Shown one piece after another: positions 1 through 64,000 of a DNA stretch of 64,000 nt (its first letter is position 1; each line of letters opens with the position of its first letter). Below the pieces are notes generated by a model. The model was not told the DNA's origin, searched no databases, and saw only the letters and a program-made list of their open reading frames with translations. The stretch lies in NCBI GenBank assembly GCA_030272155.1, contig CP126192.1, positions 5,614,501-5,678,500 on the forward strand, read 5' to 3'. The position numbers and the translations under genes were made by a program. This stretch comes from Tetradesmus obliquus. Lineage: Eukaryota > Chlorophyta > Chlorophyceae > Sphaeropleales > Scenedesmaceae.

Positions 1-139
1 AGATGGTGCCAGGACCTACATGTATCCACCCTCTCTCAACATGTTCTCTGCTGGTTCAAACATATTACAGGCACCAGCAGTCAGCAGTGCGCAATGCAGA
101 TGAATCTTCTTTTCAGCGAAATCTGTGCCGTCGACGCAC

Positions 140-2470
140 CTTTCTCCGCTTCTTCTCCTGTATCTGCTGATCCAAGTCCTTTTGCAGCTCACGCTGCGCG
201 CGCTGCCTGTTCTCCATCTCATTAGCCGTCATGAAGGCCTTGTCAGAGCGGAAGTTGAACATAGGAGGGGGCCCACTAGCATTGCCTGGGCCAGCTGCTG
301 CTGCTGGCCCCTGCTGCTGCTGCTGCTGGTACTGCTGCTGCGGATACTGCTGTTGCTGGTACTGCTGCTGCTGCTGTCCATATCCATTTTGCATTGGCAA
401 GCAGTCTTCAGCAGCACCCCAGCACCCTGCATGCGCTGCCGCAGCTGCTGTTGGGCTAGCTACGGCTGCTGGCCCAGCAGCATCATAGCTGGAGAACTGC
501 TGTGGCAAGTGCTGCTGTTGTCCATGGGGCTGAGCTTGCTCCTGGTACTGCTGCTCCGCCCTGACGCCACCACGCAGGTCTGTGATTGCCTGCAACGACA
601 GGCCGGCATGAGCAGCACAAAACATGAGCTGCACTGCGACATGAGCTTCCGAGCAGCTGTAAGCTTACACGATACAACACAAACAATACACGACTAGCAC
701 CATATGCACCAACACCAGCAGCTCAGGCATCCTTGCATAATGCAATGTCTCACTGGCATGTTATGCTGCCACAAATACAGAGCAAGCACCCGTCTCACCT
801 GGCCAGCGGCGTTGCGCAGCGGTGCCCCAGCCCCTCCCCTGCCCCAGGGGTTGTAGCCAGCCATTTCCTTCTCCTTGCGGGCTTCCTCAGCAGCCACAGC
901 AGACTTCTCAGCCGCCACCCGCGCAGCCTTGTCGCGAATCTGAGCCTCCAGCTCTGCTCGGTACGCGTCCTTGCGCTCCTTCATCAGCTGCGCCTTCTGA
1001 TCCGGCGGCGCTGCTGCTGCTGCTGCTGCTGCCGAGCTTGCAGGAAAAGCTGCGGCCGAGCTCCAACCAGGGCTGCCTGCAGCTGCGCTGCCTGCCCAGT
1101 AGCTTGGGCTGCTGCTGGCACTGGCACCTGGCCCATAGGCGCTGCCCTGTCCACCTGATGGTGAAAAGCTGGCAGCAGGTGACTGCATAGCAGCCCATGA
1201 CTGCGGTGGCCCTGCTGCTGCTGCATACTGAGCTTGCATGGGTGGGGGTGATGGCCCATACCCAGGCATACCACCCATTCCTGGGCTCATGTAGCTGCTG
1301 CCCATACCTGGCTGCTGTGCTGCAACTGACATGGCCATGTAAGGCTGCTGCTGCTGTTGTTGCTGCTGTACCAGCAAGCCACGGGCTGCTGCAGCATACA
1401 TTGCTGCATCCATGCTGCTGCCTAGGCCAGGCACTGGGTAGCCTTGCTGCTGCTGCTGCTGCTGCTGCTGTATCTGCATTTGCTGCTGCTGCTGCTGCTG
1501 CCAGCCAGCAGGGTTGCCTCCTCCTCCCCCATGTGGCCATGCAGCCAGTGCCTGCAGCAGCTGCTGCTGTGGAGCCTCTGCGCAGGCTGGGCTGGAAGCA
1601 GCGTTGCCATACATTTGTGGTTGCACTGCTCCCATCTGCCCTTGCCACTGCGGTGGCTGCTGCTGGTAGCTTGCAGGCATGCCCTGCTGTTGCTGCTGCT
1701 GCTGCTGCAGCAAGCCAGCACCTGCATATTCCGCATTGTTAGAGTAAGCTGCTGTGCTGCTGCTGGGGTCTGCTTGTCCTGCAAGCAGCGACCAGTCTCC
1801 TTGGCTGCTGTTGAGCATTCCTGCAGGCTGTGGGGCTGCAAAGTTGGAAGGGGCTCCACCTCGCACAGGCAGGCTGCCCAGAGCACCTGTAGCAGCAGGC
1901 ACAGCACATATGTTACAGCAAATCACTTGCACAGCGGTGACAGCAATGCTCAACTGCAACACCACACTTGCTGTGCATCAGGGAAGTGGTTGCCTGGGGG
2001 CTCTTGTTTAATTGCTACTGGAGACTTTGGAGCGCTGCTACAGAAGACGCATGCAGAATTTTGATCAGACGTCACCATGGCAAGTTACCTGGCGCAAGGC
2101 GCTGCTGTCGCTCCTGCTGCCGCTGTCGCTCCTTTTCCTGCATCTGCGCCTGCAGCTCTGCTCCATAAGCCCTCTTTTTCTCCAGCTCACGTGCCTAGCA
2201 GAGCAGTGCCAGGCAGTCAGCAGATGCATCAAATGAATTTTGCCTCTTTGCCCTTCCTGCACCTGGGCGCATGTGCTGTGTTGCCAGCCTCACTGAGCAT
2301 GTGAGGTGCGCTGAGCAACAGCACTATGCACGTACCTTGCGGTCCTGGGTGCTGCCGGGTGCGCCATGAAATATATCACGCACACGGTCCTCAGGCGGGC
2401 CAAACACCCGCAGCATCTGCTTCGCCAGTTTGCTGGTGCTGTGGACCAGCCGCGACAAGCCTGCTAGGTC
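140..2470 (-). CDS. Gln-rich CSPP/CCDC66-like centrosome or cilium protein (partial)
   Basis: Four exons are visible in transcript order: 2336-2470, 2089-2194, 799-1886 and 140-589. Phases close at every junction. The last visible exon ends in a GTGCGT donor, so the gene continues toward lower coordinates. The 5' end is not resolved; the first exon shown starts after a CAG acceptor and no convincing ATG exon was found before 2920. The protein alternates short charged coiled segments (ELEKKRAYGAELQAQMQEKE, AYRAELEAQIRDKAARV, RELQKDLDQQIQEKKRR) with glycine motifs such as YNPWGRGGAGAPLR and SLPVRGGAP. This alternation is typical of CSPP1/CCDC66-type centrosomal and ciliary proteins. Long Gln, Ala, Gly and Pro tracts separate the segments. 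Family assignment rests on these motifs, not on an alignment. Divergent from RABC, whose ATG is 450 bp away. Confidence 0.6.
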
Positions 2471-2920
2471 CTGATGGGCTGCATAGGTGCCGGTGCAGGC
2501 ACTGGAGCACACCAAGGAGTCAAGATAGCGTTGGTCTTCAGGATTGCACTACACGTATGTCGGTCAACTCCTCTTTCGAGTGCTGTCAATCACATCAGCA
2601 TGTGCAGTACATCAGTATGCAGAACGACAGGCCTCAGCGCGACGAACACCATTATTATCTAACTTATGAATCGTAGAGTATTTCCAGGACATTGACGCAC
2701 TACAGGATGGCAGTTCAAAAAACCCTTGGCACCCGTTATGACGTCCACGACTCAGGTCAGGCTGCTGTACGCTCAGATGTATCATTAGTTCCATTGTCGT
2801 TTTGGGGTGGACTGCGCAAGCGTCTGCAAGTTGAGGGCTCGAACTAGGGCGTGCTGACTGTTGCCACTGCATCACGATCGTGGGCTGCAGCAAGTTCTGC
2901 TTTGCACACAAACAGCTCAG
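2471..2920. promoter_or_regulatory. Divergent intergenic region, CSPP-like / RABC
   Basis: About 450 bp between the first recognised exon of the minus-strand CSPP-like gene and the RABC start codon. It probably holds the missing first exon of the former and both promoters. I see no clear TATA element. Confidence 0.35.
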
Positions 2921-5309
2921 ATGACAGCAGATAACTACGATCATCTCTTCAAGGTGTGGCTGCACGCAGCATTGCGAAGACGCACCACCTGCAGCAGCTG
3001 CTGCCCCACACCAACGTCCCTACATGTTCCAAGTGTCCTGAATGCATGCAAGTTTTTGGAGCATCACTCGACATTGTCTCAACGTTGCCACTCGGTTATG
3101 CATGCACACACAGGTGCTGCTAGTAGGGGATTCTGCAGTTGGCAAAAGCTGTTTGCTGATGCGCTTCACAGCAGACCGTTTTGACGAGGTCACCACATCA
3201 ACCATAGGTATGTCAGCATGTGCTGGAGACTAGAACGGAGCAGCGGAAACAATTCCTGTGTGTTATGGCCGTATGGTGTATGCTGGCATATGTTCAACAT
3301 GTTTCTGCAGTTCACTCTGCAGTTTACTCCTTGCACAGGCACCTGAGCTGCAAAGGCGGTGCATTTGCAGCATCTTCACCTGATGTTTGAAATCATGTTC
3401 ATCAGCTTTACCCGGGCTTGTGTCTCCCCTGTCTGCAATACGACTGCAGGTGTCGATTTCAGAGTGAAGTACCTGGATGTGGAAGGAAAACGCATCAAAC
3501 TGGCAGTTTGGTGAGCAACAGCAATTGGGCGTATTCTCAGCAACAGCAGCAGCTAAGAAGGCTCAGGACATGCGCAGCAGCTGGCACAACAGCGATGCAG
3601 CAGTAGCTGCAAGGGCGCAGGCGAACGGTGGATTCTGCAAGTGGTTGATGTTGACTTTGCTGTATTTCTTGCAGGGATACAGCAGGCCAGGAGCGGTTCA
3701 GGACACTAACAAGCAGCTATTACAGGTATGCTGCACAGCAACCTCGCAGAAAGTCCTGTTGACTATTGTGAGAACACACTGTGGTGCATGCGGCACATTT
3801 TGGCTTGCGGTCGCGCGCTTTCACAGCGCACTATCTGCCGGTGTATTTACTTCTCCTGTGCTGTTGCTGTGGATGCACCTACGTGTGCTGCTCTTGCCAG
3901 CAGCTGCCGCCTCACAACAAGTTGTCCGTGACAAGCTGCAACGTTGCTGCTGTACTGCGCTTTGCTGTTGTGTGCTGGCCACCTTTGCAGAGGAGCGCAA
4001 GGCATCATATTTGGTGAGCACAGCAGAGATTGAAGCAGCAACAGCAGCTGCAACAGTTGCAGCACAACCAGCAGCAGCAGCAGCCAAGATATCTGCGGCA
4101 GCATGTGACATTCGTGGCGTCAAAAAGACGAGCGGATGTCAAGCAACAGTTCAGTGTCTCGTCAATGCGCATGCTCACCTGCACACAACGCAGCCTTGCG
4201 TCACGCTGCTTGGTGCATGCGTGCCGACCTCAAGCAGAGGAGCCAACCCAGCAGTGTGAGGAGCTTGTCCTACCTGCTGCTGCTTCATGCTGCTGCTGCT
4301 GCTGCTGCTGCAGTGTATGATGTGACGCGTGGCGAGACCTTCAGCGACCTGGAGAGCATCTGGATGAAGGAGGTGGACATCTACAGCAATGTGGAGGCGG
4401 CAGTAAAGATGGTGGTGGCCAACAAAGTGGACCTGGTGCGGCACGGCTGCAGCTGCGGCGCTGCCGGTGTCCTACTCAGCATTTGCATGTCATGCGCAGA
4501 ACATGCTCTGCACAAGGAGATGCAGCTGTTAAAAGAGTGGCAGTTGCTGTGCTAGGCAACGGCTGTTGACGTATGTAGGCGCTGTGCAGTGCTGGTCAGA
4601 GCTGCCATCACACAGTGAGCAGCTTTACTTGCACTACTTTGCAGCTGCAACTAGCCGGCCGACAGCAGCGTAAGCAAGATATACGGAATGTCAGGGCAGC
4701 AGCTCGATGTGTGAGATGCAGCAGTTGCCACTGCAAGCGCGCTTTGACGCTGCATGTGCCGCTGCTGCTGCCTGCAGGAGTCTGAGCGGCAAGTCAGCAA
4801 GCAGCAAGGCATCGACTTTGCGCGCAACATGGGCTGCCTGTGAGTCTTGCGCGCAGTGCTGGCACCAGCAGTGTTGAGCACCATCTTTTGCTGCTCATAA
4901 AGTGTTGAGCACCATCTTTTGCAATCAGTGCAAAAAGCGTCCTGAACTGCCAGCCGCTGCAGTTGTTGCAGGGTGTTGGGTGCCAGCAAGCTTCTCATTC
5001 ACGCATCAACAAGCACTGCATTGTGCACCTCGCCATACTCAACTGCTCTTCTGCACTGCACTGCGCACGTTACACAACCAAAAGCATCTTCCACGCTCTC
5101 CAAGCACCAACTGGCCAACTTTCACTGCCGCGCATGCTCGCAGGTATGTTGAGACCAGCGCCAAGACCAACGTGGCTGTGCAGCAGGCCTTTGAGGAGCT
5201 GGTGCTGAAGATCCTGGAGACGCCAGCGCTGGTCAACACGGCGCTGGGCACAGGCGGCGTCAAGCTCACCCAGCAGGCAGCAGCACAGGCCAGCACCTGC
5301 TCATGCTAG
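2921..5309 (+). CDS. RABC: Rab GTPase of the RabC/Rab18 subfamily
   Basis: Eight exons: 2921-2953, 3114-3207, 3450-3510, 3675-3725, 3991-4013, 4314-4435, 4778-4839 and 5144-5309. All phases close to give 203 residues, the usual Rab length. Visible motifs are the P-loop [18 protein letters not shown], the Rab18-type [18 protein letters not shown] and ETSAK. The protein ends CSC, a CxC geranylgeranylation signal. [19 protein letters not shown] and [12 protein letters not shown] match plant RabC1/Rab18, which acts in ER, lipid-droplet and membrane traffic. The start ATG gives [11 protein letters not shown], the normal N-terminus just before the first beta strand. Introns are short (about 110-340 bp). 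The terminal coding segment is copied downstream (see repeat). Confidence 0.95.
4871..4921. repeat. 31-bp tandem direct repeat in RABC intron 7
   Basis: GTGTTGAGCACCATCTTTTG occurs at 4871-4890 and again at 4902-4921, spacing 31 bp, wholly inside the last RABC intron. Confidence 0.8.
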
Positions 5310-5437
5310 TGAGCAGCAGCTGCAGCTAGCAGCGCAATTGGCATCGTGTGTTGCTGCTGCTCGTGCTAGCAGGCAGCAGCTGCAGCCGGCAGCCAACCAG
5401 CAGGCAGCAGCACAGGCCAGCAGCTGCTCATGCTAGC
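5270..5437 (+). repeat. Copy of the RABC stop-codon end in its 3' flank
   Basis: The last ~40 bp of the coding region, including the CSC codons and TAG (5270-5309), recur at 5396-5437 with one or two changes, 126 bp downstream. The copy still ends in ...TGCTCATGCTAG. Part of the window-wide exon-edge duplication pattern. Confidence 0.85.
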
Positions 5438-7354
5438 AGCGCTATGCACTGCTAGAAACTTCAAGCTAGCGTGCTGCAGCTGCGCACTAACTGGGCGCGG
5501 TCCTAGCAGCAGGGTGCAGCGGGAGTGTTGGCACACAAGTATGCCATGGTGCTGGCCGCTGATTCGGCACACCTTTGCTGTGGTGGTCGCTGGTTGTGTC
5601 GATGCACATTGTATCGCGGCAGCACCAGCTGTTGCTGTTGCCGTCTCTCTCTTGGTCTGTATTGCAGCAGATGTCAGGCTACTGTGTTGCTAAGCAACTC
5701 AGCAGCGCCATGTGCTGTGCAGCTTTCTCATATTTTCTGTTGCTTCTTTGTGCTTCTGCTGTGTGCGTGTGCTGTTGTGAGCATTTGGGATGCGTGCGCT
5801 TTTAGTGTTTTGTTGCTGTACATTATTGTTGTTTGCGGCTAAAGTGTTTGAGCTGAGCTGGCAGTGGCTGCCATGCCATGTGCGGCTCTGACTAGCAGTG
5901 GGGTGCAGGTGGCTACCGACACAGGCATGCTTACACGTGCACGATATTGAAGGTCGTGTGCCTTGCCTGCCAAATTCAGTGCATTGCGGGGCACATGATG
6001 CAGCAGTGCAAGGTGGTTATTCACCGGCAGTGTGTTGTTGCATGCCGCCTTTGGGTTTGACAGGCAGCGTTGTATTGGTGTAGTAGCACGTGCCACCTGG
6101 CACAGTTGGTGACTCTGTGACATCTGCACACCTGTGGTTGCATATTGTTCTTGGTCGTGCGGTACATGTCGCTCGAAGCTCTGCGCTTCAAGTGCACAGG
6201 TGATGACTTGCAGATAGACTGGATCCGCCACTAAAAGATACATGTGCGCTTCCGTATGTTACAAGCGTGCCCGGAGTTTCACAAATTGTAACAGGCTAGA
6301 ACACCAACTGAGGCATGCGTGGAGGACTTCGAACTCCACAAAATTTCATATGAGTGGCGTGCTGCATGCAAAGCAGCGCCTATATCCAGTCACACATGGT
6401 CCGCGCCATGCGCTGGAAAAGATGGGGTGCATCTCTTCAGCACTGAAGAGCCACGTGTTTGGCCGTTAGAGGGCCAATGAATAACTTGGTGAGGAGCACG
6501 CATCTGTGAAACTGCTTGCTATGCCACTGTCTGCTGGCTGGCCCAGCTCCGGGAGCTTCTTGCTTGTCAGGCATTGGCCTCCTGCTGTGCGCCTGACGAC
6601 AGCCGCCACCACATACTATGTGGGCTAGTAGCTACAGCTCACCCCCGCCAGCAAAGTAATGCCAAGCCTTTGAAGCTTGCATGCTGCAAGACAGACAGGG
6701 TTGTAGGGTATGGGGATGGCACCAGCTGGGGCAGGCAGCAGCAAGCATGGAGACTGCCAGTGCTGCCGGCAAGACGCCCTGCAGATGAGTATACACCAGC
6801 AAAGCGCAGCAGCAGTGGCATTTCATAATCAGCAGCAGACATGGAGCTGTTGTGCAACTGCGTCCACTGATGCTATGGCACATCCCTCCAAGCAGTTGAA
6901 GTCAGACAGAGCCTGCTGCAGGACGCACGCGACAGCTGCAGCTCCCAGCAAAACAGCACCACATGGCAGCAGACTGGGTCGCATGGCACGCTGCTTGGGA
7001 TGTCATCTTGCAAAGATCGAATGGTGCAACACACCTTCTCGTACCCAAGGCGGGCTCACCTGTTGCTGAAGCTTTACTGTGGGCAAGGCTCAGCAGGAGC
7101 CATTTTCGCTGCTGCTTGCTACACTGCTGAGCAGTGGCCCCCGATGGCATGCGTGTGACCACAGGAGGGTCTGCTGACAGCACACCAGGTGAGTGGGATG
7201 GCTGTGCAATGCTATCGCTAGCTGTGACTGCTGTGGCAACGAGGCCACCAGGCTTACTGCCACAGCTGACGATTACTGATGGCCGGGACCGAAGAAACTC
7301 AAGCTTTGCTTCTGCCTGTTGATGGATGAAAGGAGGGCCGCCACTGCGATTGCA
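5310..7354. other. Convergent region between RABC and the cold-shock gene
   Basis: Two kilobases with no gene I can support. It holds the 3' UTRs of RABC (+) and the cold-shock gene (-). A TGTAA at about 6285 could be an algal polyadenylation signal for RABC, but it is nearly 1 kb away. One or two short open frames with splice-like ends (around 7066-7185) could not be joined to anything. Confidence 0.5.
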
Positions 7355-8243
7355 TTATGTGCCTGCCTGACCGCCTGCAGAGTCGAACGTATCAGCCAGT
7401 GCCTCAAGTACCAGCAGCTGCTTCTGCTGCAGAGGTGTCAAGAGTGCCTGCAAGAGTAGCATAGCAGTCCGTTCAAAATTGCTGCACGCTTACAGCCATT
7501 TTCACGCAACAGAGGTGCTAGGAGTGTATGCTTCACCCCGCGCAGTGCACACGAGCTGGAGCGGCATCTGCCCACCATGCTACTTCCGACCATGCTCACA
7601 GCATCAATACGTTAAACCAGCTGCATCAATACTAACAAGTGAGTGTAACATTGAATGACAAATTAGTAGCGGCACAGTATCCAGCATGCCCTACCTGCTC
7701 CTCAGTAGACAGCGGCCGAAGCTGTATCGCACGCATGAAGGCGTGCTTGCTGCTTGTGCCTGCAGCGCCGCCTGATTCTGCCTGCTTGGCCTGCAGTAGC
7801 TGCTGCCGCCGGTCTATCAGGACTTGAAACTTAACTGGTTGACCTCGGGCAATTGAATTGACCTCAGCAGCGAAGTCCTGGACTGAAAATGTGAGGTGCT
7901 GCACAGCGCCCTGCTGATCCATGTAACGCAGGTAACCGCTGCTTAACCGGGCTACAGCCGTGTCTGTTGCAACCAGCCCTATGTGTGATGCGTCTTGTAC
8001 ACTTTGCAGGTCGGGGGCTGCCTTACTCGCTTTGCACACGCCAACTGCTGCCTTCTTGCCTCCAGGCTGCTGCTCCACTGCGAATTCAACTGCGTCGCCT
8101 ACCGCCAGGTCATCGAAGTCTGAGCAGGACGCTGAATGAAAGAAAACATCTAGTAGGAGCTCTGCTGCCCGTATGAAGCCGAAAGCTTTGCGCTTGGCAG
8201 ACACTGTGCCCAGGTATCGAGTCGCTACTGCCTGATCAGCCAT
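7355..8243 (-). CDS. Small protein with one or two cold-shock domains (UNR/CSDE1-like)
   Basis: Two exons, 7695-8243 and 7355-7447, phase 0, 213 residues. Residues ~9-70 read as a cold-shock domain: YLGTVSAKRKAFGFIRA (RNP1-like) followed by DVFFHSASCSDF (RNP2-like) and VGDAVEFAVE. Residues ~85-160 look like a second, degenerate copy (GLVATDTAVARL ... LTFSVQDFAAEV ... GQPVKFQV). Such tandem CSDs bind single-stranded RNA in CSDE1/UNR-type proteins. RNP1 has KAFGFI in place of the usual KGFGFI. The short C-terminus (QQKQLLVLEALADTFDSAG) is probably helical. The ATG lies only 166 bp downstream of the NSUN6-like stop codon on the same strand, so its promoter must be very compact or overlap that gene's 3' end. 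Confidence 0.8.
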
Positions 8244-8409
8244 ACTGTGTGGTCAGCCGCAAGCGTTTGTGACAAGCGCACTACATCAGAAGCGATCAAG
8301 AAGCTGCGTCTCTTGTAATGGTCGTCCCACGCCGTTACCGGGCAAACCCCATGTAGGGTTTCATGGCACAGCAGGACACAGGGTTCTACAGTGACATAAT
8401 GGCTAAATG

Positions 8410-9638
8410 TTATGTCGTTAGTGTCGTTGACCCTGTCTTCTTGAACTTTGCGATGAAGAAGCCCATGGTGTCTTCCTCCTGGCTGCTGCCTCCTCCTGGC
8501 ACTGGGTCAAACCGCTGCACCAGCTGCGCCTCTACTGCTGTCAACCATCCAGGCCCAACCAGGCCAGGGCCGCCCAGCAGTAGCGGCTGCTGCACCAAGC
8601 GCATCTGTGGCCACCTGTCCAGCACATAGCGCACATTCTCTTCGTTTTCACCTACGTACACGCACAAGCATACACACCGCATTGCTGTTGATGTTGGATC
8701 CGTCCGCGTTGACAACTCAACGCTTTGGCATTCAACCACTCCCCAAGCAAGTTTTGTCAGATGGACAAAGTGAGCAGTTGACAGGATTACTGTGGTATGC
8801 CAGCACTAGACTGAGATGCTACACATGCGGCCTGCATGCATGCCATGCCCTGCTGCGAGCGCCAAGACAACCGCCCAATGTTAAAAAGGGCAACTTCGCA
8901 GCACCTACAGAAAATCAAACCCTAGCACCCGGGTGTGTGAGCCCCTACCTGGGTTGATGGTGCAGGTGCAATACACCAGATGGCCCCCTGGTTTGAGGCA
9001 GTGCACCGCTGAGTGCAGCAGCGCACGCTGATACGCAGCCAGCTTTTGCAGCGCAGGCAGGGTCCAGTCCACCAGCAGCCGCGGCCGCAGGCCCAGCGCT
9101 GAGCAGGGAGCATCCAGCAGCACGCTGTCAAAGCTGGCTGCTGTGACAGCAGCAGCAACCTCGGGCGACAGGGTTGCTGCAGAGCCTGCGCTGCTGCTGC
9201 TGCTGCTGCTGCTAGTCCTACTCTGTAGCGTTTCAAGGTCTGTGCTGCTGTCCCAGCTGCTGCCTATTGTGTTAATGCTGCTGCTACTGCTGCCACTGCT
9301 GCTACTGCTGCTACGGCTGGAACCTTCTAAGCTGCTCAAGCTGCTGCTGCTGCTGCTGCTTTCTGTAATGCTGCTTGCGCCAGTTCGCAAGGGCTGGCCG
9401 CTCAACTGCTGCTGCTGCTGCTGCTGCTGCTGTTGGTACAGCTGTGTGGCATCCGCCACCATGGCAGTGATGCAGTCAGCGCCCCAGTCTGCTGCCAGGG
9501 ACTGCACCTGCTGCACCTTGGGTGCTGTCCTGTCCAGTGCCACAAGTGTGCCGCTGTTGCCCATCACTTGAGCCAGCATGCTGGTCTTGCCTGCATCAGC
9601 AAAGGCAGGCAGATAGGTAGGTAGGTAGGTAGGTGGGT

Positions 9639-9672
<34 letters not shown>

Positions 9673-12192
9673 ATAGAGAGGCAGGCAGGCAGGCAGGCAG
9701 GCAGGTAGGATGTTGTTCAGTGGCACAAGATGAGCGTTGCAAGTGCAACAAGCTGACAACCGTTTAGGAGGTTGCCATCTTTTGTCTTGTGTGGCTCCCA
9801 TGACTGCTGTGCAAGTAACCCCCCCTAGTTGCAGCCAACAGCACCTTTGACACTGGCTGATCTGAGCACTGCTTAGCAGCATGCATTCACCACCTAGTGC
9901 TGCACACATGCCCAGACTAATCACAGCCAGCAGTATGTGTTCCTGAAGCCCAGTGGGCTCAGCGCTGCCTCGCAGCAGCCACTCACCGCCTGGTGCTGCG
10001 CACATGTCTAGCACCCGGCTGCCTGGTGCAGGGTCCAGCACCTGCGCAGCAACTATGCACGGCAGCGCTTGCAGCATCACCTGACCCCGCAGCACGCCTG
10101 CAGGCACAGCACAGCAGACAGCACCAGCAGGTAGCCTAGTCAGCAGTTGTAAAGGGAGAGTTTGCATTTTACAACATGTAAGCAGGGCTGAAGCCGGCTC
10201 TGGCACTGAAAGGCTGTATCCTACTCGGATGCAACGTTGTGGCTTGCTGCGTCGCGCTGTTGGTGTGTACCGCAGAACTTCAACGCTGGCTGCGGTATGT
10301 GAAAGCTGTACCATGCTCTTGTTGATGTTGATTGCAAGTAATCAGGTCCAGATGAGCCAGCTGAACATTGTATGCAGAGCTGCTGCCATGCATGCAGCAT
10401 TGCTTCTCTTGTCGCGGCTCACCATTGCAGGCAGGGATGTCATACACACGCGACAACATCTCAACCGCCAGGCCCTGCTGCTGCCTGAACAGCCCCCGCC
10501 GGCCCTCAGTGACCCTGCCCACACCAACAGCCAGCTGCAGCCTCCCTGGCAGCTGTGCCTGCAGCTGCTGAGTGAGGGTGGCTCCTCTGTTGACGCCTGC
10601 CCAGCCCCTGCAGTGTACCCCAGCAGTTGACAAGCAATTAGAAAGGAACTGCAACAGTGCAAGGCAACAGCTGGTGTGGCTGCGAGCCAACATAAAGCCA
10701 ACAAGGCCTGCCACAGCTTATCAACATTCTTATCACTGCACCATCACCCATCCATCCCTCCCCGCTCACCCCGGCCGCTGTTCCAGCGCCACCGTGACTG
10801 CCACGGCATCGCCAGCAGCCAGGCACTGCTGTGGATGTACATAACAACAGGTACAGCATGCTGGTTAGCTTGCACAGCAAGCTACGACGACTGTCCCTAA
10901 TCACCTGCAGACTCATGGTCGTGACGTAAACACCATGACCAGCACCTCCGCAACAAGGCCTGCTACAGCGTCACAACATACCTATCTCTAAACCATCACC
11001 CATACAACCCTCGCCACTCACCCCGGCCGCCGCTCCAGCGCCACCGTGACTGCCACGGCATCGCCAGCAGCCAGGCCCCTGCTGGCTGCCAGCAGCCCTG
11101 GTGAGAACACGTGCGCGCCCTTCAGCACAGCCTCGCCAGCAAGACGGTTGATGACCACCTCACGGCCCCCTGAGGTGCAGCAGAGTAGGAGTCAATGTGT
11201 CAGTGAAGGCGCCGCCGCCGCCGCCGCAGCAGCAGCTGCAGCAGCAGCAGCAGCAGCAGCAGCACAGCCCCGCCAGCCAGTCAATTAATGACCACCTCGC
11301 GGCCCCCTGGGGTGCGGCAGGGTGCGGTGGAGTGTGGTGGATTGTGGCAGCCACCGCAGCAGTAGCTGCAGCTACAGCAGCAGCGCGGCTACTGCTTGGT
11401 GATGGATTCCTGGCATGCGTCTGACGCTGCAACAGGGTGCAGCAAGCCCAAGCAGGGCAAAAGCCCCACATGGTGCAGAGTGGATTCAAACTTTCACATG
11501 CACATTACTTGCTGCAGAGGCTTGCCATACATCATAAGCCAAAATCCGCAGCGTGTGCTGCGGGGGCTTGTGTGCACGCACCGCATTGCTCATAGTCTGG
11601 CTGCAGCTCCCCCCTGCCTGGCACGATGACAGCGCTGCTGACAACCGGGTGCACATACGGCTGTACACCCGGGAAAAGCTGCTGCAGCTGCTGCACAACA
11701 TCCTGCAGCAGCGGAGCAGGAGCAGGAAACACAGCGTTGAGCTCAGGAGACACGCATAGCTATGGGAGAGTCATGGCTAGACATCACCTGACCATGCATG
11801 CAAGCAAACACTGCCATGAGCACTACAAGGCAGCAGTGCTGCATTAACTGTGATGACATAGTAACGGTCATTCCAGTATTCGACTGTGTCATGTGCTTAT
11901 CAGCTGCTGAAGCTTTGCCACAGGGCATGCCATTAGCTATACCTGTGGCGCTGAGTTGAGCGTGTTCACACGCAGGCAGGTCTTCAGCGAAGGCCTACAG
12001 AGAGACTCGGAGATCCTCTGCAACTTCTTAGCTCCAAAAGCATGTCCAAAGTACTCCTTGACCTGCACACCATGCACACCAGCAACGCGTAAACTTTTTG
12101 CCTGCTGACAGCAGGAGCAGCCTGCCGTCGCTGCCACATGCAAGCTGTTGCTGCACCTTTGGATCCCAGACAATGCTAGGGTTGAAGTTCAT
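8410..12192 (-). CDS. NSUN6: NSUN6-type RNA cytosine-C5 methyltransferase with PUA domain
   Basis: Eight exons in order: 12157-12192, 11943-12062, 11582-11702, 11022-11169, 10423-10607, 9987-10097, 8949-9590 and 8410-8651. Every phase closes, giving 534 residues. The N-terminus (NPSIVWDPK, then VKEYFGHAFG) matches plant NSUN6 homologues. A PUA domain lies around residues 93-150 (EAVLKGAHVFSPGL, GDAVAVTVALE). The Rossmann domain has motif I DMCAAPGGKT, motif IV LLDAPCSALGLRPRL with its Cys, and motif VI YCTCTINPGENE with the catalytic Cys. It ends in GFFIAKFKK, as the family does. NSUN6 makes m5C in tRNA 3' ends and some mRNAs using SAM. Exon 7 carries a Gln run and long Ser runs (~residues 290-370) between motifs, a low-complexity insertion at a place variable in plants. 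An in-frame ATG six codons upstream (12210) is an alternative start. Confidence 0.93.
9604..9710. repeat. Tetranucleotide microsatellite (GTAG/GCAG)n
   Basis: About 107 bp of imperfect (GGTA)n passing into (GGCA)n, interrupted by AGATAGAGAG, inside NSUN6 intron 6 (9591-9986). Confidence 0.9.
10700..11320 (-). repeat. Duplicated segments around NSUN6 exon 4
   Basis: About 125 bp including the 3' end and donor of exon 4 (parent 10952-11077) recurs at 10700-10823, 252 bp away, inside intron 4. The copy keeps the codons for AGDAVAVTVALE and a GTGAGC donor. The other edge of the same exon (acceptor side, about 11146-11180) recurs imperfectly at 11283-11320 in intron 3. Both exon edges are therefore duplicated. 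Confidence 0.85.
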
Positions 12193-12525
12193 GGCTAAAT
12201 TGACAGGCATGCGTGTGCTGCCGGACAGAATACGGTACGTGTGTTGCGGTTGAAGATCAGCTGACCGGAAGGTTGTCAGACCTACTGTCATGACAGGGCT
12301 CAACCTTCTCCGTCTTTCGCAGCGGCCTCGAAGCTGTGCTCGCCTGCCTGCTGTCAAAGAAGAGAGTATTAGCTAGATTTCGCCACTAGAAGTTCCTGGA
12401 GACAAGGCAGACCCTGTTATCCGTGCTTGCCCGCTCTTCTTGCACGTGCTCACTGCTTGCATGCTCAGCACTCTAGTAGGGTGAACCTGACACAAGGGCG
12501 TCGAATTACATAAACTAAATACATC
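12193..12525. promoter_or_regulatory. Divergent promoter region, NSUN6-like / P-loop kinase
   Basis: 333 bp between two divergent start codons, so it must carry both promoters and 5' UTRs. No obvious TATA box was seen. Confidence 0.5.
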
Positions 12526-14305
12526 ATGAACTGCTGTGATCTCACAGCAGCAATTGAAGCACCGGTATGGAACAGCAGCACAGATGCAGCCCCATCAGCT
12601 GTGAGCAACCACAGCAGTACTAACTTGCAGAACCAGCCATACAGACCCTTGGAACGGCACTGGGGAGCACAAACAGCATCAGCACTGCCAGTTTACCAGC
12701 AGCAGCAGCCTGCTGCTGTCCAGTTCCCGCCATACAGGCCACTGAGCTCAGCAAGCCAGTGGCCCAGTCAAACTGCCCCCTACCAGCCACTACAGGCAGC
12801 AGGCTTTCAGCAACCACAGCAGTCTGCACCACCAGCTCCTGCTGCAGGCAACTGGCAGCAGCAGCAGTGGCGGCAAGGCAGCCCAAGCAGCAGTCAGTAC
12901 CACAGCAGCAACAGCAGAGGCAACGGCAGAGGGATAGGAAGCCCAGGTGGCCGATATGGCAACGCCCAAGGCAGCAGCAGCAACGGCTTTGGCAGCAACA
13001 GCAGCAGCAACGGCTGGGGCAGAGGCCCCAACAGTGGTCGGGGTCCAGGGTACACGTCTGGTAGCCCTGGATATAACAACGGAGGTGGCAGCAGCAGCTG
13101 GGGAGGCATTCGCCGAGGCAGCCCAGGCAGGGGTTGTAACAGTTATAACAGTTATAACAACTCCAGGGGACCGTCTCCAAGGCCTCTTGCAGGAAACGGT
13201 GGCCCTTGCTGGGTGAGGCAGGGCTGCTGGCTGCTGCCCAGAACTGGCAGCAGGGGCAGCAGTGCTGCTGCTGGCATAACAGCAGGTACTGCTGCTGCTG
13301 CTGTAACAGACACCAGCAGCGAAAGCAGCAGTGAAAAGGTTGTGTACATAATGCGCGGGCTGCCTGGTGCTGGCAAGAGCACGCGTGCAGCACAGCTGGC
13401 AGAAGCAGCTGAGCAGGCAGAGCTAGCAGCAGTGCTCGTCGGCGCTGCAGGATGCGCAGCAGCTGCAGCGGCAGCGGCAGCAGCAGCCATTCACTCCACT
13501 GACAGCTACTTCGTGGATGCTGCTGGTGTGTACCGCTTCAATGCTGAGCAGCTGGGAGTCAACCACCAGCGCAACTTTGACGCCTTTTGTGGCTCGCTGG
13601 CTGCTGGCGTTGGCACAGTCATCCTGGACAACACAAACCTGCAGGTGAGGTGGCATGCTAACATGGATTTTTCACAGTTTTTTAGCATGTGCGCTGCTGT
13701 CAGCATGGCCGAGTAGTGCATGAGGTAGCATCAGGAAGCTTGAGGTTGACAGGTACGACGAGGGTCAGGCCACTGCGGCCAGCTTGCTGCATGCGGCACG
13801 TTGTACGGCCTGGTCAGCATCACAGAACGTGTTGCCAGCAGTGCTTGTGTGCTGCTAGCTGCGCCAGCACATGTTATTTTCGAGTTGTTCAAAACCAAGC
13901 AACACCTGCACATTGCAGCCGTGATAAACTCAGGCACAGTGCCCCGTGTGCTCGCTGGCAGCACCTGGCAGTGCGAGCAGGCAGGTGCTGCACGCCGCCG
14001 GCTGCTGCGCTCACCGCTGCTGCAACAGTACCTCGTCTACTTTGCTGCTGCACTTGTCACTGACGCTACCGCACCGCCCTGTGCTGCTGTGCCTGTATTT
14101 GAACGTCCGCGCTGCCTGCTGGGCGCTGCAGCCGTGGCAGTTTGAAAAGTATGTGGCAGCTGCCTGGCAGCGCGGCTACCGTGTGCGTGAGGAGGTGGTG
14201 GGCGAGTTCACCGAGGCTGCTGCAGCGGTGTATGCAGCACGCAACACGCACGGCGTGCCGCACGACAAGATACTCATCATGCTGGAGCAATGGCGGAGCC
14301 AATGA
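12526..14305 (+). CDS. N4BP2L-like P-loop (polynucleotide-kinase-type) ATPase with disordered N-terminus
   Basis: Two exons, 12526-13644 and 14132-14305, phase 0, 430 residues. The first ~270 residues are low complexity, rich in Gln, Asn, Ser, Gly and Tyr-Pro, with RG/SPG-type motifs. The C-terminal ~160 residues form an AAA_33/PNK-like domain: Walker A RGLPGAGKSTRA, then HSTDSYFVDAAGVYRFN, NHQRNFDAF, VILDNTNLQ and finally ARNTHGVPHDKI. That order is characteristic of NEDD4-binding protein 2-like proteins (N4BP2L1/2). Their substrate is not well established; they are related to polynucleotide kinases. An Ala run is inserted between Walker A and HSTD. The intron (487 bp) splits the domain right after DNTNLQ. 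The N-terminal tract resembles RNA-binding, condensate-forming proteins, which is inference only. Confidence 0.85.
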
Positions 14306-15178
14306 TGATCATCTGTTGTTACAGACAGCGAGGCAGGCGGCGGCTGCTAAACGTGGCAGGGCAACAGCAGATCTGCTCTCAACTAGATGGCGGTGCAGCT
14401 GACAGAGCTGTGCTGGTGCTTGCAGCAGCTATATACAGCTACGCAGTGGCGAAGCTGGTGAGGATGCACAGCACAGCAGCGTCGGCTGCAGCAGCTGGCG
14501 GCGTGACAGCAGGTGCAAGTGCAGTTGGGTAGAGGTGTGCTGGTTCTTGCAGCAGCTGTGCGGGGCGGCTGTGCTGAGGATACGCTGCAATCAAGCGAAA
14601 AGCTGCCCCAGCTGTGTATGATCTCTCTAAAACCGCTATTTCACGTGTGCAATCTGTTGTCGAAAATGCAAGCACGGCGTTTGCCTCAAAGGAGTGAACC
14701 CTGATTGGTAACGTCAATTGCAAGCGCTGTGCACATGCGTATCTTGTCAGTCTGCCACTGGGTGTAAAGACTTGTGAGGAGGTATCACAGCAATGAACGT
14801 TGTATAAAGAGTTACGACGTGCATGCAGGTCATACACTACATGCACAATGTCGTGCTATTTGTGGCTATGTTCTGCTGCGCATCATGCGCATATGATATG
14901 CATGTCTAGACTGTCCATCAATGGAGGTATCTCTGCATGTTTCAGAGTCAAGGTCTGCACTTTGACGGCAAGTACTAGTGGCACTGAAACAGTGACGGAA
15001 ACTATGGATCCCAGTCAACCCTGATCGCCAGAGGTTACACCAGATGCGCTCAAACCTTTGTTCAACAAGTTGCAAGGCTGGCAGGCTCCACCACCAGCAC
15101 ACCGCCCTCCAATGCTGCTCCCCTAACGCGCAGCACCGGATTCACAAGTTGGCACAACAGCCAGCTCCGGAAAGCCCG
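14306..15178. other. Convergent 3' region, P-loop kinase / CDK11
   Basis: 873 bp with no supported gene. It contains an imperfect 45-bp duplication (about 14407-14450 and 14535-14575) sharing GTGCTGGTGCTTGCAGCAGC-like sequence. TGTAA at 14763-14767 (+) and TTACA at 15035-15039 (TGTAA on the minus strand) are candidate poly(A) signals for the two genes. Confidence 0.45.
15035..15039 (-). terminator. Candidate poly(A) signal TGTAA for CDK11
   Basis: TGTAA on the minus strand about 140 bp after the CDK11 stop codon. TGTAA is the usual polyadenylation signal of chlorophyte algae. Prediction from position only. Confidence 0.4.
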
Positions 15179-16461
15179 TCACATCCCAAACCCTGCCACA
15201 GGCCCCACAGCGCCCGGGCTAGGGTTTCCCAGCTTGTCCCTAAACCCTCCGTCCTTGCCCTGCGCGTGCCGCTGCGGGAAGCTGGGCATCAGCGCAGCAG
15301 CCACCGCCCGCGGCGCCTCTGAAAACCAGGGGTGCTGCAGCGCCTCTGCTGCGCTGATCCTCTTTGCAGGGTTCATCTCCAGCATCCTGCTCAGCAGGTC
15401 GAACCCGGTGTCATTCAGGATCGGCTGCGACCCGCCAAACACCATCACCGGAAACTTCTTCCGCAGCTGGCTCTCCTGCGGCTTCCACTGCAGGTTCTTC
15501 GAGTCGGGCAGCTGGTCCCAGCCCGGCCAGTCCTCCTGCGTGGGTGTGCCGAGCAACGCAAAAATGCGTTTTATCTGGTCGAGTTCGCCCCGGCCTTGGA
15601 ACATAGGCTCTCCAAGGATGAGCTCGCCCATGATGCAGCCCACGCTCCACATGTCCAGGGCTGTGCTGTACAGCGGGTCGCCCAGCAGGCGCTCGATGGC
15701 GCGGTACCACAGCGTGACCACCTGCGCTCAGCATGCAGCAGCACAGCACAGAAGTTCAAACATTTAAAGTCCGTTATCTTGGGAAGCTATCTTGAATCCA
15801 CGGACAGCACCAGCCACAGTCCCACAGCATGCACCTCTACAGCTACACAGGGAAGCAAACGCACATACCAATCCGTCATTCTGACTGCAGCCTAACCACA
15901 GCCCAAAGCACAGCCTAAGCACAGCCCAAGACAGCATAAAGCACAGCACATGCGCCCACCATTGGCGTGAAGGGCCGCAGCGGTGAGCCGTACTGCCGCG
16001 CCAGGCCAAAGTCGCAGATCTTGAGCTCTCCGCTGTTGCTGTACAGCAGGTTGCTGGTCTTGAGGTCCCTGTGCAGCACCCAGTGCTCATGCAGGTAGGC
16101 CACTCCCTCCAGCAGCTGACGCAGCAGGCACTTGACCTGCAGGGAGGAGGTTTGATGTTTTGAGCGCAGCACACAGCAGTGTACAGCAGGCGTTCAGCAT
16201 GTAACACGATCTTTTTGCTACAGGCAGACGGTTCAGCCATGGCAGCAGCGGCAGCATCTGGCACTTTGAATTACATGAGGCGAAGCACAGCAGCCGCCAT
16301 GCAACAGGCGATTACAAGTGATATGTCATCAACGTTTCGCCAATCCAGTCACCTACGAAGCACCTCAGGTGCATGCCGAGCCACCGTGGCTAGTCAGCGA
16401 ACGGCAATTCAGACCAGTATAGCCCGCCTCACCCCTGCTGCTGCTGCTGCTGATGCCGCAG

Positions 16462-16495
<34 letters not shown>

Positions 16496-19400
16496 GTATC
16501 ACCTTCTCACCTGGCCTATGCTGAAGGGTTGCGCCTTCTTGCTGGACTGCAGCTCCAGCACATATTTCAGGTCGTGCTCCACGTACTCCATGACCATGTA
16601 CACCGCGTCACGGCTGCCGATGACCACCTGCGGTGTGTGCATGGTAAGGCACAGGCAAATCTGTCAACCGACTATGATACTGTGGCCATGTACACCGCGT
16701 CACGGCTGCCAATGACCACCTGCGACAGGCATGGACAAAAGGGTCAAGAATAACATTAGTCAACGTCAACTACACAGCATCACAGCAGCAAGTGAATTAC
16801 TAAGCCATTGAGCTGAAGCAGCGCTGCAGACTGACTCAGTCCCTACTCTAGCCGCATTCCCGATTTGAGCCGCCGCACTCTTGACGTGCACCCAACACGT
16901 TACCTAACCACAGGCGTGCCTGCGCACCTCTACCACGTTGATAACTTTTGAGCGGCTCAGCAACAGCAGCACGTTCACCACCACCCGACTCCCAAAACCC
17001 CACGCCTTGCCAACTAACACACAAAACCGCAGTGCTCACCTCCGCCACGTTGACAATCTTGGGGTGGCTCAGCGACAGCAGCACATTCGTCATCTCCTAA
17101 CTTGTACTGGTGTCACCAACGCCCAATCCTTGCTGAAAAAAACACACAAACCCAATGCGCACCTCTGCCACGTTGACGATCTTGGGGTGGCTCAGGCTGA
17201 GCAGCACGTTCATCTCGCGCACGCTGGTCTGCGGGAAGCCGTCGGGGCACTGCTCCAGCTTGAGCTTCTTCAGCGCGTAGATGGCCCCGCTGGCCTTGCA
17301 GCGCGCACGGTGCACCACGCCAAACGTGCCCTCTGCACAGCATAAGCGCGATTGTTTGTGAGCAGGCAGGGCTAAAATCAAACCAGGTCTGGTTGCGCCA
17401 GGTCTGGCAGCTTCAAGGAAGCACGATCACTTTCATTTGACAAGTAACAAACATGTTGTATGCTGCTGCTGTTGCCACGCAAGCTGGGATCCCAAGCCGC
17501 TGCTGCTTGCGCTCGCCTTCGCCCCCCCCCTCCCACACACACACGCCTTTACTCCTGTTGAGCCGCTCGTAATCCTCCATGCACCCAGCTCTGTCGCTTC
17601 CTGCCCGTCCACCAGCCCCCCCTCCCCCCCCCCCCCCCCCCAACCTGTTACCCGCCTGCTGCTCCCCCCACACACCTGAGATCCTGTTGAGCCGCTCGTA
17701 CTCCTCCACGCGCCGACTCTCCTCCAGCAGGTTCTTCTGGAAGGCCGCCTCGTCCTCGTCATCAGGGTCGCTGCTGCTGGCCAGCCCGCCACCATTGCCG
17801 GCTGCCTCAGGGTCGCTGGCACCATCACTCAGCGCACCAGCCTCCAGCTCGGCACGCTCACGCCTGCAGCGCAGCAGCAGCAGCAGAAGAAGATAAATAA
17901 GCAGCAGCAGCAACAGCAGCAACAGCAATAAACCACACCATCACTCAGGGCGCCTGCCTCCAGCTCGGCACGCTCACGCCTGCAGCGCAGCAGCAGCAGA
18001 AGAAGAAGATGAATAAGCAGCAGCAGCAACAGCAGCAACAGCAATAAACCACACCATCACTCAGGGCGCCTGCCTCCAGCTCGGCACGCTCACGCCTGCA
18101 GCGCAGCAGCAGCAGCAGCAGCAGCAGCAGCGGCGGCAGATGACGTAGGCTCGCCACTTCCTAACAAAGCATTCAGCAGCTATCCACAGGTCACATGCAG
18201 TTTGGCAGGTGTTGCCTCCCCCTAACCCCACACCAACCACACGGCTACTGCGCGACGCCGATGAAACCAGCAAGCAGCCAGCCAGAAGCCATTTAAAGCA
18301 GCATGCCCACCTGTTGAGTGCCTCCAGCTCCTCATCAACAGCGACTAATCAACAGCCGAATGAAAAAACAGCACACATCACCCCCTCCCTCGCCGCCGCT
18401 ACACACCACCCCCCTACCCCCCCCCCACACACACACGTGCCCACCTGTTGAGTGCCTCCAGCTCCTCATCAATAGCAACCCCAGGAGCCTCCCCCTCCTC
18501 AAGGTCACCCCCAGCACCCCCAGCAGCAGCAGCAGCAGCAGGAGCCTGGCCCTCCTCCTCTTCCTCCTCTTCAAACCACCGGCTCTTGCCAGGCTTCTGC
18601 TGCTGCTGCTGCTCCTCGTCTTCCTCATCAGCCTGCCAGCGGCCAGCAGCCTTCTTCTGCTGCTGCTGCTGCTGCCGGCCACCCTCACTGCTGCGGCTCC
18701 TGCTCCGGCTGCGGCTGCGGCTCCTGCTGCTGCTGTAGCCGCGGCGCCTGCCGCCGCCCTTTTGTACCTTAGGCGAGCCGCCCCGCCCCTCCTCCCCTTC
18801 CTCGCCAGAGCTGCTTGGCGACCTGCCTCTGCTGTGGTGATGGTGCCGCCGCCGCTGCTGCTGCTGCTGCTGTGCGCCTGGCGCCGCCTGGTGCTGCTGC
18901 TGCCTGAACTCTGCTGCCTCTCGTGCCAGCCGCTCCTGCAAGCTCTCCTGCTGAGAGGAAGGCCTGCGGCAGGCCAGCAGGGCAGCAGAATGGCAAATGA
19001 GCAGTGAAGTGATGCAGGAGCGCATCCTTATTACTGTTACGCACTGCAGGAACTCACAAATGGCTAGACGCAGCTGGCGCAGCGGCGTGTGCTGAGCCTT
19101 CCCATCAACGACAACCTTATCCTGCTGCCACACAGTCAGGCAAGCTGCACACTCAACCCTGCCTTACAGGACGGAAACAACATGAACTCACCTGTCTCCA
19201 GCTGCTGCTTCCTCCCGCTGCTGCTGCTGTGAGGGTGAGCGCCACACAATGGGCTCATGTTTTTGCCGCTTCCTGGGCCCACCAGCAGCAGCAGCAGCAG
19301 CGTCATCGGCCTCGCCTGACTCTGGGCCATCGTCCTGCGCTGCTGCTGCCTGCTGCTCCTGTGCGCGGCGCTTTGCTGCCTCCAAGATGGCGTTGCTGAT

Positions 19401-20126
19401 GGCGCTGCAACACGACACACAGAGGCAGGGGTGGGGGCAGGGGCGGTGACAATGCTGGATGGCGGGTGATTGTGTAGGTGTGCATGTGCTAGATGGCAGC
19501 CAGAGGGCTGTATGTGCCATTTAAGAGCAGTCTGCTTTTGGCCGCTGAGCGGCGCGCACCGTGCCAACTGGCAAATCGAGTGGATGTGTCTGCGCTGCTG
19601 CAGATGCCTGATGCAGCAGTAATGACGATTGGGTCACTGCACTGCCATGTGCCAATACATTAGTGTATGAATACCACCCACAGACACAGTTCAGCATCCT
19701 GTTGAGCAGCCAGAGTAAGCATGTGTGTAGCAACAGCACGGCCTGCTGCAGCCCACCCACCTGCCTCCTAGCACAGGAGCTCTGCCTCCTGCTGCTGCAC
19801 CTCCCCTGGTGGGCTTTGGAGGTGTGGGGTGGCTGGATCCTGGCCTGCTGTCCCTGCCATCTCTCTGCCAGGACGGGTCTCTGCTGTCCCTGCTTGCAGG
19901 ATGCAGCAGAAGCAGCAGTGACAGCGGCAAGATGACAAGGCCATGCAGCAAGTGCAACCATACGCTGTCAAACGCTGCCTGATGTGCATGATGCTGAGTG
20001 TTTCATGGTTGTCAAACACATGTGGCGTGCAACATAGGAAACCCACCTGTCCCGGCTATCTCTGCCGTAGCCAGAGTTGTGCCTGCTACTGCCACCATCC
20101 CTGTCACGCCTATGTTTGCCAGACAT
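15179..20126 (-). CDS. CDK11: Cyclin-dependent kinase 11 (PITSLRE-type) homologue
   Basis: Nine exons: 20047-20126, 19761-19889, 19192-19404, 18445-18963, 17676-17863, 17163-17332, 16511-16627, 15960-16136 and 15179-15721. All phases close to give 711 residues. The N-terminal half is RD/RS-rich ([20 protein letters not shown]), with acidic and Gln-rich stretches, as in CDK11. The kinase domain starts near residue 376: [18 protein letters not shown], then [10 protein letters not shown] where animal CDK11 has [38 protein letters not shown] and the GCIMGELI segment follow. CDK11 with cyclin L regulates splicing and transcription in the nucleus. The APE motif reads AIE (YRAIERLLG), a change at a normally conserved Pro. 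Several exon edges are duplicated in the introns. It starts divergently from ALG2. Confidence 0.93.
16438..16495. repeat. CTG/CAG trinucleotide run in CDK11 intron 7
   Basis: Two stretches of uninterrupted (CTG)n separated by ATGCCGCAG, directly beside the donor of exon 7. Typical of the many CAG/CTG runs in this window, both coding and intronic. Confidence 0.8.
16595..17215 (-). repeat. Duplicated exon edges around CDK11 exons 6 and 7
   Basis: The acceptor side of exon 7 (about 16595-16633) recurs at 16687-16727, 92 bp upstream in transcript sense, acceptor included. The donor side of exon 6 (about 17160-17215, codons for [16 protein letters not shown]) recurs at 17040-17095 with a good GTGAGC donor. 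A more decayed third copy lies at 16925-16975. Spacing is about 121 and 115 bp. Confidence 0.88.
17553..17710 (-). repeat. Copy of the CDK11 exon 5 donor end
   Basis: TCCTGTTGAGCCGCTCGTA of exon 5 (17682-17710) recurs at 17553-17580, 129 bp away, within intron 5. An almost pure C tract (17618-17641) lies between them. Confidence 0.75.
17821..18118 (-). repeat. 116-bp tandem array spanning the CDK11 exon 5 acceptor
   Basis: Units begin at 17821, 17937 and 18053, each with ACCATCACTCAG, the codons for [15 protein letters not shown], the acceptor and a CAG/AAGAAG-rich intron tail. The period is constant at 116 bp. The units are nearly identical across exonic and intronic parts alike. This is a straightforward young tandem duplication covering an exon start. 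Three equivalent acceptors are therefore offered to the upstream donor. Confidence 0.92.
18305..18472 (-). repeat. Copy of the CDK11 exon 4 donor end
   Basis: GCCCACCTGTTGAGTGCCTC and the following ~15 bp occur at 18439-18472 (true exon end plus donor) and at 18305-18338 in the intron, spacing 134 bp, donor intact. Confidence 0.88.
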
Positions 20127-20848
20127 CGTAGAAGCGATCACAGATGGTTAAAAGGGCTTTTCGTTAAGCGATTAAACACAGCATTACGGTGAGAAGGGCT
20201 TGATTGCAGCGTCTGCACATCTGCTTTGATCCTAGCCGTTGTTGAAGGCACTTCAGGCTGCAAAATTATAACGTTGTGTGCTCATTCAGCATAGATCGAG
20301 TGCATTTGCTGCTTACAACCCTTCCGGCATGAAGTTGTTGTGACAGTTGTCAGGGGCCGTTACAGCTCTTTTCTATGCGTGTATTCTATCGGATGCAGCA
20401 GCATATGCACTACTCAACGAAGTGCTTTCTTTGAAACACCTTTTCAGGCTGGCAGCTGGCTTGTACTGGGAAGTGGAAAGGTGTTTGCTTCAACGAGGTG
20501 TCTGATCGCTGGCATCAGGTCTAAACACGACAAGCTTTACTGCTTATTAAATCCTGGTGCCTGCAGCTTAAGCTCTGGGTGTTGGCACCCGCTGTTCTGT
20601 CACTGCACAAGTGCTGCAGCACAGTGTACAGCAGCATCTTGTTCATCTGCCTGAAGCCATTTGCGGCACCACCTACGTCAGCACAGCCATTGTAAGGTGT
20701 CAGCACCCGCAAGTAGTGGCGCTTGACTAGCCTACTGCCTGATCAGCATCAGACGGTTTGACGCAACCGCCAAACCTCAGCAACTGCCAGCCTTGCAGCA
20801 CAAGCCCACCAGCCCAGCGCCGGCCTTGCAGCAGCCGCAACAGCAGCC
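20127..20848. promoter_or_regulatory. Divergent promoter region, CDK11 / ALG2
   Basis: 722 bp between two divergent start codons. No further gene seen. It should carry both promoters. Confidence 0.5.
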
Positions 20849-23086
20849 ATGACACGACGACGCGTGGCTTTCCTGCACCCCGACCTAGGCCTAGGCGGCG
20901 CAGAGCGGCTCGTAGTGGATGCAGCAGTAGAGCTCAGCCGCTTTGGCCACACTGTGGACATGTACACAGCATACTATGACCCGAACCGCTGCTTTGACGA
21001 GACGCGCAGCGGGGACTTTGCGGTGGTTGTGGCTGGCGGCTGGTTCCCGCGGCATGTGCTGGGCCGGCTGTTTGCGCTGTGCGCTGTGGTGCGCTGCACG
21101 CTGGCTGCCATTTATTTGGCGATGCGCGTGTGGAGCGGCAACATTCCTGATTACGACGTAGTCATCGTTGACCAGGTGCGCTGCAGATTGTTGTTATTTT
21201 TTTATGTTATGTTGTTGTCAAGGCAAAGGCCTGCTGCAGTAGCCGCGGCTGTGGATTGGGATAGAGGGACGAAACTGGCAGCATGTACTGCTCACTTTGT
21301 GGGTGCAGTGTTTGCGGCCACCAGGTGTACTGATGTGTCATGTGCAGAAGCCGGTGGTGCCACAGCGCCAGCCTTGCACATCCCCTGCAAGCTGAAGCAG
21401 CAGCTGCCCACAGTGGCCACTGCCTCGGCTGCTGGACTCATGCAGTTGCAGCTGGCTGCATATGTCGCTGCCTTTGATACAGCAAACGATGCATCACGCC
21501 ACCAGCAACATCCACCCGCCTTCTGCCTGGCTCCATCCATGCTTGCCTTGCTCACACACCTCCGTACACACAACCTCACTCTCTGTGCTGCATATGTACA
21601 TGCGCAGGTGGCAGCAGTGGTGCCGCTGCTGAAGCTGCTGCTGCCAGGGATGCGCGTGCTGTTCTACTGCCACTTCCCAGACCTGCTACTGAGCCAGCGC
21701 GGCTCCTTCATCAAATCACTCTACCGCATGCCCTTGGACTACCTCGAAGAAGTGGCCACAGGCAGCGCTGACCTCATTCTGGTCAACAGCAACTTCACGG
21801 CTGGCGTGTTTGGTCAAACATTCAAGCGGCTGGCAGCGCAGGGCGTGCAGCCTGCGGTGCTGTACCCGGCTGCTGCCATTCCTGCAGAGGCGGAGCTGCA
21901 GGAGGCGCAGCAGGCCTGGCGGGAAGAGCTGCCTGCTGACCTGGTGCAGCACATCAGCAAGGGGCCCACCTTCCTATCTATCAACAGGTGAGATGGAGTG
22001 AACAAATGTTGTTGACAGTGAGATGGCATGAAAGCATTCATCATCATTCCACGAGATGTTGTGAGAGGTCCCTCATTGCAGCAGGAGATTGCGCGTGCAG
22101 CCAGCACTGAAGCGTACCATGCTTCTCTGCAGCAGTTGTGCATGGGATGGCCTCGCCACTTGCAACCCTATAAATGTTATCGCAATATTCATCACGGCCT
22201 CTATTATGATTGGTCGTGTACTGAGGATCTATCAAAACAAACCAATCCAACAAAGCTCCATTGCACGGCATGATGCCGCTGCAGGTTTGAGCGCAAGAAG
22301 GGCATCGGGCTGGCGCTGACAGCACTCAAGGAGCTGCAGCAGCGGCAGCCAGGCTGCGCGGCGCGGCTGGTGCTGGCCGGCGGCTACGATGCGCGGCTGG
22401 CGGAGAACCGCGAGCACCTCGCGGAGCTGCAGCAGCAGGCGCGGCAGCTGGGGGTGGAGGAGGCAGTGGCTTTCCTGCCCTCCTTCAGCGACAGGTAGGG
22501 TGTGGTTGTGTGCTGTTGGATAGTTGGATATGTTGCAGATAAGATTAACCTGTGTCTTGGGACGGTGAACAACGCGTGTCTGTAAGAGTGAAGGTGTAGC
22601 CGGCATAAAATTGTGTGGCTCGCAGGCGCATGTTGCAGTAGTCTGCATGCGCGTGATTTGACGGCTGAAGTGCTGTGACTGCTGTAACAGTGCGATGCTG
22701 CCGCCTTGCTTCTGACTGAACCCCCTGCCGCTGCTGCTGCTGCTGGCTGCTGCAGGCAGCGCGCACTGCTGCTGGCAGCCTGCCAGGCAGTGGTGTACAC
22801 GCCGCAGCACGAGCACTTTGGCATAGTGCCTCTCGAAGCCATGGCCAGCGGCCGCCCTGTCATTGCCGTTAACAACGGCGGCCCCACTGAGAGTGTGCTC
22901 AGCGGCAGGACAGGCCAGCTGTGCGAGCCGACAGCTGCTGCGTTTGCAGATGCATATGCTCAGCTGCTGGATGCAAAAGTAGCAGCCAAGATGGGCGCTG
23001 CAGCGCGAAAGCATGTGGTAGGCACGTTCTCGCGTGCCGCGTTTGGGGACCGCCTGAATGAGCATGTGCAGGCTCTTGCGGCATAG
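20849..23086 (+). CDS. ALG2: ALG2 alpha-1,3/1,6-mannosyltransferase
   Basis: Four exons, 20849-21175, 21608-21987, 22285-22494 and 22756-23086. Phases close to 415 residues, almost exactly the human length. GT4-family motifs are in order: FLHPDLGLGGAERLVVDAA at the N-terminus, YYDPNRCFDE, VLFYCHFPDLLLSQR, ILVNSNFTAGVF, FLSINRFERKKGIGLAL, LVLAGGYDARL, then the EX7E segment EHFGIVPLEAM and VIAVNNGGPTESV. The enzyme adds the second and third mannoses to dolichol-linked Man1GlcNAc2 on the cytosolic face of the ER during N-glycan precursor assembly. No exon-edge duplication was noticed in this gene, unlike most minus-strand neighbours. Confidence 0.96.
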
Positions 23087-25288
23087 GCATATGCATCTCA
23101 GCAGCAGGCACTGTTGTGTTGTGTAGCCCGGTGCGCAGAGTGTTTGACGTGAGTGTGCTGCGGCTATGCATGCAGTTGGGGGCGGTATGTAGCACTGCTT
23201 TTACCGTAAAAGTGACAGCAACAGTACAGTGTTGCAAATCAGGTGACTCCAAGTGCTGCAGCAGCTGCGTGTTGGTGTCTTGCCTGCTGCACAGCAGCAT
23301 GGAGACAGTTGTGACTAGATCCTGACTGACCATGGGGAACAGGCGTCTGACATAAGACCACTGGCAGATTTTCATACTAATCCGTACGCGCCACAGCGTC
23401 ACTTGTAACGAGGGTGATCCAGAGTTACAACAGCACTGTCTACACGGCTGTGTACTCAAATGCACCACAGCCGTTGAGTATCTTATGATAATGTGCTTCA
23501 GAGACTGAGTGATTGGAGCTGCTTGAGGCTTCAGACTTGTTGAGTCTGGCATTTATGCGGATTATTTGTGGACCCCATGAGCCTTGTCTGGTTCCTTGGT
23601 GGGTGGGCCTGTGGCCTTACTTTGGGGGTTGGCAAAGGAGCTTAAGGTTGGCAATTTTGCCATGGTTGTGTATGCAAAAACAGTGGATCTTTTACCAGTT
23701 GGCTTTGAACAACGACACCGTCTGCAAGCAACAGACCACAGGGCCGCAAACCGTTGCACAGCAGGCAGGGCATAACTTTACAGCAGCTTCATTTAACCCA
23801 ACAGCAGCACATTTCAAGAGCATTTGTACGACGCGTCATCATCATCATCATCATCATCATCGTCGTCGTCGTCGTCATCATCATCATCATCATCATCATC
23901 AGCATCAGCATCAGCAGCAATATCACAGCGCCGCTGGGCCGCAATCCAGGTGGCCGTCGCCTTAGCGCAATCTGCCCCTGCCATCCTCTCTCCGCACTCT
24001 GGAATAAGGACGACATTTAACCAACCAGCCATAGCACCGACGCCATTGCATCCTGCTGCAAGCATTGACCACGACATGCAACACACGGACAGTGCTGCGC
24101 GAATGTAAGCTGCATCCTGCGCCCTCAAGGACAGATAGAGCAGGCGCGCAGAGCACGCCTACTGGCAGGAGACAGGCCAACTTGACTGGATTGGCAGCCA
24201 ATAAACGGCAATTAATACACACTTGGCTCTGTCCAAAGTTATATCCAAGCACTGACAACACACACCACGACATAAGAACTACACAACCACAAATTCTGTC
24301 ATATGCCAGCCACTGGTCCTGTCAGAGAGGGAACTCCCGGCCAGCTTGCCAGCCACAGAGCAACAACTTGGTCGGACCTGAACAGTGTAATTTGCAGTAC
24401 AGCTCGTAGAGGTGGTGCAGGCCAATCCAACAGTTGAAATTCAATCTCTAACGGCTACAGCTCTGGCCGTAGCAAAGTTGACTGCAAGTATGCGTGGAAG
24501 ATCAGTGTCTGCTGTAAACAACATAGCATGGAAGCATGGCACACATTTTGAGCGCCAGGGAGGAAGTGTGATGACACAGCAGAACTGGTGAACCACAGCA
24601 CAGCCAGTGCAATTCTGAGCAGACACAACCATATTCGTCAAGCAAACACTGTCAAGTCCCACACACTTGTTGCAGTGCGTGCATCAGCCATTTTCAGCAC
24701 AGGAAGAACACGAGCAAGCACACAGACATTGCGACGGTGTACAAGAGGGCGCCCCAGAAGGACACAACATGTTGTTGACAGCAGGCTGCTGCTGGCTCTG
24801 ACTGAGCAGCGCAGTGGTGATGTGGTGAAACGCGTGCCACCCAAGCGTGGACAGGATTACAGCAGACAGAACAAGCAGATACAAAAAAATGATCATCTGC
24901 CACAGGCCACACCCCAGCACAACAGTGACACGTTTTGATCGACAAGTGTAGCAATCGTGCCCTTTCAAGGCGACAGCACGGGGCAGTGTGTATCGTTGCA
25001 AGCATGCTGGCCAAAAGAGAGCAGGCTTCCCTCAGAAATCTCCATCACAAGACCTCAGCAGTGCATCTTATCGCGCTGCAGTTCATTCGATACAATCATT
25101 CCATCGCCGTCCCATTCCATCCAATCCCAACCCAGGTAAACTAGCACTGCCAACAAACAATGTCTGCCTTCATTCTGCCATTCTATCCTCCCTGCCTCGC
25201 AAGGCGTTGTCATCAGCCCTCTCAGTGCTGCCGCAACACATGATGGTTGTGGCAGCGCTCATATACATCACAGTCGGCAGCAGCCGCC
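23087..25288. other. Convergent 3' region, ALG2 / repeat protein
   Basis: 2.2 kb with no gene I can support. TGTAA at 23404-23408 is a reasonable ALG2 poly(A) signal, about 320 bp after the stop. It also contains a large triplet microsatellite (listed separately). Short open frames at 24640-25010 have no recognisable features. Confidence 0.5.
23836..23915. repeat. (CAT)n/(CGT)n triplet microsatellite
   Basis: Eighty bases of (ATC)n, then (GTC)n, then (ATC)n again, ending in CAGCATCAGC. The symmetric interruption by CGT units suggests repeat-unit conversion. Confidence 0.95.
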
Positions 25289-28200
25289 TCAGCCCCGCAT
25301 CTTCCTGCACAGCACCCCCAGCAGCAGCGGCACCGCCACGCAGCCCGCAGCACACATCAGCCAGCCGCGCTTCTTGGCAGCCTGCTGCTGCTGCTGCTGC
25401 TGCTTGCTGGCGTCACTCCCCTGCACAGGCAGCTCTGGCGCCGCAGCGCCACCCAGCTCTGGCCCCAGCTCTGGCGGCACGCCCTGGCCAAATCTGTGGG
25501 GCTCAATGGCTGGCGCTGCTGCTGCTGCCATGTCTAGCGCCTCAGCGCCACCCAGTTCTGCACCGAGCTCTGTCAGTACGCCCTGGCCAAACTTGCGGGG
25601 CTCAATGGCTGGCGCCATTGCTGCTGCTGCCATGTCTTCTGCTGCCATGTCTGGCACCGCAGCGTCACCTAGCTCTGAGCCCAGCTCTGGCAGCAAGCCC
25701 ACATCAAACTCATTCGGCCCCAGGGCTGGCGCTGGCCCTGCTGCTGCTGCCATGACTGGCGCAGCAGCGCCACCCAGCTCTTCTCCAAGCTCTGGCAGCA
25801 TGCTCACATTGAACTGAAGCGGCCCCAGGGCTGAAACTGCTGCCGCTGCTGCTGCCATGTTTAACACTGCAGCACCACCCAGCTCTGCATTGAGCACTGG
25901 CAGTGCACCCACACTGCAACGCAGCGGCCTCAGTGCTGGCACTACTGCTGCTGCTGCATCTGGCGCTGCAGCGTGACCCGGCTCTGCCCCAAGTTCTGGC
26001 AGCAGACGCACATTGAAATGCAGCGGCCCACGGGCTGGCGCTGCTGCTGCTGCTGCCATGTCTGGCGCCGCAGCATCACCTAGCTCTGGTCCCAGCTCTG
26101 ACAGTACGCCCAAACTGAACTGCAGCGGCCCCAGGGCTGGCACTGCTGTTGCTGCTGCTGCTGCGTCTGGCGCTGCAGCGTCACCAAGCTCTGCCCCTAG
26201 CTCCGGCAGCATGCCCATATTGAACTGAAATGGCGCAAGGGCTGGCGCTGCTGCTGCTGCTGCCATGTCTGGCGCTGCAGCATTTCCCAGCTCTGCCCCA
26301 AGCTCTGGCAGCAGGCGCGCATTGAAACGCAGCGGCCCAAGGGCTGGCGCTGCTGCTGCACCACCCATGTCTGGCGCCGCAGCATCACCTAGCTCTGGTC
26401 CCAGCTCTGGCAGCAGGCGCGCATTGAAACGCAGCGGCCCAAGGGCTTGCGCTGCTGCTGCACCACCCATGTCTGGCGCCGCAGCATCACCTAGATCTGG
26501 TCCCAGCTCTGGCAGCAGGCGCGCATTGAAACGCAGCGGCCCAAGGGCTGGCGCTGCTGCTGCTGCTGCTGCCATGTGTGGCGGCGCAGCATCACCGTGC
26601 GCTGAACTGGGCTGCTGCTGCCGCTGCCGCCGCCATGTCTGGCGCTGCTGCCTGCCCGGCAGAGGCAGTGTAAGGAGCTGCAGCAGCAGCAGCAGGCACC
26701 GCCGCCTGCTGCTGCAGCTTGAGCACATGTGCCTCCACTGCTGCTTGCAGGAACTCTAGCAGGCTGCCGCCCTCAGCAGCAGCAAGCACTTCACAGGCAG
26801 CTGCCACTTCTTCTGGCTCCACCCAGAGCCTGCCGCTGCTGCCTGCTAAGATAGCTGCCTGCACTTGCTCACACTCTCGCGAGTGGTGTGTCAGGATGCT
26901 GGCAGCCCCTGGGTCGCAGAGCGGCACACCTGCAAGGCAGCAGCAGGCATCATGCGGCACCAGTGAGCACGGCAGCGAGTGACTTATGGTGTCGGCTTGA
27001 GCCCACATGCTGAGACATACATGTATGTATGCTGCAGATATGCACAGTCAGACTGAGAAGTGCATGATTAGGCCACTAGGACTGTGGATGGGCAGTGCGC
27101 AAGCATGTGCCACAAAACATGCAGGGCTTGCAGGAATCCTGCAAGCCTCAGAATACAGTCAGCAGCACTGCAGGCTGCTTGCAGGAAAGGCTACTTTTAC
27201 TGTGCAACTGGCTACCAGGCGCTACTCACTGTTGGAGTGGAAGAGGTAGTTGCCAAGCACCAGCCTGCGGGGGCCCCTGCTGCTGCTCTGCAGGCGCTCT
27301 GTCATCCACAGCTGCACACAGCACACCGCAAGCGGCAGCGCAGTGAGTTGGCAGGAAATTGGGTATATCCTGGAGCTGGTTGAAGCAGAGTCTATATGTA
27401 CTCTACTCTGCCATTGCGTGCTTTGCTGTTTGCTGTGTTTGGAGATGCAGACCCAAGCACAGAAGGCACATGGCTCAACTGCAGCTGGTATGTAATAACA
27501 ACAGACAAACAATTGGCAACTGCCAAAAGCAACCTAATGCAGCGTCTCACCAGTGTCAGCAGCTTAGTGAAGTTTGATGCGTCATCCTAATCTGCTCCCA
27601 GGATGCCTGAGCGCTTCGCAATTATCAGCATGTACGCCAGGGTAGTGTGCACGCAGCCACAATCAAGCATCAGGCGGCAAGTAAGCTTTGTCGTATAGGT
27701 TTCAACACCATGTGCAGAGGCTGCCTAGTTTCCAGCAGCGTTTCAAGCACAGAAGATGGGCTGCGCACTGCTTCCTGCAGGAGGACATGAGCTACTGTTG
27801 CAGGCACCGCAACCTGACTTGTATAAACAATTCTGCCATGCCTGTGCACCTCGCGTGGCGTACCTGTGGCATGCTCTGCACTGCTGACAGGCAGGTGGTA
27901 CTGCTCCAGTACTGCCAGGGCCTCCAGGAAGCCGGGCTGCTGCAAGCCTGCTTGCAGGAACTGCACTGCATCTCCCTCTACAGGAGCAGCGGCACGACCA
28001 GCAGCACCGCTGCTGTTGCCCGCCACTGCAGCATCAGCAGCAGCTTCCAGCGTTGCTGTCTGTACTGCCTTCAGCTGCTCCAGTGCTGCTGGCAGCAGCT
28101 GCTCGCGCAGCTGCTTTGGCGTCTCTGCCAGCAGCAGCGACTTGCACAGCGCCAGGTACTGCTCTGGCCTGCACAGCCGCGTCAGCTGGTGCAGCTGCCG

Positions 28201-28680
28201 CATCGCCTGCAGTGCTTCATGCTACACTGTGCTTGCAGGATCGGCAGTGCGGCACTGCTGTGCTGTGCCGCGCATGAAGCTGACGATGCTGTGTTCCATC
28301 TTGACCACATCAGCACCGTTTTTGCAGTGCTGCAGGATGGCTATCATCTGTGGCAGATTGTGCTTGCGCAGGTAGCACATGGTGCTGCCCAGGCGCTGCA
28401 GCTCCTGGGCATCCAGCTGCAGCAGCACCTCCACAGACAGCCCTGTGCAGGGAGCCCAATAGTCTCTGACATCTTTATAAGCATTTGCTTTATTCTGTAT
28501 TTCGATCAGCTGCAGTTCCTGACGTACTGCTGCAGTGCTTGCTTCTAGCTCTGCAAGGCTGGCAAGGCGTGCTGCTCTGCTGCTGCGTCCCGCTGCAACC
28601 TGTCCTGCCTCTTGCGCCTTCTCATCGCAGGAATACTGGTCCATCCGGCGCCCAGTAAGTTGTTTTGAGCGCTCTGGCAT
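25289..28680 (-). CDS. Orphan protein with ~33-residue tandem repeats and C-terminal membrane anchor
   Basis: Not recognised. The likely start is ATG at 28680 (MPERSKQLTGRRMDQYS). An open stretch runs from there to 27670 in one frame, broken only by a TAG at 28222-28224. Small exons at 27551-27586 (DDASNFTKLLTL) and 27230-27311 (LWMTERLQ ... LGNYLFHSN) join in phase to an exon starting at 26930 (VPLCDPGAASILTHHSREC). The C-terminal part (25289 to about 26600) has roughly twelve repeats of ~33 residues, consensus ALGPLRFNARLLPELGPELG followed by DAAAPDMAAAAAA. It ends with a single hydrophobic segment (GWLMCAAGCVAVPLLLGVLC) and a basic tail, which suggests a tail anchor. The frame changes by one near 26590-26620 and the junction after 28203-27860 is unsettled, so the model is incomplete. 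Confidence 0.5.
25460..26590 (-). repeat. ~99-bp coding tandem repeat (about twelve units)
   Basis: Units of about 99 bp each encode P-ALGPL(R/Q)FN, then LLPELG.ELG, then (D/G)AAAPDMAAAA. The three units at the N-terminal end are nearly identical; the C-terminal units have drifted (AIEPRKFGQGVLTELGAELG). The gradient suggests recent expansion from one end. Confidence 0.92.
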
Positions 28681-28992
28681 TGCGCCTATTCTGTTTGATG
28701 CCGAATCTGCAGGCAAGAGGCACTCGTTCGGTGAGAAGTGCCATCGCATGCACGGGCTCGTAGCATGTGGAACATGCATAGACAGCAGCAACAACTACAC
28801 TGTTGGCTGACTTACATATTGCTGTGAGCAAGTCGGTGGCAGCAAACTGCCACACCGCCCACGGTGTCACCACAGGTCAGCTCTGCTGGGTCACTACACG
28901 CTTCGCCAGGTACTGCTCCTCACTTCAACGTAGTAGGAAAGAATCAATGCTGATTAAACATTGAGCGCAACACAGCTGGGCAAAAGTCAACA
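28681..28992. promoter_or_regulatory. Divergent region, repeat protein / DUF4050 gene
   Basis: 312 bp between two predicted divergent start codons. It probably carries both promoters. Depends on both start calls being right. Confidence 0.35.
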
Positions 28993-31296
28993 ATGGCCGC
29001 AAGTTTCGAGCAATTTAATGAGGCTTTCAAGGCGCTTGATGAAATTGCAACTGCATCGATGAGTAAACTCATCAGCACAGTGAAAACAAGGTGATGGCGT
29101 GCATGCTTGCACTTGTAACCTCGGCACTCCTCGGAAATGAAGTAGGGTTTACACACACAACCCGTTGCCCAGGCTTCCGGCCGAAGAGCAACGGATAATT
29201 TGCAAAAGGTTAAAGGCTTTGTTGCATGTGCGTCAGCAGGTGGTGGTTTTGGTGACGCGTCGGCAAGGGCACCCACGGTCTGCTCAACCCACATGATCAC
29301 GTCTGCATTCACTCCCGTCAGTCCACGGAGCAACATCCGTCAGGCGTGTGTGTGCAATAATCTTCGTAGTTGTCAGCAGAAAGGTTCGTGGTGCTGCAGC
29401 AAGCCGTTCCCAAGCATGCTGCATTGAAGACACATCCTAATGCCTCAGGCAGCAGTCACTGCAGTGCTGCTGTGTGCATGGAATGGGTGTCGCACCCAAC
29501 ATGCTAAGCCTGGGTGCAGCAGCAACAGCATGGAAGTCACTTTGGCAGCAAAGAGCCAATTTAAGCCAGTGCTTCCAGGCCATACAGCTGACAGGGCAGA
29601 CAATCCCATTAGCCCCAACGCCGCTTTGGCGAATTCGCCTTCGAAGGCTTCGCCAGCTTCTGGTCGCCACGGTCTGCTGCTGCTTACTTGCTGCTGCTGT
29701 TGCTGCTGCTACTGCATCATCATCGATGGTGATACTACTTGACCGTACTGCCCTCCTGCTGTGCACTGGCACCGCTGCACATTGTTGACCTGCTACTGCT
29801 AATTTGCCACAACAGCGGTACTGGTAACCGGGTATACCCCGCAAGCCCTTTTCCTGCTGCATTCGTGTGCTTGGGTGCAGCAATGCAAGGAGCATCATGC
29901 TGCTTGACGGAGCATAGGTGTGAGAATGCGGTACTGGCATCTCAGGCGCACCTGTGCTGGGCGCCTGCTGTACAGCAACATGTTAGCAGCATAATTTGCA
30001 GCCAAGCTTTCAACTAGGCATGTCTGCGTCGTACTTCAGTAGTTGCGATGGTGTGGAAAATGTGGAACATCACCTTATTTGAAGTTCTGCTGATCTGGTG
30101 GGTTTCGGCAACTTGCCCGGCAAGTCAGGCTGATCAGCCTCATGAGGTTGGTCCTAGGTTGCCCCAAGCTGATCTGCTTCAGCCTGAGTTGTGCAAGAAG
30201 CCTGTGTTTGCGCATTTCTCAAGACGTTTCGGTATCTCTGCATCTATTGTCTTCGGTCAACACCAATAAACGTGTGTGTGCCGGGCGACTCTCCGCTGTA
30301 CATGTGGTACAAACGCACAAGTTCCCAGCCGGCGTCTGCCTCCCCGCAGTACGTGCTAGCTCTGCCAACACGTGTAGCTGAAACTAGACTGATTCACATC
30401 ATCACATGCTGTGCCTGCTGGTCGGTGCCGCAAGCATGCCGATTGGCCTCCCTAGTCTTCAAACCCTTAAAGCAAGCTGGGGCTGCTATGAATTGGGAGC
30501 ATTCTGAGAAGGCTCTAGATTACGCAAATAAAGTCTAATCTGGCTAATTACCACCCACAGCGAACCTTCAGAAGTACTGCGCCTTTTTGCTGTCGTCCTC
30601 TGTCATCGCGTCGCTTCAGTGGCCCGCCCGCAGATCTGTTGCCTTCAAAGCAGTATTGGGGGTCCATGGGCAGCACTGCAAGAGCGGCTGGGCCCCCGCC
30701 AGCAGCGGCACTACCAGCGGTGCAGCAAGCAGCAGCTGCTGAAAGCACTGAGCCATTTGTGAATCAAGGTGGGCTGGCAGCTGCTGCAGCTTGGATGCAT
30801 GATGAATAAAGCGTCTCGGGGCCACTCTTTTAACTGTTTGGCCCTGCATGTGTGGTGGCAACTGTTTGCGCAGGCCTGCAGACATGGATGGAGCGACGGC
30901 GGCAGTGGACAAAGCGTACTGCAGATGCCAAGCAGCAGCACACATCCCGGAAACGATGCTATTCGTGAGTTGCAAGCACCTTTCCCGTCTTTCATGTCAC
31001 TTGCACCCTTTTGTTTACTCAAGCTGTCGCAATCATCTCCGCTGATGCTCGTCTATGGGCAGGCGTCGGCCATCTGTTGCTCAATTGACTAGCCAAGTAT
31101 TGAGCACATGTGCCCCAGCAAATGCTACCAGCAGCTAGCAGTCACAACACGCAACGTGACAGCTAGCAGATCACCAACAACAAACCTGGCATGCTGTTGT
31201 TTGTGCTCCTGCAGGCCAGCAGTCACGCCAGAGCAGGTGCTGTCATTCGCTCCCCTACCAAAGCCAGTGCCGCTGCAGGTGAGCAGGCAGTTTGCT

Positions 31297-31342
<46 letters not shown>

Positions 31343-31713
31343 TGCACCACTGCAGCCACCACCAGCAGCTGTCCCCCGTTCAAGCAGAGCGTGGGAGTCA
31401 CGCGTGCATGGCAGCGGTGGCGGGCAGTTTCTGTGTGTACACATATGTGCATGTGGCCGAGAGCACAGCAGATGATGCAGCACCACTTGCTTGCATTAGG
31501 TTGATCAGCTGTGCTTCCTGTGGTCCTTCAATGCTCTGCACTCAATTGGTCCTCTGCTTTGCAAGGATCCATGGCTGCTGGGACACATGTTCTTGAATAG
31601 GATTGCATCAATGATCCACTGTGCCTTGCTGTGGCTGCTGTGCTTGGCATGTCTTGCAGGACATAATAGAGGTGCTGACAGAAGTATGGGAGCAGGAAGA
31701 CTTCTACACATGA
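28993..31713 (+). CDS. Gag1-like clamp domain (DUF4050) protein
   Basis: The C-terminal exons are firm: 30572-30768, 30874-30964, 31215-31278 and 31660-31713. Their phases close and they read FVNQGLQTWMERRRQWTK, PKPVPLQDIIEVLTEVW and a final EQEDFYT. This matches the plant DUF4050/Gag1-like clamp family (WNERRRQWTG ... PFPQPIPLPEMVDFLVDVW). The first exon is proposed as 28993-29090 (MAASFEQF ... STVKTR), whose phase fits the acceptor at 30571 and gives 167 residues with a 1.5-kb intron. An alternative start at ATG 30488 would require a 28-bp intron and is unlikely. Function of the family in plants is unknown to me. The tail between CCRP and FVNQ is Ala/Pro-rich and probably disordered. Confidence 0.7.
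31296..31341. repeat. (CAG)n run in DUF4050 gene intron
   Basis: About 15 uninterrupted CAG triplets shortly after the donor at 31279. Confidence 0.9.
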
Positions 31714-33747
31714 CAGCAGCAGCAGCACCAGCAGCACCAGCAGCAACAGCAGCAGCAGCAGCTATGTAGGGCATGCCGGACCCTGCTGCCAACACACATG
31801 CAGCAGCGGAGCAGCAGAGATAGGCTTGGCTTTAGTGATATAGCCCAGGCGACTCGGGTGGTGGGTGGGGCGGGTGGGGGTGATATGCGGCCAGCCAGCA
31901 GCAAGTGCTACAGCTCTTTGTATAACTTTTGGCATGCTGATTCGGCTCTGTGCCCTATTCTTCGTTTCACACAGCGTCTCGTGGCCCTGTCCATTGAGGA
32001 TTTTTTGGTTGCCGTGGTTGAGTGGTTGATGGTTGCAGGAATGCACACGACAGGAACAGCCGTCCTCTGCATACTGCTGATGCTCTGTTGAAGTCTGCCG
32101 CTGTTGTATGCGCCATCTTGGATGCTCAAACATCATAAAGGAGTGACAATGCAGGCCCAGGTGGCTACTTCACGCGCTGCGTCAAGACAGATTTGTGCTG
32201 CCTAAAGGCAAGCCTGCACGCTGGGCTCCACAGTGTGTGCTGTAGACACAGAGTTCACACTGTGGCATGTGCAACTGTCAAGCAGGTGACCACGCAGAGG
32301 CCGCACACAGCTACATGTCATATGTGAGCAATGCGCAGGCAGCAAGTGCATTGGTGTCTCGCAGCTGTAGCTGCACAGCAAAGCCTGCAAGCATGTGCAG
32401 CACGGCACGATACCATTGTGCTCATGGCAATGCATGCAGCTCCCCGGCATTTGGGGGCTCATGGGTGTACAATGGGGTAGGGCGTATGTTGTGCTCGGCC
32501 TGGAGGTGCACACAAAAACAGGTGCCCATGGGGCTCTGTGCTGCTGACAGAGGTGTGTATGTGTGAGTCGGACCCTGTGACTCAGCCGGTAGCCGCTACC
32601 GCTAGCGGCTCTAGCAGTAGTTGGTGCTGGCTCAAGCAGCAGCCGCAAGGCAAGCTCGCTGTGAGGGTGCATGCTGGCACGGAATTTATTTGCTTGTGGC
32701 ATCGTGAGACGCTGTGTGCTGTGCGGACAAGAGCGCAGCCGCCAGGTAGGCTGCCATGCCTTCGTACAGCACTGGCTGGCAGCCACAGCAGCAGCAGCAG
32801 CAGCAGCAGCATTGGTTGTTTTGTTGCCAGCCGCGGCGTGCTGTTCTCACTCTTGGGCGCACAGTCACTCAACCCGCAGTGTGGGAGTGTGTTGACCCAG
32901 CCAGGCATGCAGCAACTTGCTTGAAGTTGTATGGGTTCCGCAGCAACGTTGCTGCGACAGGACACAGTCAGACTGTCGGCGGGCGCTGAGGTGTGACAGC
33001 TGCATGCCAATGTGCATGCACAGTACACAGTCAGCGCTCACGTGCTGCAGCGCTCGCATGTTACGTCCTTGGATGACTCGTGCGCATGAGGCACGCCTGA
33101 GCTGGATTGCTGATTCTAGCAGACTCTGCTGATCGGATTAGTGGCATCCTGCCTCGTGACGTCATCTGAATGCATTGCGTTGACTAGATTTGATGCCTAT
33201 CATGCGATGTCATGCTCTTCTCCTCCTTGAAAGTTCCAGGGATCTGATAGAAAGGTGTGACATCTCAAGTTGCGTCAACCAGTGTGTTACACACGAAGCG
33301 AGCCTGCATGCGCCGCCGGGGCATGCGCTGCCGGGGCAGCCTGGGTAACCTTTATAAAGTTTACTTGGGTAATTCTCTAATCCTATACCTGGGTAATTCT
33401 CTAATGCTCTAATTCTCTACCTGGGTAATTACCTTGAACAAGCTACTACCTGCTGCATCATGCAATGCGCGGCTCAAACCTAAAACCAATGACTGTGAGT
33501 CACACTCAGGATCACGTGCACGAAGCAACCGCTTCAAGAAGCTGCACTCAGTGCTAAGCATGCAGCAGCAGCAGCAGCTAAGGCACACATTGCTGTACAA
33601 CTTCATAAACAACCAGTGCCAGTCACGGCATCTTCAACATGGCAGTACCATTCGGCAACTGCATCACAACAACTTGCTCAGCAAGCGCTGATCGTGGCAC
33701 CAAAAACAAGACCAGCTGATCCCAGCTGCAGCAAGCCCCCTGCTACC
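31714..33747. other. Convergent 3' region, DUF4050 gene / DMT transporter
   Basis: Two kilobases with no supported gene. Near 33341-33431 there is a small repeat of TACCTGGGTAATTCTCTAAT type (about four imperfect copies). TTACA at 33287-33291 is a candidate minus-strand poly(A) signal for the transporter, about 460 bp after its stop. Confidence 0.45.
33341..33431. repeat. Short imperfect repeats CTGGGTAATTCTCTAAT
   Basis: Four imperfect tandem copies of a roughly 22-30 bp AT-rich unit, distinctly AT-richer than the surroundings. Downstream of the DMT transporter. Confidence 0.7.
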
Positions 33748-35077
33748 TCACTGCACAGGCGCATGTGTGCGCATCTCTATCTCATGCTGCTGCTTTGCAC
33801 GGTCGTCCGCAATGCTGCTGCTGCCGCCAGCCATGCGACCGCCTGCAGCCAGCGCAACATGCTCCCCGCCATCATCATCCAAAGTAAACACCGCGCCGCT
33901 GGCTGCAGCACCATGGAAGTCCCTGCTGCTGCTGCTACTGCTGGCCGCACCATGTGGCAGTAACTGATCACGCTCAGATGCACCACCATTATCAAATGCA
34001 CCACCTGCAGCTGCACCATTATCAAATGCACCACCATTATCAGATGCACCACCATTATCAAATGCATCACCTGCAGCTGCCACGCGGTGCAACTGCAGTG
34101 TTTGCAACTGCTCAGGAGCAAGGTGGTGTCTGTGCCGCTGCGCGTGCTGCCCGGGATGCAAACTCAGCTCGCATTCGTCAATGCTGCAGCGCTGGTAGCT
34201 AGCCGGCCCAGATGGAGCATGCACTCCTGCTGCTGCTGATCCTGCCATCCCCTCACTACCACTCTCATTCCCTGCTTCAAAACCACCCGAATCATCCGCT
34301 CGTATTCGTATCCGCATGGACTTTGTCTTGACAAGGCGCTCTTCTTTCTGCTGCCGTAAGCCAGCCGCTACTGTCGCACCAATGGTAGCGGCTATGATAA
34401 TGCCACCACCAACATACGTGTAAAACCCCGGAGCCGGTGACACCGCCGTTGCCCACCCGATGAATGGCCCAACCACCGGCTCAAACTGCACCGCGAGTGA
34501 CACAATCAGCGGTGAGACGTAACGTAACACCGTGTTAAACCCCTGGTGCCCCACCACGCCAGGAACCGCACCGAGGTAAACCACCACTGGTGCATACCGC
34601 TTTGAGGCAGCCCAGCCAAATACTCCGTGTCGATTTGTGCCGATCAACGTGTGTTCTTCTGCTGCAAAGCCTGTGATTGAAAGGCAGGCTGCTGCAAAGA
34701 CTGTCACTGGCGCGCTGTAGACAAAAACAGGCCTGCAAGGCAATAGCAGCCACAGAATGGTTGAAATGGTGTGGGTTTGCAGCACATGAACACAGCCACA
34801 TGATGTGCGTGACTCTATTTATGGACAATTGCAATGCGCTGTGGGCAAATACAGGCCTGCAGAGCAGCCGCCAGTTGGGTGGCGGGAGGTGGGCGGAAAA
34901 CAGACACAGCATCAGGGTGGGTGCTGAATGTTGATGCCAGAATTGCATTTGCAGCTTGATGTGAACCAAATGCAACTGCATAGCGCATGTGGCAGCCACA
35001 AGGCACAGCCAGGCACACTCCCGCAATTGCATGTTACAGCTAGTAAAAAACACGATCAACATGCATTTATTGTGCTG

Positions 35078-35110
<33 letters not shown>

Positions 35111-36867
35111 CAACTGCCCCAAGTGTGGATACACCAGCAGGGTTCCAAAGCAGACACTCACTGGTATGTGCGCAGGTGCTTGCCCGCCTGCCAGTGCGCC
35201 ACCACTGCCACTGCAGCAGCAAAGGCCATGACGTCACCCAGCAGGGTCACCTCCGTCTCTTTTGCGGACACAGCACCACTGGCCAGCACAGCACAGCCTG
35301 CAGCAGCAGCAGCAGCAGCAGCAGGACAGAGCTCATAAGCATAACCAATGTGCAGAGCTACTGTTAAGGGTTTGTGATGGTGGCAGAAGACAACGCAGAG
35401 TCCTGCCCCATGCTGCCTTTACGAACGGCTGTGCGTCACGCACGTATGGGATGACAGTCACGTGCCGCACTACCACAGTTCCAGCAGCAGCACCACTATC
35501 TTGCTGCTCTTCCGCATGCTGCCGCCTCCCTCCTTTCTGTGCTGCGGTTGGCTGCCTGCTGCCTGCACCCTGGCCAGCACCCTGGCCAGCACCCCACTGC
35601 ACTTTACACTTGGAAGCAGAACAGAGAAGACGAGCTGCCTGTTGCAATTGGCGCGGCTGCCGGCTGCCTCATATACGCACCTGCCACTGCCAGCACTGCG
35701 CCCGCCACCTCTCCCGTTGAGATCGGCTGGCGTGTGGCCAGGCTGTATGCCACCAGGATGATGGGCGTGGTGGACACCAGCAGCAGCGAGTGCGCGAGGC
35801 TGGTGTGCTGCAGGCTCCACACCCAGGTGCCAAAGTGCAGCCCCTGCAGCCACAGTTGCCGAAGAGCAGTTCAGCAGTTCAGCAGCTCAGCATTCAGCAG
35901 GAAAGATCGTGATAATTTATTTGCATTATGCTTGCAGTTATTTGCTGCAGTGAGGGTGTGGTGACGGGGTTGGTGGGTTGTTTGAAGGGGTGAGCAACAG
36001 TGTGCAGCAAGGGTCGAGGCGGCAGCAGCTCGCGTGCAGCAACTCAGTCTTGTGTTTCTGTAATGCTGACAAAGCAGGTAGTCAAAGCATGTGTTGTCTT
36101 GTCTTGCAAACTCACACTTGCAAACTCACACTTGCAAACTCACACAAAGATTCCAAAGGACGGCTGCTCGCGCGCACTGCCGCCTGCTGCAGCTGCAGAT
36201 TCTCGCCTGCTCGTTAAAACATGTCTAAGAGCGCAACGAGAGCCAAGGCAGCACCCCTGCTCCTGCTGCTGCTGCTGCTCACCAGTGCCACCCCGCTGAA
36301 CAGGCTGTAGCGCCAGTCCCTGAACACGCGCGCCTTGTCAGCGCCAGGCATGCCGCGCCACTGCAGTGCTGCTGCCAGCACCAAGATGCAGCTGGTCAGC
36401 TGCAGCCGCCATGCGGCCAGTGTCATGGGCGGAACCTCTGCAATGTATTTGAACGCCACGCCAGCAGATGCGACAGAGCACACCTGGGAGCATGCAGAGA
36501 GGGAGAGAAACAGAGCAGCAGGCAGCTGGGTGACGGGGGAGCAGCAACATGAGAAGCTAGGGCTGTGTGCAGTGATGATCATTCACTGGTGCATTGTGAA
36601 GGTGAGGGGTGAAGCATGGCTGCTGCAGAAACGCAACTAAAGACAGGCATATGTGCTGCTATACAATGGTGTTAGTAACATTTGCTGCATGCTGGTTCAG
36701 CAACACAACAACAACACAGAAACACGGCAGCAGCAACAGCAGCAGCAGCAACAGCAACAGCAGCGGCAGCACCAGCAATCAAGCCAGCGACGCAACCATA
36801 TACAACCATCAAAACTTACTGCAGCTGCTAGCAGTGCGTAACACCACCAAGGCGCACGCCTCTCCAT
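33748..36867 (-). CDS. EamA/DMT-superfamily membrane transporter
   Basis: Five exons: 36820-36867, 36283-36483, 35681-35843, 35162-35297 and 33748-34732. All phases close to 510 residues. The first exon encodes only MERRAPWWCYALLAAA before a GTAAGT donor. The membrane part (~325 residues) has about ten hydrophobic segments in the two-fold EamA pattern: FKYIAEVPPMTLAAWRL after TM1, then HTSLAHSLLLVSTTPI and GEVAGAVLAVAG. In the second half come VTLLGDVMAFAAAVAVV and LRYVSPLIVSLAVQFEPVVG. DMT proteins export or exchange small metabolites; the substrate cannot be told. The last ~185 residues are hydrophilic, with DNGGA repeats and Ser runs, and look like a cytosolic tail. Located on the same strand as, and downstream of, the ABCF gene. 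Confidence 0.9.
33972..34076 (-). repeat. 18-bp coding repeat (DNGGAF/S units) in the transporter tail
   Basis: ATCAAATGCACCACCATT-type units, five to six copies, encoding FDNGGA repeats in the cytosolic tail of the DMT protein. Confidence 0.85.
34711..34860 (-). repeat. Copy of the DMT exon 5 acceptor edge
   Basis: The exon start CGCTGTAGACAAAAACAGGC plus CTGC (34711-34736) recurs imperfectly at 34837-34860 (CGCTGTGGGCAAATACAGGC plus CTGC), about 124 bp upstream in transcript sense. The acceptor CAG is kept. Confidence 0.7.
36104..36147. repeat. 14-bp tandem repeat GCAAACTCACACTT
   Basis: Three tandem copies of a 14-bp unit in DMT intron 2. Confidence 0.9.
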
Positions 36868-38809
36868 GCCTGCTCGCTTTCAAAGCAGCGAAGGTCGCCC
36901 TTGCTGTGTCAGCAACCTCGCATCGCAATCTACCTGCCAAGCTGCATTGGATGAATTTTGGTGCTACTCGTGTGAATCTATAAGGGCTGTCACACAGACT
37001 GCAGCGGTTGGACGTGGCGTCAAGGTGCCCTAATCACATCAAACCCCTGAGTTGACGATTGTGCTTGCTTCCAGCAGCTGCTTCAAATCGCGGACAGAAA
37101 AACCGGTTGATCAACAGCTGTTGATGCAGTGCCGCAATTTATAGCAGGCGATGCGCTGTACTGCAGCACAACTCAACCTGAAAACCCTGCTCATCACGAC
37201 ATGCACGAACACGACCCACTGGCCCTCAAACAAGGTCTCAGATGCAGCAACAGTTGCAGATTGTATATAACTATCATGTCTGATCCATGTGATTAGTGCT
37301 ACAGCATCAGTCTAGTATTCGACCAGGGGTTTGAATGTGACAGCCATATCTGACAGGTTTCAACTGAAAGTTACAGACGCCAGCGTATATATAGTTGCAG
37401 GTGACATGACGCACATTACAAGCACAATGTAACCTGATGTGAGATACCTGTCGCCACGACGTTTGATACTGATTGCCAGTTGACCGCACACGTTACATGC
37501 AGCGCCGCAACCATGCAGCGCGTTGGCATGCCAGAGATGAGTGTGCGTCTTCATTGCTGGAATACCAGCAACGACAATCCGCACGAACATGCTGCAGCTG
37601 GCACTGCTGCGGTTGCTAAACAGCAGACGCCACCGCCTGTGAGGCCAGACTTGTGGGTCTGCCACCTGCTGAAAGACACACACACCCACGCACCCGTGCG
37701 CTCAGCGCAGACCAGCCACAGCAACAAGCAACTGCTGACAAGCCTTTCCACATGTACTACGTGCTGCTGCAGCAGACCGTGCTGCGCCGCATCAATATGC
37801 AATGCACGCACGCATCCTGATGCATGCGACTGTGTGCACCAAATGGGTGCAACACGCCGGCACACAAAGCCAGCCTGCAGCAGCAAAGAGCCTAACTTTA
37901 GAGAAAGCCACCAGGCTGTGTTGCTCAGCCAGCAGGCCGCGTCGGCAACGTCACACCACAACATGCAAACAGTGACAGAGTGGCAGGGCAGCATTCAGGA
38001 ATAACGCACGCATCTATGGTGCACCAGCCACACCACACAGCCCTCCGACACAGAAGCAGAGCTGCAGTAAGCCACGTGGCTGAATTTGCCTAGCCTAGGA
38101 ACCAGGCCCACATCGTTGCAACAGCAGCCTATCTGCGGCCGATAGCACACGGCAAAGACATCTAGGATAGCATTCTCAATAGATCAGCAAGCCTGTTACA
38201 CCGGCACAACGCCAGTGTGACGTCCTTCTGGCCTAAACATGCCAGGAGACAAGGCGTGCAAGGCTCGTCTGTCCCGAGCACAACAGGAAGGAAGAGGCAC
38301 AGGCAAGGCATATCTACAGCAGCTTTGCTGATGCAGCACACAGCAGCAGCCAGTGACGATTATTTCACCCTGGCCTGCAAATGCAGCAGCACCAAGATCA
38401 ACAGCAGGCAAACAATGGGGTGCATGTCGCAACACGCATGCGCTCTTGCACACTCAGCCAAGCAGTTCTGCGCCAGACACAAATCCTGTCTCTGATCCTC
38501 TCTCTTCCAACACGCAGCACAATACCTGCAACCTAGAACAACCACCGTCCAACTGCCATTAGCACAGCCCGGCCGCCTCAGCAAGCACATGCACGCAGCT
38601 CCCCGCTGTGTCTGGTATAAAGACACTACACCAGCGGCAGCAGCGCTGCCAAAAGCCCCTGCTTTCGCCTGTGAGCAGGCGACACCAGTGCACTATGCAG
38701 CACTGCTGCAAGCATGCGGGGCATGAGGTGCTGCTGCTGGGCGTCATTAGCAGGCAGCAACCGAGCCCAGCAACACCGGCGCTGCTGCTATAACTGATGG
38801 GTTGGTTGA
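36868..38809. other. Spacer between DMT transporter start and ABCF stop
   Basis: 1.9 kb between two minus-strand genes. It should hold the DMT promoter and the ABCF 3' UTR. Short open frames occur on both strands but none has recognisable sequence or a consistent exon structure. Confidence 0.5.
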
Positions 38810-41800
38810 TCAGTGGTTCACGCCCATCTTCTTGGCAAGGTGTGCCTTGTACTCGCGGATCGTGCCCTTCCACGGCTTTACCGTCTGCAGCAGCAGCAGC
38901 AAAAGTAGGTTTGTTTCCACACATCGGCGCGCAACGTCTGCAGTCAGGCACCAACTAAGCACCAATCAAGCACCACTAGCACCCCTTGTACCAACAAGGT
39001 AGGGTTCTGTTCAAACTTCCAAAGCAGAAACATACATGTTGTGTAAATGCCTCATAGTAGCACGCAGGCAGCTACCTCAAGGTGCCTCAAGGTGCACACG
39101 TCGTGCAGAGGCACAGCCTCACCTGCTTCTCGCAGACCCAGATGTCCTTGGCCACCTGGTCGATGAGCCTGAAGTCGTGGCTCACCAGCACCATGCCGCC
39201 CTGCGGTGCGACAGAGGCACCAGCAGAGGCAGACAGCGGAGCAGCGTGTTGACAATCAGCATCACGAGCCAACGCCAGTGGACACAGGCACAAATGCATG
39301 GGCAAACATGCAGCAAGTCATTAGGGAGAGCGCTGACCCTGACCAAAACACGACAAAGGACAAGCATGCTTGAACCAAATGAGCAGCAGTGCATAGCACA
39401 AGAACACAAGAACATGACAATGCCAACCAGGGCTCACCTTGAAGCCCTTGATGGCCTCTGCCAGGCTGTCAATGGCCTCAATGTCCAAATGGTTGGTGGG
39501 CTCGTCCAGCAGCATCATGTTGTGGTTCTGCGCAGCACGGCCAGCAACACAGCAGAAACAGCAATTAAGTACATAGGTGTCAGGCTGCAGGTGCGGTGGG
39601 CTGTAACACCGAAGCACATGCAAGGCACAAGCAGCGAGGTGCCACTGGCGTGCAAGCAACGAGCTTGAAGTCATCATGTACGTCAGGGGTGATCTTCAAG
39701 CTGCAAATCAAATCAGCACCAATTTTTTATGCTCAGCAGCCGTGTGCCTCACCTTCATGCACATCATGGCAAAGATGAGCCGGCTTTTCTGCCCTTCTGA
39801 GAGCATGCCGATCTTGCTGGTCTGCAGCCGGCCAGTGATGCCGTACCTGCGCGCAGCAGCGGCAACAGATGCGTCAGCGGCAACAGATGCGTCGAGTGAG
39901 CAGTGCTGCAGGCAACGGCTAGCTCCATCACAGCCCAACAAGGACGCTGTGTGCTTGCACGCCCTGCACGCACAAGAACCCCCTTTTCCTAAGAGGACAC
40001 ACGCTAGCTTCAACCAACCTCGTGCTCGTCTGCATGATTTACACCCATTGTAATGCAGGATAGCAGCATGTTACCCGCATGCACGCAACAGCGCAGCCGC
40101 AACACATGGCAGCAGCGTAGCGCCATGCCTGTAGAGACATCCTGTTTGCCCAGGAAGGCCCTGGACTCATCTCCAACTCCTGTTCACTGCAGCGCAGCCG
40201 CATGCCATTCGCAAAAGGCAAAACAACGCAGTAGCAGCAGCAGCGCCGCACCTGCCCAGGAAGGCCCTCCACTCGTCTGTCTCGCGCTTGAAGGTGGGCG
40301 TGTTGGGGTAGGTGAACGCGAAGAACTCGAGCGGGGTCATGCTGTTGTCCAGCGCGTCCGTGGAGTGCTGGTGGTAGCGCCCGATGCTCAGGTGCCTGCA
40401 GCGCGGCACAGCGTAAGGGTGGGAAGGGTGTGTTGCAGCAGCGGCAGCGTGTGAGCAACAGGCCCAGAGATAGGAAGCACGGCTGGCTGCAACTGACTGC
40501 AGGGAACCGAGCAGCAGCAGTTCACTGATTCTGTGTTGGACGCCTCTAGAGAACGACTGCGCATGTCACGTGATAAAGAATCAAGGCAGCGGGAAAGGCG
40601 TGTGCAACATCATGATCTTCATACCACACAGGGGTTCATTCCAGTTCAAGTTCTTTTGCATGTGTTGCGACAAGCCTGCCGCTCACATGTGCCGCGTGAC
40701 TGTGCCCTTTGTGGGCTGCAGGTCGCCCAACATCAGCTTCAGCAGCGTGCTCTTGCCTGCGGAAAAAGCAGCACATGCAAACAAGACAGTGAGACTGCAC
40801 ATCCAAACACACTGCCAGCAACAGCATCAGCGTCAGCAGCATGCTCTTGCCTGCAGCACATTGCAGCACACAGCGACAATGGCAGTGACATGGCAGGTCA
40901 GCAACACACCGCCAGCAACAGTGACAGCAGCGGTTTAAAAAACACACCCCGTCATCTCCGTCAAAGGGCACCGCCCTCATCTAACCCTCCAAACTGCAAC
41001 CATGCTGTACACATGCAGCATCGCTGCACCTGTCTGTTGGGCCCCACCAGCGCGATGCGCGAGTCGCAGTCGACGCCAAACTTTATGCTTGACTGCATGC
41101 TTCCATATCCCTCAGTATCAACAGCACATAGATCCAACATGCTTGATTGCATTCATCCATATCACCGCACCTGCTCCATTGGGCCCCACCAGCGCGATGC
41201 GGGAGTCGCAGTCGATGCCAAACTCCAGGTCCTTGTACAGCATGCCCTCCGCATTGCCGCTGTAGCTGAAGGACACGTTCTGGAAGGGCAGCACTGGCGG
41301 CGGCAGCTTGTCGCAGTCTGCGGGTGCAGCAGAGCATTACGGCAGCAATAGAAGGGCGGCGCAGGCAAGCGTACAGCAAGGTCAGCAATGACCCTTTACA
41401 GCATGCAAGCAGCACAGCACAGCAGAGCACTCTATGCACACACACTGCTGCAGCAGGTTCTTGCCTGGTAGGTCTGGTGCCGAGCAGTGGCTGCGCATAC
41501 ACTAGCTGTATCGCAGTGGTGATCTACGCGGCACACTCGCATGGCAGCAATTTGCGAGATGATTGCCCCAAGCAGATGATGACTGCCCCAGGCAGATTAC
41601 TTGTACGCTACATATCACACGTGCGCATGTCTAATACAAAGAATATGCAACATGTCCACAGCGCACCTGGGAACTGGAACTCGAATGTGCGCTCCCTCTG
41701 CACCGGCTGCGTGAGGCCCGCCTCCACCATCTTGTCCAGGATCTTCTGCTTGGACTTGGCCTGCTTCACCAGGTTGGCGTAGGTACCTGCAGTTTGACCA

Positions 41801-44800
41801 AGTTTGACCACGTTTGACCAGGTGTGAAGAGCATGTGAGCGAGCATGACCAGCATCAGAGATAGCAGCAGCACCACAATCGTGTTGCATGCATCCATTCT
41901 GCCGCCGGCAAGGGAGAAGATGGCGCAACACAGAGGCAGCGGTGCCGTCATTTTTGGATGCCCACAGGACTCTGACCGCAACACACTTTACGCAGCAGCT
42001 GGCAATGAACCCTGCCATGCCCCTGCTGGCCTAGTCATCTGCACCCCGCAAGAATAGCTCGCAGTGCATTGCCCCTGTGCCTGCAGCTGTGCTCACCGCA
42101 CGAGGCGGAACATGCAAGCAGGCAGTCACACGCGTGCATGACCAATCTGTCAGCCACGATTACAGCTGCTGCAGACGCGTATGTGGGCTCACCGCAGGAG
42201 GCGATGAACTCCTTGATGTGCTTGATGTCCTCCTGCTCCTTCTGGTACTTCTTCATCTGCACCACCTCGTTCTCAGCCACGGTCTTCATGAAGGTGTCGT
42301 AGTTTCCTGCAAGGGCGCACACACAGGATTTGTGTCGCGGTGCAAAATGTATTGATGTGTTGCAGAAATGGAAGAAAGCAAGTGCAAAGAACATGAAGGA
42401 GGTTAGACGCAGTGTGCAGTGTATGTTCTAATAAGATAACCTCCTTTGTGTTCTTCACACATGCGTTTTTTTTGGAAAAGAAAAGGAAGCTTGTGTGAAG
42501 AACACAGAGGAGGTTTTTGTTGACCCAGAACAGGTACAGCAGCTACCAGGAGCACGTGTATGCTGCAATGAGCCAGCGGCGAAGCATTACCCACCCAGCA
42601 GCTGCAGTAGTGCCACACGCAGCACATAGCTGTGCTCGAAAGTGCGCAGCCTTACATTAAATGTTTATGTTTATGTGTAATGTGTAATAATGTGTAATGA
42701 TGTGTAATGTGTAATAATGTGTAATAATAAAAAGACTTTAAACATAGCTGCTTCCCACTCACCGGTGTAGTACGTCAGCTTGCGCTGCGTCAGCCAGATG
42801 ATGTGTGTGCAGACGCCGTTCAGGAAGTCCTGACTGCAAGGGCAAGCAGGATGCAGCAGCAGCAGAAGAAGAAAGGCAGAGGCAGTGTGTGTGTGCGAGC
42901 ACTTGAAGGACTTGTTTCAAAAAAACCAGCTGCTGGCTGCACCTACGGTTGACAAGCATTGCACACTTGCTGTTGTTGCACTTTTCATATGATCATCACA
43001 CTGAATGCAACACAGTACACCCACCATGGATTGTAATGTTTGGTCAAACCTGGTCGACTCTGGTCAAACCCCAGTCAACCCCCGTCAAACCCACCTGTGG
43101 CTGACCAGCACCAGGCACTTGTTGTACGTCTTCAGGTACTCCTCCAGCCAAACACACGCCTCCAGGTCCAAGTGGTTGGTGGGCTCGTCCAGCAGCAGCA
43201 GCGTGGGGGCGGCAAACAGCGCACGTGCCAGCGCCACACGCATGCGCCAGCCACCTGCAGCACCAGCACAACACATCATCAAGCATCAGTCGCATTGCAT
43301 GTTGCCCTTCGCCACTACGGCCTCTTGCACTGTACACCCACACCACACATTACAATCGTTCAGTTTCTGTAGTGTTCTGCTACGTTTCAATTCACAAACG
43401 CACCGCTCATGTCCTTGGTCTTGCGCTCCATCATCACGCGGGAGAAGCCCAGGCCGTGCAGCAGCTCCGCCGCCCTGCTCTCAAAGGTGTTGGGGTCCAG
43501 CTCATCAAGCCTGTCGTAGATGGCCTCCAGGCGCTCATCACTGGGGCCGTGCTCGCTCATGATGGCCTCCTCCTGCAAACAGTTGTTACTTTGCTGTTAG
43601 TAACAGTTGTACGCTGTTATTAAATCAACACCAGGGAGACCCCAGCCTGTCATAGATGGCCTCCAGGCGCTCATCACTGGAGCCGTGCTCGCTCATGATG
43701 GCCTCCTCCTGCACATATGTTGGTGAGGGAGTATGTTATTGACACAATTGACTCAATGTTGTAATGTGTTCAAGGCCAGTGGTGGGGCTGCTGCCTTGCC
43801 TGCTGCTTTGGCTACTGCTGCTTTCTCCCACTCCTGCTGCTGCTGCCGCTGCCCCGCACCTGTGCGTGCAGGCGCTCCATCTCCTCCCTGATGTGGTCAA
43901 TGACCGCCTCCAGCGCGGTGCGGTCGGAGGGCTCCGCCTCCTGGTGCAGGTGGTAGATGTCCAGGTGGTCCGGGATGGGCACCTCGCGGCTGGCCAGGGC
44001 CTGCAAGACGATACACATAAAGCAGCACGCAAATTGCTTGTCAACACAGCAACAGTACGGAGGCAGCAGCAGACGATCGCTTGTCTGAGCAGCGACATAA
44101 GGAAGGCAGCAACACAACGTGCTGAGCAGACCCCTGGCCTGAGGTGTGCCCTTCGCGGATAGCCATGATCCAGCTGCTGCTCCTCCGTGCCATGCCGCAG
44201 CTCAGGCAATTACTGGCCAGCTGCTTTTGCAGCTGCTGCTGGGCCCTGTGCTGAGTTGCAGGTCACCCGGGCTGTGCCAAGCGCCATGTTTGCCCTGTCC
44301 CCAAACCCCCCACTCAGCGCCATGAGCCGCACCCACAAACTGCCGCACAGTGCCTACTGCTGCACCTGCATGCAGCCGTTCTTGCTGCACCGTGGGCACT
44401 ACCAAACGTTCCCAGTAAGCCCCGAACCCAGACACCCAGCTTGCGCCGCAGCCGTGCGCAGTGCCTACTACAGCACCTGCGGGAGGCTGGACTTGCCGCT
44501 GCCGTAAGTTCCTTGCCAATCTTCATGCAGCCATAACTGCACCAGCGCCTGCTGCAGCACTTGCAGGGAGATGGAACTGCCGCAGCTGTTCTGCCCTCAC
44601 CCCAACCCTAAGCACCCAGCCATGCATTGGGCCGTGCTGTGCAGTGATCTCCTGCTGCCGGACCTGCAAGAAGCTGACTTGCCACATCTGCCTTGGCAAC
44701 AGCTGCTGGCAGCTAGCTGCTTTGGAACTGCATCTACACTGTACACCAAGCCTGCGCCTGCCGCACATACGCACCTGCAGGAAGCTGGACTTGCCGCATC

Positions 44801-45994
44801 CGTTCTGTCCGATGAGGCCGTAGCGGCGGCCGATGGTCAGCTCGATGCTGCAATCCTGGATGAGCTCATTGCCGCAGATGCCCAGGCTGAAGCCGTCAAT
44901 CTTGATGTCACGCGCGGTGGGGCGAGACGACAGCACGCCTGCATGACACGAGGATTGAGGGGTTTTGGGTTCATGCGTGCATTGGTGAACGGGTGCGTGG
45001 GGTGAGGGAGGGATGACGGAGGGACGGAGACATGTTTGAAAAATGGTTGCTCGTGGGCACTGCAACGCGGTGGCGGGCAAGGAAAGCAAACAGTCCATTG
45101 CCCCTTGAAGGCTGCATGCAGGTACTGCAGCTGCTGCTTGCTGTAGTTGCATCTGCGGCTACAGTGCTGCAGGACGCCGTCACAGTCCTGTTACTGTACT
45201 GCATACAAGCACTTCAGTTGCCAGGATGCGGCACGCAAGAACATATGCCATCAACTACTATGCTGTGGTGAGGCCAGTGCTAGCCTGAGTGCTTGTGGCT
45301 ATGCTAGCAGCGCCAGTACACCTGCCGCCTTCCACCAGGTGTGCACTGTGCTGCTGCTGCGAGAGCCAACGTACACAATAGCGCTGCTGCAACGAAAAGA
45401 GGCGGCGTGTATGCCTCTGTTTGGCTGATATTTGCATCCGCTGGCTTGACAGTGCTTCATGCACACCTGTGACAGTGCGGGGCGACTCGTCAATTGCCAC
45501 ATTGTCTGCGCTGGGTCCTCCATTCAGCGACACTTCACTGACTGACTTTGCCAGGCTCTTGACGCTGCCAGAGCTCTACAGTGGAAAGCAGAGGCAGATG
45601 TGCATGTACAGGGTAATGCAGCAAGCAAAGGCAGGTAGCTACTAGCCTGGTGGTGACAGTTAGGTGCAGCAGCACATGACAAGGATGCAGCATGCATCGT
45701 TGTCATCGTGAAAAGCAAAAATCACCCAAGATCGGAGCAGCAGCACTACAAACAGGCTACCAGGCGCTGCCACAGGGCGGCAACTGTGTATGCTGCTTGG
45801 CGCCTTTGTCCAGTGCAAGTAGTGGCTAGCACAGCGAACTGAAGTCACAAACATGTTGAATGTGAACGTACCTTAGACTTCTCGAGCTTCTTCTTCTCCT
45901 TTGCAGCTGCCTTCTCGGCCTTGAGCTCTGCTTTAGACTTGAACAGCGCGTCCGCCCCATCCATGCCCCTAAAGGCATTGTTAGTAGCAGACAT
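38810..45994 (-). CDS. ABCF1: ABCF (GCN20-type) soluble twin ATPase
   Basis: Sixteen exons: 45872-45994, 45467-45575, 44775-44938, 43860-44000, 43404-43572, 43095-43254, 42763-42833, 42193-42306, 41667-41786, 41171-41317, 40687-40756, 40252-40395, 39753-39846, 39438-39527, 39123-39200 and 38810-38884. All phases close to 622 residues. Domain 1 has Walker [10 protein letters not shown] (~122), signature [15 protein letters not shown], and Walker [14 protein letters not shown] charged linker follows ([20 protein letters not shown]). Domain 2 has GPNGAGKST (~433), [26 protein letters not shown] and VLVSHDFRL. There are no membrane segments. [20 protein letters not shown] and TVTGVLSSRP match plant ABCF1. 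ABCF proteins act at the ribosome, and GCN20 works with GCN1 in Gcn2 signalling. The N-terminus is Lys-rich. Introns carry many exon-edge copies. Confidence 0.96.
40141..40857 (-). repeat. Copies of ABCF exon 12 donor edge and exon 11 acceptor edge
   Basis: GCCCAGGAAGGCCCT of the exon 12 end (from 40255) recurs at about 40150-40164; the copy's donor has decayed (TGTTTG). The exon 11 acceptor edge (AGCAGCGTGCTCTTGCCTGC, about 40741-40760) recurs at about 40837-40857 as AGCAGCATGCTCTTGCCTGC, about 96 bp upstream in transcript sense. Confidence 0.8.
41039..41236 (-). repeat. Copy of the ABCF exon 10 donor edge (second Walker A)
   Basis: About 65 bp spanning the Walker A end of exon 10 and its donor (from 41181) recurs from 41039, 142 bp away, with about 90 percent identity by eye in the first 40 bases. 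The flanking TGCTTGA(C/T)TGCAT sequence is shared as well, so the duplicated unit includes intron. Confidence 0.85.
42656..42731. repeat. TGTAATAA-type AT-rich repeat in ABCF intron 7
   Basis: About 75 bp of TGTTTATG, TGTAATG and TGTGTAATAA units beside the donor of exon 7. It is conspicuously AT-rich in a GC-rich gene. On the plus strand it contains several TGTAA strings, which would not signal on the sense strand of ABCF. Confidence 0.85.
43035..43094. repeat. TGGTCAAAC repeats in ABCF introns
   Basis: TGGTCAAACC, TGGTCGACTC, TGGTCAAACC and related strings are packed next to the exon 6 donor. The complementary motif GTTTGACCA occurs three times at 41791-41820, next to the exon 9 acceptor in another intron of the same gene. 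Confidence 0.75.
43501..43715 (-). repeat. Copy of the ABCF exon 5 acceptor half
   Basis: About 70 bp of exon 5 with its acceptor (43505-43577) recurs at 43641-43713, spacing 136 bp, with only a few substitutions. It includes codons for [20 protein letters not shown]. Two nearly equivalent acceptors therefore exist. Confidence 0.93.
44474..44812 (-). repeat. Three decayed copies of the ABCF Walker A exon end
   Basis: The exon 3 end GCACCTGCAGGAAGCTGGAC and the next ~20 bp (44771-44812) recur with changes near 44474-44505, 44553-44590 and 44655-44690. Each copy keeps a CTGGACTTGCCGC-like core. Spacing is roughly 80-115 bp. A fourth, weaker trace may lie near 44365. Confidence 0.75.
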
Positions 45995-46714
45995 GGCCAC
46001 TGCGAATGTTTCCTGATGCTGCCTGCAACAGTGAGCGTTGGCTGTTCTTGAGCAGCAGCCACACGGCCCGGGACAACACCCAAAGCCAACGGGTAAGCAA
46101 GCAGTAAAACCGTAAGGCTTTACGCTGCAATAAAAGGTAATTGATGCAACATCATCAGGGTGGAAGTATGGCGAACAACAGTGTCAGACTTCCCAGACCT
46201 AAACATGACAAGGACCTGCGAATTTCACATTCTGACATCAGTCGCCGTCTCAGCAAACCCTGTACTGGCAGTTACCGTGAAAAGTGCCGCAATCCACCTT
46301 TCACCACAACGGACCAAGCCCAGGGGCAGGCTATATTGATAGTAGTGGCCGATACTGCTGCTGCCAGCAGCTGCACTACAACAGTTGCAAATTGCCAGCA
46401 CAGGCAGAAGATGCCGTCCCTGGCACCATGGCATAGTTGAACTTCATTATTTGCAGCAATCTATTGCAATGTATGATCCACACACCACGCGCAAGGGCAC
46501 AGCATTGCATGCTCATAGTACAAATATGTATGATGAAACACCCTCAGGGAGGCGGCTCCTCCTCCATGCCTTTCTCTGAGATATGGGTTTTTGGCAGCAC
46601 ATGTGGTGCGGTCAGCCCCCAGAGAGCCTTTCCCTGAGCACAGTGTACACCAATGACAGGGCTATAAAGCGATCCATCGGAGGCAAGGTCTACACACCTG
46701 ATACAATGCCAGCC
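45995..46714. other. Region upstream of ABCF
   Basis: ABCF promoter and 5' UTR. An ATG at 46168 on the plus strand opens 91 codons (MANNSVRLPRPKHDKD...) and could be a first exon of the doubtful gene at 46715, but I could not find a consistent set of junctions. Confidence 0.3.
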
Positions 46715-47008
46715 AGCAGCCTGAGCAGGCTGTGCACACACAGCTGCAGGAGCTCTTGCAGGCAGCACGTGCTCTACACACACGGCTGCTTTTGCGAGCA
46801 GCAAGCAGGGAATATGCCTTAGAATCAACACTTGGAGAGGCTGTTGGGGTTCAGCTGCAGGCATGCGCTGCTGTGCCTCTTGCACTGCCAGACTGTCTGG
46901 CAACGCTGCACTGCGGCAGCGCGGCCACCGCTGCAGCTGATGCTGTTGCCATATTAGCGGCCTCTGCAGCGGTAACACTTGGAAGACGAAAAAACCCCTC
47001 AGCTTAAA
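46715..47008 (+). CDS. Possible terminal exon of a small unknown gene
   Basis: An open frame without its own ATG follows CAG acceptors near 46700-46714 and ends with TAA at 47006-47008. It encodes an amphipathic, Leu/Ala-rich helix-like stretch (QPEQAVHTQLQELLQAARAL, then REYALESTLGEAVGVQL) and a short basic tail (LGRRKNPSA). Codon composition resembles the real exons nearby. The open frame of 160 codons on the opposite strand is probably a shadow. Not recognised. It would be divergent from ABCF. Confidence 0.3.
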
Positions 47009-47294
47009 CTGGGAGCCATGCAACATGCGTGCATTGCTTTCAGCAAGTGTACATACTATGTTTTATAGTATAAAATACCCGAGCACAATCACGCTGCGCA
47101 TGTCACAACCACGCAATCAGCAACTCGGCATACAGAGGCACACCAAGCCAGAGCGCAACGGCGTAAAGCGTGGCTTTCCTGCTCTGCCTGCTGAGCAATG
47201 CTCTGCGTGTATAATATGCTATGCCTTGACAACACGGGCTGGCTACTGCCGGCGCTCAGAAAATGCCAACGCTGACACCTTCCAGCCCTGGACA

Positions 47295-49610
47295 TCACGA
47301 TTTGGCGCCTGCAGCTGGCTGCACCCCACCCACCGCTGCAGCCTGCGCCGTGCGCTGCAGGTATGCAGCAAGCGGCAGCAGATCCTGCAGCCGCAGCAGC
47401 AGCAGCCGCGCCGCCGCAAACAGCGCTGTAGCAGCCAGCGGCACCTCGATCACATCAGTCCACCACCGCACAGGCATGGACACAAGCACAAGCTCGCGCA
47501 GCAACTCCATGCTACGCCCTGCCACAATCAGCCATGCATACGGCCAGGCATAGCTGCTCCTGAACCCTTCCATCAAACCCCGTGACCGCTGCAGCGCCTC
47601 GGCCCCCTGAGCACCACCCAGCACAGCTGCCGGCAGCGACAGCTGCACTCCCAGCAGCCGCGGGAACGCCCAAAACATCGGCAGCACCGCCAGACACGCT
47701 GCCTGCAGCGGCAGCGACCACAGGTTGAACCGGATATCAACCTCCCAGAGCTGCCGCAGCCTGCCTTGAACCTGCCTGGCCCACACATCTTTGACCATGG
47801 CTAAGCTCGGCTTGAAGCCTAGCGGCGGCGGCAGCTGCTGGCGCTGCGGCTGCTGCTGCGCAAGCCACGGCACTGCTGGCGCTGCTGCTGGCGGCCGCAG
47901 CGAGCTGCTGCTCTGCTGCTTTGCGAGGCTGCGCTTGGCTTTGCTGCTGCTGCTGCTGCTGCTGCGGGCAGCTGCCCTAAAGCTGGCTACACCAGGGCCC
48001 CTGAATGCTGCCAAGCCAGCAGCACCTACTGGGCTGGCGCTGCTGCTGTCTGGTTTACTACTGCTGCTGCTTGCAGGACTGCTGCTGCTGCTGCTGCTGC
48101 TGCTTGCAGGACTACTGCTGCTGCTGCCGATGGGGCTGTCTCCGCCATCCATGCTGGTGGTTGCTGACCTACATTCTGCAAGCCCCACTTTGCCGCTGCC
48201 TTGGCCTGTGAAGGAGGCACTAGGCACTGCTGGTGCGCTGCTGGCTGTAGCGCGGCGCGTGGTGCAGACAAGCGCTGCTGTGCTGAATGCTGCTGTGTTG
48301 AACAGGATGTTGAGGGGCAGGCACAGCAGGAAGAAGCAAGCCACGAGCACCTGGTAGCCTGCAGGAGCAAAATAGCCACAGCAGCGCAGCGCAGCAGAGC
48401 CTTGCATGGGTTTTGTGATGGGTGCTGAGCAGCTCTTGCATTTGAAAACAGCACACTGTCTATCAAATTTCGATTCTGTTGAAGGGGTGCTAGCACTGTC
48501 AAACACAGCTGACGATTGACATACCGGCTGCTGCGGCAGCTGCTGGTTTGACATGCTGTTGACACTTTGCGACCAGCACAGCTGTTGTGTGAATGATATT
48601 TGCAGGCGCGACAGCATGCCTGAGGCAGGCGCTGCTGCACTGCCTGCAGCTGTCAGTTCAGTGGTAAGCCACACGCCCCTGCCTGTTCCTGCACTTCACT
48701 GCAGGCATCACACACCCACCTATGTTGCCATCCATGAACTTTGCATCAGCCACAATCCACCAGGGGTTGGCCAGCGTGCTGATGGGGATGCCAAACAAGC
48801 CCTCAGCCACTGCAGTGCAAATAAACAAGCACACCAATAGACAAGCGCAAGGGGAACAAGCAAGCTGGCCAAGGCACGCAGCAGCATATGCACGGTAGGT
48901 GTAGTGTAGTGCTCAACACATGCTTAGACGCTTCACACATGGCGCACGCTGCACAGGATACTACTGTGACAGCTGAATTTGTCACTGCTGTAATGCAAGC
49001 TGAGGAAGAACCCAGGAACAGCTGAAAGTGTGACTGTTGCCACATGCCACTGCTGCAACGTGTGTTGTAGCTTCAAACAAGCAGGGCTAGGCATGCAGTA
49101 TGACTCACGGTGGTTGGTGAGCCTGTGGGCTAGCCGGTGCAGCAGGAAAGCTGCTGCATCCTTGGCAAGGTAGATTGCCACCACTGCCCAGATGTTGGAG
49201 TAAAGCAGCGCCCACGCATCTGTGACTAGCCGGCCTGCCTGCTTGTCAGGAAGCCACTTGAACCAGCGTAGCACAGGGTGCTGCTGCGGTGCTGATCCTG
49301 CAGGCTGTGCCGAGGATGCTGCGCACTCCGTTTGTCTTATTCCTGGCCTTAAACTAGGGTGCTGCTGCTTGTGGATGCCTGGCCATGTTCTAGGGATGTG
49401 AGGGCTCCTGCCAGCACAGCAGTAGCAGCAGGCCAGGCTGTGACATGCCGAGTACATATAGATTGACTGAGCAGCCCCATTCGTTAGTAAGACGCTGTAT
49501 ACATGCTGCACTGCGGCATAAATCTGTTGATCGACTCACCTCCACTGGAATGGAGCAGGCGAGACTTTGCGTCCAGCCAGATCTGCTGAACGCGTGCCGT
49601 TGCACTTCAT
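47295..49610 (-). CDS. Orphan integral membrane protein with Ser-rich loop
   Basis: Four exons: 49540-49610, 49109-49407, 48720-48809 and 47295-48358. Phases close to 507 residues. The ATG gives MKCNGTRSADLAGRKVSPAP, a basic, Ser/Ala-containing start that may be an organelle transit peptide. After a loop come hydrophobic segments: LLYSNIWAVVAIYLAKDAAA, then NPWWIVADAKFMDGNIGYQV and LVACFFLLCLPLNILFNTAA. A ~150-residue low-complexity insertion (poly-Ser, Ala, Pro, Gln) interrupts the protein. The C-terminal third has further hydrophobic stretches (LWSLPLQAACLAVLPMFWAF; YAWPYAWLIVAG; VIEVPLAATALFAAARLLL). I do not recognise the family. The even phase closure and hydrophobicity argue for a real gene. 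Confidence 0.72.
48015..48130. repeat. CTG runs encoding poly-Ser in the orphan membrane protein
   Basis: Alternating (CTG)n blocks read as Ser on the minus strand, interspersed with PAS and KPDSSSASP. Expanded low-complexity insertion. Confidence 0.75.
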
Positions 49611-51210
49611 AGCAGCTGACCAAACGAACTGTTTTCAAACTAAAGGCTTTACATGTCCATTGTGTCGACGAGCCAGAACACATCTATCAATGAGCTGCAT
49701 GTCTCCTTGCTGTATGTGGGCATATGCTGATCAGCCTTACTTCACAGTTGACAGCAAATGTAATTGCACCAAACTGATCACATAAACGCATCAAAGCCAC
49801 AGCAGGGAGCGCTCTAGTGACCAAGCCCTGGTCACATGCAGCAGCAGTCATATGACGCCTTGTCAGCTGACACACCATGACAGGCTGACAGGCGGGCGTG
49901 ATTGTTCACATGTGCCTGCACATGCCTCTATTCCAGATTGATCACTCCTCAAATTAAATGACCATGGTCCCCGCCGTCAATGTAGTCAGTACAGCAGAAC
50001 AGACCAAGCCTCGACCTTGCAGTTTGCCAACTTGTCAGTCTGACACTAAGTGCCACAATAAAAGGCTTCCAACATAGGGAAGCATGCAGCATGCAGGCTA
50101 TCCGGTGCAAGCCAAAAGCAATATTGCGTTTGGCACTCACTGACCATGGGAACAACAGCATATTGCTGGTTGGTTAAGGCATCTGCACTAGCGTCTGCAG
50201 GCACAAGCTTGCTTTGAGGCAGCGCCTGCCTGCTTCCCTGTGCCTGCCTTGTAGCTACCATGGTCCACCTGCATCATAAAGCTATTCCACTCCTAATTTA
50301 GCATGAACGCAATGCGTCCAAGCAGCACATGCCATTGTTGCAGATGTTGGCCACACAGGACATGGCAGGCAGCCAGCAACAGACTCAACATGCTACTAAG
50401 CACTGCTGCTGCAGCGCCAAGCACACACAAAGTGCAGTAAATGCAAGAGACGCCCACTCACCACACCTACACACCTACTCACTAAGCACAACTACAGTCG
50501 TGTCTCTTCCGAGCCCTCTAAAAACAGCAAACAGCACAGATCAATGGGTCCGAGTTTGGTATGCGCCTGCAGCAGGTGATGCTCACTGCCTGGCACTGCC
50601 AGCAATAGGACGCAGCAGACACCACAGATGCTACGCCACAGCCGTGCGTAACTGTTGCTGCAGCTGAAGCCGCTCTTGCCCCTCCTGCTGCTGCCGCCAC
50701 TGCCGCTGCTGCTGCTCAGTACTTGACGAAGCCGCTCTTTTCAGACGTAGACAGCAGGAAGGGCCGCACCTGCCAGCCGCCAGCAGACAGCTCCCGCACG
50801 AACCTGTCAACAGTTACTGCTGCTGCTGCCGCTGCTGCTGCTGCTGCTTCTGCTGCTCAGTACTTGACGAAGCCGCTCTCTTCCGATGTAGACAGCAGGA
50901 AGGGCCGCACCTACTAGCCGCCAGCAGACAGCTCCCGCACGAACCTGTCAAAGGTTGCTGCTGCTGCTGCTGCTTCTGCTTCTGCTGCTCAGTACTTGAC
51001 GAAGCCGCTCTTTTCCGACGTAGACAGCAGGAAGGGCCGCACCTGCCAGCCGCCATGGCGGCCAGCAGTCAGCTACTGCATGAACCTGCCAGCGTTCGCT
51101 TTTGCTGCTGCTGCTGCTGTTGCCCTTGCTGCTGCTGCTGCTGCTGTTGCTGCTGCTGCCCCTACTGCTGCTGTTGCTGCTGCTGCTGCCCCTACTGCTG
51201 CTGCTGCTGC
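49611..51210. other. Spacer between orphan membrane protein and RUS gene
   Basis: 1.6 kb between two minus-strand genes. The first kilobase shows nothing recognisable. The part from 50716 holds three copies of the RUS terminal exon end (listed separately). Confidence 0.5.
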
Positions 51211-51305
51211 TCAGTACTTGACGAAGCCGCTCTTCTCCGACGTCGACAGCAGGAAGGGCCGCACCTGCCAGCCGCCAGCAGACAGCTCCCGCATGAACCT
51301 GTCGA
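50716..51305 (-). repeat. Four copies of the RUS terminal coding end
   Basis: The RUS coding end with its TGA starts at 51211. Copies start at 50989, 50857 and 50716 (spacing 222, 132 and 141 bp). Each reproduces about 75-95 bp encoding MRELSAGGWQVRPFLLSTSE and KSGFVKY, including the stop codon, and each is bordered by CTG runs. The copy at 50857 changes one codon to a stop (CCTACTAG on the plus strand). The copies lie in the 3' flank and are not needed for the gene. Confidence 0.93.
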
Positions 51306-52436
51306 CATTTGCTTCAGCACGCGAGCGAGCCTGCCTGCGCAGCCTGCTGCTGCACACCACTGCCTCGCTGTCAACATGCAGTGGCTGCACCTGCAGGTGC
51401 GGCTGCCGGCTGTGTTTACTGCTGCTGCTGCTCCTGCTGGCGTGTGGCTCGTCCTGCTGCTGCTGCTGCTCTAGCTGCTGCTCTAGCTGCTGCTGCTCCT
51501 GGAACTCCTGCTGCAGCTGCCGCCGCATGTAGGCTGCTTCTAGTACTGCTGTGAGGATGTCGCGGGGCTTGGCTCCAGTCTGCAAGCAGACTGCGATGTG
51601 CTGCACTGACTTGTACTGGCCCAAGCAGCGCTCCTGCAGGCAGTACAAACAGGCACAACAACAGGCATTGTGTCACGGGTGCGTGTTGCGACCGTGTGGC
51701 AGGATCTTCTTCTCCAAAGGAAGGGCTTTACACAGGGGCTTTACACACGCACAGCACACACAAGCAGCAACAGAACAATGCTGACAGCAGCACGGATGTG
51801 TGTGTAGCGGACCATCCATGCTGCGTGCTACCGCAGACAACAAACTGCAAGCGACACACCGCATCACAGGAGATGCTCCCGCTCTGTACCGCGCCGCGCA
51901 CATGCACATCCGACCAGGGTACCAAGCATGCTCACACACCCATCACGTCCCCAGCAACACACCAGACCACTACACATCAGATCCTTCAAGCAGGACCTCC
52001 TGCGCTGCACCACGCCTGTGACAACACCACGCCTGACATAAAACCTCATCTTTTGTTACACCACGCACATTGTGAAACCACGCATTTTGTAACACCAAGC
52101 ATGTTTCAACACCGGCCACCTGCACATTCACCAGGTAACTGCTGCCCATATAAGCCCCCAGCAGCCCCCTGCCTCATGTTACCCACCGTCATCATACAAT
52201 CAAACCTACATAACACCACCAAGCGCTCACCTGCACATTCCACCAGGGTATGCTCTGTGCCGGTTGCAGCGCCATGAGGTATTTGCTGCCCTTGTAAGCC
52301 CCCAGCAGCCCCTGCAGGTGCCCCGGGCTGCACACAGCTCCCTCCAGCGGAGTGATGCGCATGGGCAGCAGGTTGTCTGCGATGTTGGGGGTGCCGAGCA
52401 GCGACTCGTTGCTGCTGATGTCCCGGAAGCTGGGCA

Positions 52437-52479
<43 letters not shown>

Positions 52480-54969
52480 GTGAGAGCGGACTTGCTGCTA
52501 ATGTCCCTGAAGCTGGCACCTCGCAGCAGCAGCAGCAGCGGCGGCGGCAGCACCAAGAGGTATTAGCTAAAGAAGCTGGTTAGAACCACATGGTGCTCAA
52601 TCGAGGCAAAAAGCCACCCCTACGAACAGAAGACCACAGCAGTCACAGCCCACAGCCCGCACATATAGCACACGGCACAACTTATGGTTGCATACAACCC
52701 CTGACTTGGCGCATAAACCCCTTCACACCCCGTGTGGATTGCTGCACAGCCTCATCTCAAACCAGCAGAAGCCTAATAAAGCACAGCTTACCCTGCCTTC
52801 CCTCAGCCAGTACTCCGCCACCATCTCCGCACGCTCCCGGTTCAAGCTTCGCAGCTGCACCGCCTTGAGCTCGTGGTAAATGCAGAACAGGTCCGCCACG
52901 CCGCACAGCGGGAAGGCCACCAGCGGCAGCAGCATGCGGCGGCTCTCCTGGTGCCGCAGCAGGTAGTTGGCGGTAGCTGACACGGCCAGGGCTAGTGTGT
53001 CCATGACCATGTGCTGCGCCTGCAGCGGAGCAGCGGGGCAGCACTGCAGATGTCAGCGGGACCGATGCCTACGGCATGGTGGTGTTATGAAACATAACCT
53101 ATGATGCTACGCAGCAGGTAGTTGGCGGTTGCTGAAACGGCCAGGGCTAGTGTGTCCATGACCATGTGCTGCGCCTGCAGCGGAGCAGTAGGCGAGCACA
53201 GCAGAATGTCAGCGGATCGGGCCCACAAAGCATGGTGGCCTTGGTGGTTGTGATTGTACGCAGCAGGTACTTGGCGGTTGCTGACACGGCCACGGCTAGT
53301 GTGTCCATCACCATGTGCTGCGCCTGGCAAGGCAAATGTTGCAACAGGGCAGCGAGACAGCAGGCCAGCAAGCAGCACAGCAGAGTGTCGGCGGGACGGG
53401 TACCTTGGTGCTCATCAACACACGAGTAGAGCAGCGTCACCAGATACCTGTAGTCTGTTGACTGTTGACTGTGCAGAGCGCAGTGATGCGGCTCGCAGAC
53501 AGGTACTTGAGCTGAGCTAGCGCTATGAAGCCACAACCATAAACCACACAACCAGCATGACACTCCATCAGAGGCATGCCAAGACGTTGACTGCCCAGAG
53601 GTGGATCGAAGAAATTTTCCTAATAGTGCCAGACACACACCCACCCTGGCAGTACTGCTACGCACCTGCGTCTTTGAGGCCAGGTCGGCCATGTTGCCGC
53701 TGGCGCACAGTGCCTGCTGGAAGGCCGGCTGCGTGCTGACAAAGGTGGTCAGGCCCACCGCACGGCCCACGTTGGACACTGCTGTCAGCAGCAGGAAGTG
53801 GCTGGGGAAGCGCGGCGTGAGGAACTCGCAGGACACGCACGCCGTGTACAGCAGCGACGTCGTGAAGCGGAAGCGCTGCACAGGAGTTGAGGAGTGAGCA
53901 GGCAAACACAACAGTGTTCAGTGGTGTGTGGTGGCGGCAGTGTACAGCAGCTGACGTCATGAAGCGGAAGCGCTGCACAGGGAGTTGAGGACTGAGAAGG
54001 CATCACAACACTATTCATGGTGTGTGGTGGCGGCAGTGTACAGCAGCGATGTGGTGAACCGTATGCACTGCATGCGAAGTTGAGGAGTGAGAAGAAAACG
54101 CAACAGTCACGCAGTGTATCGAAGCTGTCGCCAAATTGCATGACCACTCAGCTGCAGCTATAGCAAACATGGAGCATCACAAGCGGCCACAGCTGCCCTG
54201 CCACTCGCCCCCACCACCCTTCACACCAACCCACCACCCTCTCCCTCAGTCCAGACTAAACCCACCTTCAGGTCAGAGTCAAAGCTGTCGCCGAATTGTG
54301 TGGCCACGCCCATGCGCACGAGCCTGTTCATGCCGTCCTTCAGCATCCAGTTGATGGCGGCAGATGCAGCCAGCGCCTTGCGCGCGCCCACGCCCACCGC
54401 CATCAGCAGCGACTGCGTGGCAAAGTTCTGCAGCACAGCGCTGAAGAAGCGCTGCAGGGGCGGCAGCAAAGACAACAGGGAAGTAGTGTTGAATTAAATG
54501 TGCAGTCGTGTTAAAAGGGATGCGCAGTTGTCTCTTCAAACCTGGCAAAGTTCTGCAGCACAGCGCTGAAGAAGCGCTGCAGGGGCGGCAGCAGAGGCGG
54601 CAGCGAGGGCACAAACAGGTGACAATATGAGTATCTGGGGTGATTTTAAGGAACCATGTCGCAACAGCTGAAGAAGAGCTGCAGGGGTAGGACAGGGCCG
54701 ACTGACATGTCTGTCGGCACTTTCGTTCGTCGCCCCTTTGCGTTGTACAACGCAGTTCCAGCCTGCCGATCCAGGGCAGGGCAGGGTCAATGCCAAGCAA
54801 ACGCGGTGCACGAAATTGACAAGCATGCTGCTTGAACACCCCGCTTGCACGCACCTGGCCGCAGCGCCAGCGCAGCCACTCCCAGTAGTCCTCTGTGACG
54901 TCCTCCTTGCGCGGGATAAAGCTGCTGCGCACACGCTCCTGCATGCGCGCGATGCTGTCGTGCAGCCGG

Positions 54970-55012
<43 letters not shown>

Positions 55013-56139
55013 ATGACTCAGCAGGCCGTGCACTGCTCATGTGCATCACATTCCCAGTCACAAGCCTCTGTAGCAACCTAACTATGAAGCAACTGCGAGA
55101 CACAAAAACACAAGTCTGCTGCCGCTGCTCTCGCTACCTGTGCTGCTGCTTCTGGCTGGCGGCTACATGCAACATATGAAGCCGTGAGGATCATTTCCAT
55201 GATGCCCGCTGCTGTGCTACACCTGACCAGTGGCTGTGCCCATGACTTATATGCATGCTTCACCCTGCTGCTGGCGCTGCTGCTGCTGCTGCTGCTGCCA
55301 GCCCCCACCTGCTGCTGTGTAGCCCTCATCTAGCAGGGCCTTGTTGATGGCAATGACCTTGCTGCCATCCCATGCAAACTGCTGCTGCTTGCCGCCTGCA
55401 GGGCACACCAGAAAACACACAAAACATTATCTCTTTCAGCGCCCAGTCCAGCCATGGTTGGTGCTGCTGTTGTTGTGCTGACATGCAACATACAACACAG
55501 TGCAAACTTGGTGTTTTAAACTACGCATGTTGCTCATCACTGATGCAGCTGCCACTTGATGCGATACATATAAAACTAATTAGAAAAGGAATTGTGCAGC
55601 AGGGTAATCTCTGTAGCTTGCGGCCGCCGCATGTGCACACACATGCACTGCTGCTGCTGCTGCTGCACAAGAGGCCAGCAACCCTCTCTGCCCGCTCACC
55701 CCTGTTTGACCCAACAGGCAGCAGCTGCAAGCCGTTAGCTGACGCCTGCAGCCACCACACCAGCAGAACAACAGGCAGTTAGCCTGACGATGCGTAACTG
55801 CTGTGGATTCAGCTGCATGCACCATGCACTGCGTGCTTGTGGCTGCAGCAGATGCAGTTGACCAGGCACACTAGCCCTCTGAGTGTCCAACCAGCAGCTT
55901 CTGCAGGAAGCGGCTGCAACCCACTCAGCCAGCTGCTTGATGCAAACAGGACTCCACACAAAAGCTTTCGCTGTCTGACAACTCACTGTGGTTGCAGCTG
56001 CTGCAGAGAGAGTAAGAGAGCAGAAGGGCGGGGCCTGGCTCCTGCCCCGCAGCTGGAACTCAAGCTGCTCGCTTCCAGAGCTGTTGGATTGCCTCAGCAG
56101 CAGGCCTGCAGGTGCCTGAGCTGTTTGAAACTGCACCAT
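51211..56139 (-). CDS. RUS: ROOT UVB SENSITIVE family protein (DUF647)
   Basis: Nine exons: 55987-56139, 55700-55745, 55309-55395, 54855-54970, 54266-54451, 53666-53875, 52792-53019, 52231-52437 and 51211-51633. Phases close to 551 residues. DUF647 features appear in order: EDVTEDYWEWLRWRCGQ, LQNFATQSLLMAVGVGARKA, AAINWMLKDGMNRL, TQFGDSFDSDLK, CEFLTPRFPSHFLLLTAVSN, GLTTFVSTQPAFQQALCASG. HELKAVQLRSLNRERAEMVA and WQVRPFLLSTSEKSGF follow. RUS1/RUS2 of plants act in plastid or root UV-B sensing and auxin/vitamin B6-linked growth; the molecular activity is unknown. Several membrane-like stretches are visible. The N-terminus is uncertain: ATG 56139 is used, but the frame stays open to an acceptor at 56269, so another exon may precede. 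A Gln-rich insert lies in the last exon. Confidence 0.88.
52120..52520 (-). repeat. Copies of both edges of RUS exon 8
   Basis: The donor side (52225-52320, CACCTGCACATTCCACCAGG and TAAGCCCCCAGCAGCCCC) recurs, shortened, at 52125-52180. The acceptor side (GCTGATGTCCCGGAAGCTGG, about 52413-52440) recurs at about 52490-52520 with a CACCTCGCAG junction. Both ends of one exon are duplicated outward. Confidence 0.82.
52955..53325 (-). repeat. Three copies of the RUS exon 7 acceptor edge
   Basis: About 65 bp of exon start plus acceptor (true copy ending at 53019) recurs ending at 53174 and 53323, spacing 155 and 149 bp. All encode AQHMVMDTLA(L/V)AVSATA and keep a (C)AG acceptor. The upstream donor at 53666 thus faces three plausible acceptors. 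Only the nearest-to-exon copy reads on into the rest of the domain. Confidence 0.92.
53835..54080 (-). repeat. Three copies of the RUS exon 6 acceptor edge
   Basis: GTGTACAGCAGCGACGTCGT plus GAAGCGGAAGCGCTGCACAG (53845-53885) recurs near 53940-53985 and 54032-54075, spacing about 95 and 90 bp, each followed by GAGTTGAGGA. The third copy is the most decayed. Confidence 0.85.
54115..54690 (-). repeat. Copies of both edges of RUS exon 5
   Basis: Donor side: AAGCTGTCGCCGAATTGTGT (54281-54302) recurs at 54121-54143 as AAGCTGTCGCCAAATTGCAT. Acceptor side: AAAGTTCTGCAGCACAGCGC plus TGAAGAAGCGCTGCAGGGGC (54422-54460) recurs at 54547-54588 almost unchanged and, shorter, near 54664-54690. Confidence 0.85.
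54976..55009. repeat. (CAG)n run in RUS intron
   Basis: About eleven uninterrupted CAG triplets directly upstream of the exon 4 acceptor. Confidence 0.9.
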
Positions 56140-56796
56140 GCGACTCCAGCAGCTGTAGTTCTTGGTGCTGCGCTCTGCTGGCGAAAGCAGCACACCGGTA
56201 CCCGCCACAACAGTAGCAGTAGCAAGCTGACCGCGAACGACAGGCGAAACAGGTAGCCGCAGCGTGTGCCTGGGAAAACGTTTTCAGCGGGTATCTAGTT
56301 GCTGGTTGACCTGCGGGGTTCGTATGAAGTGTTGGCAGCGCCCGCCACTTCATAGGGCTTGTCCCTCTTGTGTCATACTTGCAAATTGACAGGCTGGCAA
56401 AGCCTCGTATCGTTGTTGGTCGTTTACGTCCGGTGCTTCGTTTCTTGTGCTTGATTGTTCTGCCATCAGTTTGAGCGATCGTTGCTGCGCCACGTGGTGA
56501 ACTCGTGCTTGCTACAGTGTCGAGCTGCGCTCTGTTGCTGAGTCGCAAATACGTTCAGGCATTACGTTCACCTCAAAGCGTGGGCTCGGTCACTGGACAC
56601 GTACACTACCTTTCCATCAGCAGTAGCACCAACATCAGCAGCAGTACCCATCAACGCTCCAGGCAGCACAGGCAGCACAGAGCTGCAACACTTGTGAATG
56701 CAGTTGCTGCTTTGTACCTTGTGCACTGACCGTTAGCTCTAAGTAGCAGAAGCTCGCACGGATAGAGCAGTGCTGGCCCAGGGCCGCGGCAGCAGC
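56140..56796. promoter_or_regulatory. Divergent region, RUS / orphan membrane protein
   Basis: About 660 bp between divergent genes. Part of it may be a missing 5' exon of RUS. Promoters for both genes should lie here. Confidence 0.4.
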
Positions 56797-58261
56797 ATGG
56801 ACGCGCTGGCACCTGCTGCACTAGCACTCAGCATCACGTTCGATGCTGGTAAGCATGTGCAGTGTGGTGAACAACCGGCGGTCACTGTCTGGCAGTTTTT
56901 GAATGTCTCTGCTGAGCAGCGTCCGCATCTCTTGCCTGCATGGCAGTGCAGGCGGGCTGCTGCGTGCATTGACCAATGTGCAGTTGCATGTCGAGCATTG
57001 TTGTGTGCCAGTGTGCTCACGCATGCGCCGCACTACAGTGCTCTGCATGCAAACATAACAACAGTGCATGTAGCAGAGGTCCTTCACCACACTCTCAGCC
57101 AGCCGGCCTGACAGTCCACGCCAGCCGCCCTTGCCTGTCACCATACGCTACCACTCATGCACATCACCGCTGCTCAGCGGTGCCTTACACCTGCTCTACC
57201 CGCCTGCTCTACACATCCACCGCTTGCTCTTTTCTACTGTCCTCGCTGCCACAGTCGCCACACTCGGGCTCGTCCTCATGTCATACGAAGGCCCGCTCTG
57301 GCGCGCCCTATTACCCATGACAGGCGACCCCCACACCAATATCGCAGCAGGCCTCGGAGATATCGTACTGCTGACAGTTCTTCGAGGCTGCCTGGTGCTG
57401 CTACCACTGCTGGGCATCCCTGCAGCACTTTCCTGGCTGGGCGTGAGCCTAACGGCTCTTGCAGAAGCCGGCATGAGCGCGTATCTGGCGGTAAAGGCCG
57501 TGTTTGCGTACCAGCTGGCGCACGGGAGGAAGTTCCTTGTGGCTGATACGGGGGTGACGTACCACGTGCCTACGCTGATTGCTGCGGAACTGCTGGGAGT
57601 GTTTATGACCTGGTTCATGTTTGCACTGGTGAGCAGCTGGGGGTGTTGTTTTAGCTGGTTCTGGCAAGGTACAGAGGTCAGCGTTGATTGTAGCAGCTAT
57701 TCATGTGGCTGGCAGCAGCAGGAACTGTGCATGGCTTTTTGCAGGTAAGTACAGCAGGGACACACCACTACAGCACACCAGTGCTCTGCAGCCGGTGTGA
57801 AATGCTCTGTTGCCATGCTCTGTTCCATGACACAGTCATACGGGCATTTCAGAACATCGTGTCACTCGCCGCTGTATACGCCCACAGCTGAACATCACCT
57901 TCTTCGCGCCTTTGTTACCCTTGCTGCCGTATCTGCCTGCCAGGTGTGGATCAACCGCAGCGTCATGCTGCAGCCCGCCAACAGCGACCCGGCTGTAGCG
58001 CTGGCGCGCTCCGTGCTGCACCAGCAGCAGATGCAGCAGCGCATGGCAGTAGCCAGCTGGGTAGCCAGCCAGGAAGCACCAGAAGGGGTGGGGCCGGAAA
58101 TAACGGCGCCACTGCTGGCTGCAGCGTTAGGCGCAGCAGCAGCGGATGCAGCAGCAGCAGAGGAGGATGATTTGGAGAGGGCTATGTTTGTTTCTGCCAG
58201 CAGCAAGCAGGCGTCGTTGGGTAGCTTGGTGAGTGCCAGCTCCCAGCCGCAGGAGCTGTAG
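56797..58261 (+). CDS. Orphan multi-pass membrane protein
   Basis: Three exons, 56797-56848, 57255-57628 and 57944-58261, phases closing to 247 residues. The ATG gives MDALAPAALALSITFDA. Four to five hydrophobic segments follow: VATLGLVLMSYEG; IVLLTVLRGCLVLLPLLGIP; LSWLGVSLTALAEAGMSAYL; VPTLIAAELLGVFMTWFMFA. The last ~105 residues are soluble, with an ARSVLHQQQMQQRMAVASW helix and an Ala-rich acidic tail (AAAAEEDDLERAMFVS). I do not recognise the family. It might be a fragment-like relative of the membrane domain of a larger transporter, but no ATPase domain follows. Frame and splice consistency make a real gene likely. Confidence 0.75.
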
Positions 58262-59214
58262 GTGTTTGCTGTCGTTACTTTTGGTTGGATGTAGTTTTAG
58301 TGTGCATGTGTGTTATATGTGTAGTTCTAGCAGCCTTTTCAGAAGCTGTTTCTGAAGCAGAGGCTGTTCATACGTTGAGACTGCACAGGGGTTGCTGTGC
58401 AGATGTGTGTCCTCACACTGCGTCACACAGTGGTGGTGTGGCTGGTAGTGCGGTTGCACTGGTTGTGTTTTGTGCATCTGTCTGTACATAGTTTGCACAG
58501 TAAGTGGCATGAAGGCTGAGCAACGCTTCAGTTGTTGCAGTGAAAGCAGCATGTGATGGTAGGGCTCAATGCTGCCTTTGGGGGTGATCAGCAGCCAAGA
58601 GAGCAGTTGCAGGCCTCGCCTGGCAATCAGATTTGTGAGCTGCTGCTGTGCATGTGCGGTTTTGAGACAGCATTATCATATGGCATTTCTTCTGCTGCTG
58701 CTGCTGTTGTGCCGCACCTTTATGTGGTATGAGCGATCGAACGCTTGCCAGCAATTGCTGCAGCAGGGGCTGGTTGCCTGCAGACAATGAGCAGGGTGAT
58801 CTATCACAACGGGTGCCAAAACACCACCTGCAGCTGTAGATGCGTTTCCCCCACGAGCACGATGTCGATACAGCTTGGTATCTATTTAAGCGTGCGTCCC
58901 TTGCTGCTGCTGCGTCAGCAAATGCATGTGCAACCATGGTTGGGTGGCAGCATCTCCTGTACATTAAACATGGGCTTGCACCATGCGCCAGGCGGCCGTG
59001 AAAATAGCATGGGGGCGATAGATCCATGGTTTCTGCAACGTGTTGTGCGCCTTGGGTGTATACCAGTGCTCAGTGATTCTGTAACTAGTAGATGGCAGAA
59101 CCCTGGACATGCCATTGGTGACTAGCACAGCTGCCTGCACTTGACTCTGGACGTATCCTCACGTAAGGTAGTTGTCGCCGATCTTAGCCATTGGCAGCCC
59201 TGCGCTGGTTGAAG
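58262..59214. other. Spacer between orphan membrane protein and Ppx gene
   Basis: 950 bp, 3' UTR of one plus-strand gene and promoter of the next. No recognisable coding sequence or RNA gene. Confidence 0.5.
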
Positions 59215-61118
59215 ATGCACCAGTGCACGCGCCTTGTTGCTCGAACCCAGCTACCTTGCCTACTGTCGCCGCTCGACTTTGCAAGCTCGAATACATCGGC
59301 AGTTGCTGTTCGATTGCTCAAAAAGCCACCCGCAGCACGGCAGAAACGGTATTTCAGTCCACAGCAGCAGCAGCAGCAGCAGCAGCGCAGTAGCATTGCA
59401 GTGCACTGCATGACAAGTTGGTGTGAAGACTGGAGCTCAGCACTAAACCACCACACCAGCAGCTACGATGCAGATAGCTCAGCAGCTGCTGGTGCTGCAG
59501 CAACGTATGTGCCGCACCCTGCACCAGCAAGCAGCAGGGAGGCGAGCGAATGGGAGGCAGTGCTGACAGCTGCAGAGGCAGCTGCTGCTCCTGCTGCTGC
59601 TGCTGCTGCTGCTGCACCTGCACCTGCACCTGCACCTGCACCTGCACCTGCAGCAGGTACAGTGCCAGACAGTACAAGCAGCTTTGGAGGCAGCAGCGTG
59701 TATGCCGTGGTGGAACTGGGGTCCCATTCGACCCGCTTGCTGCTCAGCGATGCTGCTGGATCGGCTGATGTGGTGAGTACTGGTGGCCTGCACCAGAATC
59801 ACAGTTGGTTTGAACCTGTGCCATGATGCAGAGTCTAGCTGCTTGTCAACACCACCAACCCCATCTCATTCATGGCATATCCCAGCCAATGTAGAGTTGC
59901 CACGATCGAACAGCTAGTCATGCAACCCTATCAGAGGGACGCTTCTGTTGGATCAGTTCCCAGCAGGCAGGTGTCTTTTGTGCCTAATGCTATGCCTAAT
60001 GCGGCCTTGCCACATCAATCTTCCACTTGCAGGCTCGCCTCACAAGGGACACACACCTGGGGGCACCATTGCCAGCAGCTGTCACAGGTCCAGCAGCAGC
60101 AGCTGCACCACAGCAGCAGCAGCAGCAGCAGCAGCAAGAGCTGGCTGCGTCTGCTGCAGCAGCCACCTTGGCGGCCCTGCAGGAGCACCGAGCTGTGCTG
60201 GACAAGCACTATGTGCTGGGCCTTGCTGCTGTTGCTACTGCTGCAGTACGGGATGCAGCCAATGCGCAGCAAGTTGCTGCTGCAGCAGCAGCTATCCTGG
60301 GCTGCCCGGTGCAAGTATTGTCAGGTGGGCTGCAGTTGCAATGCGTGTACGTGGTACTCTTTCTTGGCACTACTACTTTGCACATGTAAGCACAAGGTAT
60401 GAGGTTGCCTGCTTCAGCACAGCTGCTCAGCGCTTGCCACTGTTCACGCAGCAGTCGAGAAATGCATATGAACTCATGGCTGCTGCAGGTGAAGAGGAGG
60501 GGCGCCTAGCATTCGTTGGTGCTACCTCAGGCCTGGCCTACAGCAGCAGCAGCAGCGGCAGCGTCAGCGGCGGCAGCAGCAGTTGCTGCTGCCTGGTGTT
60601 TGACCTGGGAGGGCGCTCGACAGAGTTTGCAGCAGGTAAGCAGGCGGCTGGAGCCATTGCTGATCGGCGTGTTGCGCTGCACATACAGTGGACATGCAGC
60701 GGGTGTTGCACGCTGCTGTGTTGCTGATGCTGCCAACGCACAAACAAAATTGCTTCAGAAAGCGCTCTGTGTGTGGGACAAGTTATGTCACTGCATGCTT
60801 TAAGGCTATATGCTGCACTGTGCTGTCTTTTCTTTGTTCTTTGGCCGGAGCCAGGCGTAGCACCAACTGACAGGTTGCCTTCTTTGCATGCTTCTGTTGT
60901 ATGCTGCAGGTATCGCTGGGCAGCCGCCGCAGCACATCTGCTCGATACCACTAGGTTGCTTGTCCATACAAGCAGGCAGCTCAACAGCAGAAGCAGGTGC
61001 CCAGCAGCAGCAGCAGCAGCAGCATTTGCTGCAGGCAGCAGACGCAATCTTGGCAGTACATGCAAGTCAAACACTTCCCGTGATCAGCACTTACAAGCAA
61101 TTGCAGTCGACAACCAAA

Positions 61119-61166
<48 letters not shown>

Positions 61167-62199
61167 GCGGGGATTAGTCAGCATGTAGTGATTGGCACTG
61201 GCGGCACGATCACCACCCTGGCAGCGCTGAAGCTGCAGCTGCTTGAGTATGAGCATGCGCGGGTGCACATGAGCAGCCTGCGTCAGTCAGAGGTGCAGGG
61301 TCTGCTGCAGCAGCTGGTGCTGGAGGAAGGCAAGCAAAGGTGCGTGGGTGGGGCGGGTGCACCACACATGTAAAATGGCGAATTCTAGACAAAGCCAGGA
61401 TTCCAAAGGACGCTGGTCATGCACAGCTGCGCACCTTCAAGCAATGCTGAGCCAGAAGACCCCCGCCAAAGTCTCCTGGCACTCCGAGTGGGGCTGTTCA
61501 TGTAGGCACGGCTGCCCGGCACCATAGCATCATGCGAAGTTCTCACCAGTAGGCACAGAGAAGGTTACATGTGCTGCACCAGGTAAGGTACAGCCAGTGC
61601 ACTGCAGGATGGTGCTGTCTCCTTTGCTCTTTACGCCGCTGTGCCAGAAGAGCTGCATGTCCTGGTGGCTGTTGAGATCAGCAGCTCACGGGCTGCTGGC
61701 TGCCGCACACTGCAGCAGGATGCAGCAACTGAGTGCATTCCATGCTCGCGCAATTGCTGCACAATGACTTTATACACCTCCCGGATCTGCTGTGGCGGCG
61801 AGCAGCGTTGCTGCAACATCACTACAGCTATGCATATGCTTGTAGCGCTGTGTCTGTCACCATTCAAGCTTCCCTGCACTGCAGTGAACGTGCATCCACA
61901 GCCTTCCCAAACCATCCCTCCGCTGCCGCTGCCGCCGCTGCTGCTGTGCCTCTGCTGCTGTGCCTCTGCTGCTGTGCCTCTGCTGCTGCTGCAGGCTGCT
62001 GCAAGACTTCCCTTGGCTGACAGCTGCGCGTGCGTCCAGCCTCGCAGCAGGCTGTGCCGGTGTTCTGGCAGTCATGCGCTGCCTGGGGGCGCAGTCAGTG
62101 CTGGTCAGCGATGCAGACCTGCTAGATGGAGTAATGCTGCGGCTGCAGCAGGGCCAACACGTTGCTGGCACAGCCCAAGCAAGCAGCAGCTTGCTATGA
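59215..62199 (+). CDS. Ppx/GppA-family exopolyphosphatase/guanosine pentaphosphatase
   Basis: Five exons, 59215-59772, 60033-60324, 60489-60635, 60910-61339 and 61995-62199, phases closing to 543 residues. ATG 59215 opens MHQCTRLVARTQLPCLLSPL and a basic Ser/Ala-rich region, which looks like an organelle transit peptide, followed by Gln, Ala and (Pro-Ala) runs. The ASKHA phosphatase core shows YAVVELGSHSTRLLLS (phosphate loop 1), VARLTRDTHLG, LAAVATAAVRDAANAQ, GEEEGRLAFVGAT, VFDLGGRSTEFAAG (loop 2), SIPLGCL, VIGTGGTITTLAAL and LTAARASSLAAGCAGVLAVM with DADLLDG. These enzymes hydrolyse inorganic polyphosphate or pppGpp. The first loop has Glu where Asp is usual. Two Gln runs interrupt the fold. 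Confidence 0.9.
59613..59655. repeat. Hexanucleotide (CACCTG)n coding Pro-Ala
   Basis: Six tandem CACCTG/CCTGCA units in exon 1 of the Ppx gene, following a (CTG)n run, encoding alternating Pro-Ala upstream of the catalytic core. Confidence 0.9.
61119..61164. repeat. (CAG)n coding poly-Gln in Ppx exon 4
   Basis: About 15 CAG triplets, read as Gln, between the second and third phosphatase motifs. Confidence 0.92.
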
Positions 62200-62585
62200 A
62201 GGGACCCAGGCAGCCCTGTGTCATGGCAGACTAGTGTGACAGGTCTTGCTGGTGTTGCTGCTTCAATGGGGTGCGAGGCCGATGGCTGGTGTCTCTCAAT
62301 GATGATGATGGCCCCCATTAGGCCGTGTCTACACAGGTGCAGCTGCTGACCATCAAGCTGATGCACTGATGGAAGACCCACGTGCATCTTGGCTGACAGC
62401 AGCTGGCAAAGGTAAATTCACAAGTGGTGTTGGCCTGGCAACATGCCTTCCCAAGTTTCATCGATGCGGCAGAGCGTGCATGAGGCATTCCAAGTGCATG
62501 CATCAACTCGGTTCATGCCAGGATGGCAGATCATGCTAGCAATGCATAGTTGGCCAGGCAACTAAAGATTTGATTGAATATAAAT
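62200..62585. other. Ppx 3' flank / U2 3' flank
   Basis: 386 bp of convergent 3' flank. Nothing recognisable beyond ordinary sequence. Confidence 0.5.
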
Positions 62586-62775
62586 GGTGTGCTCATCCTT
62601 GGCGGTAGTGCAATACCAAGGACAAGCGCGAGCAACCTGGGAGCAAGCCCCCATTGGTCACTCCACCCAGAAAGATTAGTGAGATAGCATGGTGGACAAT
62701 GTCCACCAGTTCAGCTATCAAACTGAACAGAACAGATACTACACTTGATCTTAGCCAAAAAGCCGAGAAAGGTAT
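62586..62775 (-). ncRNA. U2: U2 spliceosomal snRNA
   Basis: On the minus strand the sequence begins ATACCTTTCTCGGCTTTTTG, continues GCTAAGATCAAGTGTAGTAT with the branch-point recognition GTAGTA, then CTGTTCTGTTCAGTTTGATA. Stem IIa is GTTCAG...CTGAAC and stem IIb is TGGTGGACA/TGTCCACCA. A variant Sm site, AATCTTTCTGG, follows. Stem III is GGGGGCTTGCTCCC, and stem IV contains GGTATTGCACTACC. The length, about 190 nt, matches U2 (187-188 in animals). The 5' end is set by the conserved AUACCU; the 3' end is approximate. It base-pairs with intron branch points in the spliceosome, fitting an intron-rich genome. Confidence 0.96.
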
Positions 62776-62800
62776 GCTTGACCCTGGACAGCCCTGCTGC

Positions 62801-62808
62801 TTATAGCC
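62801..62808 (-). promoter_or_regulatory. TATA-like element upstream of U2
   Basis: GGCTATAA on the minus strand, about 26-33 bp upstream of the U2 5' end. Plant U2 genes use an upstream element plus a TATA box at about -30. The upstream element was not identified. Confidence 0.55.
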
Positions 62809-63248
62809 GAACCACTCACTGGCAGCTCAGTAGGCACTGCACAGCTCATGCTGTAACATGCTGCCACGTCAGCCAACATATGCAGACTGCAGGATGCATG
62901 TGAGCTGGCGCTTGCACAAAATCGGCGGCCTACAAGGCTGTTTTACAGATGTTGCTCCGTCTAGTAAGCAGCAGCCTCGCTTGGCACGAGCATGGGGGCA
63001 TGTGCTGCTGCTGACCCCCTCGCTGATCACCTCATGAGGGTTCTACGGTCATGGTATGTTGTCATGCGGCGTACTGCTGGCAAAGTAGAGATGCAGTTTC
63101 TGTAAGAAATGCAAAAAACAGCACTTCGACTCAAGGTGTGATCGCAGCAGTCGTGTACTGTTCTGGGACCAGCTTCTTCTCTTCCGTCAACAGACCGTGC
63201 CTGTTTTTAGCTGTAGCTCAGCCTAATCAACAAAAAAACATCACAATC
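62809..63248. promoter_or_regulatory. Divergent promoter region, U2 / DSS1
   Basis: About 440 bp separate the U2 TATA-like element from the DSS1 start codon on the opposite strand. Both promoters must be here. Confidence 0.45.
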
Positions 63249-63853
63249 ATGACAGACAAGGCGCCTGCAGCAGCAGAGACGAAGAAGCAGGAGCCTGTAA
63301 GCAGTTTGGAAGGCGAGGACGAGTTCGAGGAGTTTGCAGCAGAAGGTTCGTATGCACAGAATCAGCCTTGATCCCTTTTGTTGATCCTAAAACCTATGCA
63401 GAGAGATGCAGAGAGTGCACTAGAACCTGCAGACGTGCTGGCTTCACAAGCTGTTGCCAGGCAACAGCTTGCTGTACAGCAGCAGTGCAACTTGCAAGAC
63501 ATGCCTGTCTTCTGTGACACTCGTGCGTGCAGCGTAGTAATCTAGCCGTATACACAGGTCGTTTCATCTGTAGATATCTTGGCCGTGACGGTCTGGTTGG
63601 ACATCAAGATGATTTTTTGCAACCTGGTGGGTGCCGCGGTACAGCGCTGTCCTGCAAACAACCTGCTCTGTGTGTGCGCCTGCTGCTGTGCTTGCTGCAC
63701 CACCTGCCTGTGTGTGCAGTTCCAGAGGAGCTGGAGGCCAGCAAGGAGGAGGAGGGCAAGGAGCTGTGGCAGGCAGACTGGGACGATGCAGACACCAGCG
63801 AGGACTTCCAGGCCAAGCTGAAGCAGGAGCTAGACAGGGACATGAAGGACTGA
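63249..63853 (+). CDS. DSS1: 26S proteasome subunit DSS1/SEM1
   Basis: Two exons, 63249-63345 and 63720-63853, phase 1, 76 residues, a typical length. MTDKAPAAAETKKQEPV leads to the acidic block EGEDEFEEFAAE; the second exon gives ELWQADWDDADTSEDFQAKL and a C-terminal helix ending DRDMKD. The acidic DEFEEF block, the WQADWDD ubiquitin-binding block and the C-terminal helix are diagnostic of DSS1/SEM1/RPN15. DSS1 stabilises the proteasome lid and also binds BRCA2 and TREX-2. The intron of 374 bp sits between the two acidic blocks. Confidence 0.95.
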
Positions 63854-64000
63854 GGAGTCATGCGCGTGCACCAGCAGCAGTTGGTAGTTGGTTGCTGCAG
63901 CCAGCGCAGTTGGCCAGCAGGTGCGGCCAGTGGGAAGCAGCGCATGGGTGGCTGGAGACGCACAGCAGTGCGGCAGCAGCGGCATGCAGGCACTGCAGAA
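63854..64000. other. DSS1 3' flank at window edge
   Basis: Probably 3' UTR of DSS1. No other feature seen before the window ends. Confidence 0.5.

Follow-up and report, generated by a model that had tools for sequence, protein, structure and literature searches.

Recurrent local duplication of exon edges into adjoining introns and 3′ flanks in Tetradesmus obliquus

Duplications that cross a splice site have been proposed to give rise to new introns and isoforms, and are documented as scattered cases in the literature considered here. The sections of published work on which we draw describe, in the potato RdRp gene, a single tandem duplication across an intron-exon boundary that made a new intron (PMC4974935). 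Human proximal duplications have been attributed to break repair (PMC2671141); the relevant sections of that study tabulate four partial exon/intron donors among 824, give a median length of 147 bp, include cases in opposite orientation, and report an average distance of 1.2 kb that its authors regard as a possible artefact of the method. Small tandem duplications are also described at breaks with 3′ overhangs or at staggered breaks (PMC8355091, citing plant work of Schiml et al.). For Chlamydomonas genomes, the sections consulted of PMC8226300 mention long introns, with no mention there of copies such as those described below, and the exon-edge pattern was not recognised in a search of open-licence papers.

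We analysed a window of 64,000 nucleotides of Tetradesmus obliquus together with control stretches. We found that about one exon edge in six (~16%) has a recognisable copy or copies, mostly within the neighbouring intron at a distance of 75-155 bases. A typical copy comprises a few dozen coding bases from the end or the start of the exon together with the splice signal, in a decaying state. Across the window and 25 stretches of 10 kb, with every stretch kept and both control sets combined, 73 of 445 predicted internal edges had a copy nearby (39/216 donor, 34/229 acceptor). When a random 500-base stretch elsewhere was searched instead, with high-confidence exons masked, none of 455 edges from the window and control loci gave a match. 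The recurrent duplication of exon edges claimed for this window by a first-pass annotation is borne out, and it extends beyond the window.

Edges were taken from a self-trained gene model (repeats masked in training, splice matrices fixed), and copies were sought in the adjoining 500 bases at a local-alignment cut-off score of 34; exons scoring below 10 and low-complexity edges (27 in the 445-edge count) were skipped. Held-out loci were scored by the model trained on the first loci, and L019 and L020 adjoin the window. The two locus sets were combined for the "all" codon counts, polarised changes, young pairs, and the 455- and 445-edge counts. Five control loci were set aside post hoc, after a first look at control pairs: L017, which is satellite-rich, and L003, L004, L008 and L018, which held no local pair. 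Model training, orientation, position, the shift and flank tests, divergence, codon counts, detection power, intron lengths, young pairs and the 455-edge count exclude these five; omitting the last four increases the proportion of edges that have copies, and the 102-family shift test gains no family from it.

Within the window, 19 of 130 edges tested (55 donor, 57 acceptor, 11 stop, 7 start) had a copy in the adjacent 500 bases, and both sides of the exon were affected as described (9 donor, 9 acceptor, 1 stop). Two of the 19, at 17040 and 50803, belong to predicted exons that probably are copies themselves. Five of the six genes originally named (RABC, NSUN6, CDK11, ABCF and RUS) hold up. The DMT transporter case is weak: its single match, at 35575-35600, scores 31, above the shuffle 95th percentile of 20 but under the cut-off of 34. 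RAB and DMT are putative labels. The cases in the RAB and NSUN-like genes are as follows.

5398..5436, plus strand: copy of the RAB stop-codon end (parent 5271-5309, 127 bp off, local alignment score 74)
10699..10831, minus strand: NSUN-like donor-edge copy, found by self-BLAST and in the edge lists (parent 10951-11084, edge 11022, spacing 252, 87%)
11260..11384, minus strand: NSUN-like acceptor-edge copy (parent 11123-11248, edge 11169, spacing 137, 75%)

The copied RAB GTPase C-terminal end differs at 1 of 39 bases, stop codon included, and the gene model called a donor there; the NSUN-like donor-edge copy includes part of the intron. In CDK11, the edges with copies are 16627, 17040, 17163, 17676, 17863 and 18445.

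16683..16724, minus strand: acceptor-edge copy (parent 16591-16632, edge 16627, spacing 92, 95%)
16921..16977, minus strand: donor-edge copy (parent edge 17163, 235 bp off, 79%)
17033..17096, minus strand: second copy of donor edge 17163, predicted as an exon by the gene model
17540..17585, minus strand: donor-edge copy, GT lost (parent 17669-17714, edge 17676, spacing 129, 83%)
17936..18124, minus strand: further 116-bp units of acceptor edge 17863 (copies 17936-17979 and 18052-18095, 96%)
18304..18345, minus strand: donor-edge copy (parent 18438-18479, edge 18445, spacing 134, 95%)

Edge 16627 lies within a collinear CDK11B match; its copy has a flank p of 0.15 and a spacer with no local source. 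The array at 17936..18124 is a full-unit tandem array, and the similarity at 18304..18345 ends at +7 (GTGGGCA). The match to human CDK11B is collinear once the predicted exon 17033..17096 is left out. In ABCF, copies accompany edges 40252, 41171, 43572 and 44775, and a BLAST pair adds edge 40756.

40147..40172, minus strand: short donor-edge copy (edge 40252, 106 bp off)
40822..40921, minus strand: acceptor-edge copy (parent 40728-40824, edge 40756, spacing 94, 76%)
41020..41082, minus strand: donor-edge copy keeping CAG|GTGCAG (parent 41161-41224, edge 41171, spacing 141, 89%)
43644..43713, minus strand: acceptor-edge copy (parent 43508-43577, edge 43572, spacing 136, 97%)
44340..44690, minus strand: three decayed copies of donor edge 44775 (44664-44688, 44562-44596, 44477-44505)

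Edges 40756 and 41171 fall within a collinear match to yeast ARB1, and the copy at 43644..43713 has a 66-bp spacer with no local source. By eye, a possible fourth copy of edge 44775 lies near 44366-44390. In RUS, the edges with copies are 51211 (stop), 52437, 53019, 53875 and 54451.

50682..51133, minus strand: array of stop-codon-end copies (parent end 51211, ~141-bp units, CTG-rich filler)
52492..52552, minus strand: acceptor-edge copy (parent 52409-52470, edge 52437, spacing 83, 89%)
53110..53326, minus strand: two copies of acceptor edge 53019 (~155-bp units)
53937..54107, minus strand: two copies of acceptor edge 53875 (96-bp units)
54543..54596, minus strand: acceptor-edge copy (parent 54418-54471, edge 54451, spacing 125, 98%)

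The far copy of edge 53019 is 94% identical over the edge part and lower over the spacer. The copy at 54543..54596 includes 20 nt of intron, and a third short match lies at 54667-54687. The RAB and RUS cases agree with the remark that stop-codon ends are copied too; overall, 7 of 29 stop ends had a copy, as against 0 of 22 start ends. The minus-strand preponderance holds within the window (18/103 minus edges, 1/27 plus edges) but not as a rule, given 28/144 plus and 34/181 minus edges with copies at the control loci outside it; the strand bias of the window is a matter of gene content.

At spacings of 50-400 bp, 181 pairs were direct and one was inverted, with a peak at 75-150 bp, as in direct local tandem duplication; the held-out loci gave 54 direct pairs and no inverted one. 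Donor copies lay downstream in 31 of 33 cases and acceptor copies upstream in 27 of 32, at a median distance of 137 bp. The spacing given earlier, mostly 75-155 bp with outliers, is matched by 14 of 19 window cases in a separate listing and by the 252-bp case; the 222-bp outlier is absent from the window listing, and a case of that spacing occurs in L014. Two to five copies were present at 33 of the 69 edges having any, and introns with copies are longer (median 412 bp, 31 introns) than those without (258 bp, 94 introns).

The preference for edges is far above chance. Of 102 duplication families, 67 touch a high-confidence exon edge, compared with 30.9 ± 4.2 expected under circular shifts (maximum 44 in 1000). 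The window alone gives 16/26 families against 6.7 expected (shift maximum 14), and the held-out loci 12/22 against 5.8 ± 1.8. Among families that touch an exon, 78 of 81 include a predicted exon end. Planted copies were detected with equal power in introns and intergenic DNA, which rules out that low-complexity filters biased detection. Had there been no edge effect, duplications would be as dense in introns and intergenic DNA as at exon edges; this is clearly not what we observe, and within those regions they are much scarcer than an indiscriminate process would make them.

The extent of the copied unit varies. In 29 of 59 cases the intronic flanks resemble each other significantly (of 65, 6 clustered ones were omitted), as expected if whole junction-spanning units were duplicated there. 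The view that the process is local tandem duplication, rather than exon-specific copying, thereby finds partial support. Among the 22 cases with at least 94% identity over the final 31 exon bases, 11 show clear flank similarity (p ≤ 0.05) and 9 show no intronic similarity (p > 0.1), a class into which short ends are partly built since the flank test begins at +9. Furthermore, 8 of the 12 spacers tested lacked a local source, and units lying wholly in introns or intergenic DNA are rare. On the donor side, identity drops past +6 (0.79 at +6, 0.61 at +7) and similarity ends cluster at +4 to +10 (13/33), perhaps partly reflecting the splice consensus; on the acceptor side, the ends are spread from 3 to more than 23 nt.

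Judged by their sequence, the copies look noncoding. Copy distances modulo 3 (19/26/20) show no frame preference, which speaks against in-frame alternative splice use, and 18 of 20 indels break the frame (~13 expected at random). Changes unique to copies fall 53:56:85 over the three codon positions, a mild third-position excess that is not strictly uniform (p 0.006), versus 5:3:29 for changes unique to exons. Full coding constraint on the copies is ruled out by these polarised changes together with the frame-breaking indels. In pairwise counts, with one pair kept per parent region, the third-position excess is above the neutral-copy prediction (n/m 0.45, 95% CI 0.29-0.68, exon rates assumed), and in the identity band of at least 93%, 20 of 24 mismatches are at position 3. 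Full-unit mismatch was 0.104 for exon-copy, 0.118 for copy-copy and 0.156 for intron-intron comparisons; the ratio of the first to the last, near 2:3, is expected if the exon alone is constrained. Copy-copy divergence was below intron-intron divergence in 18 of 23 arrays. The statement that many copies keep their splice sites is correct at the level of the dinucleotides (GT in 27/33 donor copies and AG in 29/32 acceptor copies, 56/65 together), and the loss in 9 of 65 is about what some 7% divergence per site would give, by our estimate. A search for recent paralogues, in which copy and spacer evolution could be compared, yielded nothing beyond ABCF matches at the level of exons, a single partial match (C15) and dispersed repeats.

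We consider it probable that these copies stem from recurrent local duplication during break repair, tolerated wherever splicing keeps the extra copy out of sight, with amplification and decay afterwards. These very local direct duplications, mostly at 75-155 bp, cross the border between coding and noncoding DNA at a donor, acceptor or stop end; they would arise when DNA breaks or paired nicks are repaired, at times with filler of unrelated sequence left between the two copies. Duplications confined to an exon would be purged, whereas those crossing an edge could persist: the outer splice site, or the first stop, would remain functional, and the intron or 3′ flank would conceal the extra copy. 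Units may then be re-amplified into the arrays observed. The hidden copies behave as noncoding DNA, the mild third-position excess aside, and decay, and they would lengthen the introns that carry them. This break-repair account leaves the preference for exon edges over intron and intergenic DNA unexplained. Blind duplication should place most units within introns or intergenic DNA, and the contrary is seen: among pairs at least 90% identical over at least 40 bp (both locus sets), 31 touch an exon, 3 are intron-only, 1 is intergenic and 1 lies inside an exon.

There is a minor but real chance that DNA repair or recombination is directed to exon ends in this lineage, so that an edge and its splice signal are either copied to the intron next to it or maintained there through exchange with the exon. 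Taken by itself, the idea of a process that recognises exon ends and inserts the edge with its splice signal, along with filler, into the intron alongside appears unlikely to us; it could take the form of pre-mRNA-templated repair, or of breaks whose position is determined by co-transcriptional splicing or by the chromatin of exons. The edge preference despite equal detection power, the exon end included in 78/81 families, the donor-side fall after +6, the 9/22 best-preserved cases lacking intronic similarity and the sourceless spacers all point toward it. However, 29/59 cases carry similar intron and resemble plain tandem units, stop-codon ends are copied although splicing does not mark them, acceptor-side ends are scattered, and the start of the flank test at +9 inflates the no-similarity class. 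Quite unlikely as well is that duplications arise everywhere and those at edges persist through conversion with the constrained exon or through selection while the intronic part decays. Near-identical edges with and without flank similarity (11/22 and 9/22), the lower copy-copy divergence in most arrays, the pairwise n/m below 1 and the mild third-position excess in copies are consistent with such maintenance, but the pooled copy-copy mismatch is merely a quarter under the intron-intron value, the third-position bias is far weaker in copy-unique than in exon changes, GT or AG is lost about as often as divergence predicts, and young pairs are edge-bound too.

A function of the copies as alternative splice sites, alternative terminal exons or regulated decoys seems highly improbable from the sequence features at hand. 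Retention of GT or AG in 56/65, the ~16% of edges with a copy and the third-position excess in pairs would fit it, but the frame is random, indels break it, copy-unique changes are weakly biased, and spliced models without the copies are collinear with yeast ARB1 and human CDK11B. The frame preservation and coding constraint of alternative or mutually exclusive exon ends were not found, the mild third-position excess (p 0.006) aside, and the proposed alternative-splicing role is not supported by copies that decay like noncoding DNA. Nor is the suggested route to new introns. Many copies do end in AG|GT, but the gain of introns, whether through duplicated AGGT-containing exon segments or through introner insertion, has a very slim chance of accounting for them: in the two ABCF introns checked, 43573-43859 (287 nt) and 40757-41170 (414 nt), the copies are internal and their spacings (136, and 141 and 94) fall short of the intron. 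Genome searches with 43400-43870 (ABCF), whose matches elsewhere were confined to a repeat-rich stretch outside the pair, and with 54400-54860 (RUS), which matched only itself, gave no further copies and rule out a dispersed element family for these two cases. An assembly artefact seems very improbable, with copies that differ by substitutions and indels, show graded divergence and are present in most sampled stretches.

With copies beside about one edge in six, at graded stages of decay, their rate, breakpoints, splicing cost and fate would become measurable, and such a genome would show whether repair is biased to exon ends. Since edge copies lie far above both chance and the intron and intergenic level, the genome offers a natural test bed for intron enlargement by small duplications. 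If repair is indeed steered, splice-linked duplication would be enlarging introns and seeding decoy splice sites. Copies that mimic exons are also a warning for annotation, the gene model used here having taken one in CDK11.

Compared with the sections cited of the known systems, the algal copies share with potato RdRp a direct tandem unit over intron end and exon start, with splice signals inherited from the parent (PMC4974935), but they sit inside existing introns and 3′ flanks at about one edge in six, instead of making a new intron in one gene. They resemble the Rogers model of AGGT intron gain in being small exon duplications with splice-like ends (PMC4974935, PMC3443670), whereas the equality of spacing and new intron in that model fails in the two algal introns checked. 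Like vertebrate repair-mediated proximal duplications (PMC2671141), they are short, near their source and may carry splice sites; unlike those, they are direct, a median of 137 bp away and edge-bound. The duplications of PMC8355091 are likewise small, direct and from break repair, an origin we infer for the algal copies, but an exon-edge preference is not mentioned for them in the sections cited. Finally, like introners (PMC9860276), the copies are associated with introns and occur in many genes; whereas introners copy themselves into many genes, the two algal cases searched are private to their own locus.

Short-spacing direct repeats are numerous in a self-comparison of the window (64 kb, 56.7% GC, C2:5614501-5678500), including the following pairs:

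43508-43577 and 43644-43713, repeat pair matching at 97%
54418-54471 and 54543-54596, repeat pair matching at 98%

Such repeats are likewise present in most of the 20 sampled 10-kb stretches of the genome (104.66 Mb, 17 contigs; two of the 20 adjoin the window), and local pairs are absent from four of them (L003, L004, L008 and L018). With these four and L017 set aside, there are 181 direct pairs against 1 inverted at a spacing of 50-400 bp, peaking at 75-150 bp; in five held-out stretches, added later, the counts are 54 and 0. Separately, L017 and positions 1-1135 of L005 carry tandem arrays of satellite type, with periods of 274 bp and 191 bp. A dispersed element of about 90 bp, possibly a short mobile element, lies inside a predicted NSUN-like intron (10138-10250); it has at least 40 similar places in the genome, 86-96% identical among the matches listed, three listed matches on C15 are spaced 152 bp apart, and an Rfam search gave no match at the gathering threshold.

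Exon edges were predicted from the DNA using a two-strand exon/intron HMM, self-trained on the window and sampled stretches with fixed splice matrices (donors CAG/GTGAG-like, acceptors CTGCAG/G-like). Across the copied edges under study, the spliced ABCF and CDK11 models, from each of which one predicted segment was removed by hand as a probable copy, are collinear with yeast ARB1 in the case of ABCF (E 1e-202) and with human CDK11B in that of CDK11 (E 6e-97). Therefore, neither protein needs the copies, one of which (CDK11, 17040-17096) the HMM had mistaken for an exon. Methyltransferase, kinase, ABC and UVB_sens Pfam domains were found in the window proteins. The window also holds a full-length U2 spliceosomal RNA gene (62584-62775, minus strand; Rfam RF00004, 158 bits), a coding minisatellite in a predicted gene (25434-26604; units of about 102 bp giving 34-residue repeats) and a segment (26677-26915) 77% similar to C15:2034741-2034978, possibly part of a paralogous gene; CpG is depleted throughout (observed/expected 0.44-0.64), and CTG/CAG runs are plentiful. 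The gene content and composition of the window would suit a green alga.

The direct local duplications run across coding edges. The first-pass annotation had described such duplication as recurrent at exon edges, and coverage by short-spacing pairs is highest there: up to 50 nt from an edge it is 0.197, against about 0.16 for introns, 0.072 for the inner parts of exons and 0.030 for intergenic sequence. At donors, coverage is lower at 30-50 nt inside the intron and recovers at 100-140 nt, the position of the copies. When no stretch is left out, copies occur within the adjoining 500 bases at 39 of 216 donor edges and 34 of 229 acceptor edges. In an all-edge search that again set the five stretches aside, 81 of 455 edges of every kind have one, and none of the 455 resembles a random stretch taken from elsewhere. 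Among 102 repeat families, an exon is touched by 81; of the others, 7 lie wholly in introns, 9 in intergenic DNA and 5 inside exons. High-confidence edges are hit by 67 of the 102, where circular shifts predict 30.9 ± 4.2 (maximum 44 in 1000), and by 12 of 22 held-out families (expected 5.8 ± 1.8, maximum 11). Planted copies were recovered about equally at exon edges (0.91-0.92), in introns (0.89-0.93) and in intergenic DNA (0.94-0.95). Young pairs (≥90% identical, ≥40 bp) touch an exon in 31 cases, with 3 intron-only, 1 intergenic and 1 within an exon; the sequence covered comprises intron (104 kb), intergenic DNA (92 kb) and exon (68 kb).

Copies lie downstream of donors (31/33) and upstream of acceptors (27/32); in the same listing they accompany 7 of 29 stops and 0 of 22 starts, and in the all-edge search, with its own threshold, 6/31 and 2/23. 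Over 65 internal-edge cases the distance from parent to copy has a median of 137 bp, with quartiles at 115 and 222 bp. The spacing of mostly 75-155 bp given in the first-pass annotation agrees with these data (42/65); it had also proposed that many copies keep working splice sites, and the splice-site dinucleotides are retained in most (GT in 27/33, AG in 29/32). Many edges carry several copies: a separate search found copies at 69 of 395 edges, 33 of them with two to five, as in the following array, where by eye two synonymous changes set the exon apart from its copies:

L009, 1572-1978, exon plus four copies in units of about 86 bp, each with acceptor and exon start

Parent-copy identity is about 0.7-0.97 across the last 25 exon bases. 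Outside the edge it is about 0.8-0.9 as far as roughly +6 at donors and over some 5 nt at acceptors, and beyond that it declines to about 0.6 or less. Similarity ends at +4 to +10 in 13 of 33 donor cases, a bunching that may partly reflect the splice consensus.

The copies behave mostly as noncoding DNA. Of 20 parent-copy indels, 18 break the frame. Pairwise differences are biased toward third codon positions (87:65:183 over 56 pairs; 2:2:20 over the 15 with at least 93% identity; 12:14:28 in held-out stretches alone). When changes at multi-copy edges are polarised, those unique to the exon are distributed 5:3:29 and those unique to copies 53:56:85, the latter not uniform (p 0.006). With rates assumed for exon positions 1 and 2, the copy branch is 0.45 (0.29-0.68) of the exon third-position branch, below the neutral-decay prediction. 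Coding constraint on the copies is largely, not wholly, absent; we read them as noncoding, with the third-position excess outside that account.

The proposal that the process is local tandem duplication including intron stands in part. In 29 of 59 cases significant similarity between parent and copy extends to their intronic flanks, demonstrating that the entire unit across the junction was duplicated, and the copies then decay: mismatch in full-unit arrays (exon-copy 0.104, copy-copy 0.118, intron-intron 0.156) is near the prediction of duplication followed by near-neutral decay. It does not extend to all of the 22 best-preserved cases (last 31 exon bases ≥94% identical), where flanks are alike in 11 (p≤0.05), borderline in 2 and without similarity in 9 (p>0.1), a class into which short similarity ends are partly built, the test beginning 9 bases outside the edge. 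One of the nine, the RUS acceptor edge 54451, shares 20 intron bases with its copy. Of 12 no-flank or similar cases, 8 have a spacer that resembles nothing within 1.5 kb (p>0.1) and 4 a spacer with weak matches there (p 0.01-0.05); "copies with filler" is the better name for cases of this kind. With the nine unlike flanks for it and the 29 shared flanks against it, exon-directed copying as the producer of edge copies appears unlikely to us. That maintenance of copies accounts for the edge excess, a reading for which the third-position excess speaks and against which the largely absent constraint does, we rate as slightly less probable still.

We infer instead that the duplications would arise through repair of breaks or paired nicks. 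Those falling inside exons would be purged, and those crossing an edge would be tolerated, the outer splice site remaining functional; units may then be re-amplified into arrays. Introns with copies are longer (412 vs 258 bp). The repair account does not cover the edge excess, the filler copies, the third-position excess or the bunching of donor ends at the 5' splice signal.

In the open-licence literature searched, we recognised no widespread, edge-bound duplication pattern. Staggered breaks give rise to small tandem duplications (PMC8355091), and 4 of 824 human repair-mediated proximal duplications had partial exon/intron donors (PMC2671141). A potato case (PMC4974935) is likewise a tandem duplication across an intron-exon border, described there as a single instance, whereas many edges are involved here. 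Within that literature, we call duplications across exon borders and at breaks known, and the widespread, edge-bound variant new.
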